From a virus, in the IMG/VR virus record IMGVR_UViG_3300021479_000026, positions 1-48,748 of that record: a stretch of DNA of 48,748 nucleotides; one strand, 5' to 3'. Both the position numbers and the translations under genes were made by a program. Numbering within the stretch: position 1 is the stretch's first letter; each line of letters opens with the position of its first letter. The notes under the pieces are model-generated. The model worked only from the letters and a program-made list of their open reading frames with translations, was not told the DNA's origin and ran no database searches. Below are positions 1 to 48,748 of this stretch, piece by piece.

Positions 1-32
1 CTTCAGCATAGTCCCTACCCAAAAAAGGAAAA

Positions 33-66
33 GAGCCAGTCTCAAAAGTGAGATTGGCTCTTTTTT
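33..66. terminator. Bidirectional intrinsic terminator
   Basis: An 11-bp stem (33-43 with 50-60, one G-T wobble) closes a 6-base loop. It is followed by six T and preceded by an A-rich run, so it can end transcription from both sides. Rightward it sits just after the ParB stop across the circle junction; leftward it lies beyond the accessory operon and the tRNA-like element. Confidence 0.9.
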
Positions 67-79
67 ATTACCTTTGAGA

Positions 80-93
80 TGTAATGGATTACA
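80..93. repeat. Palindrome site 1 (14-bp form)
   Basis: TGTAATGGATTACA, a perfect 14-bp palindrome but for the two central bases. It lies between the convergent terminator and the tRNA-like element. The same site reappears at 48693-48706 in the terminal copy. Confidence 0.95.
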
Positions 94-157
94 GATTTCC
101 CGTCTCCTGCGGGGGGGGGGGGCCTGCGAAGGGAATGCTCGTTTCCGCGAATACTGA

Positions 158-239
158 CCAGCGGCGTAGGAATCGAACCCAAACGAGCACTCCTCGCAAA
201 CTCCTCCTTGCGCCCGGCTCACGACTAGCCGCGCCGCCG
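158..239 (-). tRNA. tRNA-like element, class II shape, probably degenerate
   Basis: Read on the minus strand, an acceptor stem (233-239 with 159-165, seven pairs including one G-T), a short D-arm (GGC/GCC or GGCT/AGCC), a variable-arm-like stem (CGAG/CTCG) and a convincing T-arm (GGG-TTCGATT-CC) fold in tRNA order over 82 nt. Against a working tRNA: the anticodon stem CGCAA/TTGCG closes an 8-base loop without T33, T8 and the D-loop GG are missing, and no CCA is encoded. It may be a decayed tRNA, a mimic, or chance around a T-arm-like core. No amino-acid identity can be assigned. Confidence 0.35.
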
Positions 240-268
240 CCATTCGACCAACCAAATTGACCGTCTAC

Positions 269-469
269 TCATCGGTCCTCCATCGCAGCGAGCTTCGAGA
301 GGGCGGATTGTGTGGAAGGAAGTAGCTTGCTCCACTTCAATCCAGCCTCTAGATTGTGCAACTCCCAAGAGCGCGAAGGATACACTTTCACCAAAAGAGC
401 ATATCGCTTCTGCTTGTCGAGCGTGTCCCACAGTTTGCCGACCTTCTTCTCCGCGTCCGTGGTGCTCAT
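269..469 (-). CDS. Hypothetical protein, 66 aa
   Basis: A small Lys/Leu-rich cytosolic protein with no membrane segment; I do not recognise the family. The ATG overlaps the stop of the upstream gene as ATGA, so the two are translationally coupled. It is the last protein-coding gene of the leftward accessory operon before the tRNA-like element. Function unknown. Confidence 0.7.
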   Translation of the reverse strand: MSTTDAEKKVGKLWDTLDKQKRYALLVKVYPSRSWELHNLEAGLKWSKLLPSTQSALSKLAAMEDR

Positions 470-642
470 GGCTGCTTGCCTCGCTTCTTACGGATACGCT
501 CAATAGTGACGCGAACGTGTTCGCCATCTTTCCATTGCCAGTGTTCAACCAAATATAATCCATCTAAACCCGGCGAGAGCACTCGTGGTTGGCAATGCTT
601 CCATTTTTTCTCAAGTACCGCTTTGAGAACTTCCTTGCTCAC
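466..642 (-). CDS. Hypothetical basic protein, 58 aa
   Basis: I start this gene at GTG 642 rather than further upstream because the GTG overlaps the upstream stop (GTGA) and an AAGGAGG ribosome site lies about 8 bases before it. The product starts VSKEVLKAVL, has aromatic residues mid-protein and a very basic tail (RIRKKRGK), which fits nucleic-acid contact but does not prove it. It couples to the next gene by ATGA. Family unknown. Confidence 0.65.
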   Translation of the reverse strand: MSKEVLKAVLEKKWKHCQPRVLSPGLDGLYLVEHWQWKDGEHVRVTIERIRKKRGKQP

Positions 643-926
643 CCTTGCGCCTCCTTGGCGAGAGCGGCCCCGCGTTTGCATGCGCCGACACTTTGCCAGC
701 AAAATGGGCATATTTGCTTATGCTCCGCCAGCGCCGCTTCAGCTCGCTGCTGGGACATGAACTCCGAGATTCGTTGTTCTGCTAGCGAGTAGGCTTCATC
801 TACGTCAAAGCCAAGGTTATTGCCTTCCAAATCAATTAGCCCGCACTTCTCATTCAATTCATTCACCAAATTAAAACCGAATTCCCGCGCCTCCGCCCGT
901 ACCTCTTCGCTTGGAGGGGTCAACAT
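639..926 (-). CDS. Hypothetical protein with Cys pair, 95 aa
   Basis: An acidic, helical N-terminal half is followed by HKQICPFCWQSVGAC, a CxxC with a nearby His and Cys that could bind a metal. The ATG sits inside the last codons of the NADAR gene upstream, with GAGGTG as ribosome site, so translation is coupled. The family is not recognised. Confidence 0.65.
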   Translation of the reverse strand: MLTPPSEEVRAEAREFGFNLVNELNEKCGLIDLEGNNLGFDVDEAYSLAEQRISEFMSQQRAEAALAEHKQICPFCWQSVGACKRGAALAKEAQG

Positions 927-1354
927 GCACCTCGAATCTCTGAGCGTACTTTCATCAGAATCTTACCTAAATGGTTCTCGCCCCTACCATTACAAACTCC
1001 CCAGAATGTATCGTGCCAATAGTTACCCTCGATGAGTTCTGTGTCTCCCGTTGAAAGCAATTGGCGTTGGAGCATTGGGTCTTGAAATTTCTGCCTCACG
1101 AGGTCGAGCATGACAGCCAGCTTGTCTAAGTCCCAATCGTCTCGAACCGTAACCTTGCGGCCCATCCGTTTTGCATCACCCGCTGTCACGCAGTCTCGCA
1201 CCTTCACCTGCTCTAAAGGAGAACTGGTCTTTGCTGCTTGGTAGGCGTGTTCCACGCTTCGATAGTACTCCGTTCCCCACTTCACTCGGCAAGGCCAAAA
1301 GTTTGAAAGGAAGCGGTAAGCTCCCTGAAACGCAATTATGCGCTCACTTCCCAT
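920..1354 (-). CDS. NADAR domain protein (YbiA/DUF1768-like)
   Basis: A single-domain NADAR protein of 144 aa, the usual length. The family signatures are visible: YRFLSNFWPC near residues 12-21, SVEHAYQAAK near 33-42, and the C-terminal WGVCNGRGENHLGKILMKVR. NADAR proteins act on ADP-ribose derivatives; some members remove ADP-ribose from guanine in DNA and serve as antitoxins to DarT-like toxins. In a phage this suggests protection against NAD- or ADP-ribosylation-based host defence, which is inference. A strong AGGAGGG site precedes the ATG, and the gene sits in an accessory operon with no replication or virion genes, consistent with an accessory role. Confidence 0.88.
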   Translation of the reverse strand: MGSERIIAFQGAYRFLSNFWPCRVKWGTEYYRSVEHAYQAAKTSSPLEQVKVRDCVTAGDAKRMGRKVTVRDDWDLDKLAVMLDLVRQKFQDPMLQRQLLSTGDTELIEGNYWHDTFWGVCNGRGENHLGKILMKVRSEIRGAC

Positions 1355-1457
1355 CTTTCCCTCCTGCCCGCTCGCGCTCCTTGCCCTCTTTTACGCGACT
1401 AAGAGACTTTACAGCAACGCTTAGCCGGTCCAGAGAACGCGCCAAATTCAACATCAT
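1344..1457 (-). CDS. Small basic hypothetical protein, 37 aa
   Basis: The frame opens at ATG 1457 (a second ATG follows immediately) after an AAGGA site, fills the gap between two clear genes, and overlaps the NADAR start by 11 bases. The product is Arg/Lys-rich with an amphipathic first half. It is supported by the ribosome site and tight packing only. Confidence 0.45.
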   Translation of the reverse strand: MMLNLARSLDRLSVAVKSLSRVKEGKERERAGGKDGK

Positions 1458-1464
1458 GAGTCCT

Positions 1465-1848
1465 TCACTTGTCACGTTCGCTCCCTCTCAGTCCCCCCCC
1501 CTGTCCTGCACGGGGCGGCTCCACGGACGGCTCCAGCGGCGAGTCTAGCAGGGCGGTGAGCTTACGTTCGACATCAGTTACATGAATCAAGCCTCGTAGA
1601 TATTCTATCTCATCGCGCAGATCAAGGAGCTGGTCGAGCCACGCGGGCAGCAGGCGGGCGAGAGCCTCACATTGTTCTTGATATTGTTTAACTGCCCGAA
1701 GATAGGCGAAGAATGCACCACATTCGTTACATAACGCTTGTTCTTCGAGCGAATGGTTATGACTGGGATACGGAGTGCTACGGTCTATCTTACCCGCTTC
1801 CTGCTCCAGCTTCCCAACCAGCGTCACGATGGAGTCACCGGCTGGCAT
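1465..1848 (-). CDS. Hypothetical helical protein, 127 aa
   Basis: The start at ATG 1848 is chosen because GGAGG lies 6 bases upstream; a longer frame exists but runs deep into the previous gene. The product has a CNECGAFF motif near residue 40, then a long helical stretch rich in Leu, Glu and Gln that could form a coiled coil, then a Pro/Gly tail. Family unknown. Confidence 0.6.
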   Translation of the reverse strand: MPAGDSIVTLVGKLEQEAGKIDRSTPYPSHNHSLEEQALCNECGAFFAYLRAVKQYQEQCEALARLLPAWLDQLLDLRDEIEYLRGLIHVTDVERKLTALLDSPLEPSVEPPRAGQGGGLRGSERDK

Positions 1849-2113
1849 CTGGAGCCTCCGCTGACACGGGAACGACTTCGAGCGAGTCACGCACGCTTGG
1901 GATATCCTCTTGAAGCCCGGTCATTACCTGCAATGCATCCTGCTCGGTTCTGAAAGTAGGAGCCATTGGGGCGAAAGGCTCGCCCCTGTGAATGCCATCT
2001 TTCCAGACGATGTGGTACTTTACGCTATCCATCGTGGCGCTCCTTCCGGTACATTCTGAACAACAGCATCCATGCGCGTGGTTTCCGTTAGTATGTATCT
2101 CGCCTAAGCTCAT
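1835..2113 (-). CDS. Hypothetical protein with Cys/His cluster, 92 aa
   Basis: The start is placed at ATG 2113, which overlaps the upstream stop as ATGA and has GGGAGGG upstream. The N-terminus has a dense cluster HAHGCCCSECTG that looks metal-binding; the remainder (KYHIVWKDG and on) resembles a small alpha/beta domain. It overlaps the next gene by 14 bases. Not recognised. Confidence 0.6.
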   Translation of the reverse strand: MSLGEIHTNGNHAHGCCCSECTGRSATMDSVKYHIVWKDGIHRGEPFAPMAPTFRTEQDALQVMTGLQEDIPSVRDSLEVVPVSAEAPDASR

Positions 2114-2388
2114 AGCGCTTGTCCCTCCCCCGCGTCCTGCGCCTTGGATGGGGCGAGAGTTGCGTCGAACGCACAACGCAGGCAATCTTTCTTGCACGGG
2201 AGTTTCGCGCTATCCAGAAACCCAATCTCGCTTATATATCCCCCACCAAAATCCTTTTCATGCATCACCCTCTCCACAAGCCCCCGCAACTGCACTTCTC
2301 GGGCTGGAGGCTCGCCTACTTTTGGCATTTGCTTAATACCTTCGGCAAGACACCAATCCTTGAACCTTCGATCTCCCTGCTTCTCCAT
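2110..2388 (-). CDS. Hypothetical protein, 92 aa
   Basis: A small soluble protein with a Cys-rich patch LPCKKDCLRCAF near residues 63-74 that could bind a metal. It is coupled by ATGA to the gene downstream. Three adjacent products in this accessory operon carry such Cys clusters, but no shared family is evident. Confidence 0.6.
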   Translation of the reverse strand: MEKQGDRRFKDWCLAEGIKQMPKVGEPPAREVQLRGLVERVMHEKDFGGGYISEIGFLDSAKLPCKKDCLRCAFDATLAPSKAQDAGEGQAL

Positions 2389-2404
2389 GCTTGCCCCCTC
2401 GCGC

Positions 2405-2830
2405 TCACGTAATCTTTAGGGTATAGGATGGGGTAACATCGGTACATTGGTCTATAACGTCTTGCCCCACTCCTGCTGCAAGTAGCTTAGTTGCATTGAT
2501 AGTCTTACGCTGAGTCATAAAGTAGTTCAACACAGCTTCGCCACACCTCGCCTTGGAGATACCGTACTGCCCCACAATGGCTTTGATACGGTCCCGTATG
2601 GGATCAACAATCTTCTCTAGCCGCTTAATCTCTTTTGCTGGGATAGAAAGGGAGCTGACAAGACTCTTCAGAGTCTCCAAGTCTTCAGGCTCGCCAATCA
2701 ACTCCTCTACAGGGTGTAGCACCTCTTCCTCATCCTTGGGCTTAGGGGCTTGTGGGATGAAACTGGGGCCAGTTCCCAATTGGGATTGGGCTATCTTCTG
2801 TGAGAGTGCTGCTGGTAAGGGTTTTGGCAT
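2405..2830 (-). CDS. Hypothetical protein of the replication block, 141 aa
   Basis: A Pro/Glu-rich N-terminal 45 residues precede a helical, charged C-terminal domain with a phrase (INATKLLAAGVGQDVIDQC) that looks like a conserved phage DNA-metabolism protein, though I cannot name the family. GGAGGAGAT precedes the ATG. The gene has its own promoter at 2857-2886, with palindrome site 2 lying between the -10 element and the ribosome site, so it is a good candidate for direct control by whatever binds the palindrome. Confidence 0.75.
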   Translation of the reverse strand: MPKPLPAALSQKIAQSQLGTGPSFIPQAPKPKDEEEVLHPVEELIGEPEDLETLKSLVSSLSIPAKEIKRLEKIVDPIRDRIKAIVGQYGISKARCGEAVLNYFMTQRKTINATKLLAAGVGQDVIDQCTDVTPSYTLKIT

Positions 2831-2840
2831 ATCTCCTCCA

Positions 2841-2853
2841 TGTAATGATTACA
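2841..2853. repeat. Palindrome site 2
   Basis: TGTAATGATTACA lies between the -10 box of the leftward promoter and the ribosome site of the 141-aa gene, spanning the expected transcription start. Confidence 0.95.
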
Positions 2854-2856
2854 TGC

Positions 2857-2886
2857 AAGGTATCACAGTGAGTGAAACCTTGTCAA
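2857..2886 (-). promoter_or_regulatory. Sigma70-type promoter with operator-like palindrome
   Basis: TTGACA (2881-2886) and TGA-TACCTT (-10 at 2857-2862) are separated by 18 bases on the minus strand. The expected start near 2850 falls inside palindrome site 2. The -35 box begins a phrase CTTGACAAGGTTTCAC shared with other promoters of this genome. Confidence 0.75.
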
Positions 2887-2889
2887 GTA

Positions 2890-4254
2890 TTATTTCTGTA
2901 GGTCCCCCCACGACTGAGCTTTAGCCCCAGACGCTACCAGTGGTACTCTCAATGGAGCACAAGTCTCAAACCTGTATTTCACAGCTTCTATCAGCTCATC
3001 GGCTACATCTTCTCTAGCCTCGAAAAGTAGCTCATCGTGCACAGGTAGGAGGGGATGTACTACATCTAACATATTACTCTGCTCTATGTCGTCCCACATA
3101 GCCCCCATGGTCAATTTGAACGTGCCATTAGCTCCACCTTGATATGGGAAGTTACCTACCTCGCGTAGCGCGGCCCCCACAACCCATGAGTGAACACTAC
3201 GCACAGCGGCCACATGCAGTATGCGCCCCCACATATCCCAGCAGAAGCCAAACTGCCTAGCCATCTTATGGTATCGTCTGCGATCCTTAATAATGCCGGG
3301 GTACTTGATATAAAATCCGTTGATGAAGTCTTGACACTTGTCCTCAGTCCACACAGGTCTCCCATTCTCAAATATCGCTGGCATCTGTTCTAGTAGACCC
3401 TTGGCCGATACATCATAGATACAGGCCAGTACACAAGTCTTGGCTGGGTAGTGTGGCCCCTTACCTTGTCTATCTACTCCAGGGTAGTGCCAGCCCTTCT
3501 CATCCTTGTACCTCTTGTCAGGAAGTTTGAATGCGAAGATAGCGAAGTCACTGTAGATGTCCTCACCATTAGTGTAGATACTGATGAGTGTCGGGTCTTC
3601 ACTACTATGGGCTGCCACTCTCATTTCAATCTGCGACTCATCCACAGTGACCATGACCCATCCATCATCTGTTATGAATCCCTTTCGCACCTCATTGCCC
3701 CTATCTGTGCGGGCAGGGATAGCTAGGAGATTGGGAGCCTTGCAGGCGTATCGGCCTGAGGGGACACGGGTACCGGATAGCTGGGGGAACACTCGCCATG
3801 TCCCCAGCTTGGTGCGAACAGCCAATTTGGGGATGGGTCTGACATAGGTTCCCAGCAATTTCGATAGCTCTTTGTGGTCAAGGACCAAAGGTACAACTGG
3901 GTGGTCATGCTGAATGGCTGTTAGGACTTCATCCTCAACGCTCTCGCGGTCTCCACTCTGCGTCAGTTTGTAGCGGGCTTGCTTTAATCCTAGCCGCTTG
4001 AATAGAAGGTCACTCACTTGGTCCCCGGAAGCCAAGTTCACATAGTGTCCAGTGAGGGTGTGGACCTGCTCGGTCAACTTATCCATGTCCTCTATGAGAG
4101 ACTTCTCTAGTCTGGTGAAGTGGTCAACATCTATCTGTAGGCCAGTCTTGGCCATACTGAGAATCATGGGAGTCGCCATCGAATCAATCTTTTGGACGTT
4201 TTTAATTGATGGCCCACTGCCCAATAATCTTGCTCCTCCGTATAGTCTAGCCAT
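2890..4254 (-). CDS. Family A DNA polymerase, polymerase domain only
   Basis: Replicative DNA polymerase of 454 aa comprising only the palm/fingers/thumb part. Visible motifs are a template-binding region with PNLLAIPAR (174-182), motif A VDESQIEMR (204-212; catalytic D205, with Glu where Tyr is usual), motif B with K272, L276 and Y280 (IYD instead of IYG, and His where Arg is expected), and motif C VHDE (405-408). The residue equivalent to E. coli Phe762 is Leu; that variant in viral polymerases has been linked with temperate or slower-replicating phages. The 3'-5' exonuclease is on the upstream gene, overlapping by 8 bases, so the two products probably form one replication unit. Confidence 0.93.
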   Translation of the reverse strand: MARLYGGARLLGSGPSIKNVQKIDSMATPMILSMAKTGLQIDVDHFTRLEKSLIEDMDKLTEQVHTLTGHYVNLASGDQVSDLLFKRLGLKQARYKLTQSGDRESVEDEVLTAIQHDHPVVPLVLDHKELSKLLGTYVRPIPKLAVRTKLGTWRVFPQLSGTRVPSGRYACKAPNLLAIPARTDRGNEVRKGFITDDGWVMVTVDESQIEMRVAAHSSEDPTLISIYTNGEDIYSDFAIFAFKLPDKRYKDEKGWHYPGVDRQGKGPHYPAKTCVLACIYDVSAKGLLEQMPAIFENGRPVWTEDKCQDFINGFYIKYPGIIKDRRRYHKMARQFGFCWDMWGRILHVAAVRSVHSWVVGAALREVGNFPYQGGANGTFKLTMGAMWDDIEQSNMLDVVHPLLPVHDELLFEAREDVADELIEAVKYRFETCAPLRVPLVASGAKAQSWGDLQK

Positions 4255-5605
4255 CCCAATGCTCCGAAAGCCTATGCCTAACCTGTCTAGTCATCCCCTG
4301 TAATACAGGCCACAGCCTCAAGGTCGAGTCGGCATCGCGGCAGGCGTATGTGATGACCTTGTCCATCGGCACATGCTGTATGCTCTTACCCGGCCACTCG
4401 CCACACACCATCTCAATCTGTTTATGGTCATCCTCCCAGTTATCCCATGCCTGAAACACATCCTTGTCATTGTGCTTCTGATATTCAGTGAGGAACCTCT
4501 TGAGCTTGGTGCCCATACTCTGTGGCTTATAGAGCTTCCAATTCCCTTCAGGGTCCCGTACTGTCTGCTCCTCTGGCTTAGGCCACTCATGGTTGACAGC
4601 CTCTCGCAGATAGCTCAAGCATAGAGGGGTAGAGTAGGGGGTCACTAGGTCATCGAAGTCCTGCATCTGCATCCCTAGCAGTCTGTAAGCCAGAGCCTTG
4701 AGTCCTTGTGGTAAGTTGCCCAAGTGGTAGGCTCTCACCATCGTATCAATGATGCGCTTATGGGGAAAGACTAACCCCATCTTCTCTACCACTTGGGAAT
4801 CGAATAGCCAGTTGTGTAACAGTATGGGTCCTTCCCACCTGTTGAGTAAACACTGAAATATCTCTATGGCATCCTTATCCTCAGCCCTTATCAATCGGCC
4901 TGTGCCGGGGTGCATTGAGTAACTCAAACAGAATGGCTCACGTTTTCGGGTGACTTCCGTATCACAGGCCAGTGGGCGAGTGTAATCATTACATTCGAGG
5001 TAGTCTGTCAAAAGGTCATCTGCCCCTATTTCCTGATAGTCTGTACCTAGAGTGTCAACAGGCAGCTTGAGTTTGCCCTTGAGATACTTCCCCAACCTAA
5101 CCCAATCGTTGCGGATCATGAGCATCTTCTTTGGCTCATGGAGTCCACCGGCTGGATGGTACATGGGGAACACTGTGCCCCAGCTAGTCTCAAGAGGGAT
5201 GCCATGTTGTAGCTCAAGGTTAATGTCAGGGTCTAGCGCATAGCAGGCTAGTACTCCCATAGGTACTATAACTCTGCCATTTGTCTCTCCAAGTCTCTCA
5301 AGGCAGCCGTGAGAGCTGCATGATAGGAGAAGGGATTTATCGGTATCTCTATGTATATCAAGTCGGCCTTGTGGTCTATCAGGTAAACAGCCGATGGCGT
5401 TATCAAAACGAACGGACTCCCGCCTGAGTCCGGCGAGTGGAAGATAATGCCGGTTGACTTCTTCCCCCGTCTTCCCCACAAAAGGTTGACCCAGCCTATC
5501 TTCATCTTTACCAGGAGCCTCACCAATAAATAGAACACGACTGTCCTCCAGCCCCGATGGGGGCACCAAATTGTGCTTTGCAGGGCATAGGGTGCAACGG
5601 TCCAT
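4247..5605 (-). CDS. Uracil-DNA glycosylase / 3'-5' exonuclease fusion
   Basis: A two-domain protein of 452 aa. Residues 1-180 are a family 4-like uracil-DNA glycosylase: CxxC at 4-7, GEAPGKDED at 28-36, HPAG at 150-153. Residues 210-435 are a DnaQ-like proofreading exonuclease: DTE at 215-217 (Exo I), HNWLFD at 264-269 (Exo II), YACRD at 420-424 (Exo III). The interdomain linker carries the palindrome-encoded peptide CNDYT (205-209). The gene lies just upstream of the polymerase domain and overlaps it, so the phage splits a UDG-exo-pol arrangement into two chains. The ATG takes its A from palindrome site 4 and has no close ribosome site. Confidence 0.9.
   Translation of the reverse strand: MDRCTLCPAKHNLVPPSGLEDSRVLFIGEAPGKDEDRLGQPFVGKTGEEVNRHYLPLAGLRRESVRFDNAIGCLPDRPQGRLDIHRDTDKSLLLSCSSHGCLERLGETNGRVIVPMGVLACYALDPDINLELQHGIPLETSWGTVFPMYHPAGGLHEPKKMLMIRNDWVRLGKYLKGKLKLPVDTLGTDYQEIGADDLLTDYLECNDYTRPLACDTEVTRKREPFCLSYSMHPGTGRLIRAEDKDAIEIFQCLLNRWEGPILLHNWLFDSQVVEKMGLVFPHKRIIDTMVRAYHLGNLPQGLKALAYRLLGMQMQDFDDLVTPYSTPLCLSYLREAVNHEWPKPEEQTVRDPEGNWKLYKPQSMGTKLKRFLTEYQKHNDKDVFQAWDNWEDDHKQIEMVCGEWPGKSIQHVPMDKVITYACRDADSTLRLWPVLQGMTRQVRHRLSEHWDG
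4981..4993. repeat. Palindrome site 3, intragenic
   Basis: TGTAATCATTACA inside the UDG-exonuclease gene. On the coding strand it reads TGT AAT GAT TAC A and gives CNDYT exactly in the linker between the two domains. Confidence 0.95.
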
Positions 5606-5617
5606 GTAATGATTACA
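5605..5617. repeat. Palindrome site 4, stop-to-start spacer
   Basis: TGTAATGATTACA fills the whole gap between the TGA of the ERCC4 nuclease gene and the ATG of the UDG-exonuclease gene; its last base on the minus strand is the A of that ATG. Confidence 0.95.
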
Positions 5618-6352
5618 TCACTCCGTTTCGTGAATCTGCTTTACAATAGATCGGGCTAACTTAGCTCCCACCCCATCAATCTTAATCCAATCCCCCTCAT
5701 CTGAGGATGCCAGCTCATAGGGAGTACGGAATAGCTTCTCTGCTGCCATCCCATGCTTCACACCAATGCCATCCAACTCCGATGCCCACCTTCTCACCAG
5801 TGATGGTCTACCATTGAGTGATGGCATGTTGAGTTTCTGTGTTTCGAGTAAACTGGTATGGTCTTCCCACCGCTTCTGAAAGTAGTGATAACATTCAAGG
5901 ATATTGAACGCAGTGTGCTCCATGTCCCGTGTAATGATTACATTTATCCCAGCTATCTGTAGCGTCAACAGGAACCGAAAGAGCTTGGAATAACGGGTCA
6001 TCTGTGTGCGGTACCTATATGGACGCCACTCAAGGGTACGGATACACTCCATGAGGTAGCCTGTAACGCTATCGGGCTTCCACACCCCTTCAATCATCAC
6101 AATGTTATAGGCATACATGGCCTTCATACCGGGGAGCTGGTGGGCGGCAAATCTAGAATCGTCTATGCAGTTCAAAATATCAGATAAGGACTTGCGCTCA
6201 ATCCCTACACAAATCCTACCCTGTGGCCCATTCCCCTCAAAGCAGGCATCCCCAAACTCTAAGGTAACCTTCTCAATCTTCACATTCATTGAGATTCGCT
6301 GAAGGTACGGGATTAGTTCCTTGGAGCCTGTACGTGAGTCGATGATTATCAT
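5618..6352 (-). CDS. ERCC4-type (XPF/Mus81-like) structure-specific nuclease
   Basis: A 244-aa protein with an ERCC4 nuclease domain followed by helix-hairpin-helix DNA-binding repeats. The nuclease signature is visible as GD (34-35), the metal-binding IERKSLSD (51-58) and the nearby DDSRFAAHQ. The tail (about 190-240) has two HhH-like elements (DGIGVKHGMAAEKL; IDGVGAKLARSIVKQI). Family members cut branched DNA; here it would resolve replication or recombination intermediates with the neighbouring Sak4-like ATPase and helicase. Palindrome site 5 is translated as VIIT at 138-141. It is coupled by ATGA to the 69-aa gene upstream. Confidence 0.87.
   Translation of the reverse strand: MIIIDSRTGSKELIPYLQRISMNVKIEKVTLEFGDACFEGNGPQGRICVGIERKSLSDILNCIDDSRFAAHQLPGMKAMYAYNIVMIEGVWKPDSVTGYLMECIRTLEWRPYRYRTQMTRYSKLFRFLLTLQIAGINVIITRDMEHTAFNILECYHYFQKRWEDHTSLLETQKLNMPSLNGRPSLVRRWASELDGIGVKHGMAAEKLFRTPYELASSDEGDWIKIDGVGAKLARSIVKQIHETE
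5930..5942. repeat. Palindrome site 5, intragenic
   Basis: TGTAATGATTACA inside the ERCC4 nuclease gene, translated as VIIT between the nuclease core and the HhH tail. Confidence 0.95.
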
Positions 6353-6558
6353 GTTGGAATCCCTCTATTCGGTTGACATATAACACAAGACTTGTAGTGG
6401 TAAAGTGAGGCCCCTAGCAGCTTCCTCTCCCTAGTCTCCTCGGCATAGTGCAGTGCATGACCCTTACCCATAAGGTCCTTATACACCTCATAGAGGGCAC
6501 TAACTTGCTGCTCACCGTCAACGTGGACATACCCAGTGGATAGGAGCCTATCGACCAT
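6349..6558 (-). CDS. Hypothetical protein, 69 aa
   Basis: A small soluble protein with SCVICQPNR near its end. It overlaps the ATPase gene upstream by 11 bases and the nuclease gene downstream by 4 (ATGA), so it is translated as part of the recombination block. Family unknown. Confidence 0.65.
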   Translation of the reverse strand: MVDRLLSTGYVHVDGEQQVSALYEVYKDLMGKGHALHYAEETRERKLLGASLYHYKSCVICQPNRGIPT

Positions 6559-7342
6559 AGCCCCACTCCTCCAAAGAGATGTGCGGGTAAATTGTCTGAA
6601 CTAAGCTAGAGAAGTTACAGTCTGCCCCCCATAGTTCCAATCCCTGCAAGGTGGTATCACTCTTACACCGTAGAATCCTCACCCCGAACTGTCCCGTCTC
6701 CTGATTGTGTAGATGCCTTAGCTGTAGTTGGTAGAGATATTCTTGGTCTGCAAACCCCTGCCTCACGTCTTTGCCAGTCCTTATCTGGACTTCCTTACCC
6801 GTGTTATCCAGCTTGGAGTCATACCCATCTTTGAGCTTGTTAGTGGATATGACAACCTTCCCTGAGTCAAATGCCCTAGCAATCATAGCCCGCCTAGCAG
6901 CATTGACAGCCGTATAACGCATGGGGGGAATCTGTTCTAATCGGCCAAACTCAGCTAACCGTTGTAGCTCCCATGAGTCTGAGTCCCCATCAAGTACCAC
7001 AGTACGGGCATCTGGGTTAGCCAATGCCTTCTTATACTCCTCATAGAAGGCTCGCCAATACTCAAGGTACACAGGCTGTGCGACTTGAGTGGCAAGGGGA
7101 ATGGGAATAACCTTGAAAGCATAGTCATCCCGGCGAGTCTTAGGCGGGTTAGGGTTATCAAAGATACCATCGAACCCGCGATCTATGCAGATGACAATAC
7201 CAGGACCGGGAGCAGATAGGGCAAACTCTGTCTTACCTGTGTTAGACCTACCCTCTGTGCCTATAAGGATGTGGCGCTTCTTGCTCCTCACTTGGTTGAT
7301 AGGGAGAAAGCCATCCCGTGCGAAACTTGCAGGTAGAATCAT
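6548..7342 (-). CDS. AAA_24 / Sak4-like RecA-fold ATPase
   Basis: A 264-aa single-domain P-loop ATPase: Walker A GRSNTGKT (31-38) and a Walker B-like strand TVVLDGDSDSW (about 113-123), then a sensor-type stretch VVISTNKLKDGYD. Length and motif order fit the AAA_24 (Sak4) group, phage proteins that promote single-strand annealing or strand exchange, usually with an SSB-like partner. The neighbouring RecB-like nuclease and the unassigned 312-aa protein make a plausible recombination module. Confidence 0.83.
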   Translation of the reverse strand: MILPASFARDGFLPINQVRSKKRHILIGTEGRSNTGKTEFALSAPGPGIVICIDRGFDGIFDNPNPPKTRRDDYAFKVIPIPLATQVAQPVYLEYWRAFYEEYKKALANPDARTVVLDGDSDSWELQRLAEFGRLEQIPPMRYTAVNAARRAMIARAFDSGKVVISTNKLKDGYDSKLDNTGKEVQIRTGKDVRQGFADQEYLYQLQLRHLHNQETGQFGVRILRCKSDTTLQGLELWGADCNFSSLVQTIYPHISLEEWGYGR

Positions 7343-7611
7343 TGGACCTTATCCGTGGTAGCCTTATGTACTAGGTAGTCCAAGAGAGCAGCAAACCCCT
7401 CGAAGTACTTTATCTCGGCACGGATGACAGCCGCTCTAACTTCTGAACTAGGAGCACCAGCCATACACGGGCCACAATTATGCTCGCATCTTACGAACGC
7501 CTCAACTAAAGACTTGAGTCTCTTCCTTTGTTCCAGGGTAAATTCAGCAGTAGGGGGGCTATCGTGATATCTATCAAATGTCTCCCCACTGATTAAATCT
7601 GTGAGATACAT
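7339..7611 (-). CDS. Hypothetical protein, 90 aa
   Basis: I start at ATG 7611 because GGGAGGGG sits directly upstream; a longer frame to 7653 runs further into the nuclease gene. The product is helical with a CEHNCGPC cluster near residue 42 that could bind a metal. It overlaps both neighbours, by 4 bases downstream and 19 upstream. Function unknown. Confidence 0.65.
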   Translation of the reverse strand: MYLTDLISGETFDRYHDSPPTAEFTLEQRKRLKSLVEAFVRCEHNCGPCMAGAPSSEVRAAVIRAEIKYFEGFAALLDYLVHKATTDKVQ

Positions 7612-8204
7612 CGCCCCTCCCGATAATCCCTGTAGTCTCGCAGCATGGCCCAATTATCATCTATCTCATGCTGTGTAAACTCTAATGTCCACTCTTTCAC
7701 CATCGGACGTATGGGCATCTTGTAGTCACCACAAAGAAAGAGGACGTGTATCTTGGCGTAGGTGGTATTCAGCCCCTTGCAATAGGCTTTCACTTGGGTT
7801 AGCCATAACCATTGGCCCCTCATGTCACCCACAGTGTTTATGCTCTTATAGGTGGCTTTCACCTCATGGACCCGTGTAATCATTACACCTCTCTCTACCC
7901 CATCCGGCTGCATGTAGATGCCATCAACACATATCTCCCCCGGATGTTTGAGTATCCCTTTCCTCTTGAGGAACACTCCAAGATAGTATTCCTCCCAACT
8001 TAACCCAATACATATCCGAAGGATAGCTACTGGGTCTGTTATCATCCTCACATCAGACATGCTAGGTTCCTCTATCCCATCTGACTTGAGGACCCCAGTG
8101 CTGAGGGCTATGTCCCGGATGATACCACTGACATGGACCCCTTTACCTCTGGGTATAGAAGGGGGAGGCACGAGTAGCTCAACGTCTTGACAGACAGCTT
8201 CCAT
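7593..8204 (-). CDS. PD-(D/E)XK nuclease, RecB/Cas4-like
   Basis: A 203-aa protein with the core of a PD-(D/E)XK nuclease: Glu residues near 71-72, D94 in ICVDGIYM and EVK at 114-116 in HEVKATYKS. Such phage nucleases process DNA ends for recombination or degrade host DNA. The palindrome-encoded peptide VMIT (107-110) lies in the beta-hairpin between the catalytic Asp and the ExK strand. I see no four-Cys Fe-S cluster of Cas4 type. It lies between the ATPase and the 312-aa protein. Confidence 0.82.
   Translation of the reverse strand: MEAVCQDVELLVPPPSIPRGKGVHVSGIIRDIALSTGVLKSDGIEEPSMSDVRMITDPVAILRICIGLSWEEYYLGVFLKRKGILKHPGEICVDGIYMQPDGVERGVMITRVHEVKATYKSINTVGDMRGQWLWLTQVKAYCKGLNTTYAKIHVLFLCGDYKMPIRPMVKEWTLEFTQHEIDDNWAMLRDYRDYREGRCISQI
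7875..7887. repeat. Palindrome site 6, intragenic
   Basis: TGTAATCATTACA inside the PD-(D/E)XK nuclease gene, read as VMIT between the catalytic D and ExK motifs. Confidence 0.95.
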
Positions 8205-8224
8205 TCCTCCCCCTTCCTTTCCTC

Positions 8225-9163
8225 TTACGCTGGGACTACTGTAGGTCCTGAAACCTTGTAGCCCAGCGGGTTGAGAACTGAGTTGAGTGTGTCATCCGAA
8301 CTGAAGAAAGTGTTGATAACCTTCTGGGCTACTTCCTGCCCATACGTGGTACTCACGGACTTGAAAGTGCTGGTGCGAAGGATGAGCTTCCCTACCCCCT
8401 TAGCATACTGGGGTAGCTCCAACACAGAAGAGATACCTGTGATGGCAGCAGTCTCAGTGTCCTCGGACTGAGCGGCAGGGGCAGTCGAGGCTGGTGCATT
8501 CGCAGTACGCGACACTGCGGGGCGAGTGGCCGCAGCGTGGGCAGCGGTCGGAACCTTCCCGTTGGGCTTTGGGGCTTGTTCCTGAATCCCACCTGTCCCT
8601 TCCCACGGCTTGCCGTCATCCTTAATCTCAGTGACAACAGCAATGGTCTTGGGACCCTGAGTCTCCCCAGCTTCTCCGGTCTTCGACATGAATCCCTTAC
8701 GTTCCTCTGGCTCTGGGACATTAGCCATATGAACGTGGATGCCCTCAAGCACCGACAAGTCATCGCTGAGGATACCCTGTGGGAGTCCACTGTCGTATAG
8801 GGACTTGATGAGGAAGGCCCAGTTGGTTGAGGCATTAGGTGGAGTACCGGGTCCACCAGGAACAGCAACCAACCCTTTGCCCGTCTCTGGGTTAGGCTGC
8901 CATGATTGGTGGGCACTAGTCCCCAGCGAGTAGTGCTGCTCTCTGGGTTCCCCACCGCCAAGTGGAACTAGGGTTATCTTGACTGCGAGCTTGGCCGGAC
9001 CAACCTTCTCACCAGTCTGCTTGGTGGGTTGAAACATCTCAACAGTAAGGTCCGTCCAGCAATAATCGCCTTCAGGTAATACGCCGCCACTGCTGTACGC
9101 GGTCATATCACCAAAGTTAAACCCCGATGAAGGGGGTGATGCTGTCTTTCTGATTGGTGTTGC
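8225..9163 (-). CDS. Hypothetical replication-block protein, possible ssDNA binder, 312 aa
   Basis: The start at ATG 9163 follows AGAGGAGA; an upstream TTG is in frame but unlikely. Residues 1-160 look like a beta-rich domain (YCWTDLTVEMFQ, KLAVKITLVPLGGG). Residues 180-235 are a Pro/Ala/Thr-rich low-complexity linker, and the last 75 residues form a helical domain. A beta-domain plus disordered linker, placed between a helicase and a recombinase, is the layout of a single-strand binding partner, but no SSB motif is plain. The role is inferred from context only. Confidence 0.7.
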   Translation of the reverse strand, partial: ATPIRKTASPPSSGFNFGDMTAYSSGGVLPEGDYCWTDLTVEMFQPTKQTGEKVGPAKLAVKITLVPLGGGEPREQHYSLGTSAHQSWQPNPETGKGLVAVPGGPGTPPNASTNWAFLIKSLYDSGLPQGILSDDLSVLEGIHVHMANVPEPEERKGFMSKTGEAGETQGPKTIAVVTEIKDDGKPWEGTGGIQEQAPKPNGKVPTAAHAAATRPAVSRTANAPASTAPAAQSEDTETAAITGISSVLELPQYAKGVGKLILRTSTFKSVSTTYGQEVAQKVINTFFSSDDTLNSVLNPLGYKVSGPTVVPA

Positions 9164-9206
9164 CATTGTTTCTCCTCTGATTTGAATTTTACTACTATGA
9201 ACCAAG

Positions 9207-9219
9207 TGTAATCATTACA
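9207..9219. repeat. Palindrome site 7, supplies helicase stop
   Basis: TGTAATCATTACA; on the coding strand it provides the TAA stop of the helicase gene (CTG TAA) and then lies 43 bases ahead of the next start codon. Confidence 0.95.
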
Positions 9220-10777
9220 GTGCCTCAGGTGGCTGTGGCACGGTATTGACCATGCGAAAGTGTGAGTGGAACGATTTGGGAGCAAGGTGTCTGTACCGTG
9301 GCAAGAACCACTCCAAATGCCCATCGCAGATAAATCCCTCAGACCTATCGTCTCTACTCCTCATGCTCCTACCAAAGAACTGTACTAGGCTTTGCATCGC
9401 ACCATAAGCACCAAACTCAGGGTCCCACGCTTGCCTAGCCTGTTGAATCTTAGCCCTCCCATCAGGAAATGGAACCTTGGCTATGAACTGCCATTCCGCC
9501 TGTTTCATTGGAAAGTCATATCCAGTCCCTACGCTAGGACTAATCAGTACAGTCCCCGGCCCCGCTGCCCTGAATGCTTCTAGCACATGAGTGATGGACT
9601 CCCCACGCTGATTGGTCATCATCCTATTTCGATGCCTGCTGGCAGCCATAATCTCATCCCGGCGAGCAAAGCTGATAGGGTCAATGATACCCTTACGGTC
9701 CCCACGGCGGGACATTATCTGATCTAACCTAACCCACAGTTGACTCAGGTCCTTTGCCCTTACGTCTACCCGCATGGTGGGGATATAGTAAATGGGGCAC
9801 CGCTTGGAATCGAAGTCACTGTCAAACTCGTAGAAGTCATAGCGGTCCTTGGATAGCCCTAGCATCTGCATGGTCTTGGGGCGCAATGTAGCACTCACGA
9901 TAATGACGCGGGGCTTCCCAAGGAACAGCACACCCTCTGCATACTGCCCCAACCGGACGGCATCGAACTGGAATCCTCTATCCACTTCCTCTACTACCCA
10001 GTTATCATGCCGCCCGGTAGCAATAACCGCGAGCCTCTTGACCAATCTCTTGATATGAAGGAACTGTTTGACCCATGACCCTTTAGGGGACATCTCGCAA
10101 GAGAGCCTGTGCTGCCAGTCCTTCATCTTGTCCTCAGCTATGATCTTGGCGTTGCAAGCCCATCCCTTCCATGACCCGAACTCAGAAGTCTTCATTGGGT
10201 AGGGTAACTCAAGGACCTTCTCTATATCGTCGGGAGTGATTACGAATTGCATAGCCCGCGCCAATGCATCCGGGGCGTCATGGCCCTCATCCAACACAAC
10301 CTGCTCGAAGTGGTCAAGCCACGTATCCCCTTGGGAACGGCTACAGCTAATCCATTTATCGTAGTTGGTGACAACTAAGGGTGAACATGCTGCTCGCATC
10401 TCGGCTTGACTCGATGGGCAGTTGATGGACCCTTTGTAGGGACAGCGGGCAGCATACCCCTCTTGGCAGGAGTAATCATCACGTAGAGCACACGGATAGT
10501 TGCCCCGGCCCCGTATGTCCACCATCCCGCAGGACGCATAGTCATCCATGAGCTGAGTCTGTAAACCTTTGGAGTTGGTCACAACACAGGTGGGTTTCTT
10601 ACTTAGGAGAGCATAAGCTACGTAGGCTGGAGACTTGCCAAAGCCAGTGGGGGCAGACAGTGCAATGAACCTCTTCGGAGATGTAATCATTACACCAATG
10701 GAATGCTCTTGGTTGGACCGCCAGTGGGAAAACTTAGTTGGCAGTCCACAATCTGTGGGGCTAGGCACTTTAGGCAT
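9215..10777 (-). CDS. DinG/XPD-like superfamily 2 helicase with Fe-S cysteines
   Basis: A 520-aa DNA helicase from ATG 10777. Motifs seen: SAPTGFGKS (41-49, Walker A), four cysteines at 96, 104, 112 and 120 typical of the 4Fe-4S insertion of XPD/DinG, VLDEGH (161-166, Walker B), VIIVSATL (motif III) and QFFGRSMRSRDD (motif VI). Such enzymes unwind DNA 5' to 3'. Palindrome site 8 gives VMIT at 29-32, just ahead of the P-loop strand, and site 7 supplies the stop. The ATG lies only a few bases beyond the expected transcription start of its promoter and lacks a ribosome site, so it may be leaderless; an upstream TTG (10813) is a less likely start. Confidence 0.9.
   Translation of the reverse strand: MPKVPSPTDCGLPTKFSHWRSNQEHSIGVMITSPKRFIALSAPTGFGKSPAYVAYALLSKKPTCVVTNSKGLQTQLMDDYASCGMVDIRGRGNYPCALRDDYSCQEGYAARCPYKGSINCPSSQAEMRAACSPLVVTNYDKWISCSRSQGDTWLDHFEQVVLDEGHDAPDALARAMQFVITPDDIEKVLELPYPMKTSEFGSWKGWACNAKIIAEDKMKDWQHRLSCEMSPKGSWVKQFLHIKRLVKRLAVIATGRHDNWVVEEVDRGFQFDAVRLGQYAEGVLFLGKPRVIIVSATLRPKTMQMLGLSKDRYDFYEFDSDFDSKRCPIYYIPTMRVDVRAKDLSQLWVRLDQIMSRRGDRKGIIDPISFARRDEIMAASRHRNRMMTNQRGESITHVLEAFRAAGPGTVLISPSVGTGYDFPMKQAEWQFIAKVPFPDGRAKIQQARQAWDPEFGAYGAMQSLVQFFGRSMRSRDDRSEGFICDGHLEWFLPRYRHLAPKSFHSHFRMVNTVPQPPEAL
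10682..10694. repeat. Palindrome site 8, intragenic
   Basis: TGTAATCATTACA near the 5' end of the helicase gene, translated as VMIT at residues 29-32. Confidence 0.95.
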
Positions 10778-10784
10778 GGTAAGG

Positions 10785-10813
10785 AGGTTACACTCCCGGT
10801 GAAACCGTGTCAA
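10785..10813 (-). promoter_or_regulatory. Sigma70-like promoter of the helicase gene
   Basis: TTGACA (10808-10813), 17 bases, then GTG-TAACCT (-10 at 10785-10790), within the 3' end of the HTH gene. The start codon at 10777 is 7 bases past the -10 box, so the transcript would be essentially leaderless. The -10 match is weak; the -35 phrase GCTTGACACGGTTTCAC matches other promoters here. Confidence 0.5.
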
Positions 10814-11150
10814 GCACTTTTTCAGGCTGAGGCAATCTTTTTTTAGGTGGCCCCTTTATGGGTTTCCGCTTGAGGTAAGGCTTCACATTCATGGTGTGTT
10901 CTTCAAGCCTACGCACGAATGCTTCGAGACTCATCCTGAGAGCCATTGCTATCAGCTTGGCAGACTTAAGGGAGGGCTGTCTCTTCCCAGAGAACAGCAT
11001 GGATAGGTGGGAGATACTGATACCAGTGTAGAGGGCTATGGTACTGAGGTTGATGAATCGTTCACAGAAGAGGACGGAGTAAGAGGTAGGCTTCGATGCT
11101 ATACATCGTTCAGGGCGATATTCTAGGTCTGTTCCAATGCGCCTTTTCAT
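10788..11150 (-). CDS. XRE-like HTH regulator, 120 aa
   Basis: A small DNA-binding protein with a helix-turn-helix at about residues 35-70: STIALYTGISISHLSMLFSG, followed by KRQPSLKSAKLIAMAL, the usual Cro/C1-XRE layout. The C-terminal 40 residues are basic and Pro-rich without a repressor cleavage or dimer domain. It is the first gene of the replication block and has its own promoter directly upstream. It is the most conventional phage-encoded candidate to bind the dispersed palindrome, but no palindrome lies at its own promoter, so it may bind another sequence. Confidence 0.8.
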   Translation of the reverse strand: MKRRIGTDLEYRPERCIASKPTSYSVLFCERFINLSTIALYTGISISHLSMLFSGKRQPSLKSAKLIAMALRMSLEAFVRRLEEHTMNVKPYLKRKPIKGPPKKRLPQPEKVLDTVSPGV

Positions 11151-11159
11151 AGCCTACCT

Positions 11160-11188
11160 ATAGTAGACTAGGTTTCACTACCTGTCAA
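11160..11188 (-). promoter_or_regulatory. Promoter of the HTH gene and replication block
   Basis: TTGACA (11183-11188), 17 bases, TACTAT (11160-11165) on the minus strand. The ATG at 11150 is 9 bases past the -10 box, so the 5' leader is only a few bases. The promoter follows directly after the late-operon terminator. Confidence 0.75.
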
Positions 11189-11200
11189 TAGTCAATATCA

Positions 11201-11241
11201 AATAAAGAATGGGCTGGACCCATGAGCGAAGTCCAGCCCAT
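11201..11241 (-). terminator. Intrinsic terminator of the late operon
   Basis: An 11-bp perfect stem (11209-11219 with 11231-11241) closes an 11-base loop and is followed on the minus strand by TCTTTATTT. It lies 40 bases after the last gene of the long leftward late operon and separates it from the HTH promoter. Confidence 0.8.
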
Positions 11242-11281
11242 ATTCCCATTGCGCGGCGAGGAGTTAACCGGAAGGGAACCT

Positions 11282-11773
11282 CTAAGCCGCCTTCGCTGTT
11301 GGTGGTGCTGGTGTAGATGCTGGCGGCACAGTAATCGCATTCTGCAATGCTACGATGGCATTGACTAGCCCAGCCTTCACTTCAGCACTGACAGTAGCAG
11401 AGCCGGGGAAGTTATTAGCTACCCACTGATCCAGCTCTGGGCCAATCGAGCCTACGACAGCCGCCAACTTCTGTGGATTGGAGGTGGCGCTGGCAACATT
11501 CTGTAAAGCCACTTCACTCACAACTGCCTGTTGGAATATCTTGCCCATGATACCTTGAAAGGTCTGAATGAGAGGGCCTTCAGCCGGAAGAAGCAATGTT
11601 GCCACGTTAGCCACTTGCATCTCCACTTTCTGTACTGCTGGATTGGAGAGCAGACCAACTACATCCTTGAGACCAACGTAGATGGCGCTACCAAGCCGCT
11701 TCAACCAGCTAACATGCTTCACTGGAACTGTGGGGGTGACTGCTGGTGTTACTGGTGGTGCTGTGCTCATCAT
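11282..11773 (-). CDS. Hypothetical Ala/Val-rich protein, 163 aa
   Basis: Last gene of the late operon, with an AGGAGAA ribosome site. The product has Pro/Thr/Val-rich ends around a helical, Ala-rich core (SAIYVGLKDVVGLL, LVNAIVALQNAIT). No signal peptide and no clear membrane helix are seen. Phage proteins of this style occur next to lysis genes, but I do not recognise a named family. Confidence 0.7.
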   Translation of the reverse strand: MMSTAPPVTPAVTPTVPVKHVSWLKRLGSAIYVGLKDVVGLLSNPAVQKVEMQVANVATLLLPAEGPLIQTFQGIMGKIFQQAVVSEVALQNVASATSNPQKLAAVVGSIGPELDQWVANNFPGSATVSAEVKAGLVNAIVALQNAITVPPASTPAPPTAKAA

Positions 11774-11783
11774 TTTCTCCTGT

Positions 11784-12446
11784 TCATTTGTCGAAAAGTA
11801 TACGTGCTTGGGAACCTAACTGCAAAACCGCTTGTAACAACGTCTTAAAGAAACTCTGTGGTGTAGTTAGCCGCTTCTCATAGTACTGCGCGGTCTCTTC
11901 TCCCGCCTTAGTTATTCCTGCCAGATGCTGCGTCGCCTTGCTGGCGTTCTTCATGGCCGTGGCGAGGTTGTCGATGGACGCTTGCACGCTAGGGTTACTT
12001 ACTTGGCGGTCTACGTCAACCAGTGTTTTTTGCGCCTGCTGCGTTGTCGCCAGCATCTGTTTTAGGTTCGCTTGTAGGTCGGCCTGAGACTTCGATAGGT
12101 CTTGGCTTCCCAAGTTGACGGCTGCTGCCAAATTCGGCAACACCGATTCGTTCAATGAGACATCCGTCCGTTTTACAAGTGAATTAAGCGACGCAAGCGT
12201 CTCTTTTGTCGAGGAGAGGGCAAAGGTAGTGGATTCGGATTGTTTTTCGCTCGCGGTTTTCCATGTGTCAGTCGCCTCTTTGAAATTATCCATTGTCTGC
12301 TCTGCTCTGCCAATGAGTGCTGATAGCCGTCGCACATCACTCTCGAACGCAGCCCGCTGGTGCCAAGACTCGTAGGCAATGGGGGCCAGAATCACACACA
12401 GTAGCACTAGAGCTATCAGCTTAAAGACATTGAGAACTTTACTCAT
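11784..12446 (-). CDS. Membrane-anchored coiled-coil protein, 220 aa
   Basis: An N-terminal membrane helix (residues about 8-27, KLIALVLLCVILAPIAY) is followed by roughly 150 residues of heptad-like helix rich in Ala, Gln, Ser and Leu. It would be tethered to the inner membrane with the coil on the other side. ATG 12446 is taken as the start; a TTG three codons earlier overlaps the upstream stop. The layout resembles methyl-accepting-type or spanin-like anchored coils. It sits in the lysis neighbourhood, so a role in lysis or envelope remodelling is possible but unproven. Confidence 0.7.
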   Translation of the reverse strand: MSKVLNVFKLIALVLLCVILAPIAYESWHQRAAFESDVRRLSALIGRAEQTMDNFKEATDTWKTASEKQSESTTFALSSTKETLASLNSLVKRTDVSLNESVLPNLAAAVNLGSQDLSKSQADLQANLKQMLATTQQAQKTLVDVDRQVSNPSVQASIDNLATAMKNASKATQHLAGITKAGEETAQYYEKRLTTPQSFFKTLLQAVLQLGSQARILFDK

Positions 12447-12451
12447 ATCTG

Positions 12452-12613
12452 TCAATGGGGGTGTTGGCTAATGACGATGCTCCACAGATACAGGGCCATT
12501 CCTGCCCATCCAATGTGGATGTTGCTATACCAAGGGCCAGCCGGTCGCCCCGGCCCCCAGAACGACGCAAGTGTACAGCAACCTGCTGCTAGAATCAAAA
12601 AGATGTATGCCAT
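12452..12613 (-). CDS. Small two-helix membrane protein, 53 aa
   Basis: Starts at ATG 12613 after AAAAGGAGAT. Two hydrophobic segments (YIFLILAAGCCTLASFW and MALYLWSIVI) are joined by a Pro/Gly-rich turn, the shape of a small holin or antiholin. It sits between a zinc-ribbon gene and the anchored coiled-coil gene in the lysis region. Confidence 0.6.
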   Translation of the reverse strand: MAYIFLILAAGCCTLASFWGPGRPAGPWYSNIHIGWAGMALYLWSIVISQHPH

Positions 12614-12614
12614 G

Positions 12615-12782
12615 TCAATCTCCTTTTATATTGTCCTTGGGATACTCTGCTATCTGCCGCTTAAACTTGTCTATGCAATCGGGGCATAACTCAGAATCCT
12701 TTGGTGGCTTACCTATGTTGACTTCGATAGCCACCACCTTGCTTTCTGGAAACTGATTCCCACATTCTGGACACTTCCTCAT
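12615..12782 (-). CDS. Small zinc-ribbon protein, 55 aa
   Basis: Starts at ATG 12782, overlapping the upstream stop as TGATG. Two CxxC pairs (CPEC at 4-7, CPDC at about 33-36) form a rubredoxin/zinc-ribbon-type knuckle. Its role is unknown; zinc ribbons of this size are common in phage operons. Confidence 0.6.
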   Translation of the reverse strand: MRKCPECGNQFPESKVVAIEVNIGKPPKDSELCPDCIDKFKRQIAEYPKDNIKGD

Positions 12783-13021
12783 CAACGATTCCCCAAGTCA
12801 GGTCCTCTCGTAATTCCTTCGGCGCAAAGCGGCCCAGTTCGTTCCGCATGACCGTGGGCAGGGAGGTAGCGGCGCTCCGCGTTTATGTTGGCGATGGCTT
12901 TTTGGTTCTCTTCGTGTTTCTTATCGTTGTCCGCCTTAGCGTTCTTGCGATTGGCCCACATGAAGATAAATATGGGCACCGTCGAGCTGAGTACCGTTTC
13001 TGTTATGTGGCCTAAGTCCAT
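12782..13021 (-). CDS. Small membrane protein, 79 aa
   Basis: The start at ATG 13021 follows GAAGGGGA; the longer frame to 13111 overlaps the previous gene and lacks a ribosome site. An N-terminal hydrophobic helix (TVLSSTVPIFIFMWANR) precedes a charged Lys/Asn/Glu-rich coil. It is likely a membrane protein of the lysis cluster. Confidence 0.6.
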   Translation of the reverse strand: MDLGHITETVLSSTVPIFIFMWANRKNAKADNDKKHEENQKAIANINAERRYLPAHGHAERTGPLCAEGITRGPDLGNR

Positions 13022-13038
13022 TGGTCCCCTTCGCTCCT

Positions 13039-13488
13039 CTACGGCTTCACTCTCAAAAGCAACCCGATAAGAGCAATCGCCAAAACCGTAATACTGACCG
13101 CAATCCCCCATGAAGCACTAAAGCCTGAACTCTTGCCCTCGCCTTGACTTCGAGACTCCCGCAAGCTGGCGATTTCCTTATCCAGCCCCTGCTTCATGGC
13201 CTCCATTTTTTCCTGCAAGGCAGTATGGTTCGATGTGTACTCCTGCCTTGGCATGAAGCCACTGGCTTGGTCCGCAAGTGTTTTTCTAAACTCGTTAACG
13301 CTATCGAAGCGTTTTTCAGTGGCAGTCTCGGCCTTGGCAACAGCTTCCTTGCTAGAAGTCAACGCGAGTCCGGTCTTCTCGTCCATCGCTGTGAAGCGGT
13401 CCTCATACCGATGGTCCCGTTCGTCTACCAGTTCCCGCAGCGCATTCAGCTTGGCCTCCAGTACATCAGTCTTCTCACTCTCTGTCAC
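13039..13488 (-). CDS. Coiled-coil protein with C-terminal membrane anchor, 149 aa
   Basis: Residues 1-115 are a charged, heptad-rich helix, and residues about 124-145 (WGIAVSITVLAIALIGLLL) are a tail anchor. This layout is seen in phage proteins beside holins and endolysins; some are named holin-like by position. It overlaps the holin candidate by 4 bases (ATGA). Confidence 0.72.
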   Translation of the reverse strand: MTESEKTDVLEAKLNALRELVDERDHRYEDRFTAMDEKTGLALTSSKEAVAKAETATEKRFDSVNEFRKTLADQASGFMPRQEYTSNHTALQEKMEAMKQGLDKEIASLRESRSQGEGKSSGFSASWGIAVSITVLAIALIGLLLRVKP

Positions 13489-13805
13489 GGCTTAACTTCC
13501 CCAGTCGATACCGTGGTCGTTGTAGTCTGAGGCTTAGAGCTTGGTTGTGCTGTAGTCGTTACCGTTACGCTAGCATCCAAAACTGCCGGGAGTGGGCTGT
13601 TCTTTAGATAGAAGGCAACTGAGATAAGCCCGTGCATCGCAAAGGAAACATAGAACAGCATGAGAAACGAGTGGAAGCCGTCATGGATATTCACTTGACC
13701 GGGCAGCGCCACGATACCGGAGATTGCGGTTACAACTCCACCAGCCCCACCCCCAATGAGTCCAGCGAGTAGGCCATAGAGCCACGGCTGCCAAGCTAAT
13801 TTCAT
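13485..13805 (-). CDS. Putative holin, 106 aa
   Basis: Two hydrophobic helices (LYGLLAGLIGGGAGGVVTAISGIVAL and SFLMLFYVSFAMHGLISVAFYL, about residues 9-34 and 46-67) are followed by a hydrophilic Thr/Ser/Pro tail. Size, topology and position directly after the endolysin gene fit a holin that forms the inner-membrane lesion for lysis. Palindrome site 9 lies in the gap between the endolysin stop and this ATG, and AAGGTGA is the ribosome site. Confidence 0.7.
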   Translation of the reverse strand: MKLAWQPWLYGLLAGLIGGGAGGVVTAISGIVALPGQVNIHDGFHSFLMLFYVSFAMHGLISVAFYLKNSPLPAVLDASVTVTTTAQPSSKPQTTTTTVSTGEVKP

Positions 13806-13825
13806 CTTTTCACCTTAGACCAAAG

Positions 13826-13838
13826 TGTAATCATTACA
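13826..13838. repeat. Palindrome site 9, extended
   Basis: TGTAATCATTACA within the 19-bp perfect palindrome AAGTGTAATCATTACACTT, between the endolysin stop and the holin start. Confidence 0.95.
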
Positions 13839-13840
13839 CT

Positions 13841-14269
13841 TCACTTACCGGAGAATTCCTGTTCCTCCGCTATACGGCGGCGTAGTAACCCAGCCACTAC
13901 CACTCCACCGGCATGTGACCACTTTTCGAACTGTTGGGCAGCCTGCTCGAAGTCCCCCGTATTAACCAATTCAAGTAGGGATGAATGCTCAAAGTTACCA
14001 GACCCTACGTTGAACACGAAGTCTACCAGAGCGTCGAATTGGGTCTGGGTTAGTGGGATGGTGACGTGATTATTAACAACACTCTCAGCCCATTGCACAT
14101 CCTGTTCAAGCCATTGCTCTGCTTGCTCTTGGGTACAGGTATCACCCTCATGGACACCCTCTGCGTGGCCATAACCAATCGTCCATCGGCCAACTTGGTC
14201 CTGATAGGCCACTAACCTCACACCCTCAAAAGACTCTGTGAGGGCTAACCCCGCTTTGCTGTAGACCAC
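13841..14269 (-). CDS. Endolysin, GH24 lysozyme (T4/lambdoid R type)
   Basis: A glycoside hydrolase family 24 muramidase that cuts peptidoglycan between MurNAc and GlcNAc. The catalytic E, D and T lie in LTESFEG, LVAYQDQVG and RWTIGYGH near the N-terminus; the C-terminal lobe has the usual FDALVDFVFNVG. From GTG 14269, after a G-rich ribosome site, it is 142 aa, a typical length; the longer frame to 14332 would start inside the promoter. No signal peptide or anchor, so it needs a holin. It is the first gene after its own promoter at 14323-14351. Confidence 0.9.
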   Translation of the reverse strand: MVYSKAGLALTESFEGVRLVAYQDQVGRWTIGYGHAEGVHEGDTCTQEQAEQWLEQDVQWAESVVNNHVTIPLTQTQFDALVDFVFNVGSGNFEHSSLLELVNTGDFEQAAQQFEKWSHAGGVVVAGLLRRRIAEEQEFSGK

Positions 14270-14322
14270 AACCCACCCCCCATCACCACGGCCCCCTATT
14301 TCTGTTTGGCCACCTAACTTCG

Positions 14323-14351
14323 ATTTTAGCACGAATCAAAAAGGTTGTCAA
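14323..14351 (-). promoter_or_regulatory. Strong extended -10 promoter for the lysis genes
   Basis: TTGACA (14346-14351), 17 bases, TGC-TAAAAT (-10 at 14323-14328). The stretch GTGCTAAAATCGAAGTTA is identical to that of the promoter at 23152-23181. It would drive endolysin, holin and the downstream membrane genes apart from the long late transcript. Confidence 0.85.
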
Positions 14352-14376
14352 GTGTTATTTCAGGATTTGTTTTGGG

Positions 14377-14390
14377 TGTAATCCATTACA
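14377..14390. repeat. Palindrome site 10 (14-bp form)
   Basis: TGTAATCCATTACA between the stop of the first ejection-type gene (14395) and the lysis promoter, 26 bases upstream of its -35 box. Confidence 0.95.
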
Positions 14391-14394
14391 TTTG

Positions 14395-15684
14395 CTAGAA
14401 AGTGATGTCCTTACCACCCATACTTTTATGGATGTCTGCCTGCTCCTTGAGTTTATCCATAGCATAACTCTCGATGTCACCCTCTGGGATGCGCTTGGGT
14501 ATAGTCACCCGATAGTCACCTCGGATAGCCCATTTGAGTCCATTCTTATCTATCTCATATCTCACAGCCTCAGCGGGTATGGGGACCTTGGCTCCTTGGA
14601 CTCCACTTGCAGGGGCAGCAATACGGGAGCGGCTACCCTTCTCAGGGACTTCCATCTCCCTGATAGGTTCGCCCGTGGGGCTAAAGTGGGTGACTTCCTT
14701 GGGGTTATATGTTACCCGGTCGAAGTCTTGGTCCCCCATAACATAGCGGGTATTAGGGGGTGCCTCGATACCTCTACGTCCAAGAGTCATAATGGCTTGC
14801 CGATTTCCCTTGCCAGCCAACTCCTGTGCTCTCTCGTTAGTCCAACGGGCTGCACTACCTTCATTCCCTACCCGTTTGGCATCAGGCCCAGCCCCAGATT
14901 CAAATAGGGATGGCCCTGTACTTTCTCCGGGTAGTCCACCTTCAGGGATCGAAGGGCCAGGGGCTATACGAGGCTTTAGTCTAATTGACGAACTTGCTGG
15001 AACCTCGAATGGTGATTGGACAGACGATGGTCCCCTATAAGGCCCAGAGGATGTGGATACCTTAGAGAAAGGAGCAGGTTCTGGCGGCTCCCTATTCATT
15101 CCCCCGAACAGCCCTCCCACCAATCCACCAGCAGTAGCTCCTATTTGAGCACCCTCTTCCGGGTGGCCTACTATCTTACCTAGCTCTCTACCCCCATACC
15201 CACCAGCAGCACTACCTCCCACAGCTCCCAATGTTGTACGTATGACTGGTTTAGCCACAGCACTAATAGTGGGACCTAGACCCTTGGAGGCTATAGACTC
15301 ACCAATGCCGGATGCAGGAGCCAGAACCATTGAGGCGTTAGTAAAAGGTGTAAGAGAGTTTAGAGCATGATGCACATAACCACTATGCCTATTTTCCTGA
15401 GCTGTTTGGTCTGCCCCAGCCTTATCTAGCAAGGATAATTTCTCACCGTGAGGGCCAGCTACATGAATTCCTCTTGCATCATAGTATCCTTGACCCTCAG
15501 TAGGCGCGAACATGCTATGAGCCTGCTGCATAGCAGACTGTTCCATGCCTTGCCCAGTCACAGGATTAGGAGCTTGTGGAGTAGGCGAGTTGACACTCCA
15601 CTCATCTTCCCCACCAGCCTTCTTAGGTGGAGGCTTTACTTCCCACTCATCATCTGCTACTGCCGTGGTGTTGTTGTCTGCCAT
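14395..15684 (-). CDS. Internal virion / ejection protein candidate with glycine zipper
   Basis: From ATG 15684 (AAAGGG upstream) a 429-aa protein with a disordered, Pro-rich acidic N-terminus, then a hydrophobic Gly/Ala-rich stretch (about residues 155-200, including AVGGSAAGGYGG and GATAGGLVGGLFGG) typical of glycine zippers that insert in membranes. The C-terminal half is soluble and Pro/Gly-rich. Together with the two genes upstream it forms a trio like podovirus ejection proteins, which leave the capsid with the DNA and make a conduit through the envelope. The assignment rests on position and composition. Confidence 0.7.
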   Translation of the reverse strand: MADNNTTAVADDEWEVKPPPKKAGGEDEWSVNSPTPQAPNPVTGQGMEQSAMQQAHSMFAPTEGQGYYDARGIHVAGPHGEKLSLLDKAGADQTAQENRHSGYVHHALNSLTPFTNASMVLAPASGIGESIASKGLGPTISAVAKPVIRTTLGAVGGSAAGGYGGRELGKIVGHPEEGAQIGATAGGLVGGLFGGMNREPPEPAPFSKVSTSSGPYRGPSSVQSPFEVPASSSIRLKPRIAPGPSIPEGGLPGESTGPSLFESGAGPDAKRVGNEGSAARWTNERAQELAGKGNRQAIMTLGRRGIEAPPNTRYVMGDQDFDRVTYNPKEVTHFSPTGEPIREMEVPEKGSRSRIAAPASGVQGAKVPIPAEAVRYEIDKNGLKWAIRGDYRVTIPKRIPEGDIESYAMDKLKEQADIHKSMGGKDITF

Positions 15685-17126
15685 TTGCCCTTTGTCCAAG
15701 TTTGGACTTCACCAGTGCGTTTGTTAGTCCTAGTGGTACCCTCTTCGTGTTGCTCTACCCCGCCACCCCCCGTATGAGCTGTACCGTGTGCTAGATTAGT
15801 GAAGGCTTGTGGAGTCTTCATCAACCCTTGAATCGTGGCTATCATAGAGTCTGGGTCTTTGGCCAATCCACCAATCAACTTCTCGAAGGACTCCATAGCG
15901 TTAGTTGAACGGAAGGCATGTAGGGCAGGCTGTGTAGCTGCTAGGCTCATCAACTCAGCCATCATCTGAGAGGCTACTGGGTCCGACACCGGGGTACCAG
16001 ACAGCCATTGCTTATAGTAGGATGACAGCTTACCCAATACTTCCCTGTGAGCATTAATATCAGCAATGACTTGTGGTGCCAACTGCTCAATAGCCCCCGC
16101 TTGGAATATCTGGTGGGCTGCCTGCCCTGTGGGTGCCGCGCCCATATCCTTATCAAAGGATTGAGTCTGGGGATTGAACTGGAACCTATGCATCACATTG
16201 TCATCCCCCAGCAGTTCGACTGTGTGAGTCTGGGGGGCTGTGCTAGCATAGTTGGGAGGGGCTTCCCCACGGTCTATGGAGTACTGTCCAGTTTTGGGGT
16301 CCCTCTCCATGACATGAGGCTTGCCATTCTGCATGGTGATGACATGAGGCTGGGGCTTGGCTCCAGCTATGTTTTCTCTAGTCTGATTCGTCTGAGTGGC
16401 TATGTCCTCACGGGTCTTGTTAGTCTCCTGAGTCCGTTGGCCTGCCCCCTCCTCCATTATCATAGCCCGCACATCTGGCCCTAGCTGGCTCTTAGGAACT
16501 GTGATTTGACGCCCCCCCGGAAGTGTAATCATTACACTTTCCATACCAGCTTTAGAGGCTTCTGTAGCCTGTTGCTCCCTACCAGTACGAGCCTGTGTTT
16601 CCTCAAGCTGGGCTTGGGATTGGCGCTCCCTTTCCCCACCCTCTATCTGCTTCTCCTCAGCCTGAGCCTGTGTTTCTGCTCTACCTAGCCGGGTATCATA
16701 GCCTAGTGTCCCGTATCCTCCAAGGGACTCAATGGCCCTCCCTGGGGCTGTGACCCGGCCCAAGGTGTCGAGGAACTTGTTCCACCCGTGGTATTCGGGG
16801 GGTCCTTGGGTAGCCAAAGCCTCAGCACGTTCACCAGCAGGCCGGGGGGCTGGCACATGGGCAGGAGCAATAGACCCCCCTATGGACCCGTTACCAGAGG
16901 GAGTTGATGTACCCATATCGGGAGCTTGGATAGGGGATATGGCTGAAGGGGATTGGGTTTGGGGCATGATGGGCCTAATATCTTGGAACTGACTAGGCTG
17001 AGAAGACACACCCGTAGTAGGTTGGATGGGAGTCCCAATAGCCTGTGGTGGAGGCTGAGGAGGCTTCTTAGGCTTACCCTGCTCGTCTAGCTCATCATCC
17101 AATTCATCATCAACTTCAGTTGCCAT
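15657..17126 (-). CDS. Internal virion / ejection protein candidate, 489 aa
   Basis: The N-terminal 110 residues are acidic then Pro/Gln-rich and likely disordered. Residues 145-250 are a long Gln/Glu/Ala/Arg-rich helix with repeated phrases (ARTGREQQATEA, TRENIA and similar), and the C-terminal part is a compact helical domain. Palindrome site 11 is translated as VMIT at about residues 198-201, inside the helical region. It overlaps both neighbours by 11 and 28 bases. Its place in the trio supports an ejected or internal head protein. Confidence 0.68.
   Translation of the reverse strand: MATEVDDELDDELDEQGKPKKPPQPPPQAIGTPIQPTTGVSSQPSQFQDIRPIMPQTQSPSAISPIQAPDMGTSTPSGNGSIGGSIAPAHVPAPRPAGERAEALATQGPPEYHGWNKFLDTLGRVTAPGRAIESLGGYGTLGYDTRLGRAETQAQAEEKQIEGGERERQSQAQLEETQARTGREQQATEASKAGMESVMITLPGGRQITVPKSQLGPDVRAMIMEEGAGQRTQETNKTREDIATQTNQTRENIAGAKPQPHVITMQNGKPHVMERDPKTGQYSIDRGEAPPNYASTAPQTHTVELLGDDNVMHRFQFNPQTQSFDKDMGAAPTGQAAHQIFQAGAIEQLAPQVIADINAHREVLGKLSSYYKQWLSGTPVSDPVASQMMAELMSLAATQPALHAFRSTNAMESFEKLIGGLAKDPDSMIATIQGLMKTPQAFTNLAHGTAHTGGGGVEQHEEGTTRTNKRTGEVQTWTKGKWQTTTPRQ
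16524..16536. repeat. Palindrome site 11, intragenic and extended
   Basis: TGTAATCATTACA within a 19-bp palindrome (AAGTGTAAT-C-ATTACACTT), inside the 489-aa gene and read as VMIT. Confidence 0.95.
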
Positions 17127-17865
17127 GTTGAGCCTTCCTAAGCATAAACTCGAATGCTGGCTTCAGTAGGGTCACAGCTAACCTGCTCTTGGCAACTATC
17201 CGGCCAACCTTGGAGTACACCCACCCAAGAGTCTGGTAGTTAGAGTATAGCCAATCCCTAACCAATGTAGTACGGGGGTCAAACCATCCCCACAGTTTAG
17301 CGGCTATCCAGCAACCCTTGGCAGCACCAACACCAGCTCCTACACCTTGACCAACTGCCCCCAAGATACCTGTAAGGTTCTGCATCCACCCCGGCCCAGC
17401 AGCCGTTTGTGCATTAATGTCTCCAGTGCGAATACCCTCATTAGCAGTCTGAGCACCAATGTTAGTTCCATACAAACTACTAAGTAGGTTAAGTCCCTGT
17501 AACCTCTGCTGGTTAGCAAAGTCAGCATTCTGTATCTGGATATTCCCGGCTTCCTGTCCACCAGCAATACCTTTGTTCTGGGCTAGGGTATCAAGCTGCC
17601 CAGCAGTACCCGCTGTGTTACCAGTGCGGCCAGCCTGTCTATTAATCTGTCCAGCAGCCCCACCAAAGGCTGCATTGACTCCCCCCATTCCAGCATTGGT
17701 GATAGCAGATAGGGTGGTAGGGTCAAAGCCTTGGGAACCAATAAGGCTACTAGCCTGAGTGCTAAGGGGACCCAACATGCCAGCAGCATTAGCGCCATAC
17801 TGGGATGCGTTAGTAGCCGCTGTGCTTTGTGCTGATTTAGCCTCGTTAGTCGCTGAACGACTCAT
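17116..17865 (-). CDS. Ala/Gly-rich internal virion protein candidate, 249 aa
   Basis: The start at ATG 17865 overlaps the upstream stop as ATGA. Residues 1-165 are Ala/Gly/Asn/Gln-rich with low complexity. A small glycine-zipper stretch (GILGAVGQGVGAGVGAAKG) then leads into CWIAAKLWGWFDP and RDWLYSNYQ, a C-terminal domain seen in many podovirus head-interior proteins. It is the first of the three consecutive ejection-type genes. Confidence 0.7.
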   Translation of the reverse strand: MSRSATNEAKSAQSTAATNASQYGANAAGMLGPLSTQASSLIGSQGFDPTTLSAITNAGMGGVNAAFGGAAGQINRQAGRTGNTAGTAGQLDTLAQNKGIAGGQEAGNIQIQNADFANQQRLQGLNLLSSLYGTNIGAQTANEGIRTGDINAQTAAGPGWMQNLTGILGAVGQGVGAGVGAAKGCWIAAKLWGWFDPRTTLVRDWLYSNYQTLGWVYSKVGRIVAKSRLAVTLLKPAFEFMLRKAQHGN

Positions 17866-18254
17866 AGCACGGGTCTCCAGTATGAATGCCAACTCGGTTT
17901 ATTACGGGACCACCCCATCTGCTTTAGTCTCCGCTTGAATGTGCTCTCAATATTGGGGGGTATGAAGGCCACAGCCTCTACCACACCCTTATCCTTGGCA
18001 TCATGGTTGGCTACTATCTGTATCTGGTTAAGGGCTTCCATACGCCAAGCTGGGGTGCGCCAATCGGGATCACAGATAAGGTAAGCCTCAGCAGTGAGCT
18101 TCAGTAGGCTTACCATCCCTATACCCTCTCCACTCTCCACTACACGCCGGGAGAAGAAGTCTGCAACATCAGGGAAAGGGTACTTAAACCCAGACCGCTT
18201 ATGAAGGTCCTTGAGGCAGTCCAAGTCAGTGTCAGTGTACTCACGTATAATCAT
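17862..18254 (-). CDS. GNAT-like acetyltransferase fold protein, 130 aa
   Basis: Begins MIIREYTDTDLDCLKDLHKRSG, the beta1-alpha1 start typical of GNAT proteins, and continues with an AYLICDPDW strand and a central helix. The acetyl-CoA loop (Q/RxxGxG/A) is not clear, so it may be a non-catalytic relative. Such GNAT-like genes are common next to podovirus tail genes. It is coupled by ATGA on both sides. Confidence 0.65.
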   Translation of the reverse strand: MIIREYTDTDLDCLKDLHKRSGFKYPFPDVADFFSRRVVESGEGIGMVSLLKLTAEAYLICDPDWRTPAWRMEALNQIQIVANHDAKDKGVVEAVAFIPPNIESTFKRRLKQMGWSRNKPSWHSYWRPVL

Positions 18255-18409
18255 TGCTTGGGCTGTACCTTTGTGCCTTGGGCCGGGATGACGTTCTTAT
18301 TAATGTAGTCCACTATCTTGCTTATGGCATCAGCGGTAGGGGCGTGGTTACTCCTGATTGATGTAATCTGTTCAATATGGAGTAATTGCTGTTTTGGGTT
18401 AGTAGCCAT
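18251..18409 (-). CDS. Small hypothetical protein, 52 aa
   Basis: Starts at ATG 18409, one base after palindrome site 12, and its TGA overlaps the ATG of the GNAT-like gene as ATGA. There is no recognisable ribosome site: the order is TAG of the large tail gene, 13-bp palindrome, T, ATG. The product is short, helical and without Cys or membrane segments. Family unknown. Confidence 0.65.
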   Translation of the reverse strand: MATNPKQQLLHIEQITSIRSNHAPTADAISKIVDYINKNVIPAQGTKVQPKQ

Positions 18410-18410
18410 A

Positions 18411-18423
18411 TGTAATCATTACA
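18411..18423. repeat. Palindrome site 12, stop-to-start spacer
   Basis: TGTAATCATTACA fills the gap between the stop of the 1121-aa tail gene and the ATG of the 52-aa gene. Confidence 0.95.
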
Positions 18424-21400
18424 CTAAGCAACCCCCCTCACTGGGGTTATCAGCTCGCGCTGTAAGACTGGGCACCACTTAGTGACATGCCACCATGATG
18501 TAGGAGCATTTGTGCCCCACAGATAGGAGACCCGTTCCCCTACCCAATTCGTATTAGACTCAAAATCCCAAGGCGCGGGATTCTGTAACGGCAGGGGAAC
18601 CAATTGCAGTCCTCTCATCCCTTGTGGCCCATACATGAAGCGGTTGAGTTGCCCTGACCCGGTAACATACCCAGTCAGATATTTGAACAGTTTACGGTGA
18701 CTCCCCAACTGTAGTGCCTGTTCATCCTCTATCTGAGGTAGGAATGCCGTCTGATACATGCTATTGATAGCTACCCCATCATCTGAAGTCTGAGATGGGA
18801 GTTGGTCATAGACCTTCCCTGTCCCCGTGCCATTCCCCCGCAAAAAGTGATAAGACCCGTCACTGCGAATCGCCAGTGTCGCACAGTTCATGGAGATATT
18901 CCAAATTGTCCATTTACGGGCCTTACCGGGGGCTACCACCTTAGTTGGGTTATACACAGAATAGTAAGCCTGTGGGTGGGATGCGATGTCCTGAGCGCTA
19001 ACAGACCCCTCCGCGTTAGCCAGTTGTGCATAGTCCAACACAAACTCCACATTGGGAGTCACGGCATTGCCTACAGGGGCACCAATATGGATACGCTTAT
19101 TCTTAGTGTCCACTTGGACATAAATGGTTTGGTCTGCATTCCAGTTGATGGTATCCCAGTCAGGCTGAATCTCCTGGCTAATCTTGACAGGCTCACTACC
19201 CCAGAAGATGTAGGCTCCCGTCTTGTGGGCGATAATAGCCCAGCTCTCACCTATCCCAACTCCCCTACAAGACCCGGTACCCATAGTGGACGATATTTCC
19301 ACGATGGGCCATAAGTCAGGCTCATTCTGCCCATCATCCTGTGTGGCATATAACCCCAACTCTTTGACATAGTAAAGCTTGCCATCTAGTAGGTTGAACA
19401 TGGACCTTACTGGGTAGCCATCGTCTGCCCCTACTATCTGAGCGCCTGTCTCTTGGTCAAAACTCTCTGGGTCCAGAGCATAGGAGGCTCGAACTGTAGT
19501 GTTAATGTAGGGTTGCAGAGTGGGGAACGGCTCTATGTTATCAATTAGGAAAAATTTGCCATTAGATACAGTTCCATTAGTGTAGACTCTAAGCTGTAAG
19601 TCTTGAGGGATGGCAACTTGTGATGCTATCAGAGGTTGTGTAAATTCCTGATAGGTAGCTTTCAATTGGTTGAACGATACAGTCACCAGCCCTAAGCTAC
19701 CCATTGTAGGACTGAATATCTCTACCACTAGGTTGCCCTGTGTAGCATTACCCGTAGTGCCGAAAGAAGCCCTGAATCTGACACTATAGGCTGTGCCAGT
19801 ATCTATGATGGGCACACCAAGATAGTCCTGAAATGCTGACTGAGTAATCAGTCCCCTAATGGCTGTAACTCCATCCCCTTGGATAGCGTAGGCATCCCCA
19901 TAGTAGGGAGTCTGCCCTTGCGCTATAGCTGAGTTACCCCCAGCCCCATTGTTGGGATCGGCTGTCCAACCTAAAGGGACACCAGCGGGTGTGAATCCGC
20001 CCTCGAAGGGGAGATTGACGAAGTTCGTTACCTTGTTCCTCTCCCCACAGGCGAATAGTCTCTCATTGTAGGCAGCAAAGGTTGAGCATTCTCCAAGCTC
20101 TAACAGATTAAATAGGTTGGTGGCTGAGACAGCATTCTCAAGTACTGCATCGGCAAAGTCTATGATGATAGAGGTCGTAGTATTGTCATTGATGACCATT
20201 GAGCCAAATGTGCCAGCAGTGGGAGTAGGCACAGGTCCGTCGAAGTAGAAGAATGGACCGGAAGTGGCTGGGGCAATAATGGCGGGAGTGAACATCAGTA
20301 TGCGGCCTATGATGTTGGGGTAGCTGGTAGTAGCAATCTGCGTCAGTTGGAGAAGCTGTCCACCATTCGCTACGAATGTGGTAGGTGGAGATGGTTTGGT
20401 GATGTATTGCTCTCTAGTAATGTAGGCCACTGATACTAGATGGGTGCCTGGTGTGACATTCCCTACAATAGTGGCTGTACCAATCGCATTAGTCTGATTG
20501 TTGGGGGCAACCTGAGCATAGGTAAAGCTGGAAGGGGTTGGAGTACTGAGGATCGAATAGGTGCCATTCCAAGGCACCGTGGTAGTGCCCCCAGACGAGG
20601 CTACAGTAGCCGTCCCATTCGGGAGGATGTATGTGTAGGTGGTCGGTGTGGGGGTGGATGCTACTGCTATACCATTTGGGGTGTTATAACTAGTGTCTGT
20701 AACCCCAGCCACGATGACTTCAGTGCCTGGGGATAGGCCATGAGGATTGGTAGTGGTTATGGTAATAACATCATCCTGTTGAGTGGCAGAGACAATAGCT
20801 CCACCTACGGCAGTCCCGGCGAATCCCCCTATGACTACAGACCACCCTTGCTGAAATCCATGTGGGGCTAAGGTCTCGGCGAGAACGACATTGCCCATCA
20901 AATTCAGAGATGGCGCAATAGGGGTGGCTGTACCCCCTCCACTCTGCACCAACACAGAGGAGAAAAGAGCGTACTTGAATGTCGTAGGGGAGGGTACAGC
21001 AGTAATAGTTGCCCCAACCACATTAAATAGAGGGTTAGTCACCCCCGCAATGTTGACAACCTGTCCCACAACAAACCCATGAGGAGCAGTGGTGGTGATA
21101 GTAGCTGTGGTGAAATAAGAGGTAATTTGGTGTCCACCCCTAGGGGGTGGTAGATTGATAGTGAAGGTTATACGGTCTGTGGTCAAAGCCCCATTGGGGG
21201 CAGCCACTATATTTACAGCACCCCCAGCTCCAGTCCCCTCAACTGTAGCAGGAGGAGGTAAGAAGTTGGTGACAACAGGGCCAGCCCCCGGCCCCACTTG
21301 GCTAACTCTATCAAAGAATTGACCATTCCATTGTCGGGGGATATCTAACCCAAATCCAATATGGGCAGAGTTAGATATGGCAAGCCATTCCCTCCCTAGA

Positions 21401-21789
21401 AGACTGTCAGACTGGGCTATGCAGTTGGCTAATACAGTACCAATGATGGTGGGGACACCAGGAACGGTGGGGCAGGGTGATTCATCTCGAACATTGCCCA
21501 AGCTATCTAGGGAGAGAAGGTGGAAAATATCAGCTAGGTCTATGAAGGTCTTGAGGTAGTTTACAGAAGGGTTGCCAGCAAAGGGGGCAGCGTAGAATCC
21601 TGTGCCCATTCCAGGTCGGGAAGCCACACCCCCAACAATAGGCTCCCCAGCGGCATCTACATCAGAGAAGGACACATCCTGGTTAAACGGGCTTGCCCCC
21701 ACTGGTAGACTTTGTGGGCCATACTGTGTAACACGCCCACCAAAGGTCTGAATCGGCAAGTCTACGCTGCCAGCATCAGGAGACGCCAT
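18424..21789 (-). CDS. Large tail protein (nozzle/hub-like), 1121 aa
   Basis: The largest protein of the genome. Residues about 200-460 hold repeated small beta domains sharing phrases like TTTAPHGFVVGQVVNIAGV and TTTNPHGLSPGTEVIVAGV, each followed by a TPTTYTY-like strand. The C-terminal half has beta-strand-rich segments with a cargo of Trp and Asp. Location between the connector and the ejection proteins and its length fit a podovirus tail-tube/nozzle (P22 gp10-type) protein. A GAAAGGG site precedes the ATG, with palindrome site 13 just upstream. The exact family is uncertain. Confidence 0.75.
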   Translation of the reverse strand: MASPDAGSVDLPIQTFGGRVTQYGPQSLPVGASPFNQDVSFSDVDAAGEPIVGGVASRPGMGTGFYAAPFAGNPSVNYLKTFIDLADIFHLLSLDSLGNVRDESPCPTVPGVPTIIGTVLANCIAQSDSLLGREWLAISNSAHIGFGLDIPRQWNGQFFDRVSQVGPGAGPVVTNFLPPPATVEGTGAGGAVNIVAAPNGALTTDRITFTINLPPPRGGHQITSYFTTATITTTAPHGFVVGQVVNIAGVTNPLFNVVGATITAVPSPTTFKYALFSSVLVQSGGGTATPIAPSLNLMGNVVLAETLAPHGFQQGWSVVIGGFAGTAVGGAIVSATQQDDVITITTTNPHGLSPGTEVIVAGVTDTSYNTPNGIAVASTPTPTTYTYILPNGTATVASSGGTTTVPWNGTYSILSTPTPSSFTYAQVAPNNQTNAIGTATIVGNVTPGTHLVSVAYITREQYITKPSPPTTFVANGGQLLQLTQIATTSYPNIIGRILMFTPAIIAPATSGPFFYFDGPVPTPTAGTFGSMVINDNTTTSIIIDFADAVLENAVSATNLFNLLELGECSTFAAYNERLFACGERNKVTNFVNLPFEGGFTPAGVPLGWTADPNNGAGGNSAIAQGQTPYYGDAYAIQGDGVTAIRGLITQSAFQDYLGVPIIDTGTAYSVRFRASFGTTGNATQGNLVVEIFSPTMGSLGLVTVSFNQLKATYQEFTQPLIASQVAIPQDLQLRVYTNGTVSNGKFFLIDNIEPFPTLQPYINTTVRASYALDPESFDQETGAQIVGADDGYPVRSMFNLLDGKLYYVKELGLYATQDDGQNEPDLWPIVEISSTMGTGSCRGVGIGESWAIIAHKTGAYIFWGSEPVKISQEIQPDWDTINWNADQTIYVQVDTKNKRIHIGAPVGNAVTPNVEFVLDYAQLANAEGSVSAQDIASHPQAYYSVYNPTKVVAPGKARKWTIWNISMNCATLAIRSDGSYHFLRGNGTGTGKVYDQLPSQTSDDGVAINSMYQTAFLPQIEDEQALQLGSHRKLFKYLTGYVTGSGQLNRFMYGPQGMRGLQLVPLPLQNPAPWDFESNTNWVGERVSYLWGTNAPTSWWHVTKWCPVLQRELITPVRGVA

Positions 21790-21805
21790 TGGACCCTTTC
21801 CAAAC

Positions 21806-21818
21806 TGTAATGATTACA
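21806..21818. repeat. Palindrome site 13
   Basis: TGTAATGATTACA 17 bases upstream of the large tail gene's ATG, ahead of its ribosome site. Confidence 0.95.
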
Positions 21819-21847
21819 CTTCAAGGCAGATAGGTACTAGCAGTACT

Positions 21848-22279
21848 CTATCTCAACCAATACACTTCAGCTTGGACAAAGTCGCCTAGAGCATCAGCCC
21901 CATAAGCACCAGCAGCATACTCTACGGCGATGTCTAACATGAGCTTCAGCTTTAGAGCATTGACTGCTGATAGGGGTACAGGAACTATACCCCCAGGGGC
22001 TATAATCTCATACTGCCCAGCGGCAGCAGCAAAACTGGTAGTGAGCTTACTTATAGGTCGGACATCTACCGACACAAGCCCCCTAACTTGAGCAGGGGGG
22101 ACAGCATTGGGGGCCGCTGCACTACCTCCCCCGTTGGTGAAGTCTAGTGTATCTCCCCCTGTGACGTAATTACCTGAGAGGACCAAACGGCATAGCATAC
22201 GAATGAAGCGGTCCCCCACAGACATGATGCTAGACTGATCGAACGGCCCGCCGTCTGCGCCCAACACGGTTATTGCCAT
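21848..22279 (-). CDS. Structural protein candidate, 143 aa
   Basis: A soluble, Ala/Gly/Val-rich protein with CAGGAGGC as ribosome site. A segment GGGSAAAPNAVPPAQVRG divides a helical N-terminal part from a beta-rich C-terminal part. It sits between the connector and the large tail gene, so it is probably a minor tail or neck component; no named family is recognised. Confidence 0.65.
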   Translation of the reverse strand: MAITVLGADGGPFDQSSIMSVGDRFIRMLCRLVLSGNYVTGGDTLDFTNGGGSAAAPNAVPPAQVRGLVSVDVRPISKLTTSFAAAAGQYEIIAPGGIVPVPLSAVNALKLKLMLDIAVEYAAGAYGADALGDFVQAEVYWLR

Positions 22280-22298
22280 TTTAATGCCTCCTGTAAAG

Positions 22299-22311
22299 TG
22301 TAATGATTACA
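22299..22311. repeat. Palindrome site 14
   Basis: TGTAATGATTACA between the connector stop (22319) and the ribosome site of the 143-aa gene. Confidence 0.95.
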
Positions 22312-22318
22312 TCTGAAA

Positions 22319-23101
22319 CTAGGGATTCCGAGGGGGTATGAATGAAACCCCATTCTGCGGGTTGCCATAGGACCTTCTAGTTATCGGCTCTCTTTGCTTC
22401 ATGCGAGCCGAGCGGGTGGCTATTTGGTTAAGGCGCTCATTAGCCCTAGTCTCAGCCATCTGTGCGGCTTGTGGATTCTTGCTCGCCATATAGCTGCTAA
22501 CCATATAGTAGGCCAGTGCCCCGGTAGCCCCCCTGAAGTACAGGGTATCCTGAGCCGAGACGAATTGAGCTAGGGAGCCTGTATAGCGGAGTCTAATGTC
22601 ATTTTCCTGTACGGCCCCCGGCATGTAGATGGCGTCCTGTCTCCACTCCCATATCCTAAATCTCTGGCTAGGGAGCACGGAAGGTAACCCATCTGGCCTC
22701 TCTACCATTTCTACCCAATCCTCTGTACTACCTGTCTGCCGTTCCCACAGGAATAGCGGCACCAGAAGGTCGGGGGGCACAAACTGTTGGGGGTTAGTAT
22801 TAAGAGCCACTCCATCGAAGTAACCAGAGTCACTGAAATTAACTTTAGCGCCGGGGTCAACTGGTAGTTGAGAAGGAGTGAGGGGGGTGATGATGGTCTC
22901 TTTGGTGAAAGTTGTAACTCCATGATTACCTAATTCCGATTGCATCCATTCGAGTGCGTCATTCAAAAGCGGTAGCATGAAGTTGGCCGTATCAGTGAGT
23001 ATCTCACCAGCAGGACTAAAGATCATGTCATTAGCTATGGCTCGAATGAGAGTTGTCACATTCTCAAGAGAGACATAGGCACTGGATTGGACAACCGGCA
23101 C
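22319..23101 (-). CDS. Head-tail connector (adaptor) protein candidate
   Basis: A 260-aa protein of mostly helical N-terminus (TLIRAIANDMIF, LLNDALEWMQSEL), a central beta region with Pro-rich turns (FVPPDLLVPLFLWER) and a helical C-terminus (ALAYYMVSSYMASKNPQ). This order matches podovirus adaptor proteins that sit below the portal. Its own promoter lies 50 bases upstream. The call rests on layout and position rather than an identified signature. Confidence 0.7.
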   Translation of the reverse strand: MPVVQSSAYVSLENVTTLIRAIANDMIFSPAGEILTDTANFMLPLLNDALEWMQSELGNHGVTTFTKETIITPLTPSQLPVDPGAKVNFSDSGYFDGVALNTNPQQFVPPDLLVPLFLWERQTGSTEDWVEMVERPDGLPSVLPSQRFRIWEWRQDAIYMPGAVQENDIRLRYTGSLAQFVSAQDTLYFRGATGALAYYMVSSYMASKNPQAAQMAETRANERLNQIATRSARMKQREPITRRSYGNPQNGVSFIPPRNP

Positions 23102-23151
23102 GGGTGGACTCCTTCAGGTAGGGGTATGGCTTGTCTGTTGTTATAACTTCG

Positions 23152-23181
23152 ATTTTAGCACATACCCCCTAACCTTGTCAA
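23152..23181 (-). promoter_or_regulatory. Extended -10 promoter for the tail genes
   Basis: TTGACA (23176-23181), 18 bases, TGC-TAAAAT (-10 at 23152-23157), with the downstream phrase CGAAGTTA shared with the lysis promoter at 14323-14351. It opens the connector and tail gene block. Confidence 0.85.
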
Positions 23182-23184
23182 GCA

Positions 23185-24012
23185 TTATTCTTGTTCAGGT
23201 TGGTCTGTCCTCTCAGCCTCTTTAGCCTTTTTGTAGGCTCGCTGTACGTCCGGTGGGGCCTGTGCAAATGACCTCAATCCGTTGTCAATTGCCACAAACC
23301 AGTTGAACACATACCCACAGTAAGGGGTAGCATGGACTGTAGCCCCATCTCGAACCTTCTCTTTACAGCCGGGGCAGTCAATCATCTTCTCTTGAGGCTT
23401 ATCCCACGATACGGTCTGCCCAAGGAAGCGAGCCGCACGGCGATGCATCTCGTTAATCTCATCCATATCTCCTGGCCTGCCAGAAGTAGCATAACGATTA
23501 GCTTCCAAATATAACCTCTTGCACTCAGCGCCGTAGAGGGAGAGAGCATGGTCAATCTCTTCCTGTGCCGGAGGGTTATGGTCAGACACGAACCATCCCA
23601 GTCGGCGCTTGTCCATCCCCGCATTCATGCCGGGGCCAATCTTCAAGACGGCATCCACAATCTGCTTGCCACTGGTGAAGGTATGTTCGGTTACGTCAAC
23701 CTTGGCTTCCTCGAAGAAGTTGAACGGGAGCACCACGCAAGGCTCCCCATACTTCTTGTCTTCAGGGCAGGCATGCACCTCATACTGTTGAAAGCCAGGG
23801 CCAAGATTCACGATCTCCCCGTACTCCGACACCGAGTAGATGTATAGCTTGGGCTCTGTGGGGAAGTCACTCGGTACCATCTTACGAGTGAACCCATACA
23901 TCCTCTTTGAGTTAGTGGTTATTGTCTCCCTAGCTTGGTTGGCATCAAGGACACCAGCCCTAGCCGCTTCACCACGGGACAGGGTTGCAGCAATTTCATT
24001 CTTGCTTGGCAC
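23185..24012 (-). CDS. Conserved phage protein with zinc ribbon, 275 aa
   Basis: Starts at GTG 24012 behind AGAGGAGA. The N-terminal 150 residues are alpha/beta (KLYIYSVSEYGEIVNLG, HACPEDKKYGEPCVVLP). A zinc ribbon follows at about residues 215-240 (CPGCKEKVRDGATVHATPYCG), and the C-terminus is charged. It lies between capsid and connector genes and may be a minor virion or assembly protein. I do not recognise a named family. Confidence 0.7.
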   Translation of the reverse strand: MPSKNEIAATLSRGEAARAGVLDANQARETITTNSKRMYGFTRKMVPSDFPTEPKLYIYSVSEYGEIVNLGPGFQQYEVHACPEDKKYGEPCVVLPFNFFEEAKVDVTEHTFTSGKQIVDAVLKIGPGMNAGMDKRRLGWFVSDHNPPAQEEIDHALSLYGAECKRLYLEANRYATSGRPGDMDEINEMHRRAARFLGQTVSWDKPQEKMIDCPGCKEKVRDGATVHATPYCGYVFNWFVAIDNGLRSFAQAPPDVQRAYKKAKEAERTDQPEQE

Positions 24013-24034
24013 GGTATTTCTCCTCTTCTTAAAG

Positions 24035-24048
24035 TGTAATGGATTACA
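24035..24048. repeat. Palindrome site 15 (14-bp form)
   Basis: TGTAATGGATTACA between the stop of the 112-aa gene and the ribosome site of the zinc-ribbon gene. Confidence 0.95.
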
Positions 24049-24053
24049 TCTGA

Positions 24054-24392
24054 CTACTGAGCGGAAATGCTACCGTCTCGATTTATGGTCACATCCACAT
24101 TGTCCCCCGAATTGAGAATCTTATCCAATGTGGCAGCACTGGCATGATGAGAACCCTTGAGGTTTACAAGATTGTGCGTGGAGAATCCAAGGATACGTAA
24201 AATCTCAATGGATGCCCCCTCAGCAACACCCCACATCCCCCCAAGAAAAGCATCCTCATCGGCTCTGACTTGTCTCTGCTTACGGAGAGCAACAGCCATC
24301 TCCATAGCTGTCAGGACTTGGTTTCTAACCCACACTTCCCTATCTGCCCCAGCCACAGGTAATTCAACACAAGACTGCTGATTAGCTTCCAT
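24054..24392 (-). CDS. Hypothetical protein, 112 aa
   Basis: A helical soluble protein (NQVLTAMEMAVALRKQRQV) ending in a short strand-rich tail (DVTINRDGSISAQ). It starts immediately after the stop of the 270-aa gene and sits in the block between capsid and connector. Family unknown. Confidence 0.65.
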   Translation of the reverse strand: MEANQQSCVELPVAGADREVWVRNQVLTAMEMAVALRKQRQVRADEDAFLGGMWGVAEGASIEILRILGFSTHNLVNLKGSHHASAATLDKILNSGDNVDVTINRDGSISAQ

Positions 24393-24393
24393 G

Positions 24394-25206
24394 TTAGTTC
24401 TCCTCTATTTCTTTCTGTTTCTGATTAGGCATCACTTCCGTTGACTGACTGAAACCTTGCTTATTACGGGGAAGAACAAGGGTGCGGCCCATCTTAGCTT
24501 CAGGCACAGAGCACCGAGTACCGTCTTGCCAACTGGTAGGCTGAGTGGCAATCTTGGGCCGCATAGCCCCACGTACCCGCTCCCCTACGACCTTATTGCG
24601 AATGTTGCGCTTGATATGTTCACGCATAAAGAGAGAAGCCATCTCAGCGCTCTTGGACACGTCTTGGGACTTCAACAGTGCCCATATCTGTCGCTCAAGA
24701 ATATGGACATTCTCTTCGAGGGGGATGTACTCACCCATTCCTACTTGACAAGGCATACACCAATCAGTATCCTCGGGCTTCATGTGGGAGCATTCAGCCA
24801 AGTAGAACACATGCTCATAGTCACCCTCAGTAGGGTAGTCTCCCATGACGTGGAGCTTAGCTTCGCTGTCCCAAGTGTTACGGTACCACTCTTCAGGAGA
24901 CCCATATAGCTCGGGGCCACACCAACGCTCTAGGTGCCAACGGAAGGGGTGGTATCTCAGCAAAGTCCGCATCTCTGCTACTTCAGTCACTATAGCCAAC
25001 TCGATAGGGGCGAGATGTTCAAATTCATTACCTGTATCTTTGTAGGTGACAACATTCTTGAACATTCCACCCACAAGATAGGTACGATTCCCGCCCCATA
25101 TCACACGGAAGTTGGGCTTACCAAATGGATTAAGTCCACCACGGTTAGTGATGATGTGCTCTACCCAAGCGGGGACTTCTCGTTTTTCTATGATTGTATC
25201 AGGCAT
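24394..25206 (-). CDS. Conserved virion-block protein, 270 aa
   Basis: A soluble alpha/beta protein with a Trp/Tyr-rich middle (GPELYGSPEEWYRNTWDS) and a CMPC pair near residue 150; the C-terminus is basic and disordered. The ATG lies 4 bases after palindrome site 16, with no ribosome site between. It lies just after the capsid module, so a virion-associated role is likely; no family is named. Confidence 0.68.
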   Translation of the reverse strand: MPDTIIEKREVPAWVEHIITNRGGLNPFGKPNFRVIWGGNRTYLVGGMFKNVVTYKDTGNEFEHLAPIELAIVTEVAEMRTLLRYHPFRWHLERWCGPELYGSPEEWYRNTWDSEAKLHVMGDYPTEGDYEHVFYLAECSHMKPEDTDWCMPCQVGMGEYIPLEENVHILERQIWALLKSQDVSKSAEMASLFMREHIKRNIRNKVVGERVRGAMRPKIATQPTSWQDGTRCSVPEAKMGRTLVLPRNKQGFSQSTEVMPNQKQKEIEEN

Positions 25207-25210
25207 AAAG

Positions 25211-25223
25211 TGTAATGATTACA
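25211..25223. repeat. Palindrome site 16, adjacent to a start codon
   Basis: TGTAATGATTACA four bases upstream of the ATG of the 270-aa gene, which lacks a ribosome site. Confidence 0.95.
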
Positions 25224-25225
25224 TG

Positions 25226-25245
25226 AAGGGGGCCGCAGCCCCCTT
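25226..25245. terminator. G/C-rich hairpin after the 137-aa gene
   Basis: An 8-bp perfect stem (AAGGGGGC with GCCCCCTT) with a 4-base loop, 22 bases after the 137-aa gene's stop. No T-run follows, so it may be an RNA end-stabilising or weak-termination structure rather than a full terminator. Confidence 0.6.
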
Positions 25246-25267
25246 CTAGTATTAGTGAATCAAGCAC

Positions 25268-25681
25268 TTAGGCCGGTATGCCGAACAACTCGCCTTCCTT
25301 CTTGAGCAGGCCGGGGACCATAGTTACTGTGTCCACCAAGTCTGCGATTACTGCTCCGGTATCATCCTTAACTGGCGTGCCGTCTGCGTTCTTGATGCTT
25401 TCTGTTACCGTTACTGCCGCATTAGGCGCGGCGGTTGAAGCAAACGAGATCGTACCGCTAAACTGCGTTGCTGTGCCCTTCGGTATCAGAGTGCCATCCG
25501 CCAGTTTATAGTCCGCATCAGTCGGCAGAGGTGAGGCATCCGCCTTAACGATTACCGTAGTGTCACCGGGGGTCACAGTGACAACTTGACCGGGGAGTAG
25601 AACGACTCCTGGATTGTTGTTGTCATCAAGGCCCACGATGAAGACCTTATCCGTCTGTGTTGCTGACATTCTTAGTGGCAT
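25268..25681 (-). CDS. Ig-like/decoration protein candidate, 137 aa
   Basis: A beta-rich protein with alternating Thr/Val strands (VVTVTPGDTTVIVKAD, FSGTISFASTAAPNAAVTVTES) typical of immunoglobulin-like folds. It lies in the capsid module shortly after the major capsid gene and has a strong AAAAGGAGAAA ribosome site, as expected for a capsid decoration or cement protein. Assignment by fold style and position. Confidence 0.65.
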   Translation of the reverse strand: MPLRMSATQTDKVFIVGLDDNNNPGVVLLPGQVVTVTPGDTTVIVKADASPLPTDADYKLADGTLIPKGTATQFSGTISFASTAAPNAAVTVTESIKNADGTPVKDDTGAVIADLVDTVTMVPGLLKKEGELFGIPA

Positions 25682-25695
25682 GTGTTTCTCCTTTT

Positions 25696-25866
25696 TTATT
25701 GAACTAAGCTCTCTGGGGATGCCCCAAAAATAATCACTTGACTCTTTAACTGAGGCACTGGTAAAGGCTGAGGTAGAGAATTAACAAGTGCCCGTAGCAA
25801 ATCCAAGGCTTCCTCCCCCTGCTCTACTAGCCGCTCCAACAATTCCCGTTCTGCACGTTCACTCAT
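25696..25866 (-). CDS. Small acidic protein, 56 aa
   Basis: From ATG 25866 (AAGGG upstream) the product is a charged helix (SERAERELLERLVEQGEEALDLLRALV, with short pieces of heptad pattern) followed by a Pro/Gln-rich tail. The frame extends to 25929 but would run through the hairpin. It lies between capsid and decoration genes; function unknown. Confidence 0.55.
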   Translation of the reverse strand: MSERAERELLERLVEQGEEALDLLRALVNSLPQPLPVPQLKSQVIIFGASPESLVQ

Positions 25867-25884
25867 ACAATCCCTTAGACTCAC

Positions 25885-25920
25885 ACTGGCCTCTATAGTC
25901 TCTATACCATAGAGGCCAGT
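25885..25920. terminator. 12-bp stem hairpin after the capsid gene
   Basis: A perfect 12-bp inverted repeat (25885-25896 with 25909-25920) with a 12-base loop, 22 bases past the major capsid stop. There is no T-run after it, so it fits an mRNA 3' end-protecting structure or partial terminator. Confidence 0.7.
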
Positions 25921-25941
25921 ATAAGTCAAGTAAGCTACAAC

Positions 25942-27216
25942 TTAGTGTCCGAAGTACCCAGTAGGAATCCCGTTGCCAGTGCTATAAACACCAGCCCTCA
26001 AGTTTTCTGAGGCGAGATTCCAGCCCCACCATAGATACGTGATGAAGGAAGCTGCAAGCCCTCCATCGTTACCATAAATGGGGAAGAGGGTTTGCCCATT
26101 GACTTCATAGAAGTCCAAAGGCTGAATCTCAGCCCTGAACCAATGCTCCAACGGCAAGCCGTCTATGCGCCCAGGTTGAGCGTGAATGTTGGGGAAGATA
26201 GGACGACCACCAAAGGTCTTGGGTGGCGTTTTCTTCAGCATGTCCTCAGACGCATCACCCTTAATCTGATTCTGGATGATGTTGGACACGATGAGGCCGA
26301 TATTCTCAATAGCGGCCTCTTGGTCAACATTCATGTGCCACACGAACTTGGACGCATCAGGGGAATCAATACCCATTGCGGTGCGGACCAAGTTGATGAG
26401 AGCACGCCCGCGCTGTGGCGTGATGAAGGAGTTATTTCCAGCAATGAATGGGGTGCTAAGGCGACCGGGGTATGCAGCACGCTGGATACCCAAGTAGTTG
26501 CCCACGCTGGAATTGATTTGGAGAGTGTTGATCCCATTAAGGGACGACGAGGCTACGGATGGGCCAACACATCCATTGACGGATAGGAAGTTCCCGGCAG
26601 CCATCCCCACAGGAAGTGGAGTGCTGGGGTCAGCCGTCAAGGTGTTGGCGATAGCGTCGGCGGTTAGTACTTGGAAGACGCCGAGCAATACGCCCGCAGC
26701 CGTAAAGACTTGGATAATCTGGTTATCAAAGAACTGATTGGCATTATTGACGGTTACGACCTGCCCAGCCACGGAAACTACCGTGTCAAGGGTGCCGGAA
26801 CTGTCACCAAAGGCCAACAGAGCCTCGATACCAGCGTTAAACTGCTCCATCATGCGGGTCATCTGACGGGTGACATAGTTCTCAACCGCTTTCTCCTTAT
26901 CATCAGTCGCAATCTCAGCCAGTGCCGTGTATTCCACAGCAAAGTTGAAATAGAACTGATTGAGGAGCATGACCTCCGTTTTGAGAGCAGAGCCACGCCC
27001 CAGGTTCCCGCCGTCCGGGTTGAACTGGTTGATAGCTCCACCTGCGGTAATCTCAACCGGGGCGCGGTAAGCGCGGGATGAGACCGTCTGTAGCCCTTTG
27101 GCCTTCTTCTTCACCATGCCCAATAGGGTCTTATCCAACTGGTAGAGAAGAGGCACTTCGGGGCGGACTGCCTCAATCTGCAAGGCAATCGCATTGTTGT
27201 TTACTCCAGGTGCCAC
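25942..27216 (-). CDS. Major capsid protein
   Basis: A 424-aa soluble protein placed directly after the scaffold gene, with the composition and layout of an HK97-fold or P22-like coat: a helical N-terminus (LYQLDKTLLGMVKKKAKG), an extended E-loop-like region (APVEITAGGAINQFNPDGG), a long spine helix (EKAVENYVTRQMTRMMEQFNAGIEALLAF), an inserted beta domain at about 150-210 and a C-terminal Trp-rich strand. It starts at GTG 27216, and its ribosome site is partly inside the hairpin at 27226-27244. Structured RNA on both sides points to high, regulated expression. Confidence 0.85.
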   Translation of the reverse strand: MAPGVNNNAIALQIEAVRPEVPLLYQLDKTLLGMVKKKAKGLQTVSSRAYRAPVEITAGGAINQFNPDGGNLGRGSALKTEVMLLNQFYFNFAVEYTALAEIATDDKEKAVENYVTRQMTRMMEQFNAGIEALLAFGDSSGTLDTVVSVAGQVVTVNNANQFFDNQIIQVFTAAGVLLGVFQVLTADAIANTLTADPSTPLPVGMAAGNFLSVNGCVGPSVASSSLNGINTLQINSSVGNYLGIQRAAYPGRLSTPFIAGNNSFITPQRGRALINLVRTAMGIDSPDASKFVWHMNVDQEAAIENIGLIVSNIIQNQIKGDASEDMLKKTPPKTFGGRPIFPNIHAQPGRIDGLPLEHWFRAEIQPLDFYEVNGQTLFPIYGNDGGLAASFITYLWWGWNLASENLRAGVYSTGNGIPTGYFGH

Positions 27217-27225
27217 GTTTAGTCC

Positions 27226-27244
27226 TTTCCGGCCAAGCCGGAAA
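27226..27244. promoter_or_regulatory. Hairpin overlapping the capsid ribosome site
   Basis: A perfect 8-bp stem TTTCCGGC / GCCGGAAA with a 3-base loop lies immediately next to palindrome site 17. The 3' arm on the minus strand contains GGAAA, part of the GGAAAGGA ribosome site of the capsid gene, so folding would limit or time capsid translation; it may equally stabilise a processed 5' end. Confidence 0.65.
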
Positions 27245-27258
27245 TGTAATCCATTACA
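27245..27258. repeat. Palindrome site 17 (14-bp form), supplies scaffold stop
   Basis: TGTAATCCATTACA; on the coding strand GTG TAA within it ends the scaffold gene, so that protein ends in KLKV. Confidence 0.95.
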
Positions 27259-28570
27259 CTTTCAGCTTGGACCAGTCTACCTTTTTACCGTCCTTGAGGA
27301 TGGCCCTCTTCGAGAGGATCATGTCATTGGACGTTCTGCCACGGTCTATATCCATCGGATCAGGCCGCGCATTAACAGCAGTCCATCCGGCTTCTACCTT
27401 TGGAGCACCGGGGGCTTGCTGTTGGCGTTGCTGATTCCCGTTACCAGGAGTGCCTGAAGCCATGCCATAGCGCCTTGCTATGCGCTTGACAGCATCAGGC
27501 AATTCGCGTGCGAAGCGTGCTTTAGTGAGTTGTAGGGCAGAGTGCCTATCCCGATGGGTAAGATGACCGTCCCGTTCCTCCATGAAAGCCTTATCAGCTT
27601 CCATCTTTTGGTTAACCAACTTGACCGCATCCTTCAGTAAGTCCATGCGGTCCTCTGGGTCCAGTTTACGACCCCGGAAGAAGCTGTCAAACACCTTACC
27701 AGCCTCATCCAAGACGGAGTTAACAGCTTCAGTACGGTACTCTTTCAAAAAGGATTGCTGTTCTGACTTAGACTCATCATCACGCGCTTTAGCACGTTCA
27801 GCCAAAAGAGACTTAACCCGTGGGTCCTCAGCCTTCTTTGCTATATCCCCAATGCTGTTGTACCAAGAGACAAAGTTGGATGGATTACCCTGTTGATCCC
27901 GGCCTTTGACCAAGATGTTAAGGGCAGTCTCCTTGTCCCCCTTCTCAACGGCATCGATAAGGTTACGCAAAGCAGGCCCAAACCCTACAGCTTGAAGCTC
28001 CTGATCCTGCATCCGTGCAAGAGTGGTGCGATACCCCTCGAAATCGTGGGTCTTGAAGGCATCAAGCATAGGTTGGACATGTAGAGCAGCGGCAATCTTA
28101 TCCTCTTCCCACAAGTCCTTGACGAATGCTGGGTCGCCTTTAAGGAACTGATTGGCAGCATCAGAGTAAAACTTGCTCTGCTCTCGTAGCTTGCCAACCC
28201 CCTCCTTCCCACCAAGGGACAACACCAAGTCATGCTCTTCACGGGCTGCTTGGGCAGTTGGATGTATGGTGCGGCGGCCTTGAAGCTCAAACAGGTCGGC
28301 CTTAGCCTTCTTATAGGCTTCAGGGTTACTAGTCTGTAGCTCCTTCATCCACTTTGGGATGAGTCGGCCATCTTCCCGTACAACACTCTCTGCTGGCTTA
28401 TCCCCTTGAGGCTGCTCGCCATCAACAGTCTCTTGGGGAGGTAATGCATCGTCCTGAACTTCAGTAGATGGGGTATCTACTGATTCCAGCTCAACATTGG
28501 GGTCTACAACTTCTGCCGCCCCCCCACTTGGGGCTGCCCCAGCTATTGAGGTTACTCCTGTGACTGACAT
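27254..28570 (-). CDS. Scaffolding protein candidate, 438 aa
   Basis: A highly charged, mostly helical protein placed between portal and capsid genes, the usual scaffold position. The N-terminal 60 residues are acidic and disordered; residues 85-330 are Lys/Glu/Asp/Ala-rich helix; the C-terminus has a Gln/Pro linker and a basic tail, as in scaffold proteins that contact the coat protein. AGGAGG precedes the ATG. The TAA stop comes from palindrome site 17. Confidence 0.78.
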   Translation of the reverse strand: MSVTGVTSIAGAAPSGGAAEVVDPNVELESVDTPSTEVQDDALPPQETVDGEQPQGDKPAESVVREDGRLIPKWMKELQTSNPEAYKKAKADLFELQGRRTIHPTAQAAREEHDLVLSLGGKEGVGKLREQSKFYSDAANQFLKGDPAFVKDLWEEDKIAAALHVQPMLDAFKTHDFEGYRTTLARMQDQELQAVGFGPALRNLIDAVEKGDKETALNILVKGRDQQGNPSNFVSWYNSIGDIAKKAEDPRVKSLLAERAKARDDESKSEQQSFLKEYRTEAVNSVLDEAGKVFDSFFRGRKLDPEDRMDLLKDAVKLVNQKMEADKAFMEERDGHLTHRDRHSALQLTKARFARELPDAVKRIARRYGMASGTPGNGNQQRQQQAPGAPKVEAGWTAVNARPDPMDIDRGRTSNDMILSKRAILKDGKKVDWSKLKV

Positions 28571-28647
28571 TTACTACCTCCTGTGAGCCCCGGTTTCTCT
28601 ACTAGTGTAGACTGGGTTCCGTTCCCAGATGGCTCATAAGCTCAATG

Positions 28648-28660
28648 TGTAATCATTACA
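28648..28660. repeat. Palindrome site 18, supplies portal stop
   Basis: TGTAATCATTACA; on the coding strand it gives GTG TAA, the last codon and stop of the portal gene. Confidence 0.95.
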
Positions 28661-30968
28661 CTTGACCGGGGGGCTTGGGAGGCCCTCCCGGTGGTGCTAC
28701 TGGGGGAGCACCTGTCGGTACATGCCCATGTGCTCCCGCAGCGGGTGCCCCATGATGTGGGGCGGTCGCGGGTGCCGTCAGAGGTGGACCCGGAGGTTGT
28801 GCGGCTGCTGCCTGTGCTGCCATAGCCTTCTGTATCTCGGCTTTGTGCAACAGCCCATGAAGTCTGATATTCTCAAATCCTGGCTTCTGTGCTGCCTTAG
28901 CATCCTGCCCTTTTTTGCTATTAACCCAAATGGTGACAGTCATAAACTCTGCAACATGATTGTCATAGTCAGCATCAATGGATAGGGTGCTCTGCGGGGG
29001 AATCTGGATAGTCTCAATAGTCTGGGGCTGTAGCGGATTGGGGACCTGAGCCGCCTTTGGAGGGGTAGGAGGCTCCTGTAACATTATCCCAATTTCCATC
29101 ATCTGTTTATCCCAACTGGCTGCATCTGGGATGGTCAACTCCTGAAGGCCAATGAGCCTCTTAGCCAAGTTCTGATTCTCAGGGTTGGCTAGGATAGCCT
29201 TCATAGTCGGGTCAGTGTTACCTTCCTGAAGGAGTTGCATGTAGGTAGCACGCTTCGACACCCAGCTCTCAGGATAGTTCTCATCCATGTCGGCATAACA
29301 GTGGACATTGCCATCCAAGTCACCAACCCGGACAGCGATAGTCTGTACCACGCCATTAGAGTCTGGGATACCAGCCCGGTAGTCTTCCTTCTGGTTACGG
29401 GCAGCACACCTAATGGCTTGCTCCATCATACGAGCGTAGAGACGCTTGAGTACTCGGAATGGGAGTCCAATGCGGCCCATAGCCGCTGATTGCTGAATGG
29501 AGAGAGCCTTGCCGCTCTTATCCCCACTACCCCCGTCTGACCCGAATAGAATGGCAGAGATACCAGTTAGAAACTCTGGTATGTCTGTCATTAATTCCTT
29601 GAGATACTGAAGCATATCCGGGCTAACCTGTGCGGCAGGCTCAAAGAAAACATGGCCTGACACTTGGTCCCCGGCAGGTAACTCACCCTGATTGATACCA
29701 TACCGAGACCCCGGCATAGACCGTTGCCGCTTCATCCCATCAAGGTCAAACAGCTTGTCATCCCAATGGGAAGCAGGCTGAGTTTTCTCATACACGTCTT
29801 GGGTGACATTAATGATATCATTGGTCCGTTCCTGTACGGAAATTAGACAGGTGCCCTTACCATTGCGGAAGGACCCATCCCCCTCCATGATATTCTCGAC
29901 GGACCATTCATCGTCCATAGTGGCATCACGGGAGCCTGTGTAGACCCCATTATCCACCTCAAGGTAGACTCCCTTGGAATAGAGTTTAGCGAGTTGGTCC
30001 CGGTACTGCTCCTCTACCTCATCCTCAAGGAACACAGTGGGGCGCATCCATGTCCTTTGGGTGGTGACTAGATGGGCATAAGCGTCCCCACCAGCCGAGC
30101 GCATGGAGATACCCTGTTTGACAGAGATGCGGGCTGTGCGCTCGTATACATCCTGCCCGTTACCATGACTCCCACCCTTAATCTTCTTATAGTAGTCACG
30201 GTCCTTGAAAGCCCGCTTCTTAACCTTGTCACGGACAGTGGCAACGTGGTACTCAGCTGAGTATTGGAGATAAGGATACTCACAGTCCTCTTCGTAGATG
30301 ACTGGAACCTTAACCTCCATTGCCCCCTCAATCGACTGCTTGACAAATGGTTTGCCAGTGCGCTTGCTAACCTCTAGACGAGTCCACCCATGTATGCGGC
30401 CCTCTGTCCAAGCGTAGTAGGCTGCTTTAGTCATCAGCTTGATAGGGTCATTCTCATGCTGAATTAACTTCCGCATGGGATCGGCAACCTTGGCAGATTC
30501 TATGTCAGCAGGCTCCTCAACATCCTCTGGGCCAAACCGGACATTAGGGGTAGATTGAGTAATGATGGCGATGAAGGATTCCCCAAACCCTTGGAAGGTA
30601 TTGGTGGTATACATCACCGCACTATCATACTTACCGGCATCACTGGAAGTCTTAGCCCCAGCAGGCCCAAGAACATCCCAGCATTCACCTTCCCAGTTCC
30701 ATGTGAGATGCTGATTCTCACGCCAGAAGGAACGGGCCTGCCAAGCCTTCATCACCTCAAGTCGGCGAGGGTAACGAAACTCATCACACTGCTTGGCAGC
30801 CAACTTAACAACAACATCCTTCAGCTCATCGGGGATGTTCTCATACCACTGGCCGTACTGCTCAGTGGGAGACAAATCCCCTTGCTGTTCCTGAGACTCA
30901 TCCTCAGTAGAGAGCATCTGTTCTGAGTCATCAGGAACTTCAGATGGCAGTATGGCAGCGGTAGCCAC
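28656..30968 (-). CDS. Portal protein, P22-like
   Basis: A 770-aa dodecameric DNA gateway candidate. The size, the acidic N-terminus, the wing region with FWRENQHLTWNWEGECWDV and AYYAWTEGRIHGWTRLEV, the SWSV/DIINVTQDVYEKTQP core, the GDKSGKALSIQQSAAMGR loop near residue 495, and the long stem helices fit the P22-like portal family. The last 110 residues are a Pro/Ala/His-rich low-complexity tail (APHHGAPAAGAHGH), not part of the usual fold. It lies upstream of the scaffold and capsid genes. Confidence 0.87.
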   Translation of the reverse strand: MATAAILPSEVPDDSEQMLSTEDESQEQQGDLSPTEQYGQWYENIPDELKDVVVKLAAKQCDEFRYPRRLEVMKAWQARSFWRENQHLTWNWEGECWDVLGPAGAKTSSDAGKYDSAVMYTTNTFQGFGESFIAIITQSTPNVRFGPEDVEEPADIESAKVADPMRKLIQHENDPIKLMTKAAYYAWTEGRIHGWTRLEVSKRTGKPFVKQSIEGAMEVKVPVIYEEDCEYPYLQYSAEYHVATVRDKVKKRAFKDRDYYKKIKGGSHGNGQDVYERTARISVKQGISMRSAGGDAYAHLVTTQRTWMRPTVFLEDEVEEQYRDQLAKLYSKGVYLEVDNGVYTGSRDATMDDEWSVENIMEGDGSFRNGKGTCLISVQERTNDIINVTQDVYEKTQPASHWDDKLFDLDGMKRQRSMPGSRYGINQGELPAGDQVSGHVFFEPAAQVSPDMLQYLKELMTDIPEFLTGISAILFGSDGGSGDKSGKALSIQQSAAMGRIGLPFRVLKRLYARMMEQAIRCAARNQKEDYRAGIPDSNGVVQTIAVRVGDLDGNVHCYADMDENYPESWVSKRATYMQLLQEGNTDPTMKAILANPENQNLAKRLIGLQELTIPDAASWDKQMMEIGIMLQEPPTPPKAAQVPNPLQPQTIETIQIPPQSTLSIDADYDNHVAEFMTVTIWVNSKKGQDAKAAQKPGFENIRLHGLLHKAEIQKAMAAQAAAAQPPGPPLTAPATAPHHGAPAAGAHGHVPTGAPPVAPPGGPPKPPGQV

Positions 30969-31156
30969 TACAACTCACCTCGCTGATACATCCGTTGAAT
31001 AGCAGGCCCCTTAACACGGGCATGGCGCATGACCTGATTGGATTTACACACAATCTGAGGAATCTTCACCTGAGTAGATGTAATCATTACACTTCGGAGA
31101 AGTAGCTCTTTCTTGATATCGACTAGGACACACAGAGCTTTCGGCGGGAGAGTCAT
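30968..31156 (-). CDS. Small basic protein, 62 aa
   Basis: Coupled by ATGA to the upstream gene and by a shared base to the portal start. Palindrome site 19 is translated in it as VMIT (23-26), more than a fifth of the way into a very short protein. It is basic with no membrane segment. Family unknown. Confidence 0.6.
   Translation of the reverse strand: MTLPPKALCVLVDIKKELLLRSVMITSTQVKIPQIVCKSNQVMRHARVKGPAIQRMYQRGEL
31079..31091. repeat. Palindrome site 19, intragenic
   Basis: TGTAATCATTACA inside the 62-aa gene, read as VMIT. Confidence 0.95.
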
Positions 31157-31494
31157 ACGCCTATATTCTGTACGGTTATCTCTGAGATTCCATATAGCTC
31201 AAACACTAATTTGGTTGGGTCAGCCTTGGGGTCCTTAACTATTGTGATACCATCCGAGACCCCTAAGGGAGGCTTAACACAGTTGATCTTCAGGATTTGC
31301 TTACCCATAGGCCCCAGAACATTACCCACTTGGATACTCTCAGGAACATCAGCCATGAGGTAGATGTCATCATACCTATCTGGATGCAACCTAAGGGTGA
31401 GAAACCTAGGCGGGGACACCTTGACCACAGTCCGAAAGATAGTGATAAACCCTTTCGGTGTCAACTGTGCCCCTGCCATGTCAATCGTTTGCAT
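31153..31494 (-). CDS. Hypothetical protein, 113 aa
   Basis: A beta-strand-rich soluble protein (FITIFRTVVKVSPPRFLTLRL, ISEITVQNIGV) starting right after the upstream stop (TAG-ATG). It lies in the tightly packed block between terminase and portal; it could be a small head or neck component. Not recognised. Confidence 0.65.
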   Translation of the reverse strand: MQTIDMAGAQLTPKGFITIFRTVVKVSPPRFLTLRLHPDRYDDIYLMADVPESIQVGNVLGPMGKQILKINCVKPPLGVSDGITIVKDPKADPTKLVFELYGISEITVQNIGV

Positions 31495-31815
31495 CTACTT
31501 CCCTACACTCACCGCAGGAATACCAGTGCCACCAGCCTTCGATTCCAGAGCACCTACCCGTGCCTCAAGTGCCAAGAACAGCTTGTATAGTTCGGTCACG
31601 GATTGGGGACCCATTGCAGGATGGACACCCACACCATGAAGTTTGGGGTCAAATGGGACCTGAGCATGCAGGCGAGCCTCTTCAGCAGTCTTAGCCTCAG
31701 CAGCCAATTCCTGTGGAGACTTAACTACCGGGGCTGAAGGTGCTGGATTCTGATTACCAATCTCCCCAGTCCCCTCAATGGGATCAGCGACAACTGTATT
31801 CTCTACTTCTTCCAT
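31495..31815 (-). CDS. Hypothetical helical protein, 106 aa
   Basis: An acidic N-terminus and Pro-rich stretch (QNPAPSAPVVKSPQEL) lead to a helical segment with heptad pattern near the C-terminus (VTELYKLFLALEARVGALES). AAAAGGAGAG precedes the ATG, with palindrome site 20 just upstream. Function unknown. Confidence 0.65.
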   Translation of the reverse strand: MEEVENTVVADPIEGTGEIGNQNPAPSAPVVKSPQELAAEAKTAEEARLHAQVPFDPKLHGVGVHPAMGPQSVTELYKLFLALEARVGALESKAGGTGIPAVSVGK

Positions 31816-31834
31816 TTCTCTCTCCTTTTCAAAG

Positions 31835-31847
31835 TGTAATCATTACA
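31835..31847. repeat. Palindrome site 20
   Basis: TGTAATCATTACA between the stop of the Cys-rich 198-aa gene and the ribosome site of the 106-aa gene. Confidence 0.95.
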
Positions 31848-31848
31848 T

Positions 31849-38643: not shown

Positions 38644-40620
38644 TTAGTTCCATTCCACGATGGCCTTGACTCCAGCCAACGTATCCGCAGCCTGAGTTGT
38701 GAACTGAATCGAAATTAAGTCCCCATCCGCCAGCGCAACGCTGTGAAGCCAATCCGTGCAGGAAGTGCCCGTCCCTATAGTACAGGTAATCGTGGTGGAC
38801 ACCCCATTCTTCAGGACGGTGACGACACCGGAACTGGCGTTTACTCCCGCAGCCGTCGCCGTCACCACAAGATTCTGCAACGTGCGCACTCCAGAAATAG
38901 AAAAGCCGGTCCCGATATTCGTTGACGTGCAGGTCGTGGCGGTAACGTTGGGCCCGGTGTTGTAAAGCCCCAGCGTGGAAGAAGCGGTAGCTACTCCCGT
39001 GCACACCCCTTTCAGCGAATGACCATCGGCAATAAAACTGCCGAGAATCGTGCTGTTGGTACCCCCGGCAATCCAGGTATTTCCGCCATCGTCAAAGATT
39101 TTGTCCGTCGCCGACGTGGAGAATGCCCGGTTGTTGGCGGCTCCGTTGCCTGCGTTGATAACCGAGTTGCGAATGTGCAGGACGTTTCCGCCGCCGCCAA
39201 AGAAAATCTGACTAGTCGCAGCGCTACCGGCAATAACTAGCTGGTCTCCATCGATGTTGAAGTTCCCCGAGCCAACGTTGCATATGAAGAGGCTTTGAAT
39301 CGACGGCGCTACGTTCACATAGGCAATAGTGTCGCCAAACGAGTTCATCTGGCCACCGCCGCCCGTATTCGTGCATTTGATCGCGGCGACGCTGCCAGAG
39401 AGCGAGCCCATGTACATCCCGCCGTAGGAATTCCAAACGCCTGAGTTGGCCAAGCTCAAAAACAGGGTGTAGGAATTTCCTCCCCAGCACATGAGCCCAT
39501 AAGTATTGAGCGTATTGTTTGCCGGGGCGGCGCTGCATGGAGTAGACCCAAAACTCGAAACGTTAATGTTCCATAGCGTGGTATCGTTGCAGTCTCCTGC
39601 CCCGAAGGTGAAGCCAACTGAGTTAGTTGTCGTAGTGGCAAAGCCAGAAAATGACAGGTTCCAAGCCGTGTTGCCGCCGTCGCAGGAACCTCCTCCGCCG
39701 CCTCCGGCAATTTCAAATAGCCTTACGTTTTGCGTTCCTCCGACCAGTTGCCCAAGCCCGTTGATGCTGAAATCGTGGGCGTGTAGGTTGGTGACTCCTC
39801 CGAAGCAACCGATCCCAGAACCTCCGCCAGTGCAGGAAGCAAAGTTGAAACTCGGAAGCGGGATAATCGTCGTCGATCCCATGCCCGCACCGGAAACGAC
39901 CGGCCCGGTGGAAGTGATGTCCGCCAGAGTCCCATTGGTAGTCGATCCCATGCACTGATTGTTGGATTGCTGGATAATCGCCGCCGCGCTAACGAACGCA
40001 GCTCCGGGAGGCAGTTGCAGAAAGCATTTGGCACCCGGAGTAGCCCACGCGGCGGTAACAGCAGCGTTAAGTGCCGCGGTGTCGTCCTGCGTTCCGTAAG
40101 CGAAAGTGCAGGCGATGCCGTTCGTGGCGGTACAGTTTGCCGTTGCCGCGATGGACACCGTGACGCTCGTCGAACTGATAAAACCCGTGATAGTGCCCAA
40201 TGGGACCGAGAGCACATTCGTCGTCAGCACATTCGAGTTGATTTGTGTTACTGCCGTGGTGCCGAATTCAATCTTCCCCACGTCCGCAGCGGTGAATACG
40301 ATGTCTCCCGCTGGGCAGGAAATCGTCTGACTTGTAGCGACGAAGTTACAGTCTCCAGCAAACTTAACATCCCATTTGGCCCCAAAGGACAAGGGGCTCA
40401 CTCCCGGCACAGTGCTGGCAGTCAAGGTGTTCGTCGCGCTACAAGTAAACGTTGTGCCGGTAGTCGTATTGAAGAACGTCTGCCCAGCCGTACACGTTGC
40501 TGGGTTGCTCGTTACGATAGTGGTGCCACCGCCACTAGAGGTTGGAGGAAAGTTACCCTGTTGTGCCCAAAGGGTATGGGGCACCAACATAAGCATGAGA
40601 GCTAAAAGGGCTTTTCTCAT
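38644..40620 (-). CDS. Exported beta-helix spike-like protein, 658 aa
   Basis: Starts with a signal peptide (MRKALLALMLMLVPHTLWAQQ). Residues about 170-550 look like a pectate-lyase-type right-handed beta-helix, with the entry phrase YGTQDDTAALNAAVTAAW that in phage spikes precedes the helix. Sixteen or so Cys and many Thr/Ser/Asn/Gly fit an extracytoplasmic fold. The C-terminal 80 residues form a small beta domain. Spikes normally carry no signal peptide, since virions assemble in the cytosol, so it may be secreted as a depolymerase or be a surface protein. It is also a candidate receptor-binding protein. Confidence 0.72.
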   Translation of the reverse strand: MRKALLALMLMLVPHTLWAQQGNFPPTSSGGGTTIVTSNPATCTAGQTFFNTTTGTTFTCSATNTLTASTVPGVSPLSFGAKWDVKFAGDCNFVATSQTISCPAGDIVFTAADVGKIEFGTTAVTQINSNVLTTNVLSVPLGTITGFISSTSVTVSIAATANCTATNGIACTFAYGTQDDTAALNAAVTAAWATPGAKCFLQLPPGAAFVSAAAIIQQSNNQCMGSTTNGTLADITSTGPVVSGAGMGSTTIIPLPSFNFASCTGGGSGIGCFGGVTNLHAHDFSINGLGQLVGGTQNVRLFEIAGGGGGGSCDGGNTAWNLSFSGFATTTTNSVGFTFGAGDCNDTTLWNINVSSFGSTPCSAAPANNTLNTYGLMCWGGNSYTLFLSLANSGVWNSYGGMYMGSLSGSVAAIKCTNTGGGGQMNSFGDTIAYVNVAPSIQSLFICNVGSGNFNIDGDQLVIAGSAATSQIFFGGGGNVLHIRNSVINAGNGAANNRAFSTSATDKIFDDGGNTWIAGGTNSTILGSFIADGHSLKGVCTGVATASSTLGLYNTGPNVTATTCTSTNIGTGFSISGVRTLQNLVVTATAAGVNASSGVVTVLKNGVSTTITCTIGTGTSCTDWLHSVALADGDLISIQFTTQAADTLAGVKAIVEWN

Positions 40621-40638
40621 TTATTCCCCACCCTTAAA

Positions 40639-40651
40639 TGTAATCATTACA
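40639..40651. repeat. Palindrome site 24
   Basis: TGTAATCATTACA between the stop of the 797-aa spike gene (40653) and the 658-aa spike gene. It marks the right edge of the palindrome-free cassette. Confidence 0.95.
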
Positions 40652-40652
40652 C

Positions 40653-43046
40653 TTAGGAGATTGTGCATGATGACCCTCGATAGATTGTCACCAAGTCGCC
40701 AATAGTTGGTGCTACAAGTTGGAGTGAAACTACTGTCCCACTAACTGAAGCACCCTCAATCCTAGCCCAAATATGAAAGGGCATCTTAGTCCCCGTGCCG
40801 CCAAGAGTCCAGTTCGGTGCAATCTGAAACGTCGTTGTTATCGAGGCTGTGTCCGTCACAGCTCCATAAGCCGAGGCCGTTGCCGCAGTGCCCATCGAAT
40901 AGTTAGCCGTAATATTCACAGCCCCATTCGTCGCTGTCAGGAGGTTCCACTGATTCGCTGTCGCCCCGGTTGCTTGCCCTACAACGCCATCACAGGTCAA
41001 TGTATAGGATTGTGTAGCAAGTGGAAGTGTGAGGGTTAGCGGCACACCACCACCAGACCCGATAATCTGGGCGGTCGTGCAGGAAACTACCGTACCACCT
41101 GTCCCGCAAGTCCAGTCAGCAGTCAGAGCCACGCTATTGCCTATGGCTTTCACTATCTGACCACCAGCGTAGTAGACAGGAGCAAATCCGGCAGCATTAG
41201 AATCGTACAGCTTAATGAGCGTATTGGTATCGGTGATACTATTCAGGGCATCATTCAGGATTGTAGCAGAACCATTGCCCACTATATTTTGTGCCGTCAC
41301 GCGGTTAGTTGCTACATTCGCAACGTTGATGAGCGTGGGGACAGTAGCATTGCCGTAGAGATTCTTAAGTGTCACGCCTACCGTTTGCGTGGTAGGCCCA
41401 ATACTTGCTCCAATAGTTCCATGCTCGAAATGGATATTCTCTAAGCTGCCGCCCGTCACACCATCAAGGACAAGCTGATTGCCGATAGTAGAGGCATCGT
41501 TGGTGTTGAATGTGGCATCCTGTATACCACGGAATGACGGCACGTTGTGGATGTAAGCCCCTATAGTTCCACCACCACCTCCAGAGGGTAGGATATCCCA
41601 GCCACGCCCGCTGGAATTTTGAGCGCCAGAGCCTTCATACCACAGCGAGTATTTGGTGCAATTCTGCACAATAACATTAAAGAAGCCAGAAAGTTCTTGC
41701 CCGTTCTGGTTTTCTCCTGCAATACTATTAGACCCTCCATTGCAGTTTATGGTTACGCCATCAACTGTCGCAGAGCTTATGGTGCTTCCATTGCCAATTT
41801 GAATAATAGGTGTGCTGGACGGAAATCCACTATTTTGCTGGATTTGCGTAACTCCAGAAAACCCGTAAAGATGTGCCCCTGACGAAGAGAGAATAATTTG
41901 TCCACTAACTATAAGATTTATTGATGCTAGTAGGACTATCTGCCCCCCAGAGATAGTAAACCCGCCCCCACAAACTTGTGTGCCCCTAAAACCTGTTGCG
42001 TTAATGATTCCAGCACCTGTAGCAAGCCCCGTGGCAATCTTCGCACAAGCATCAGCACCCACCTGTTGGTCAGCACAGATAACACCATTAATGGAGGCAC
42101 AAGTTAGTGTCGAGGCGAAAACTGTTCCCGATAGTATGGTTGGCCCATTTACGTTTAATCCATTATTAAACGTATTTGATGTAGTGAATACATTACCCAA
42201 CCCCAGTTGAGCCACACCTGTTAGAGAGTTTAATCCCACACCTATAACCTTCATTACTGGCTTGGTAGTGGGGGAGTAGAATTGGACATAATATATGCCA
42301 CTCGCGGCAAATACATTCCAATTCCCCAATTGGTCACTAGCTATCGGGTTAGTGGACGGAACACTCAGCGTGGGGTCTTGGAATATAGAGGATAGCCCAC
42401 CACAGGTAGTGGTACCATTCCCTTCCTGTAAGACTGTCCCATTGCTAGAGGCAATGCCATTAGTGTGGTTTAGTTGGAAGGTTATGGCTGTAGGGGATAC
42501 AGTCAAGATGGTGAAACCCCCAGTAATGGTCCCATTGGTTAAGGTTCCAGCATTAAAGAATATATCTGACCCGGTAAACCCGGCCACTAGTATAGTCATC
42601 CCCGGCACAAACCCGGCAGTCACAGGGTTACTAACCATCGTCAGTGTGGCGAGGTTATTGGATACACTCGCTGCGGTAGTGGATAGGGGCTGGCAGACGG
42701 CAATGCTCTGATTGGCGAGAGGAATTCCTTGGCGGTTAACAACGGGGGAACTATTGGAACCCAAATTACCTTGGGCACGTAAATTCGCGGGTAGGAAGAG
42801 TGTAATGATTACAAGTAGGGAGGCTAGATATTTGGCCTTTTGCCTAGCGGGGGACGCATGGTCTAGTTGGCACCCCACACAATACTTAGCCACTGACCTA
42901 CCTACCGCCATCTTGCCTGTGTATAACCTAACCTTACATATCAGGCAGCGCTTAGGCTCAGGGTCAGCGGGTATTCCAGGGCGGCGATAATGGACTAGTA
43001 GGCCCTGATCTCGTTGCTCTTGTGTGATGGGTATGGGGACTAGCAT
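40653..43046 (-). CDS. Spike-like protein with zinc ribbon and membrane segment, 797 aa
   Basis: From ATG 43046 the protein opens with a cytosolic-looking zinc ribbon (CLIC 34-37, CVGC 56-59), then a hydrophobic segment ending like a signal peptide (LASLLVIITLFLPANLRAQG, about 74-93), then a long beta-helix region with IGNGSTISSATVDGVTINC and further Asn/Gly/Thr/Val-rich turns, and a C-terminal beta domain. Palindrome site 25 encodes VIIT in the hydrophobic segment. The upstream frame extends to 43085, but 43046 avoids overlap with the 49-aa gene. There is no ribosome site; the palindrome is 2 bases upstream. The role is probably receptor binding or surface degradation. Confidence 0.7.
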   Translation of the reverse strand: MLVPIPITQEQRDQGLLVHYRRPGIPADPEPKRCLICKVRLYTGKMAVGRSVAKYCVGCQLDHASPARQKAKYLASLLVIITLFLPANLRAQGNLGSNSSPVVNRQGIPLANQSIAVCQPLSTTAASVSNNLATLTMVSNPVTAGFVPGMTILVAGFTGSDIFFNAGTLTNGTITGGFTILTVSPTAITFQLNHTNGIASSNGTVLQEGNGTTTCGGLSSIFQDPTLSVPSTNPIASDQLGNWNVFAASGIYYVQFYSPTTKPVMKVIGVGLNSLTGVAQLGLGNVFTTSNTFNNGLNVNGPTILSGTVFASTLTCASINGVICADQQVGADACAKIATGLATGAGIINATGFRGTQVCGGGFTISGGQIVLLASINLIVSGQIILSSSGAHLYGFSGVTQIQQNSGFPSSTPIIQIGNGSTISSATVDGVTINCNGGSNSIAGENQNGQELSGFFNVIVQNCTKYSLWYEGSGAQNSSGRGWDILPSGGGGGTIGAYIHNVPSFRGIQDATFNTNDASTIGNQLVLDGVTGGSLENIHFEHGTIGASIGPTTQTVGVTLKNLYGNATVPTLINVANVATNRVTAQNIVGNGSATILNDALNSITDTNTLIKLYDSNAAGFAPVYYAGGQIVKAIGNSVALTADWTCGTGGTVVSCTTAQIIGSGGGVPLTLTLPLATQSYTLTCDGVVGQATGATANQWNLLTATNGAVNITANYSMGTAATASAYGAVTDTASITTTFQIAPNWTLGGTGTKMPFHIWARIEGASVSGTVVSLQLVAPTIGDLVTIYRGSSCTIS
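42801..42813. repeat. Palindrome site 25, intragenic
   Basis: TGTAATGATTACA inside the spike gene, read as VIIT (79-82) in its membrane or signal segment. Confidence 0.95.
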
Positions 43047-43048
43047 AG

Positions 43049-43061
43049 TGTAATCATTACA
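43049..43061. repeat. Palindrome site 26, supplies stop of the 49-aa gene
   Basis: TGTAATCATTACA; GTG TAA on the coding strand ends the 49-aa gene, and the spike ATG follows 2 bases after the site. Confidence 0.95.
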
Positions 43062-43206
43062 CCGTGTAAAAATTACACGGTCCATTTTTGGATTGAATTT
43101 TTTGGAGCGCCACTATCAGACCGGGGGCACGTCTCTTCTCAGCGGGGAGGTGGCCTACGTATACCCCCACCATACCCACTATCAGTGCCGGTACTACCAT
43201 GACCAT
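43057..43206 (-). CDS. Small membrane protein, 49 aa
   Basis: Starts at ATG 43206 (alternative GTG 43212). One hydrophobic helix (MVMVVPALIVGMVGVYVG) is followed by a basic segment and ends in CNFYTV, the translation of a degenerate palindrome and the first base of site 26, whose TAA is the stop. It is probably a single-pass membrane peptide at the head of the spike operon. Confidence 0.5.
   Translation of the reverse strand: MVMVVPALIVGMVGVYVGHLPAEKRRAPGLIVALQKIQSKNGPCNFYTV
43065..43077. repeat. Palindrome site 27, degenerate
   Basis: TGTAAAAATTACA, a centre-altered copy only 3 bases from site 26, translated as CNFYT in place of CNDYT. It is flanked by an inverted CCG/CGG pair, making a 19-bp hairpin-like palindrome. 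Confidence 0.8.
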
Positions 43207-43227
43207 TAGCACTAGCCCATGCTCAAG

Positions 43228-43241
43228 TGTAATCCATTACA
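43228..43241. repeat. Palindrome site 28 (14-bp form)
   Basis: TGTAATCCATTACA about 22 bases upstream of the 49-aa gene. A possible 21-codon frame (43223-43288, GGAG upstream) runs through it. Confidence 0.95.
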
Positions 43242-43301
43242 AGTAGCAGCCCGGCCAAATTGTGTGGGAGTGCCACTTGGGATTCCATTGTTATTAGCTC
43301 C

Positions 43302-43330
43302 GCGAGTCCCATGCTTCGCATGGTACTCGC
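43302..43330. other. Stable hairpin with GCGAAGC core
   Basis: Two 6-bp stem segments separated by a single C/T mismatch close a 3-base loop; on the minus strand the tip reads GCGAAGC, known as an exceptionally stable mini-hairpin. It lies 12 bases after the 109-aa gene's stop and could be a transcript end or processing structure; no T-run follows. Confidence 0.65.
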
Positions 43331-43341
43331 TCCGCTGTAAC

Positions 43342-43671
43342 TCAACGTGCTAGGCGCGCACGCCACGATGTCTTAGCCTTTGGCTCTGTGAGTTGAAGCA
43401 CAGTGAATCCACCACTTTGCCGGGGACGCCACTCGACACCGACACCTCGCACTTTGCCATTTACTTCACGCAAACGGCGAGTGCCCACGATCCATTTTGC
43501 TTGGCCGCGAGCTACCATCATCTCTGCTTTAATCCGGGTAACCGTGTACGTTGGGAGGGTTATGTTGCTGGGATGTACGGTGATGTGATTAGCGCGTTCA
43601 GAGGAGTAGAAGCGGGATGACATGCGAGGTTTGAGTACACATACGCTGGCCGCAATTATGCTGCGAGACAT
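43342..43671 (-). CDS. Hypothetical basic protein, 109 aa
   Basis: First leftward gene of the genome, next to the divergent control region. It is basic and soluble, with a beta-rich centre (ITLPTYTVTRIKAEMMVARG) and Arg-rich C-terminus. ATG 43671 has AGGGTGA upstream; ATG 43623 is an alternative. Its place suggests an early or regulatory role, but the family is unknown. Confidence 0.5.
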   Translation of the reverse strand: MSRSIIAASVCVLKPRMSSRFYSSERANHITVHPSNITLPTYTVTRIKAEMMVARGQAKWIVGTRRLREVNGKVRGVGVEWRPRQSGGFTVLQLTEPKAKTSWRARLAR

Positions 43672-43981
43672 ACGCTGTCACCCTAAAACTGACTTGTCAA
43701 CCCCCCAATATGGATTACAGTAAAATAGGCCAAGCATGAGATAGGGCAAGGATTATAGGAGGAAAATAAATGTAAGTACTAGAGTAAAATGGTACTTGAC
43801 AAGGTTTAGGGAATATGGGAAGGTTTCACTAGCGGAGAAACCCGCGAGGGGGATATATGAGTGTTTCGCACATGACACACTGTAATCATTACAGTGTGCC
43901 ACATGGGAAATACTCCCATAAAGCCCAAAACAGTAGGGCGAACGTTACAACCCGGATAGACGGGTAGAATGGATACAAGTA
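43672..43981. promoter_or_regulatory. Divergent control region between leftward and rightward genes
   Basis: A 310-base gap with no gene. It holds a half-site TGGATTACA (43711-43719), a start-stop minimal frame AUGUAA (43770-43775) behind an AGGAGGAAAA ribosome site, a -35-like CTTGACAAGGTTT (43795-43807) without a good -10 box, the extended palindrome site 29 (43876-43898, 23 bp perfect) and a 6-bp hairpin (43903-43919). No convincing -10 element is seen in either direction, so activation may need a regulator. Confidence 0.6.
43881..43893. repeat. Palindrome site 29, longest symmetric copy
   Basis: TGTAATCATTACA inside a perfect 23-bp palindrome (43876-43898) in the divergent control region, about 90 bases upstream of the DUF932 gene. 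Confidence 0.97.
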
Positions 43982-45007
43982 ATGGCACATAACCTGATGA
44001 ATCGAAACGGAGTAACCGGCATGTTCTGTGTTGGAGATAGGGATGCGGCATGGCATCGTTTAGGCCAGCGCACACCCAATGCAGTAACCTGGGCAGAAGC
44101 AATTCAACTTGCTGATCTCAACTGGGAAGTAGTCAAGAAGCAACTCTACTTCCGCAATGCCCTGGGCACGGTCACAGAGGCTCAAGGGCACATGGCCACA
44201 ACCCGGAGTGACGACGGCGCGTTTTTGGGCATCGTTGGCGACAGTTATCAACTGATTCAGAATCGGGAAGCCTTCACATTCTGTGATGATCTACTTGCTC
44301 AAGCCAATGGCGCGAAGTATGAGAGTGCCGGGGGCTTGGGGAATGGGGAACAAATCTGGGTTATGGCCCGAATCCCCGATGCGGACTACATCATTGACGG
44401 CGGGGATGAGCACAAGGCTTACTTGCTTGTAGCTACCTCACATGATGGTTCGATGTCATACACAGCAAAGCTCGTGGATACCCGCGTTGTCTGCCAGAAC
44501 ACCTTGACCGTGGCTCTGGGGGAGCGTGGCTCAGCGTTCCGGGTGAAGCACACGGCCAGTGCCAAGTCCCGCATGGATAGGGCACTCGAACAACTCTCTG
44601 AAGTCAAGAGCACGGCAATCCTGCTCAAGAATAAGATGCTCATGCTTGCGGAAACCAAACTTACCCGCGAGTCCACAAAGGCTATCCTTGACCGGCTGTT
44701 CCCCATGCCAGCCGATGAGAAGGCTAACACTACCCGGCGAGAGAACACAGTACGGGAAGTGTTGAGCCTGTACGCTCACAACGATGCCAATGCCTTCCCC
44801 AGTGTCAAAGGGACGGCCTACAACCTACTCAACGCGATAACCGAGTACACGGATCATGTGCGGACAGCCCGGGGGAATGGTTCTGAGCCTGAGAAGATGG
44901 CCGTAGCACGGTCTGAGTCTGCTTTGTTTGGCTCTGGGGCGACCCTCAAGACACAAGCCTTGGATGTCATCATTGAATTGACTGCCCAAGACTATCAGAT
45001 TGCCTAG
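43982..45007 (+). CDS. DUF932 phage/plasmid protein
   Basis: A 341-aa protein of the DUF932 family (TIGR03299 type), common on phages and plasmids and of unknown biochemical role. Typical features are seen: WHRLGQRTPNAVTWAEAIQ near the N-terminus, the TTRSDDGAFLGIVGDSYQLIQNREAF stretch (here in part), a central VCQNTLTVAL and a helical C-terminus. It is the first rightward gene. No strong ribosome site is visible (GGATA). The family's plasmid and phage distribution fits a DNA-maintenance or early role. Confidence 0.85.
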   Translation: MAHNLMNRNGVTGMFCVGDRDAAWHRLGQRTPNAVTWAEAIQLADLNWEVVKKQLYFRNALGTVTEAQGHMATTRSDDGAFLGIVGDSYQLIQNREAFTFCDDLLAQANGAKYESAGGLGNGEQIWVMARIPDADYIIDGGDEHKAYLLVATSHDGSMSYTAKLVDTRVVCQNTLTVALGERGSAFRVKHTASAKSRMDRALEQLSEVKSTAILLKNKMLMLAETKLTRESTKAILDRLFPMPADEKANTTRRENTVREVLSLYAHNDANAFPSVKGTAYNLLNAITEYTDHVRTARGNGSEPEKMAVARSESALFGSGATLKTQALDVIIELTAQDYQIA

Positions 45008-45021
45008 TGAGTGTCTCACCG

Positions 45022-45046
45022 ACTGCCAATCTATATGATTGGCAGT
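45022..45046 (+). other. Perfect 10-bp hairpin after the DUF932 gene
   Basis: ACTGCCAATC (45022-45031) and its exact complement (45037-45046) enclose a 5-base loop, 14 bases after the stop codon. There is no T-run, so it is more likely an mRNA-end or processing structure than a standard terminator. Confidence 0.75.
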
Positions 45047-45079
45047 AGGGGATACATTCCCAAGAATGGAGACTCACCA

Positions 45080-45271
45080 ATGACTCTACAGCAATTTATC
45101 GAACAGCATCGACAAGAGTTGAGTGAGGCAATCAACGAAAGGTTAGCGGAACCTTATGGATCGAAGAATGGTCCCCTACTCCCTATCAACGATGCAGAAC
45201 GTCGTATGTGGATTCTCAATGATGAGGGGCTATATCTTTGGGCAAAGTCTGAGGGGGTTACAGGAATATGA
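45080..45271 (+). CDS. Hypothetical protein, 63 aa
   Basis: ATG 45080 follows GGAGA; an upstream GTG would place the hairpin in the coding sequence. The product is acidic, helical at the N-terminus and ends in WILNDEGLYLWAKSEG. ATGA overlap with the next gene. Family unknown. Confidence 0.65.
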   Translation: MTLQQFIEQHRQELSEAINERLAEPYGSKNGPLLPINDAERRMWILNDEGLYLWAKSEGVTGI

Positions 45272-45459
45272 ATCCTAACGACTGGGACCTACTCACTCGT
45301 GAGCAACGTATCCGTAGGCTCCGCGCGATGCAACCCTTTTGGGTGACTAACCCTAACCGTTTGACTCACTCACAAATAGCCAGTTTGAGGATGCTCAAGT
45401 GGCTAGTGTTCATAGTGCTCACGGCTGGGGTACTTTTGTATATTTTGGCTGGGAGCTAA
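45268..45459 (+). CDS. Small membrane protein, 63 aa
   Basis: A charged N-terminal half (LLTREQRIRRLRAM) and one C-terminal membrane helix (MLKWLVFIVLTAGVLLYILAGS) make a tail-anchored protein. ATGA coupling to the gene before it. Possible roles in host takeover or membrane protection cannot be told apart. Confidence 0.65.
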   Translation: MNPNDWDLLTREQRIRRLRAMQPFWVTNPNRLTHSQIASLRMLKWLVFIVLTAGVLLYILAGS

Positions 45460-45483
45460 CCCAAACAAAGTTGAAAATAACAC

Positions 45484-45513
45484 TTGACAACAGTTTCACA
45501 TTGTGTGTACAAT
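45484..45513 (+). promoter_or_regulatory. Sigma70-type promoter of the small-gene cluster
   Basis: TTGACA (45484-45489), 18 bases, TACAAT (45508-45513). The -35 phrase ACTTGACAACAGTTTCAC is close to the leftward promoters. The transcript carries a leader of about 100 bases with a stable hairpin before the GTG at 45621. Confidence 0.85.
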
Positions 45514-45570
45514 CAAACCCAGAGCCATAACCCTGTTTACACAAACCATTGGTGACCCACGTTGAGTAGC

Positions 45571-45599
45571 GGATGAGAAGTGCGAAGCACGTATCATCC
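45571..45599 (+). other. Leader hairpin with GCGAAGC tip
   Basis: GGATGA / TCATCC and inner GTGC / GCAC pair around a GAA loop, separated by a symmetric internal loop. The tip GCGAAGC matches the hairpin at 43302-43330. It lies 12 bases ahead of the AGGAGG ribosome site and may control translation or protect the 5' end. Confidence 0.65.
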
Positions 45600-45620
45600 A
45601 TAGCATAACAAGGAGGCTCT

Positions 45621-45827
45621 GTGATTAAAGCTCCATTTAGAATACAGACTGATTATGTTCCAGACATTAACGCCCCTTCTGATGATGGGTTGCTGCTTGA
45701 CGGATACATCCCAAGTGAATACATACCGCAAGGGGGTAAGTGGGGCTGGTGGGTATGGTGTTACGTCCAACATGAGGATAGGGAACTACGAGATTGGGAG
45801 ATTCCATCAAATGAGGATGTGAACTGA
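45621..45827 (+). CDS. Hypothetical protein, 68 aa
   Basis: GTG 45621 is placed by AGGAGG a few bases upstream. The acidic product is rich in Tyr, Pro and Trp (GKWGWWVWCYVQHED) and soluble. First gene of the promoter-led small-gene cluster. Such small acidic proteins are typical of phage early regions that inhibit host enzymes, but no target is evident. Confidence 0.7.
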   Translation: MIKAPFRIQTDYVPDINAPSDDGLLLDGYIPSEYIPQGGKWGWWVWCYVQHEDRELRDWEIPSNEDVN

Positions 45828-45828
45828 C

Positions 45829-45990
45829 ATGCGCCACAGCAACTCTCGACTCCGCTGCAAGAGATACAAGGATGGTTGTTACGCAGTCGTAAGGGGTAAT
45901 AGGCGTGGCCCTTGTGCGCACTCGAAGGTACTGGCCCGCAGACGCTACGGAAGGTCAGGGTTGATAGCGTATGCGGGGACTGGTAGATGA
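45829..45990 (+). CDS. Small basic protein, 53 aa
   Basis: ATG 45829 follows the upstream stop by one base, and the TGA overlaps the next ATG as ATGA. The product is strongly basic (RRRYGRSG, RCKRYKDGCYAVVRGNRRG) with three Cys, as in nucleic-acid-binding peptides. Supported by tight coupling on both sides. Confidence 0.6.
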   Translation: MRHSNSRLRCKRYKDGCYAVVRGNRRGPCAHSKVLARRRYGRSGLIAYAGTGR

Positions 45991-46361
45991 CTAACGCTCT
46001 AAGTAGAGATTGGTGGCCGGGGCGAAGGACTCACCACACCGGCACTACCCGCAACATTGTGATGGGTGAGATGTACGATTCGAGACACTACACATTGCCT
46101 AGTGGCCGACAAGTCACGGTCAAGACGATTTGCGAGATGGGTGGCGCATTCATCGGAAGAGTGCTAACCCGATATTGGGTTGGCGTAGACTGGGGATTTG
46201 AGCCTTCCTACGCTGTATTCTCCCCCATTGATCTATCCCAATTCCACAGACATAATGTGCTGCCCCGTGCTCTGTACCCAGGTAGACTTCCACGTATGGT
46301 GATGTGGAGTGCTCGTGTCAAACTCTTCTTTTTGCGTTTATGGCTGAGGCACAAACTGTAA
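45987..46361 (+). CDS. Hypothetical protein, 124 aa
   Basis: A soluble protein with Trp/Arg/Tyr-rich composition (RYWVGVDWGFEPSYAVFSP) and a basic, hydrophobic C-terminus (SARVKLFFLRLWLRHKL) that may contact membrane or partner. Its TAA is supplied by palindrome site 30, and the next gene's ATG overlaps it. Family unknown. Confidence 0.65.
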   Translation: MTNALSRDWWPGRRTHHTGTTRNIVMGEMYDSRHYTLPSGRQVTVKTICEMGGAFIGRVLTRYWVGVDWGFEPSYAVFSPIDLSQFHRHNVLPRALYPGRLPRMVMWSARVKLFFLRLWLRHKL

Positions 46362-46369
46362 TGATTACA
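46357..46369. repeat. Palindrome site 30, stop and start of adjoining genes
   Basis: TGTAATGATTACA; CTG TAA ends the 124-aa gene and the overlapping ATG ATT ACA starts the zinc-ribbon gene, as at terminase. Confidence 0.97.
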
Positions 46370-46531
46370 TGGAGACGATGCCTAGGATGTGGTTCGGTGA
46401 GCCTTCCCCTTAACAGGCACGATCTCTGTCATCATTGCACCAGTTTCTACAAGGCTGTGCTGGTACGTAGGGCCGAGCTATTAGGTACACTCAGGAATCA
46501 GTTTGCGTGGCGAAGGTTGAGGGTAGAGTGA
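46361..46531 (+). CDS. Zinc-ribbon protein starting in a palindrome, 56 aa
   Basis: Starts MIT from palindrome site 30, with TAATG coupling and no separate ribosome site. Two CxxC pairs (CLGC about 7-10 and CHHC about 24-27) make a zinc ribbon; the tail is basic and helical. It could bind nucleic acid or RNA polymerase, as small phage zinc ribbons do; this is inference. Confidence 0.68.
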   Translation: MITWRRCLGCGSVSLPLNRHDLCHHCTSFYKAVLVRRAELLGTLRNQFAWRRLRVE

Positions 46532-46537
46532 GGGTGT

Positions 46538-46717
46538 ATGCGAATCGAGACGAATTACTGGCGTAAGCCCATACCGAATAATAAGTACGATTGGTCTGCG
46601 ATTGACTCAGATACCTATGATGGCGCACCAGACTCTCCCAGACGCGCAAGAGCACAGGGGTTTGGTTCTACAGAAGAAGAGGCCATTCAGGACTTGAGGG
46701 AACAGTTGGAGGAGTAA
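46538..46717 (+). CDS. Small acidic protein, 59 aa
   Basis: ATG 46538 follows AGGG. The N-terminus is Asn/Pro/Tyr/Trp-rich and the C-terminus is an acidic helix (TEEEAIQDLREQLEE). The stop is followed directly by the next ATG, whose ribosome site GGAGGAG lies in this gene's last codons. Family unknown. Confidence 0.6.
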   Translation: MRIETNYWRKPIPNNKYDWSAIDSDTYDGAPDSPRRARAQGFGSTEEEAIQDLREQLEE

Positions 46718-46855
46718 ATGACTACAATTATTGCAATCTTAGTAATCTGCATATGGAGCTTTAGAGTGCTCCGATCTGAGCGGCCTAAGAAGGCAGAGCC
46801 AGGACTTTTGTATAGCACTATCAGATGGTTTGGGCATGCATGGAATGGGAAGTAG
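46718..46855 (+). CDS. Small membrane protein, 45 aa
   Basis: One N-terminal membrane helix (TTIIAILVICIWSF) and a basic cytosolic-looking tail. GGAGGAG lies 7 bases upstream of ATG 46718. Probably a single-pass membrane peptide made with the neighbouring early proteins. Confidence 0.6.
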   Translation: MTTIIAILVICIWSFRVLRSERPKKAEPGLLYSTIRWFGHAWNGK

Positions 46856-46858
46856 CAT

Positions 46859-47041
46859 ATGGAACTATCAGAGCTGACAGACAAAGCCATTGACTATATC
46901 CTGTCTCACCTTGAGGCTGAGACTAGGTTGACTCAGTGGGAGAAGGGGTTTGTCGAGTCTATCTCAGACCAATGGACTAGCAGACGTAGCCTGACGGATA
47001 ACCAGAAACTGACTCTTGGTAAGGTGTGGGACAAGTATTGA
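46859..47041 (+). CDS. Small helical protein, 60 aa
   Basis: Acidic, helical protein (ELTDKAIDYILSHLEAE, LTDNQKLTLGKVWDKY) resembling small phage proteins that pair helices, but no family is named. GGGAAG precedes the ATG. It ends one base before the next small frame. Confidence 0.65.
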   Translation: MELSELTDKAIDYILSHLEAETRLTQWEKGFVESISDQWTSRRSLTDNQKLTLGKVWDKY

Positions 47042-47146
47042 ATGCCCTTATTTTGCCAGTCCTTGAGCCATTACAGGGTGATTACAGTGCTCTATTTTGG
47101 GCGCATCTTTGGGTATGTCCCTGTTCTGGCGTGCCCTTTCGTGTAA
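47042..47146 (+). CDS. Possible 34-aa peptide ending at a palindrome
   Basis: ATG 47042 follows the upstream TGA directly, and the frame closes with GTG TAA in palindrome site 31, as in six other genes. The peptide is hydrophobic and Cys-containing. A competing frame (47026-47220, 64 aa) reads through the palindrome as VIIT and is also hydrophobic; the sequence alone does not decide. Confidence 0.35.
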   Translation: MPLFCQSLSHYRVITVLYFGRIFGYVPVLACPFV

Positions 47147-47154
47147 TCATTACA
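47142..47154. repeat. Palindrome site 31
   Basis: TGTAATCATTACA, 43 bases upstream of the ParB promoter's -35 box; supplies the stop of the 34-aa frame. Confidence 0.95.
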
Positions 47155-47196
47155 GAATTAGTTGAGGATATTTTGGTTATAGTACTCCGATTTATC

Positions 47197-47225
47197 TTGA
47201 CAAGGTTTCGCATTCGGTGAATAAT
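47197..47225 (+). promoter_or_regulatory. Promoter of the ParB gene
   Basis: TTGACA (47197-47202), 17 bases, AATAAT (47220-47225), with the -35 phrase CTTGACAAGGTTTC shared with leftward promoters. The transcript has a structured leader of about 120 bases. Confidence 0.7.
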
Positions 47226-47231
47226 CCGCGA

Positions 47232-47316
47232 GTCCAGAGTATGTGACTCACCTCTATATGGTGAGAGTTACTGGTAGCACTCTAGAAACCAGTGTGAGGC
47301 AGCGCATACTTTGGAC
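47232..47316 (+). ncRNA. Structured 5' leader, three-way junction
   Basis: An outer 12-bp stem (47232-47243 with 47305-47316, one mismatched pair) encloses two hairpins: 47247-47252 with 47260-47265 (6 bp, 7-base loop) and 47270-47275 with 47288-47293 (6 bp, 12-base loop). The Y-shaped fold begins at about the transcription start and ends 36 bases ahead of the ParB ATG. It may be a cis-regulatory RNA or 5'-end protector; I do not recognise a known riboswitch or ribozyme. Confidence 0.6.
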
Positions 47317-47352
47317 ACAGTTCCCCGCAGTAAAATCTAAGAGGAGATAACA

Positions 47353-48624
47353 ATGGCAAAAGCAAAGGAAGTATCAAGTGGTGAATTAGTCCGTCTCGAT
47401 CCCGCAGTTATCCTGGCAGACAGCAATACCCGATACGGTCTCAAACAGTCCCGCGTGGATTCTCTGGCAAAGAGCATCCTTGAGCGTGGGGAAGTGCTGG
47501 AACCTGTCGAGGTTGAGCCTTTGGCAGAGACCCGCAATGGGCAGAAGTACCGTCTGACTACCGGATTCTATCGGCTGGCAGCGGTAGCTACCCTGAACCT
47601 TACTGGGGCCGGGTTGACCGTTCCCGCAATCGTTCGTCCCATTCCCACTCCCCAAGAGCGTCTCCGTCGCCAGTTGGCAGAGAACATGGAGCGGGAGAAT
47701 CAATCCCCAATGGATCAGGCTGTGGCAATCAAGAGTCTCTTGGACTCCGGGTTGACCAAGATGGAGGTGCGGGAGATATTCGCACGTCCAGGGGGCCGTA
47801 AGGGTAACAAGGTCCAGCCTGCATCCAACTCGTTCATCAACATGACCATGTCGTTCCTTGACCTGCCCAAAGCCATCCAAGAGAAGATTCACGATGGCCG
47901 AGTGGGTGTCGCAGCTGCTTACGAATTGACCAAGGTTCCGGCAGAGAAGCGAGCCACCGTCCTTGAACGGGCAGAGAACGAGAGGCAGAAGGCTCTTGAG
48001 CAAGAAGAGAAGGATGAGGAGAAGTTGCTTGCCCAAGAGAAGAAACAGGCCGAGGAGAAGGAAGCACGCGACAAGGCACTTGGGGAAGTCCAAGCGGCTG
48101 AGAAGAAAGTGGCAGACGCTAAGGCTCTCCTCGAAGAGAAGACGCGGGCTGCTGGACTTGCCTATGATATATCCAAGTCCAAGCTGCCCGATGCCAAGGC
48201 TAAGAAAGAAGCGGCATCCAACTTCAAGAAAGCCGAACAGGATCGGCAAGTGGCTGAGGCTGACCTTATTGCCGCTCAAAAGAACCATGAGGCTCTCAAT
48301 CTCAAGTTCGAGAAACGGGAGAAGCTCATCGCAGAGAAGGCTGCCAAACTCAAACAAGCCCGCGCTACTGCGCCGGCTGGTGCTGCTGCCCAGAAGGGTG
48401 AGGCTGTGGGTCCAGGAGATGTCAAGAAAGCGGCCAGCAAGGAAGGCGTGTCCACTAGCTACGTGCCGTTGAATGCATCTGAGATGCGTAAGACGGTGAG
48501 TGAGCTGGCACTGCCAGGGGGTAACCCGAAGGTGGTAGCTATCGGGCAGGCTCTGGTACGATGCTTCGCGGGTGAGACCACCGACAAAGAGCTATACCGA
48601 GAGCTGGTAGCAGCTTCAGCATAG
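47353..48624 (+). CDS. ParB-family DNA-binding protein
   Basis: A 423-aa ParB-like protein. The N-terminal ParB/Srx domain shows LTTGFYRLAAVATL (GERR-like box) and ENMERENQSPMDQA (like the ENLQR-type CTP-binding box). Next comes the helix-turn-helix region (KMEVREIFARPGGRKGNK ... FINMTMSFLDLP; about 140-180) with GRVGVAAAYELTKVP typical of ParB/KorB. Residues about 205-330 are a long Lys/Glu/Ala coiled coil, and the C-terminus is a small helical domain. No ParA lies nearby. It could partition a plasmid-like phage state or organise phage DNA, and is a candidate binder of the dispersed palindrome. AGAGGAGA precedes the ATG; the stop lies in the terminal repeat. Confidence 0.88.
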   Translation: MAKAKEVSSGELVRLDPAVILADSNTRYGLKQSRVDSLAKSILERGEVLEPVEVEPLAETRNGQKYRLTTGFYRLAAVATLNLTGAGLTVPAIVRPIPTPQERLRRQLAENMERENQSPMDQAVAIKSLLDSGLTKMEVREIFARPGGRKGNKVQPASNSFINMTMSFLDLPKAIQEKIHDGRVGVAAAYELTKVPAEKRATVLERAENERQKALEQEEKDEEKLLAQEKKQAEEKEARDKALGEVQAAEKKVADAKALLEEKTRAAGLAYDISKSKLPDAKAKKEAASNFKKAEQDRQVAEADLIAAQKNHEALNLKFEKREKLIAEKAAKLKQARATAPAGAAAQKGEAVGPGDVKKAASKEGVSTSYVPLNASEMRKTVSELALPGGNPKVVAIGQALVRCFAGETTDKELYRELVAASA

Positions 48625-48645
48625 TCCCTACCCAAAAAAGGAAAA

Positions 48646-48679
48646 GAGCCAGTCTCAAAAGTGAGATTGGCTCTTTTTT
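48646..48679. terminator. Bidirectional intrinsic terminator, right copy
   Basis: Same 11-bp stem and T6 tract as at 33-66, placed 21 bases after the ParB stop. It ends the rightward transcript and, on the circle, also the leftward one. Confidence 0.9.
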
Positions 48680-48692
48680 ATTACCTTTGAGA

Positions 48693-48706
48693 TGTAATGG
48701 ATTACA
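48693..48706. repeat. Palindrome site 1, terminal copy
   Basis: TGTAATGGATTACA; the same genomic site as 80-93, duplicated by the terminal overlap. Confidence 0.95.
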
Positions 48707-48748
48707 GATTTCCCGTCTCCTGCGGGGGGGGGGGGCCTGGGAAGGGAA

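Follow-up and report, generated by a model that had tools for sequence, protein, structure and literature searches.

The 48,748-nucleotide virus record IMGVR_UViG_3300021479_000026, treated here over its full length as the window, carries a short palindrome repeated almost from end to end, which raises the question of what reads these sites. A genome-wide array is confirmed by counts against dinucleotide-shuffled sequences: the 13-bp palindrome TGTAATSATTACA, searched as TGTAATNATTACA, is present in 25 exact copies vs 0.01 expected, and the 14-bp form TGTAATNNATTACA, in which TGTAAT and ATTACA flank CC or GG, in 6 copies vs 0.00 expected. Without exception, the centre is C or G in the 13-bp copies and CC or GG in the 14-bp copies. 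The window ends overlap by 135 bases (134 of 135 identical), and this overlap contains the copies at 80-93 and 48693-48706, so that the 31 exact sites represent 30 distinct ones. There is also a single degenerate copy with one mismatch (43065-43077). Mean spacing in the window is 1,623 bases. These values bear out the preliminary description, which had listed thirty intact copies and one degenerate copy in both transcription directions, about one per 1.6 kb where chance would give a fixed 13-mer less than once in 48 kb; its range of 80-47154 matches the site set but ends before the copy at 48693. Judged against the gene calls made in this analysis, 16 of the 31 exact sites lie between genes, 6 over a gene end, and 9 wholly within genes.

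The sites are as follows (no strand assigned; all but the degenerate copy found by exact count, with the gene map or relatives as additional basis where named; G numbers denote compared records):

80..93, 14-bp site TGTAATGGATTACA, same as 48693..48706 through the end overlap
2841..2853, 13-bp, centre G, 10 nt 5' of gene start 2830; kept in G003 and G007
4981..4993, 13-bp, within the DNA polymerase, exonuclease half; kept in G003 and G007
5605..5617, 13-bp, between stop and start of neighbouring genes; kept in neither G003 nor G007
5930..5942, 13-bp, within the nuclease gene; aligned site in G058 is TGTAAACTTTACA
7875..7887, 13-bp, within gene 7593-8204; aligned site in G048 is TGTAACCGTTACA
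9207..9219, 13-bp, at the helicase stop, directly 5' of the SSB-like ORF; kept in G003, not in G007
10682..10694, 13-bp, within the helicase gene; aligned site in G048 is TGTAACCGTTACA
13826..13838, 13-bp, start codon 20 nt downstream; gene map
14377..14390, 14-bp, centre CC, intergenic; gene map
16524..16536, 13-bp, within gene 15657-17126; relatives
18411..18423, 13-bp, gene junction; relatives
21806..21818, 13-bp, 16 nt 5' of the start of 18424-21789; gene map
22299..22311, 13-bp, gene junction; relatives
24035..24048, 14-bp, centre GG, gene junction; site in G007, none in G003
25211..25223, 13-bp, gene junction; gene map
27245..27258, 14-bp, centre CC, spans a stop codon; relatives
28648..28660, 13-bp, spans a stop codon; relatives
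31079..31091, 13-bp, within ORF 30968-31156; relatives
31835..31847, 13-bp, start codon 19 nt downstream; gene map
34390..34402, 13-bp, within ORF 34229-34564; relatives
36154..36166, 13-bp, includes the large terminase's ATG as called; gene map
37227..37239, 13-bp, start codon 19 nt downstream; gene map
40639..40651, 13-bp, start codon 18 nt downstream; gene map
42801..42813, 13-bp, within ORF 40653-43085; relatives
43049..43061, 13-bp, close to the start of ORF 40653-43085
43065..43077, degenerate copy TGTAAAAATTACA, 3 bp from site 43049..43061; one-mismatch count
43228..43241, 14-bp, centre CC, intergenic; relatives
43881..43893, 13-bp, 88 nt 5' of the DUF932 gene; gene map
46357..46369, 13-bp, spans the stop of ORF 45987-46361; gene map
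47142..47154, 13-bp, about 200 bp 5' of parB; gene map
48693..48706, 14-bp, centre GG, 3' of parB, same as 80..93

Phages closely related by their replication genes contain the same array. The genes concerned form one block:

2405..10813, minus strand, replication module common to array-bearing phages (relatives, Pfam)

The module encodes a small protein, a two-ORF DNA polymerase, a nuclease, a P-loop protein that, from its sequence, we take to be Sak4-like, the product of 7593-8204, an ORF presumed from its place to be SSB-like, and a helicase with the Pfam domain Helicase_C_2, presumably of the DinG type. Records of 45 kb or more contain 15-53 sites (at most one mismatch; exact-only 14-mers left out), 44 of them in G058. 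The sites cover whole records, and in 7 of 8 records they are spaced more regularly than chance would give (P < 0.05). Across 35 array-bearing records, density is about tenfold higher in gaps (3.14 per kb) than in genes (0.31 per kb), and sites between co-directional genes are found at a median of 16 bases from the next start codon and 3 from the previous stop (121 sites), which calls for correction of the earlier statement that there is no fixed distance to promoters. Wholly intragenic sites nonetheless make up 213 of the 355 classified (at least 213 of all 652). The sites, intragenic ones included, are under selection: 7 of 8 coding positions in the window also carry a site in a relative whose DNA is 72% identical, where the background is 6%.

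In some lineages, the entire array is respelled as TGTAAC, TGTAAA, TGTATA, YGTAGT, or TGTATT. Respelled sites fall at identical codons in 32 of 223 mapped cases vs a null of 0.27%, the 32 coincidences drawing repeatedly on a few loci across many genome pairs. Because the sites of an entire genome change their letters together while positions are kept, the reader of the palindromes must be phage-encoded and co-evolving with the site letters. Two phage genes were considered in detail:

47353..48624, plus strand, orphan ParB/Noc/KorB-type protein of 423 aa, proposed site reader (profiles, model, relatives)
10788..11150, minus strand, XRE-like HTH protein of 120 aa, rival reader or possible partner (relatives, HTH)

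The 47353-48624 protein belongs to the ParB/Noc/KorB family by its fold and by the positions of its GxxR and N-x-x-R motifs. It consists of a ParB N-domain, an HTH domain, a long coiled coil, and a C-terminal helical domain. Profile searches matched Noc (7ng0, E = 6.5e-11), Spo0J (1vz0, 4.5e-10), and KorB (8qa8, 7.6e-6) over the N-terminal and HTH domains, and PHROGs assigned a ParB-like partition protein. A single-sequence Pfam scan of this protein alone gave no ParB_N or HTH_ParB match; HTH_ParB was matched in three of eight relatives. The predicted model matched ParB, Noc, and KorB (8qa9, Z = 12.8, 193 aligned residues, rmsd 4.8), although coiled-coil-only chains score up to Z = 12.0, so that Z by itself weighs little. 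In an alignment of 17 sequences, R114 is invariant and G71, R74, and N111 are nearly so; we take G71/R74 and N111/R114 to be the GxxR and (E)N-x-x-R nucleotide-binding motifs.

Every array-bearing record that reaches 45 kb encodes ParB (11 records: G000, G003, G006, G008, G009, G024, G047, G052, G057, G058, and G059), and 18 of the 35 do so overall; the 17 records lacking a match, none longer than 32.3 kb, may be fragments. The nine helicase relatives without an array (G061-G069), fragments among them, lack it; seven of these were found array-less by a second check as well. A 62%-identical ParB on a metagenome-assembled contig is accompanied by 19 exact sites, all confined to one contig of a 1.4-Mb bin. 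Distant ParB relatives (22-35% identity, partial matches) occur in seven records without such an array (L175-L181), five of which a second check likewise found to lack it. A site lies 28-274 bp 5' of parB in 15 of the 17 records where this could be measured.

The site letters change apparently in step with the phage ParB-like protein. When 14 records and seven module proteins were taken as a common set, the ParB HTH, with 96 of the 2,414 columns, supplied 7 of the 25 best inner-letter trackers (hypergeometric P = 3.4e-5) and the XRE HTH 1 of 25 (P = 0.43); with XRE left out and 16 records, ParB HTH columns reached 8 of 25 (P = 4.7e-6). Shared ancestry makes the columns non-independent, so that these P values overstate the case. 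The top two columns of the common set belong to a polymerase and a RecA-like protein, and the XRE column R57 is seventh (14th in another ranking); the centre-base class (S or W) was best tracked by SSB and exonuclease columns. At the F161 column, among records having ParB, F, M, or L accompanies an inner AT, an inner AC, or a T/C mixture; the two records in which A5 is followed by A at position 6 have H; Y goes with TA, and W with TT and GT. V186 aligns, in the alignment made here, beside Caulobacter G201, the Noc counterpart of which reads inner position 6 according to PMC7383237, where Noc/ParB HTH specificity is also described as reprogrammable at few residues. In a partial Mantel test of motif distance, the correlation with the eight-residue recognition helix of ParB was r = 0.13 (permutation P = 0.21), compared with 0.32-0.45 for XRE recognition-helix windows and 0.60 for the top XRE window, GKRQPSLK; the top ParB windows (r = 0.70) are located in the C-terminal domain. 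The ParB DNA-binding columns track the site letters best, and ParB is the best candidate reader, though it did not stand out in the Mantel-type test.

We consider it probable that the palindromes are dispersed parS/NBS/O_B-like loading sites to which the orphan ParB-family protein would bind. Since no AAA_31-type ParA (PF13614) was found in the 15 phage records searched, four of which are 29-35 kb long and may be fragments, vs 14 of 14 control genomes, the array does not appear to serve ParA-driven partition; in predicted binding and function, it is most likely ParA-less, Noc/KorB-like, and clamp-loading in kind. The HTH dimer would bind the 6-1-6 palindrome, with the invariant N159 and N163 reading the constant outer GTA and the variable F161 and V186 region the variable inner letters. 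With CTP, the dimer could close into a clamp and slide off the site, and loading every 1.5-2.7 kb would keep the entire phage genome covered. Like Noc or KorB, it may serve to organise or protect the genome or to silence its transcription throughout, perhaps in partnership with the XRE protein; this part of the proposal is the least certain. More tentatively, a CTP-gated clamp of the ParB type, loaded from evenly spaced palindromes of which many lie in coding sequence, may coat the entire genome in this group of uncultured phages. Array and clamp would then change specificity jointly over dozens of sites, so that every lineage has a DNA tag of its own by which its genome is marked, organised, silenced, or shielded against others.

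Several known systems resemble this arrangement in part. Plasmid RK2 (IncP) has about 12 copies of a short palindromic operator, O_B, over a replicon of about 60 kb; O_B is palindromic over 13 bp around a central G/C (TTTAGCSGCTAAA). The dispersed palindromic operators of KorB match the architecture of the array, its reader here being putative; KorB is likewise a ParB-family protein, with a partly similar fold and a global role not tied to one centromere. Here, in contrast, the replicon is a phage rather than a plasmid, there are more sites per record than the dozen or so of RK2, many of them are intragenic, and the C-terminal part of the protein is a long coiled coil plus helical domain apparently unlike that of KorB. 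O_B has also been described as a 16-bp sequence (PMC11790492). A Pfam scan of the window ParB and its relatives found no KorB domain. Bacillus Noc is similarly a ParA-less ParB paralogue with sites dispersed over its replicon, but its site letters differ from this odd-length 6-1-6 palindrome, it does not act on a phage genome, and the phage sites are far denser. The ParABS phage-plasmids (N15, phiKO2, and mycobacteriophage examples) share a phage-borne ParB; N15, however, has a handful of dispersed centromere-like repeats rather than about 30 sites, no AAA_31-type ParA was found here in the 15 records searched, and parS clusters at one or a few loci near parAB whereas these sites spread over whole records. 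Of the same class are the ParB-like, ParA-less, phage-associated proteins of the ParB-CTPase fold surveyed in PMC12704722, the accessible portion of which describes no genome-wide array of matching sites.

The main rival reader is the XRE protein, which could be an immunity-type repressor whose operators or stoperators, the palindromes, stop transcription at gene junctions as in cluster A mycobacteriophages, with ParB a separate player; we regard this as unlikely. Its gene adjoins the helicase in most relatives holding that region, 10 of the 11 array-bearing records that reach 45 kb encode it, a site lies within 51 bp 5' of its start in 12 of 20 records, as autoregulation would predict, and its windows outscore the ParB helix in the Mantel-type test, with R57 ranked as above. 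In L5 and other cluster A phages, more than twenty 13-mer sites are distributed genome-wide, both at promoters and in the short gaps between genes (PMC9283540), and the crowding of the palindromes into short gaps agrees with this. The likeness to L5 stoperators drawn previously holds for spread and junction preference, but the cluster A sites are asymmetric, oriented with transcription, and bound by a monomeric repressor (same source), whereas the phage sites are unoriented palindromes in which the centre base alone breaks symmetry, both centres occurring among same-direction genes of the window. A tyrosine integrase was found in none of the 15 phage records. XRE recognition-helix residues differ widely despite the same TGTAAT (SISHLS, SKSYLS, DQSWLS, YPNHLS, SLSYIS), the HTH columns track the letters poorly, relatives occur in array-less G066-G068 and weakly in G063, and in G058, rich in sites, the XRE match is weak and away from the helicase (E = 0.007).

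A joint action of ParB and XRE, in which ParB would load and slide and XRE would hold the clamp at promoters for distant silencing, seems quite improbable. Both genes travel with the array, and the KorB co-complex 8qa9 ranks among the best fold matches of the ParB model; in RK2, KorB and KorA act as a sliding clamp and its lock (PMC11790492). The XRE protein, however, is likened to KorA by co-occurrence, not by relatedness; among the top palindromes listed in array-bearing records, there is no other multi-copy dispersed perfect palindrome that could be its separate operator, and many sites are wholly intragenic, where promoters are not expected.

That the sites are promoters themselves, or a by-product of start and stop codon usage, is very improbable. 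TGTAAT resembles the -10 box consensus, sites crowd stop/start junctions and sometimes include such codons, and every GTAAT-type site whose centre is C or G holds ATG on one strand plus stop codons. Yet most classified sites are wholly intragenic and are kept far above background, lineages with GTAAC, GTAGT, or GTATA sites still have the array, and visual inspection of 214 sites, aligned on the centre base rather than by gene direction, showed no -35-like flanking signal. We give practically no weight to a regulator supplied by the host, whether from the Fur/PerR/Zur families or elsewhere, suggested initially by what we take to be a likeness to the Zur box TCGTAATNATTACGA, as letters switch between related phages at kept positions and all 19 exact copies in a 1.4-Mb bin, which need not be the host, are confined to its one phage contig.

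The GerE ORF (37242-37493), also named earlier as a reader, had no blastp match in any of 17 other records, several of them fragments. The first reading is supported in part: Noc/ParB-type dispersed sites with ParB as candidate reader fare best, given the presence of ParB in every long array-bearing record and its HTH letter tracking, GerE lacks support, and the host metal regulator is disfavoured.

To our knowledge, ParB-like genes occur in many phages, and the role of most is not established. Here, an orphan phage ParB is paired with a readable target, sites fixed by selection and rewritten in step; with such an array beside parB, orphan ParB function becomes directly testable. At least six natural site specificities (GTAAT, GTAAC, GTAAA, GTATA, GTAGT, and GTATT) form a series suited to the study of a DNA reader changing together with dozens of sites. 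Genomes with mixed T/C or T/A half-sites look intermediate.

The family of palindromes picked out in the preliminary description proved to be real. The 13-bp form, TGTAATNATTACA, occurs exactly 25 times in the window, a virus record of 48,748 bases and of the IMG/VR type like its relatives (0.01 copies expected), and the 14-bp form, TGTAATNNATTACA, occurs exactly six times (0.00 expected). Because the window ends overlap, positions 80 and 48693 mark a single site, which leaves 30 distinct sites, the number of intact copies originally given. The two ends (1-135 and 48614-48748) are identical at 134 of 135 bases, in an overlap that includes a long G run; this agreement makes it probable that the record spans an entire genome, assembled as a circle or redundant at its termini. 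In the window, the 13-mers are centred only on C or G and the 14-mers only on CC or GG, and the symmetry continues into the flanks, to about AAGTGTAATSATTACACTT (214 sites from 11 records). Outside the window, the 14-bp form was found once in G007 (a related virus record; GG centre) and in none of 16 further records compared. The 14-bp sites and one unusual site of the window are as follows:

80, 14377, 24035, 27245, 43228 and 48693: 14-bp sites, with a CC or GG centre and no other dinucleotide
43049-43085: an exact site, 3 bases, then a degenerate copy embedded in an extended perfect palindrome, ACCGTGTAAAAATTACACGGT; this paired arrangement sets it apart from the other sites

The sites are spaced more evenly in the window than expected from simulated random placement (coefficient of variation of the gaps 0.58 versus 0.96, P 0.001). 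Gaps were more even than random at P < 0.05 in seven of eight records, the exception being G012 (P 0.098), and the mean gap between sites ranges from 1.5 to 2.7 kb (eight records). Allowing at most one mismatch, site density is 3.14 per kb in short gaps between genes versus 0.31 per kb in genes, with both classes defined from genes confirmed by diverged homologues (142 gap sites and 213 gene sites; 297 of the 652 sites, with no cross-confirmed gene or gap over them, are unclassified). Where the flanking genes are co-directional, sites lie a median of 16 bases from the next start codon and 3 bases past the previous stop (121 sites). The sites are fitted into the few bases that separate a stop codon from the ribosome-binding region of the following gene, and many lie within coding sequence too. 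Two records were analyzed over part of their length (G051, 20,000 of 22,588 bases; G052, 56,000 of 56,270).

Seven of the eight in-gene positions compared between the window and G003, a relative with 72% identity in coding DNA, hold the site in both genomes, against a background of 6.1% of other 13-base windows that are identical. In-gene sites were common to both genomes at 5 of 5 positions for the window and G007, 6 of 6 for the window and G044, and 7 of 7 for G003 and G007. Across nine pairs at 54-57% identity, the common fraction was lowest at 0 of 3 and highest at 3 of 4 (background 0.2-0.75%). When a site was scored as present if it lay in the corresponding gap or no more than 45 bases away, G003 has all 8 mappable in-gene sites of the window and 8 of the 10 mappable gap sites; 13 of the 31 window sites were unmappable.

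The wider distribution of the array was compared with that of several window genes:

2405-10813: replication module
2890-5605: polymerase and exonuclease parts, which are separate ORFs matching different parts of one PHROG
10788-11150: helix-turn-helix protein (XRE)
37242-37493: GerE protein
47353-48624: orphan ParB/Noc/KorB-type protein (ParB)

Terminase relatives at 85-90% identity carry 33, 11, and 10 exact 13-mers in 49.5, 24.0, and 14.8 kb, respectively; two at 34% identity carry none. A scan with the extended site matched at least 118 stretches, and 38 records, picked from 80 loci among the matches listed, were recounted. Dense records among the matches listed include ones with 36 sites (63.2 kb), 25 sites (55.1 kb), and 23 sites (66.9 kb). 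A single copy was counted in 24 of the 38, as expected of chance matches to the scanned pattern. Several distant records (G006, G008, G009, G012, and G024) have in common with the window, by blastp, only the replication module, plus ParB in the larger ones; the window terminase and capsid genes were not matched in these five. The module common to distant records consists of the two-ORF DNA polymerase, nuclease, P-loop protein, SSB-like protein, and helicase, with XRE in most. In four records of 16.6-23.9 kb (G010, G011, G021, and G029; loci L153, L152, L160, and L158), the array is present and none of seven module proteins was matched; these may be fragments or phages that pair the array with other replication genes. 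Among the loci examined, no such array was seen in helicase relatives whose identity does not exceed 36%. INPHARED contained no near relative for an 11.6-kb stretch of the window, nor, by tblastn, for the ParB protein; the polymerase matched 1,925 phage records there, all below 60% identity and at about 29% for the best among the matches listed.

Relatives reached via the helicase and ParB carry arrays with other inner letters. Each of 35 records has one commonest GTAxx half-site, in short records by no more than small counts, and in most this is GTAAT.

Commonest half-sites other than GTAAT (half-site: records; counts)
GTAAC: G046, G048, G049; 17, 6, 9
GTATA: G047; 27
GTAGT: G052; 19
GTATT: G057, G056; 13, 4
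GTAAA: G058; 41

The outer GTA is unchanged across the families counted. The centre is C or G in most lineages and mainly A or T in G059 (L302-L304), G047 (L305-L307), G057 (L294-L297), and G056. When in-gene sites of the GTAAT group were mapped onto other-letter genomes, 32 of 223 coincided with the target genome's own-letter site (within 3 bases, at most one mismatch), compared with 0.27% of random positions; these 32 reuse few loci over many genome pairs and are therefore not independent events. In the helicase gene, for example, TGTAATGATTACA stands in place of the TGTAACCGTTACA of G048. Half-sites with mixed T and C at position 6 are found in G020 (L150/L151; e.g., TGTAATCGTTACA) and G050 (L321), and with mixed T and A in G054 (L311/L312; e.g., TGTAATCTTTACA). 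L153, the locus from G010, has mixed half-sites at position 6 as well. These mixed arrays look like intermediates between site specificities. It follows from the own-letter arrays, sometimes at the same codons, that the sites of an array have changed in concert, and the simplest assumption is that the phages encode the reader.

The best explanation, and one that we consider rather probable, is that the palindromes are loading sites for the ParB-family protein. Profile comparison (N-domain and HTH) and a structure prediction (mean pLDDT 84) both relate this protein to Spo0J, Noc, and KorB; it also matches ParB-like PHROGs and retains G71, R74, N111, and R114, the positions of the nucleotide-binding motifs in the ParB family. 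ParB was found in 18 of the 35 array records, including all 11 of at least 45 kb; the 17 with no match are all 32.3 kb or shorter. It was not found in nine array-less helicase relatives (G061-G069), and TGTAATSATTACA has no copies in the seven of these that were checked whole. Distant ParB relatives (22-35% identity, partial) are present in seven phage records without an array of this kind (L175-L181), so possession of a ParB-like gene does not in itself imply such an array. A MAG contig encodes a ParB relative at 62% identity, and its 1.4-Mb bin contains 19 exact copies, all on one contig, apparently the ParB relative's own. In 15 of 17 records, a site was found no more than 274 bp upstream of parB, with the cut-off fixed post hoc and a null that applies the window mean spacing to every record; of the 18 ParB records, G020 was left out for want of an upstream site.

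Nearly all ParB recognition helices have the sequence S-N-[SA]-x-x-N, and N159 and N163 are invariant (17 sequences), like the outer GTA. The column of the first x (F161) has F, M, or L where the inner letters are AT, AC, or mixed T/C, Y where they are TA, W where they are TT or GT, and H in the two ParB records in which A5 is followed by A at position 6. When columns were ranked by adjusted mutual information (14 records, after removal of the near-duplicates G056, G013, and G049), the ParB HTH supplied 7 of the 25 best letter-tracking columns (96 of 2,414 columns; P 3.4e-5) and the XRE HTH one (P 0.43), P values that take no account of shared ancestry; this ranking was chosen after the Mantel result below and therefore carries less weight than a test planned in advance. 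V186 (183 in the ranking, where F161 is 158), the top ParB column, aligns beside Caulobacter G201 in our own alignment. A published study (PMC7383237) describes the Noc arginine counterpart of Caulobacter G201 as reading inner position 6.

Other results point away from ParB. A partial Mantel test of motif distance against 8-column protein windows (G056 and G013 removed) gave r 0.13 (P 0.21) for the ParB recognition helix, the best ParB windows being in the C-terminal domain, and higher values, 0.32-0.45, for XRE helix windows. In the column ranking, a polymerase column and a RecA-like column come first, and XRE R57 is seventh. No clear ParB signal emerged for centre-base class, which SSB and exonuclease columns track best. 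XRE might instead be a repressor that reads the palindromes as operators or stoperators, and besides the Mantel values, its presence in 10 of 11 array records of at least 45 kb and a site within 51 bp upstream of its gene in 12 of 20 records (cut-off likewise post hoc, same null) speak for this. We nevertheless regard such a role as unlikely: genomes whose sites are identical differ freely in their XRE recognition helix, XRE is present in the array-less G066-G068, and only a weak XRE match was obtained in G058, a genome with 44 sites at no more than one mismatch. Joint action of ParB and XRE in a KorB/KorA-like manner, with XRE as a lock, appears more doubtful still. GerE, also named as a candidate reader at the outset, was rejected, its ORF having no homologue in 17 other records (blastp, 1e-4).

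If ParB is the reader, its dimers would load at the palindromes and then close with CTP and slide, like ParB and KorB. An even site every 1.5-2.7 kb, also within genes, suits coverage of the genome better than control of a few promoters. Neither an AAA_31-type ParA (0/15) nor a tyrosine integrase (0/15) was found in the phage records, which makes partition an unlikely role for the array and would favor one more Noc- or KorB-like, in organizing, silencing, or shielding phage DNA. Dispersed sites of ParB-type proteins, as for KorB and Noc, and phage-wide 13-mers, as in the L5 stoperators, are already known. Among the titles and abstract openings listed by searches of open-licence papers, none concerned a phage genome-wide array of ParB sites, and these searches did not turn up the combination of a ParA-less ParB with a phage-wide, even, partly intragenic array that is rewritten between lineages.

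One phage contig of the array group, L325 (JAGWWT010000009.1), is binned in a Patescibacteria MAG and is either a contaminant of that bin or a hint at the host.
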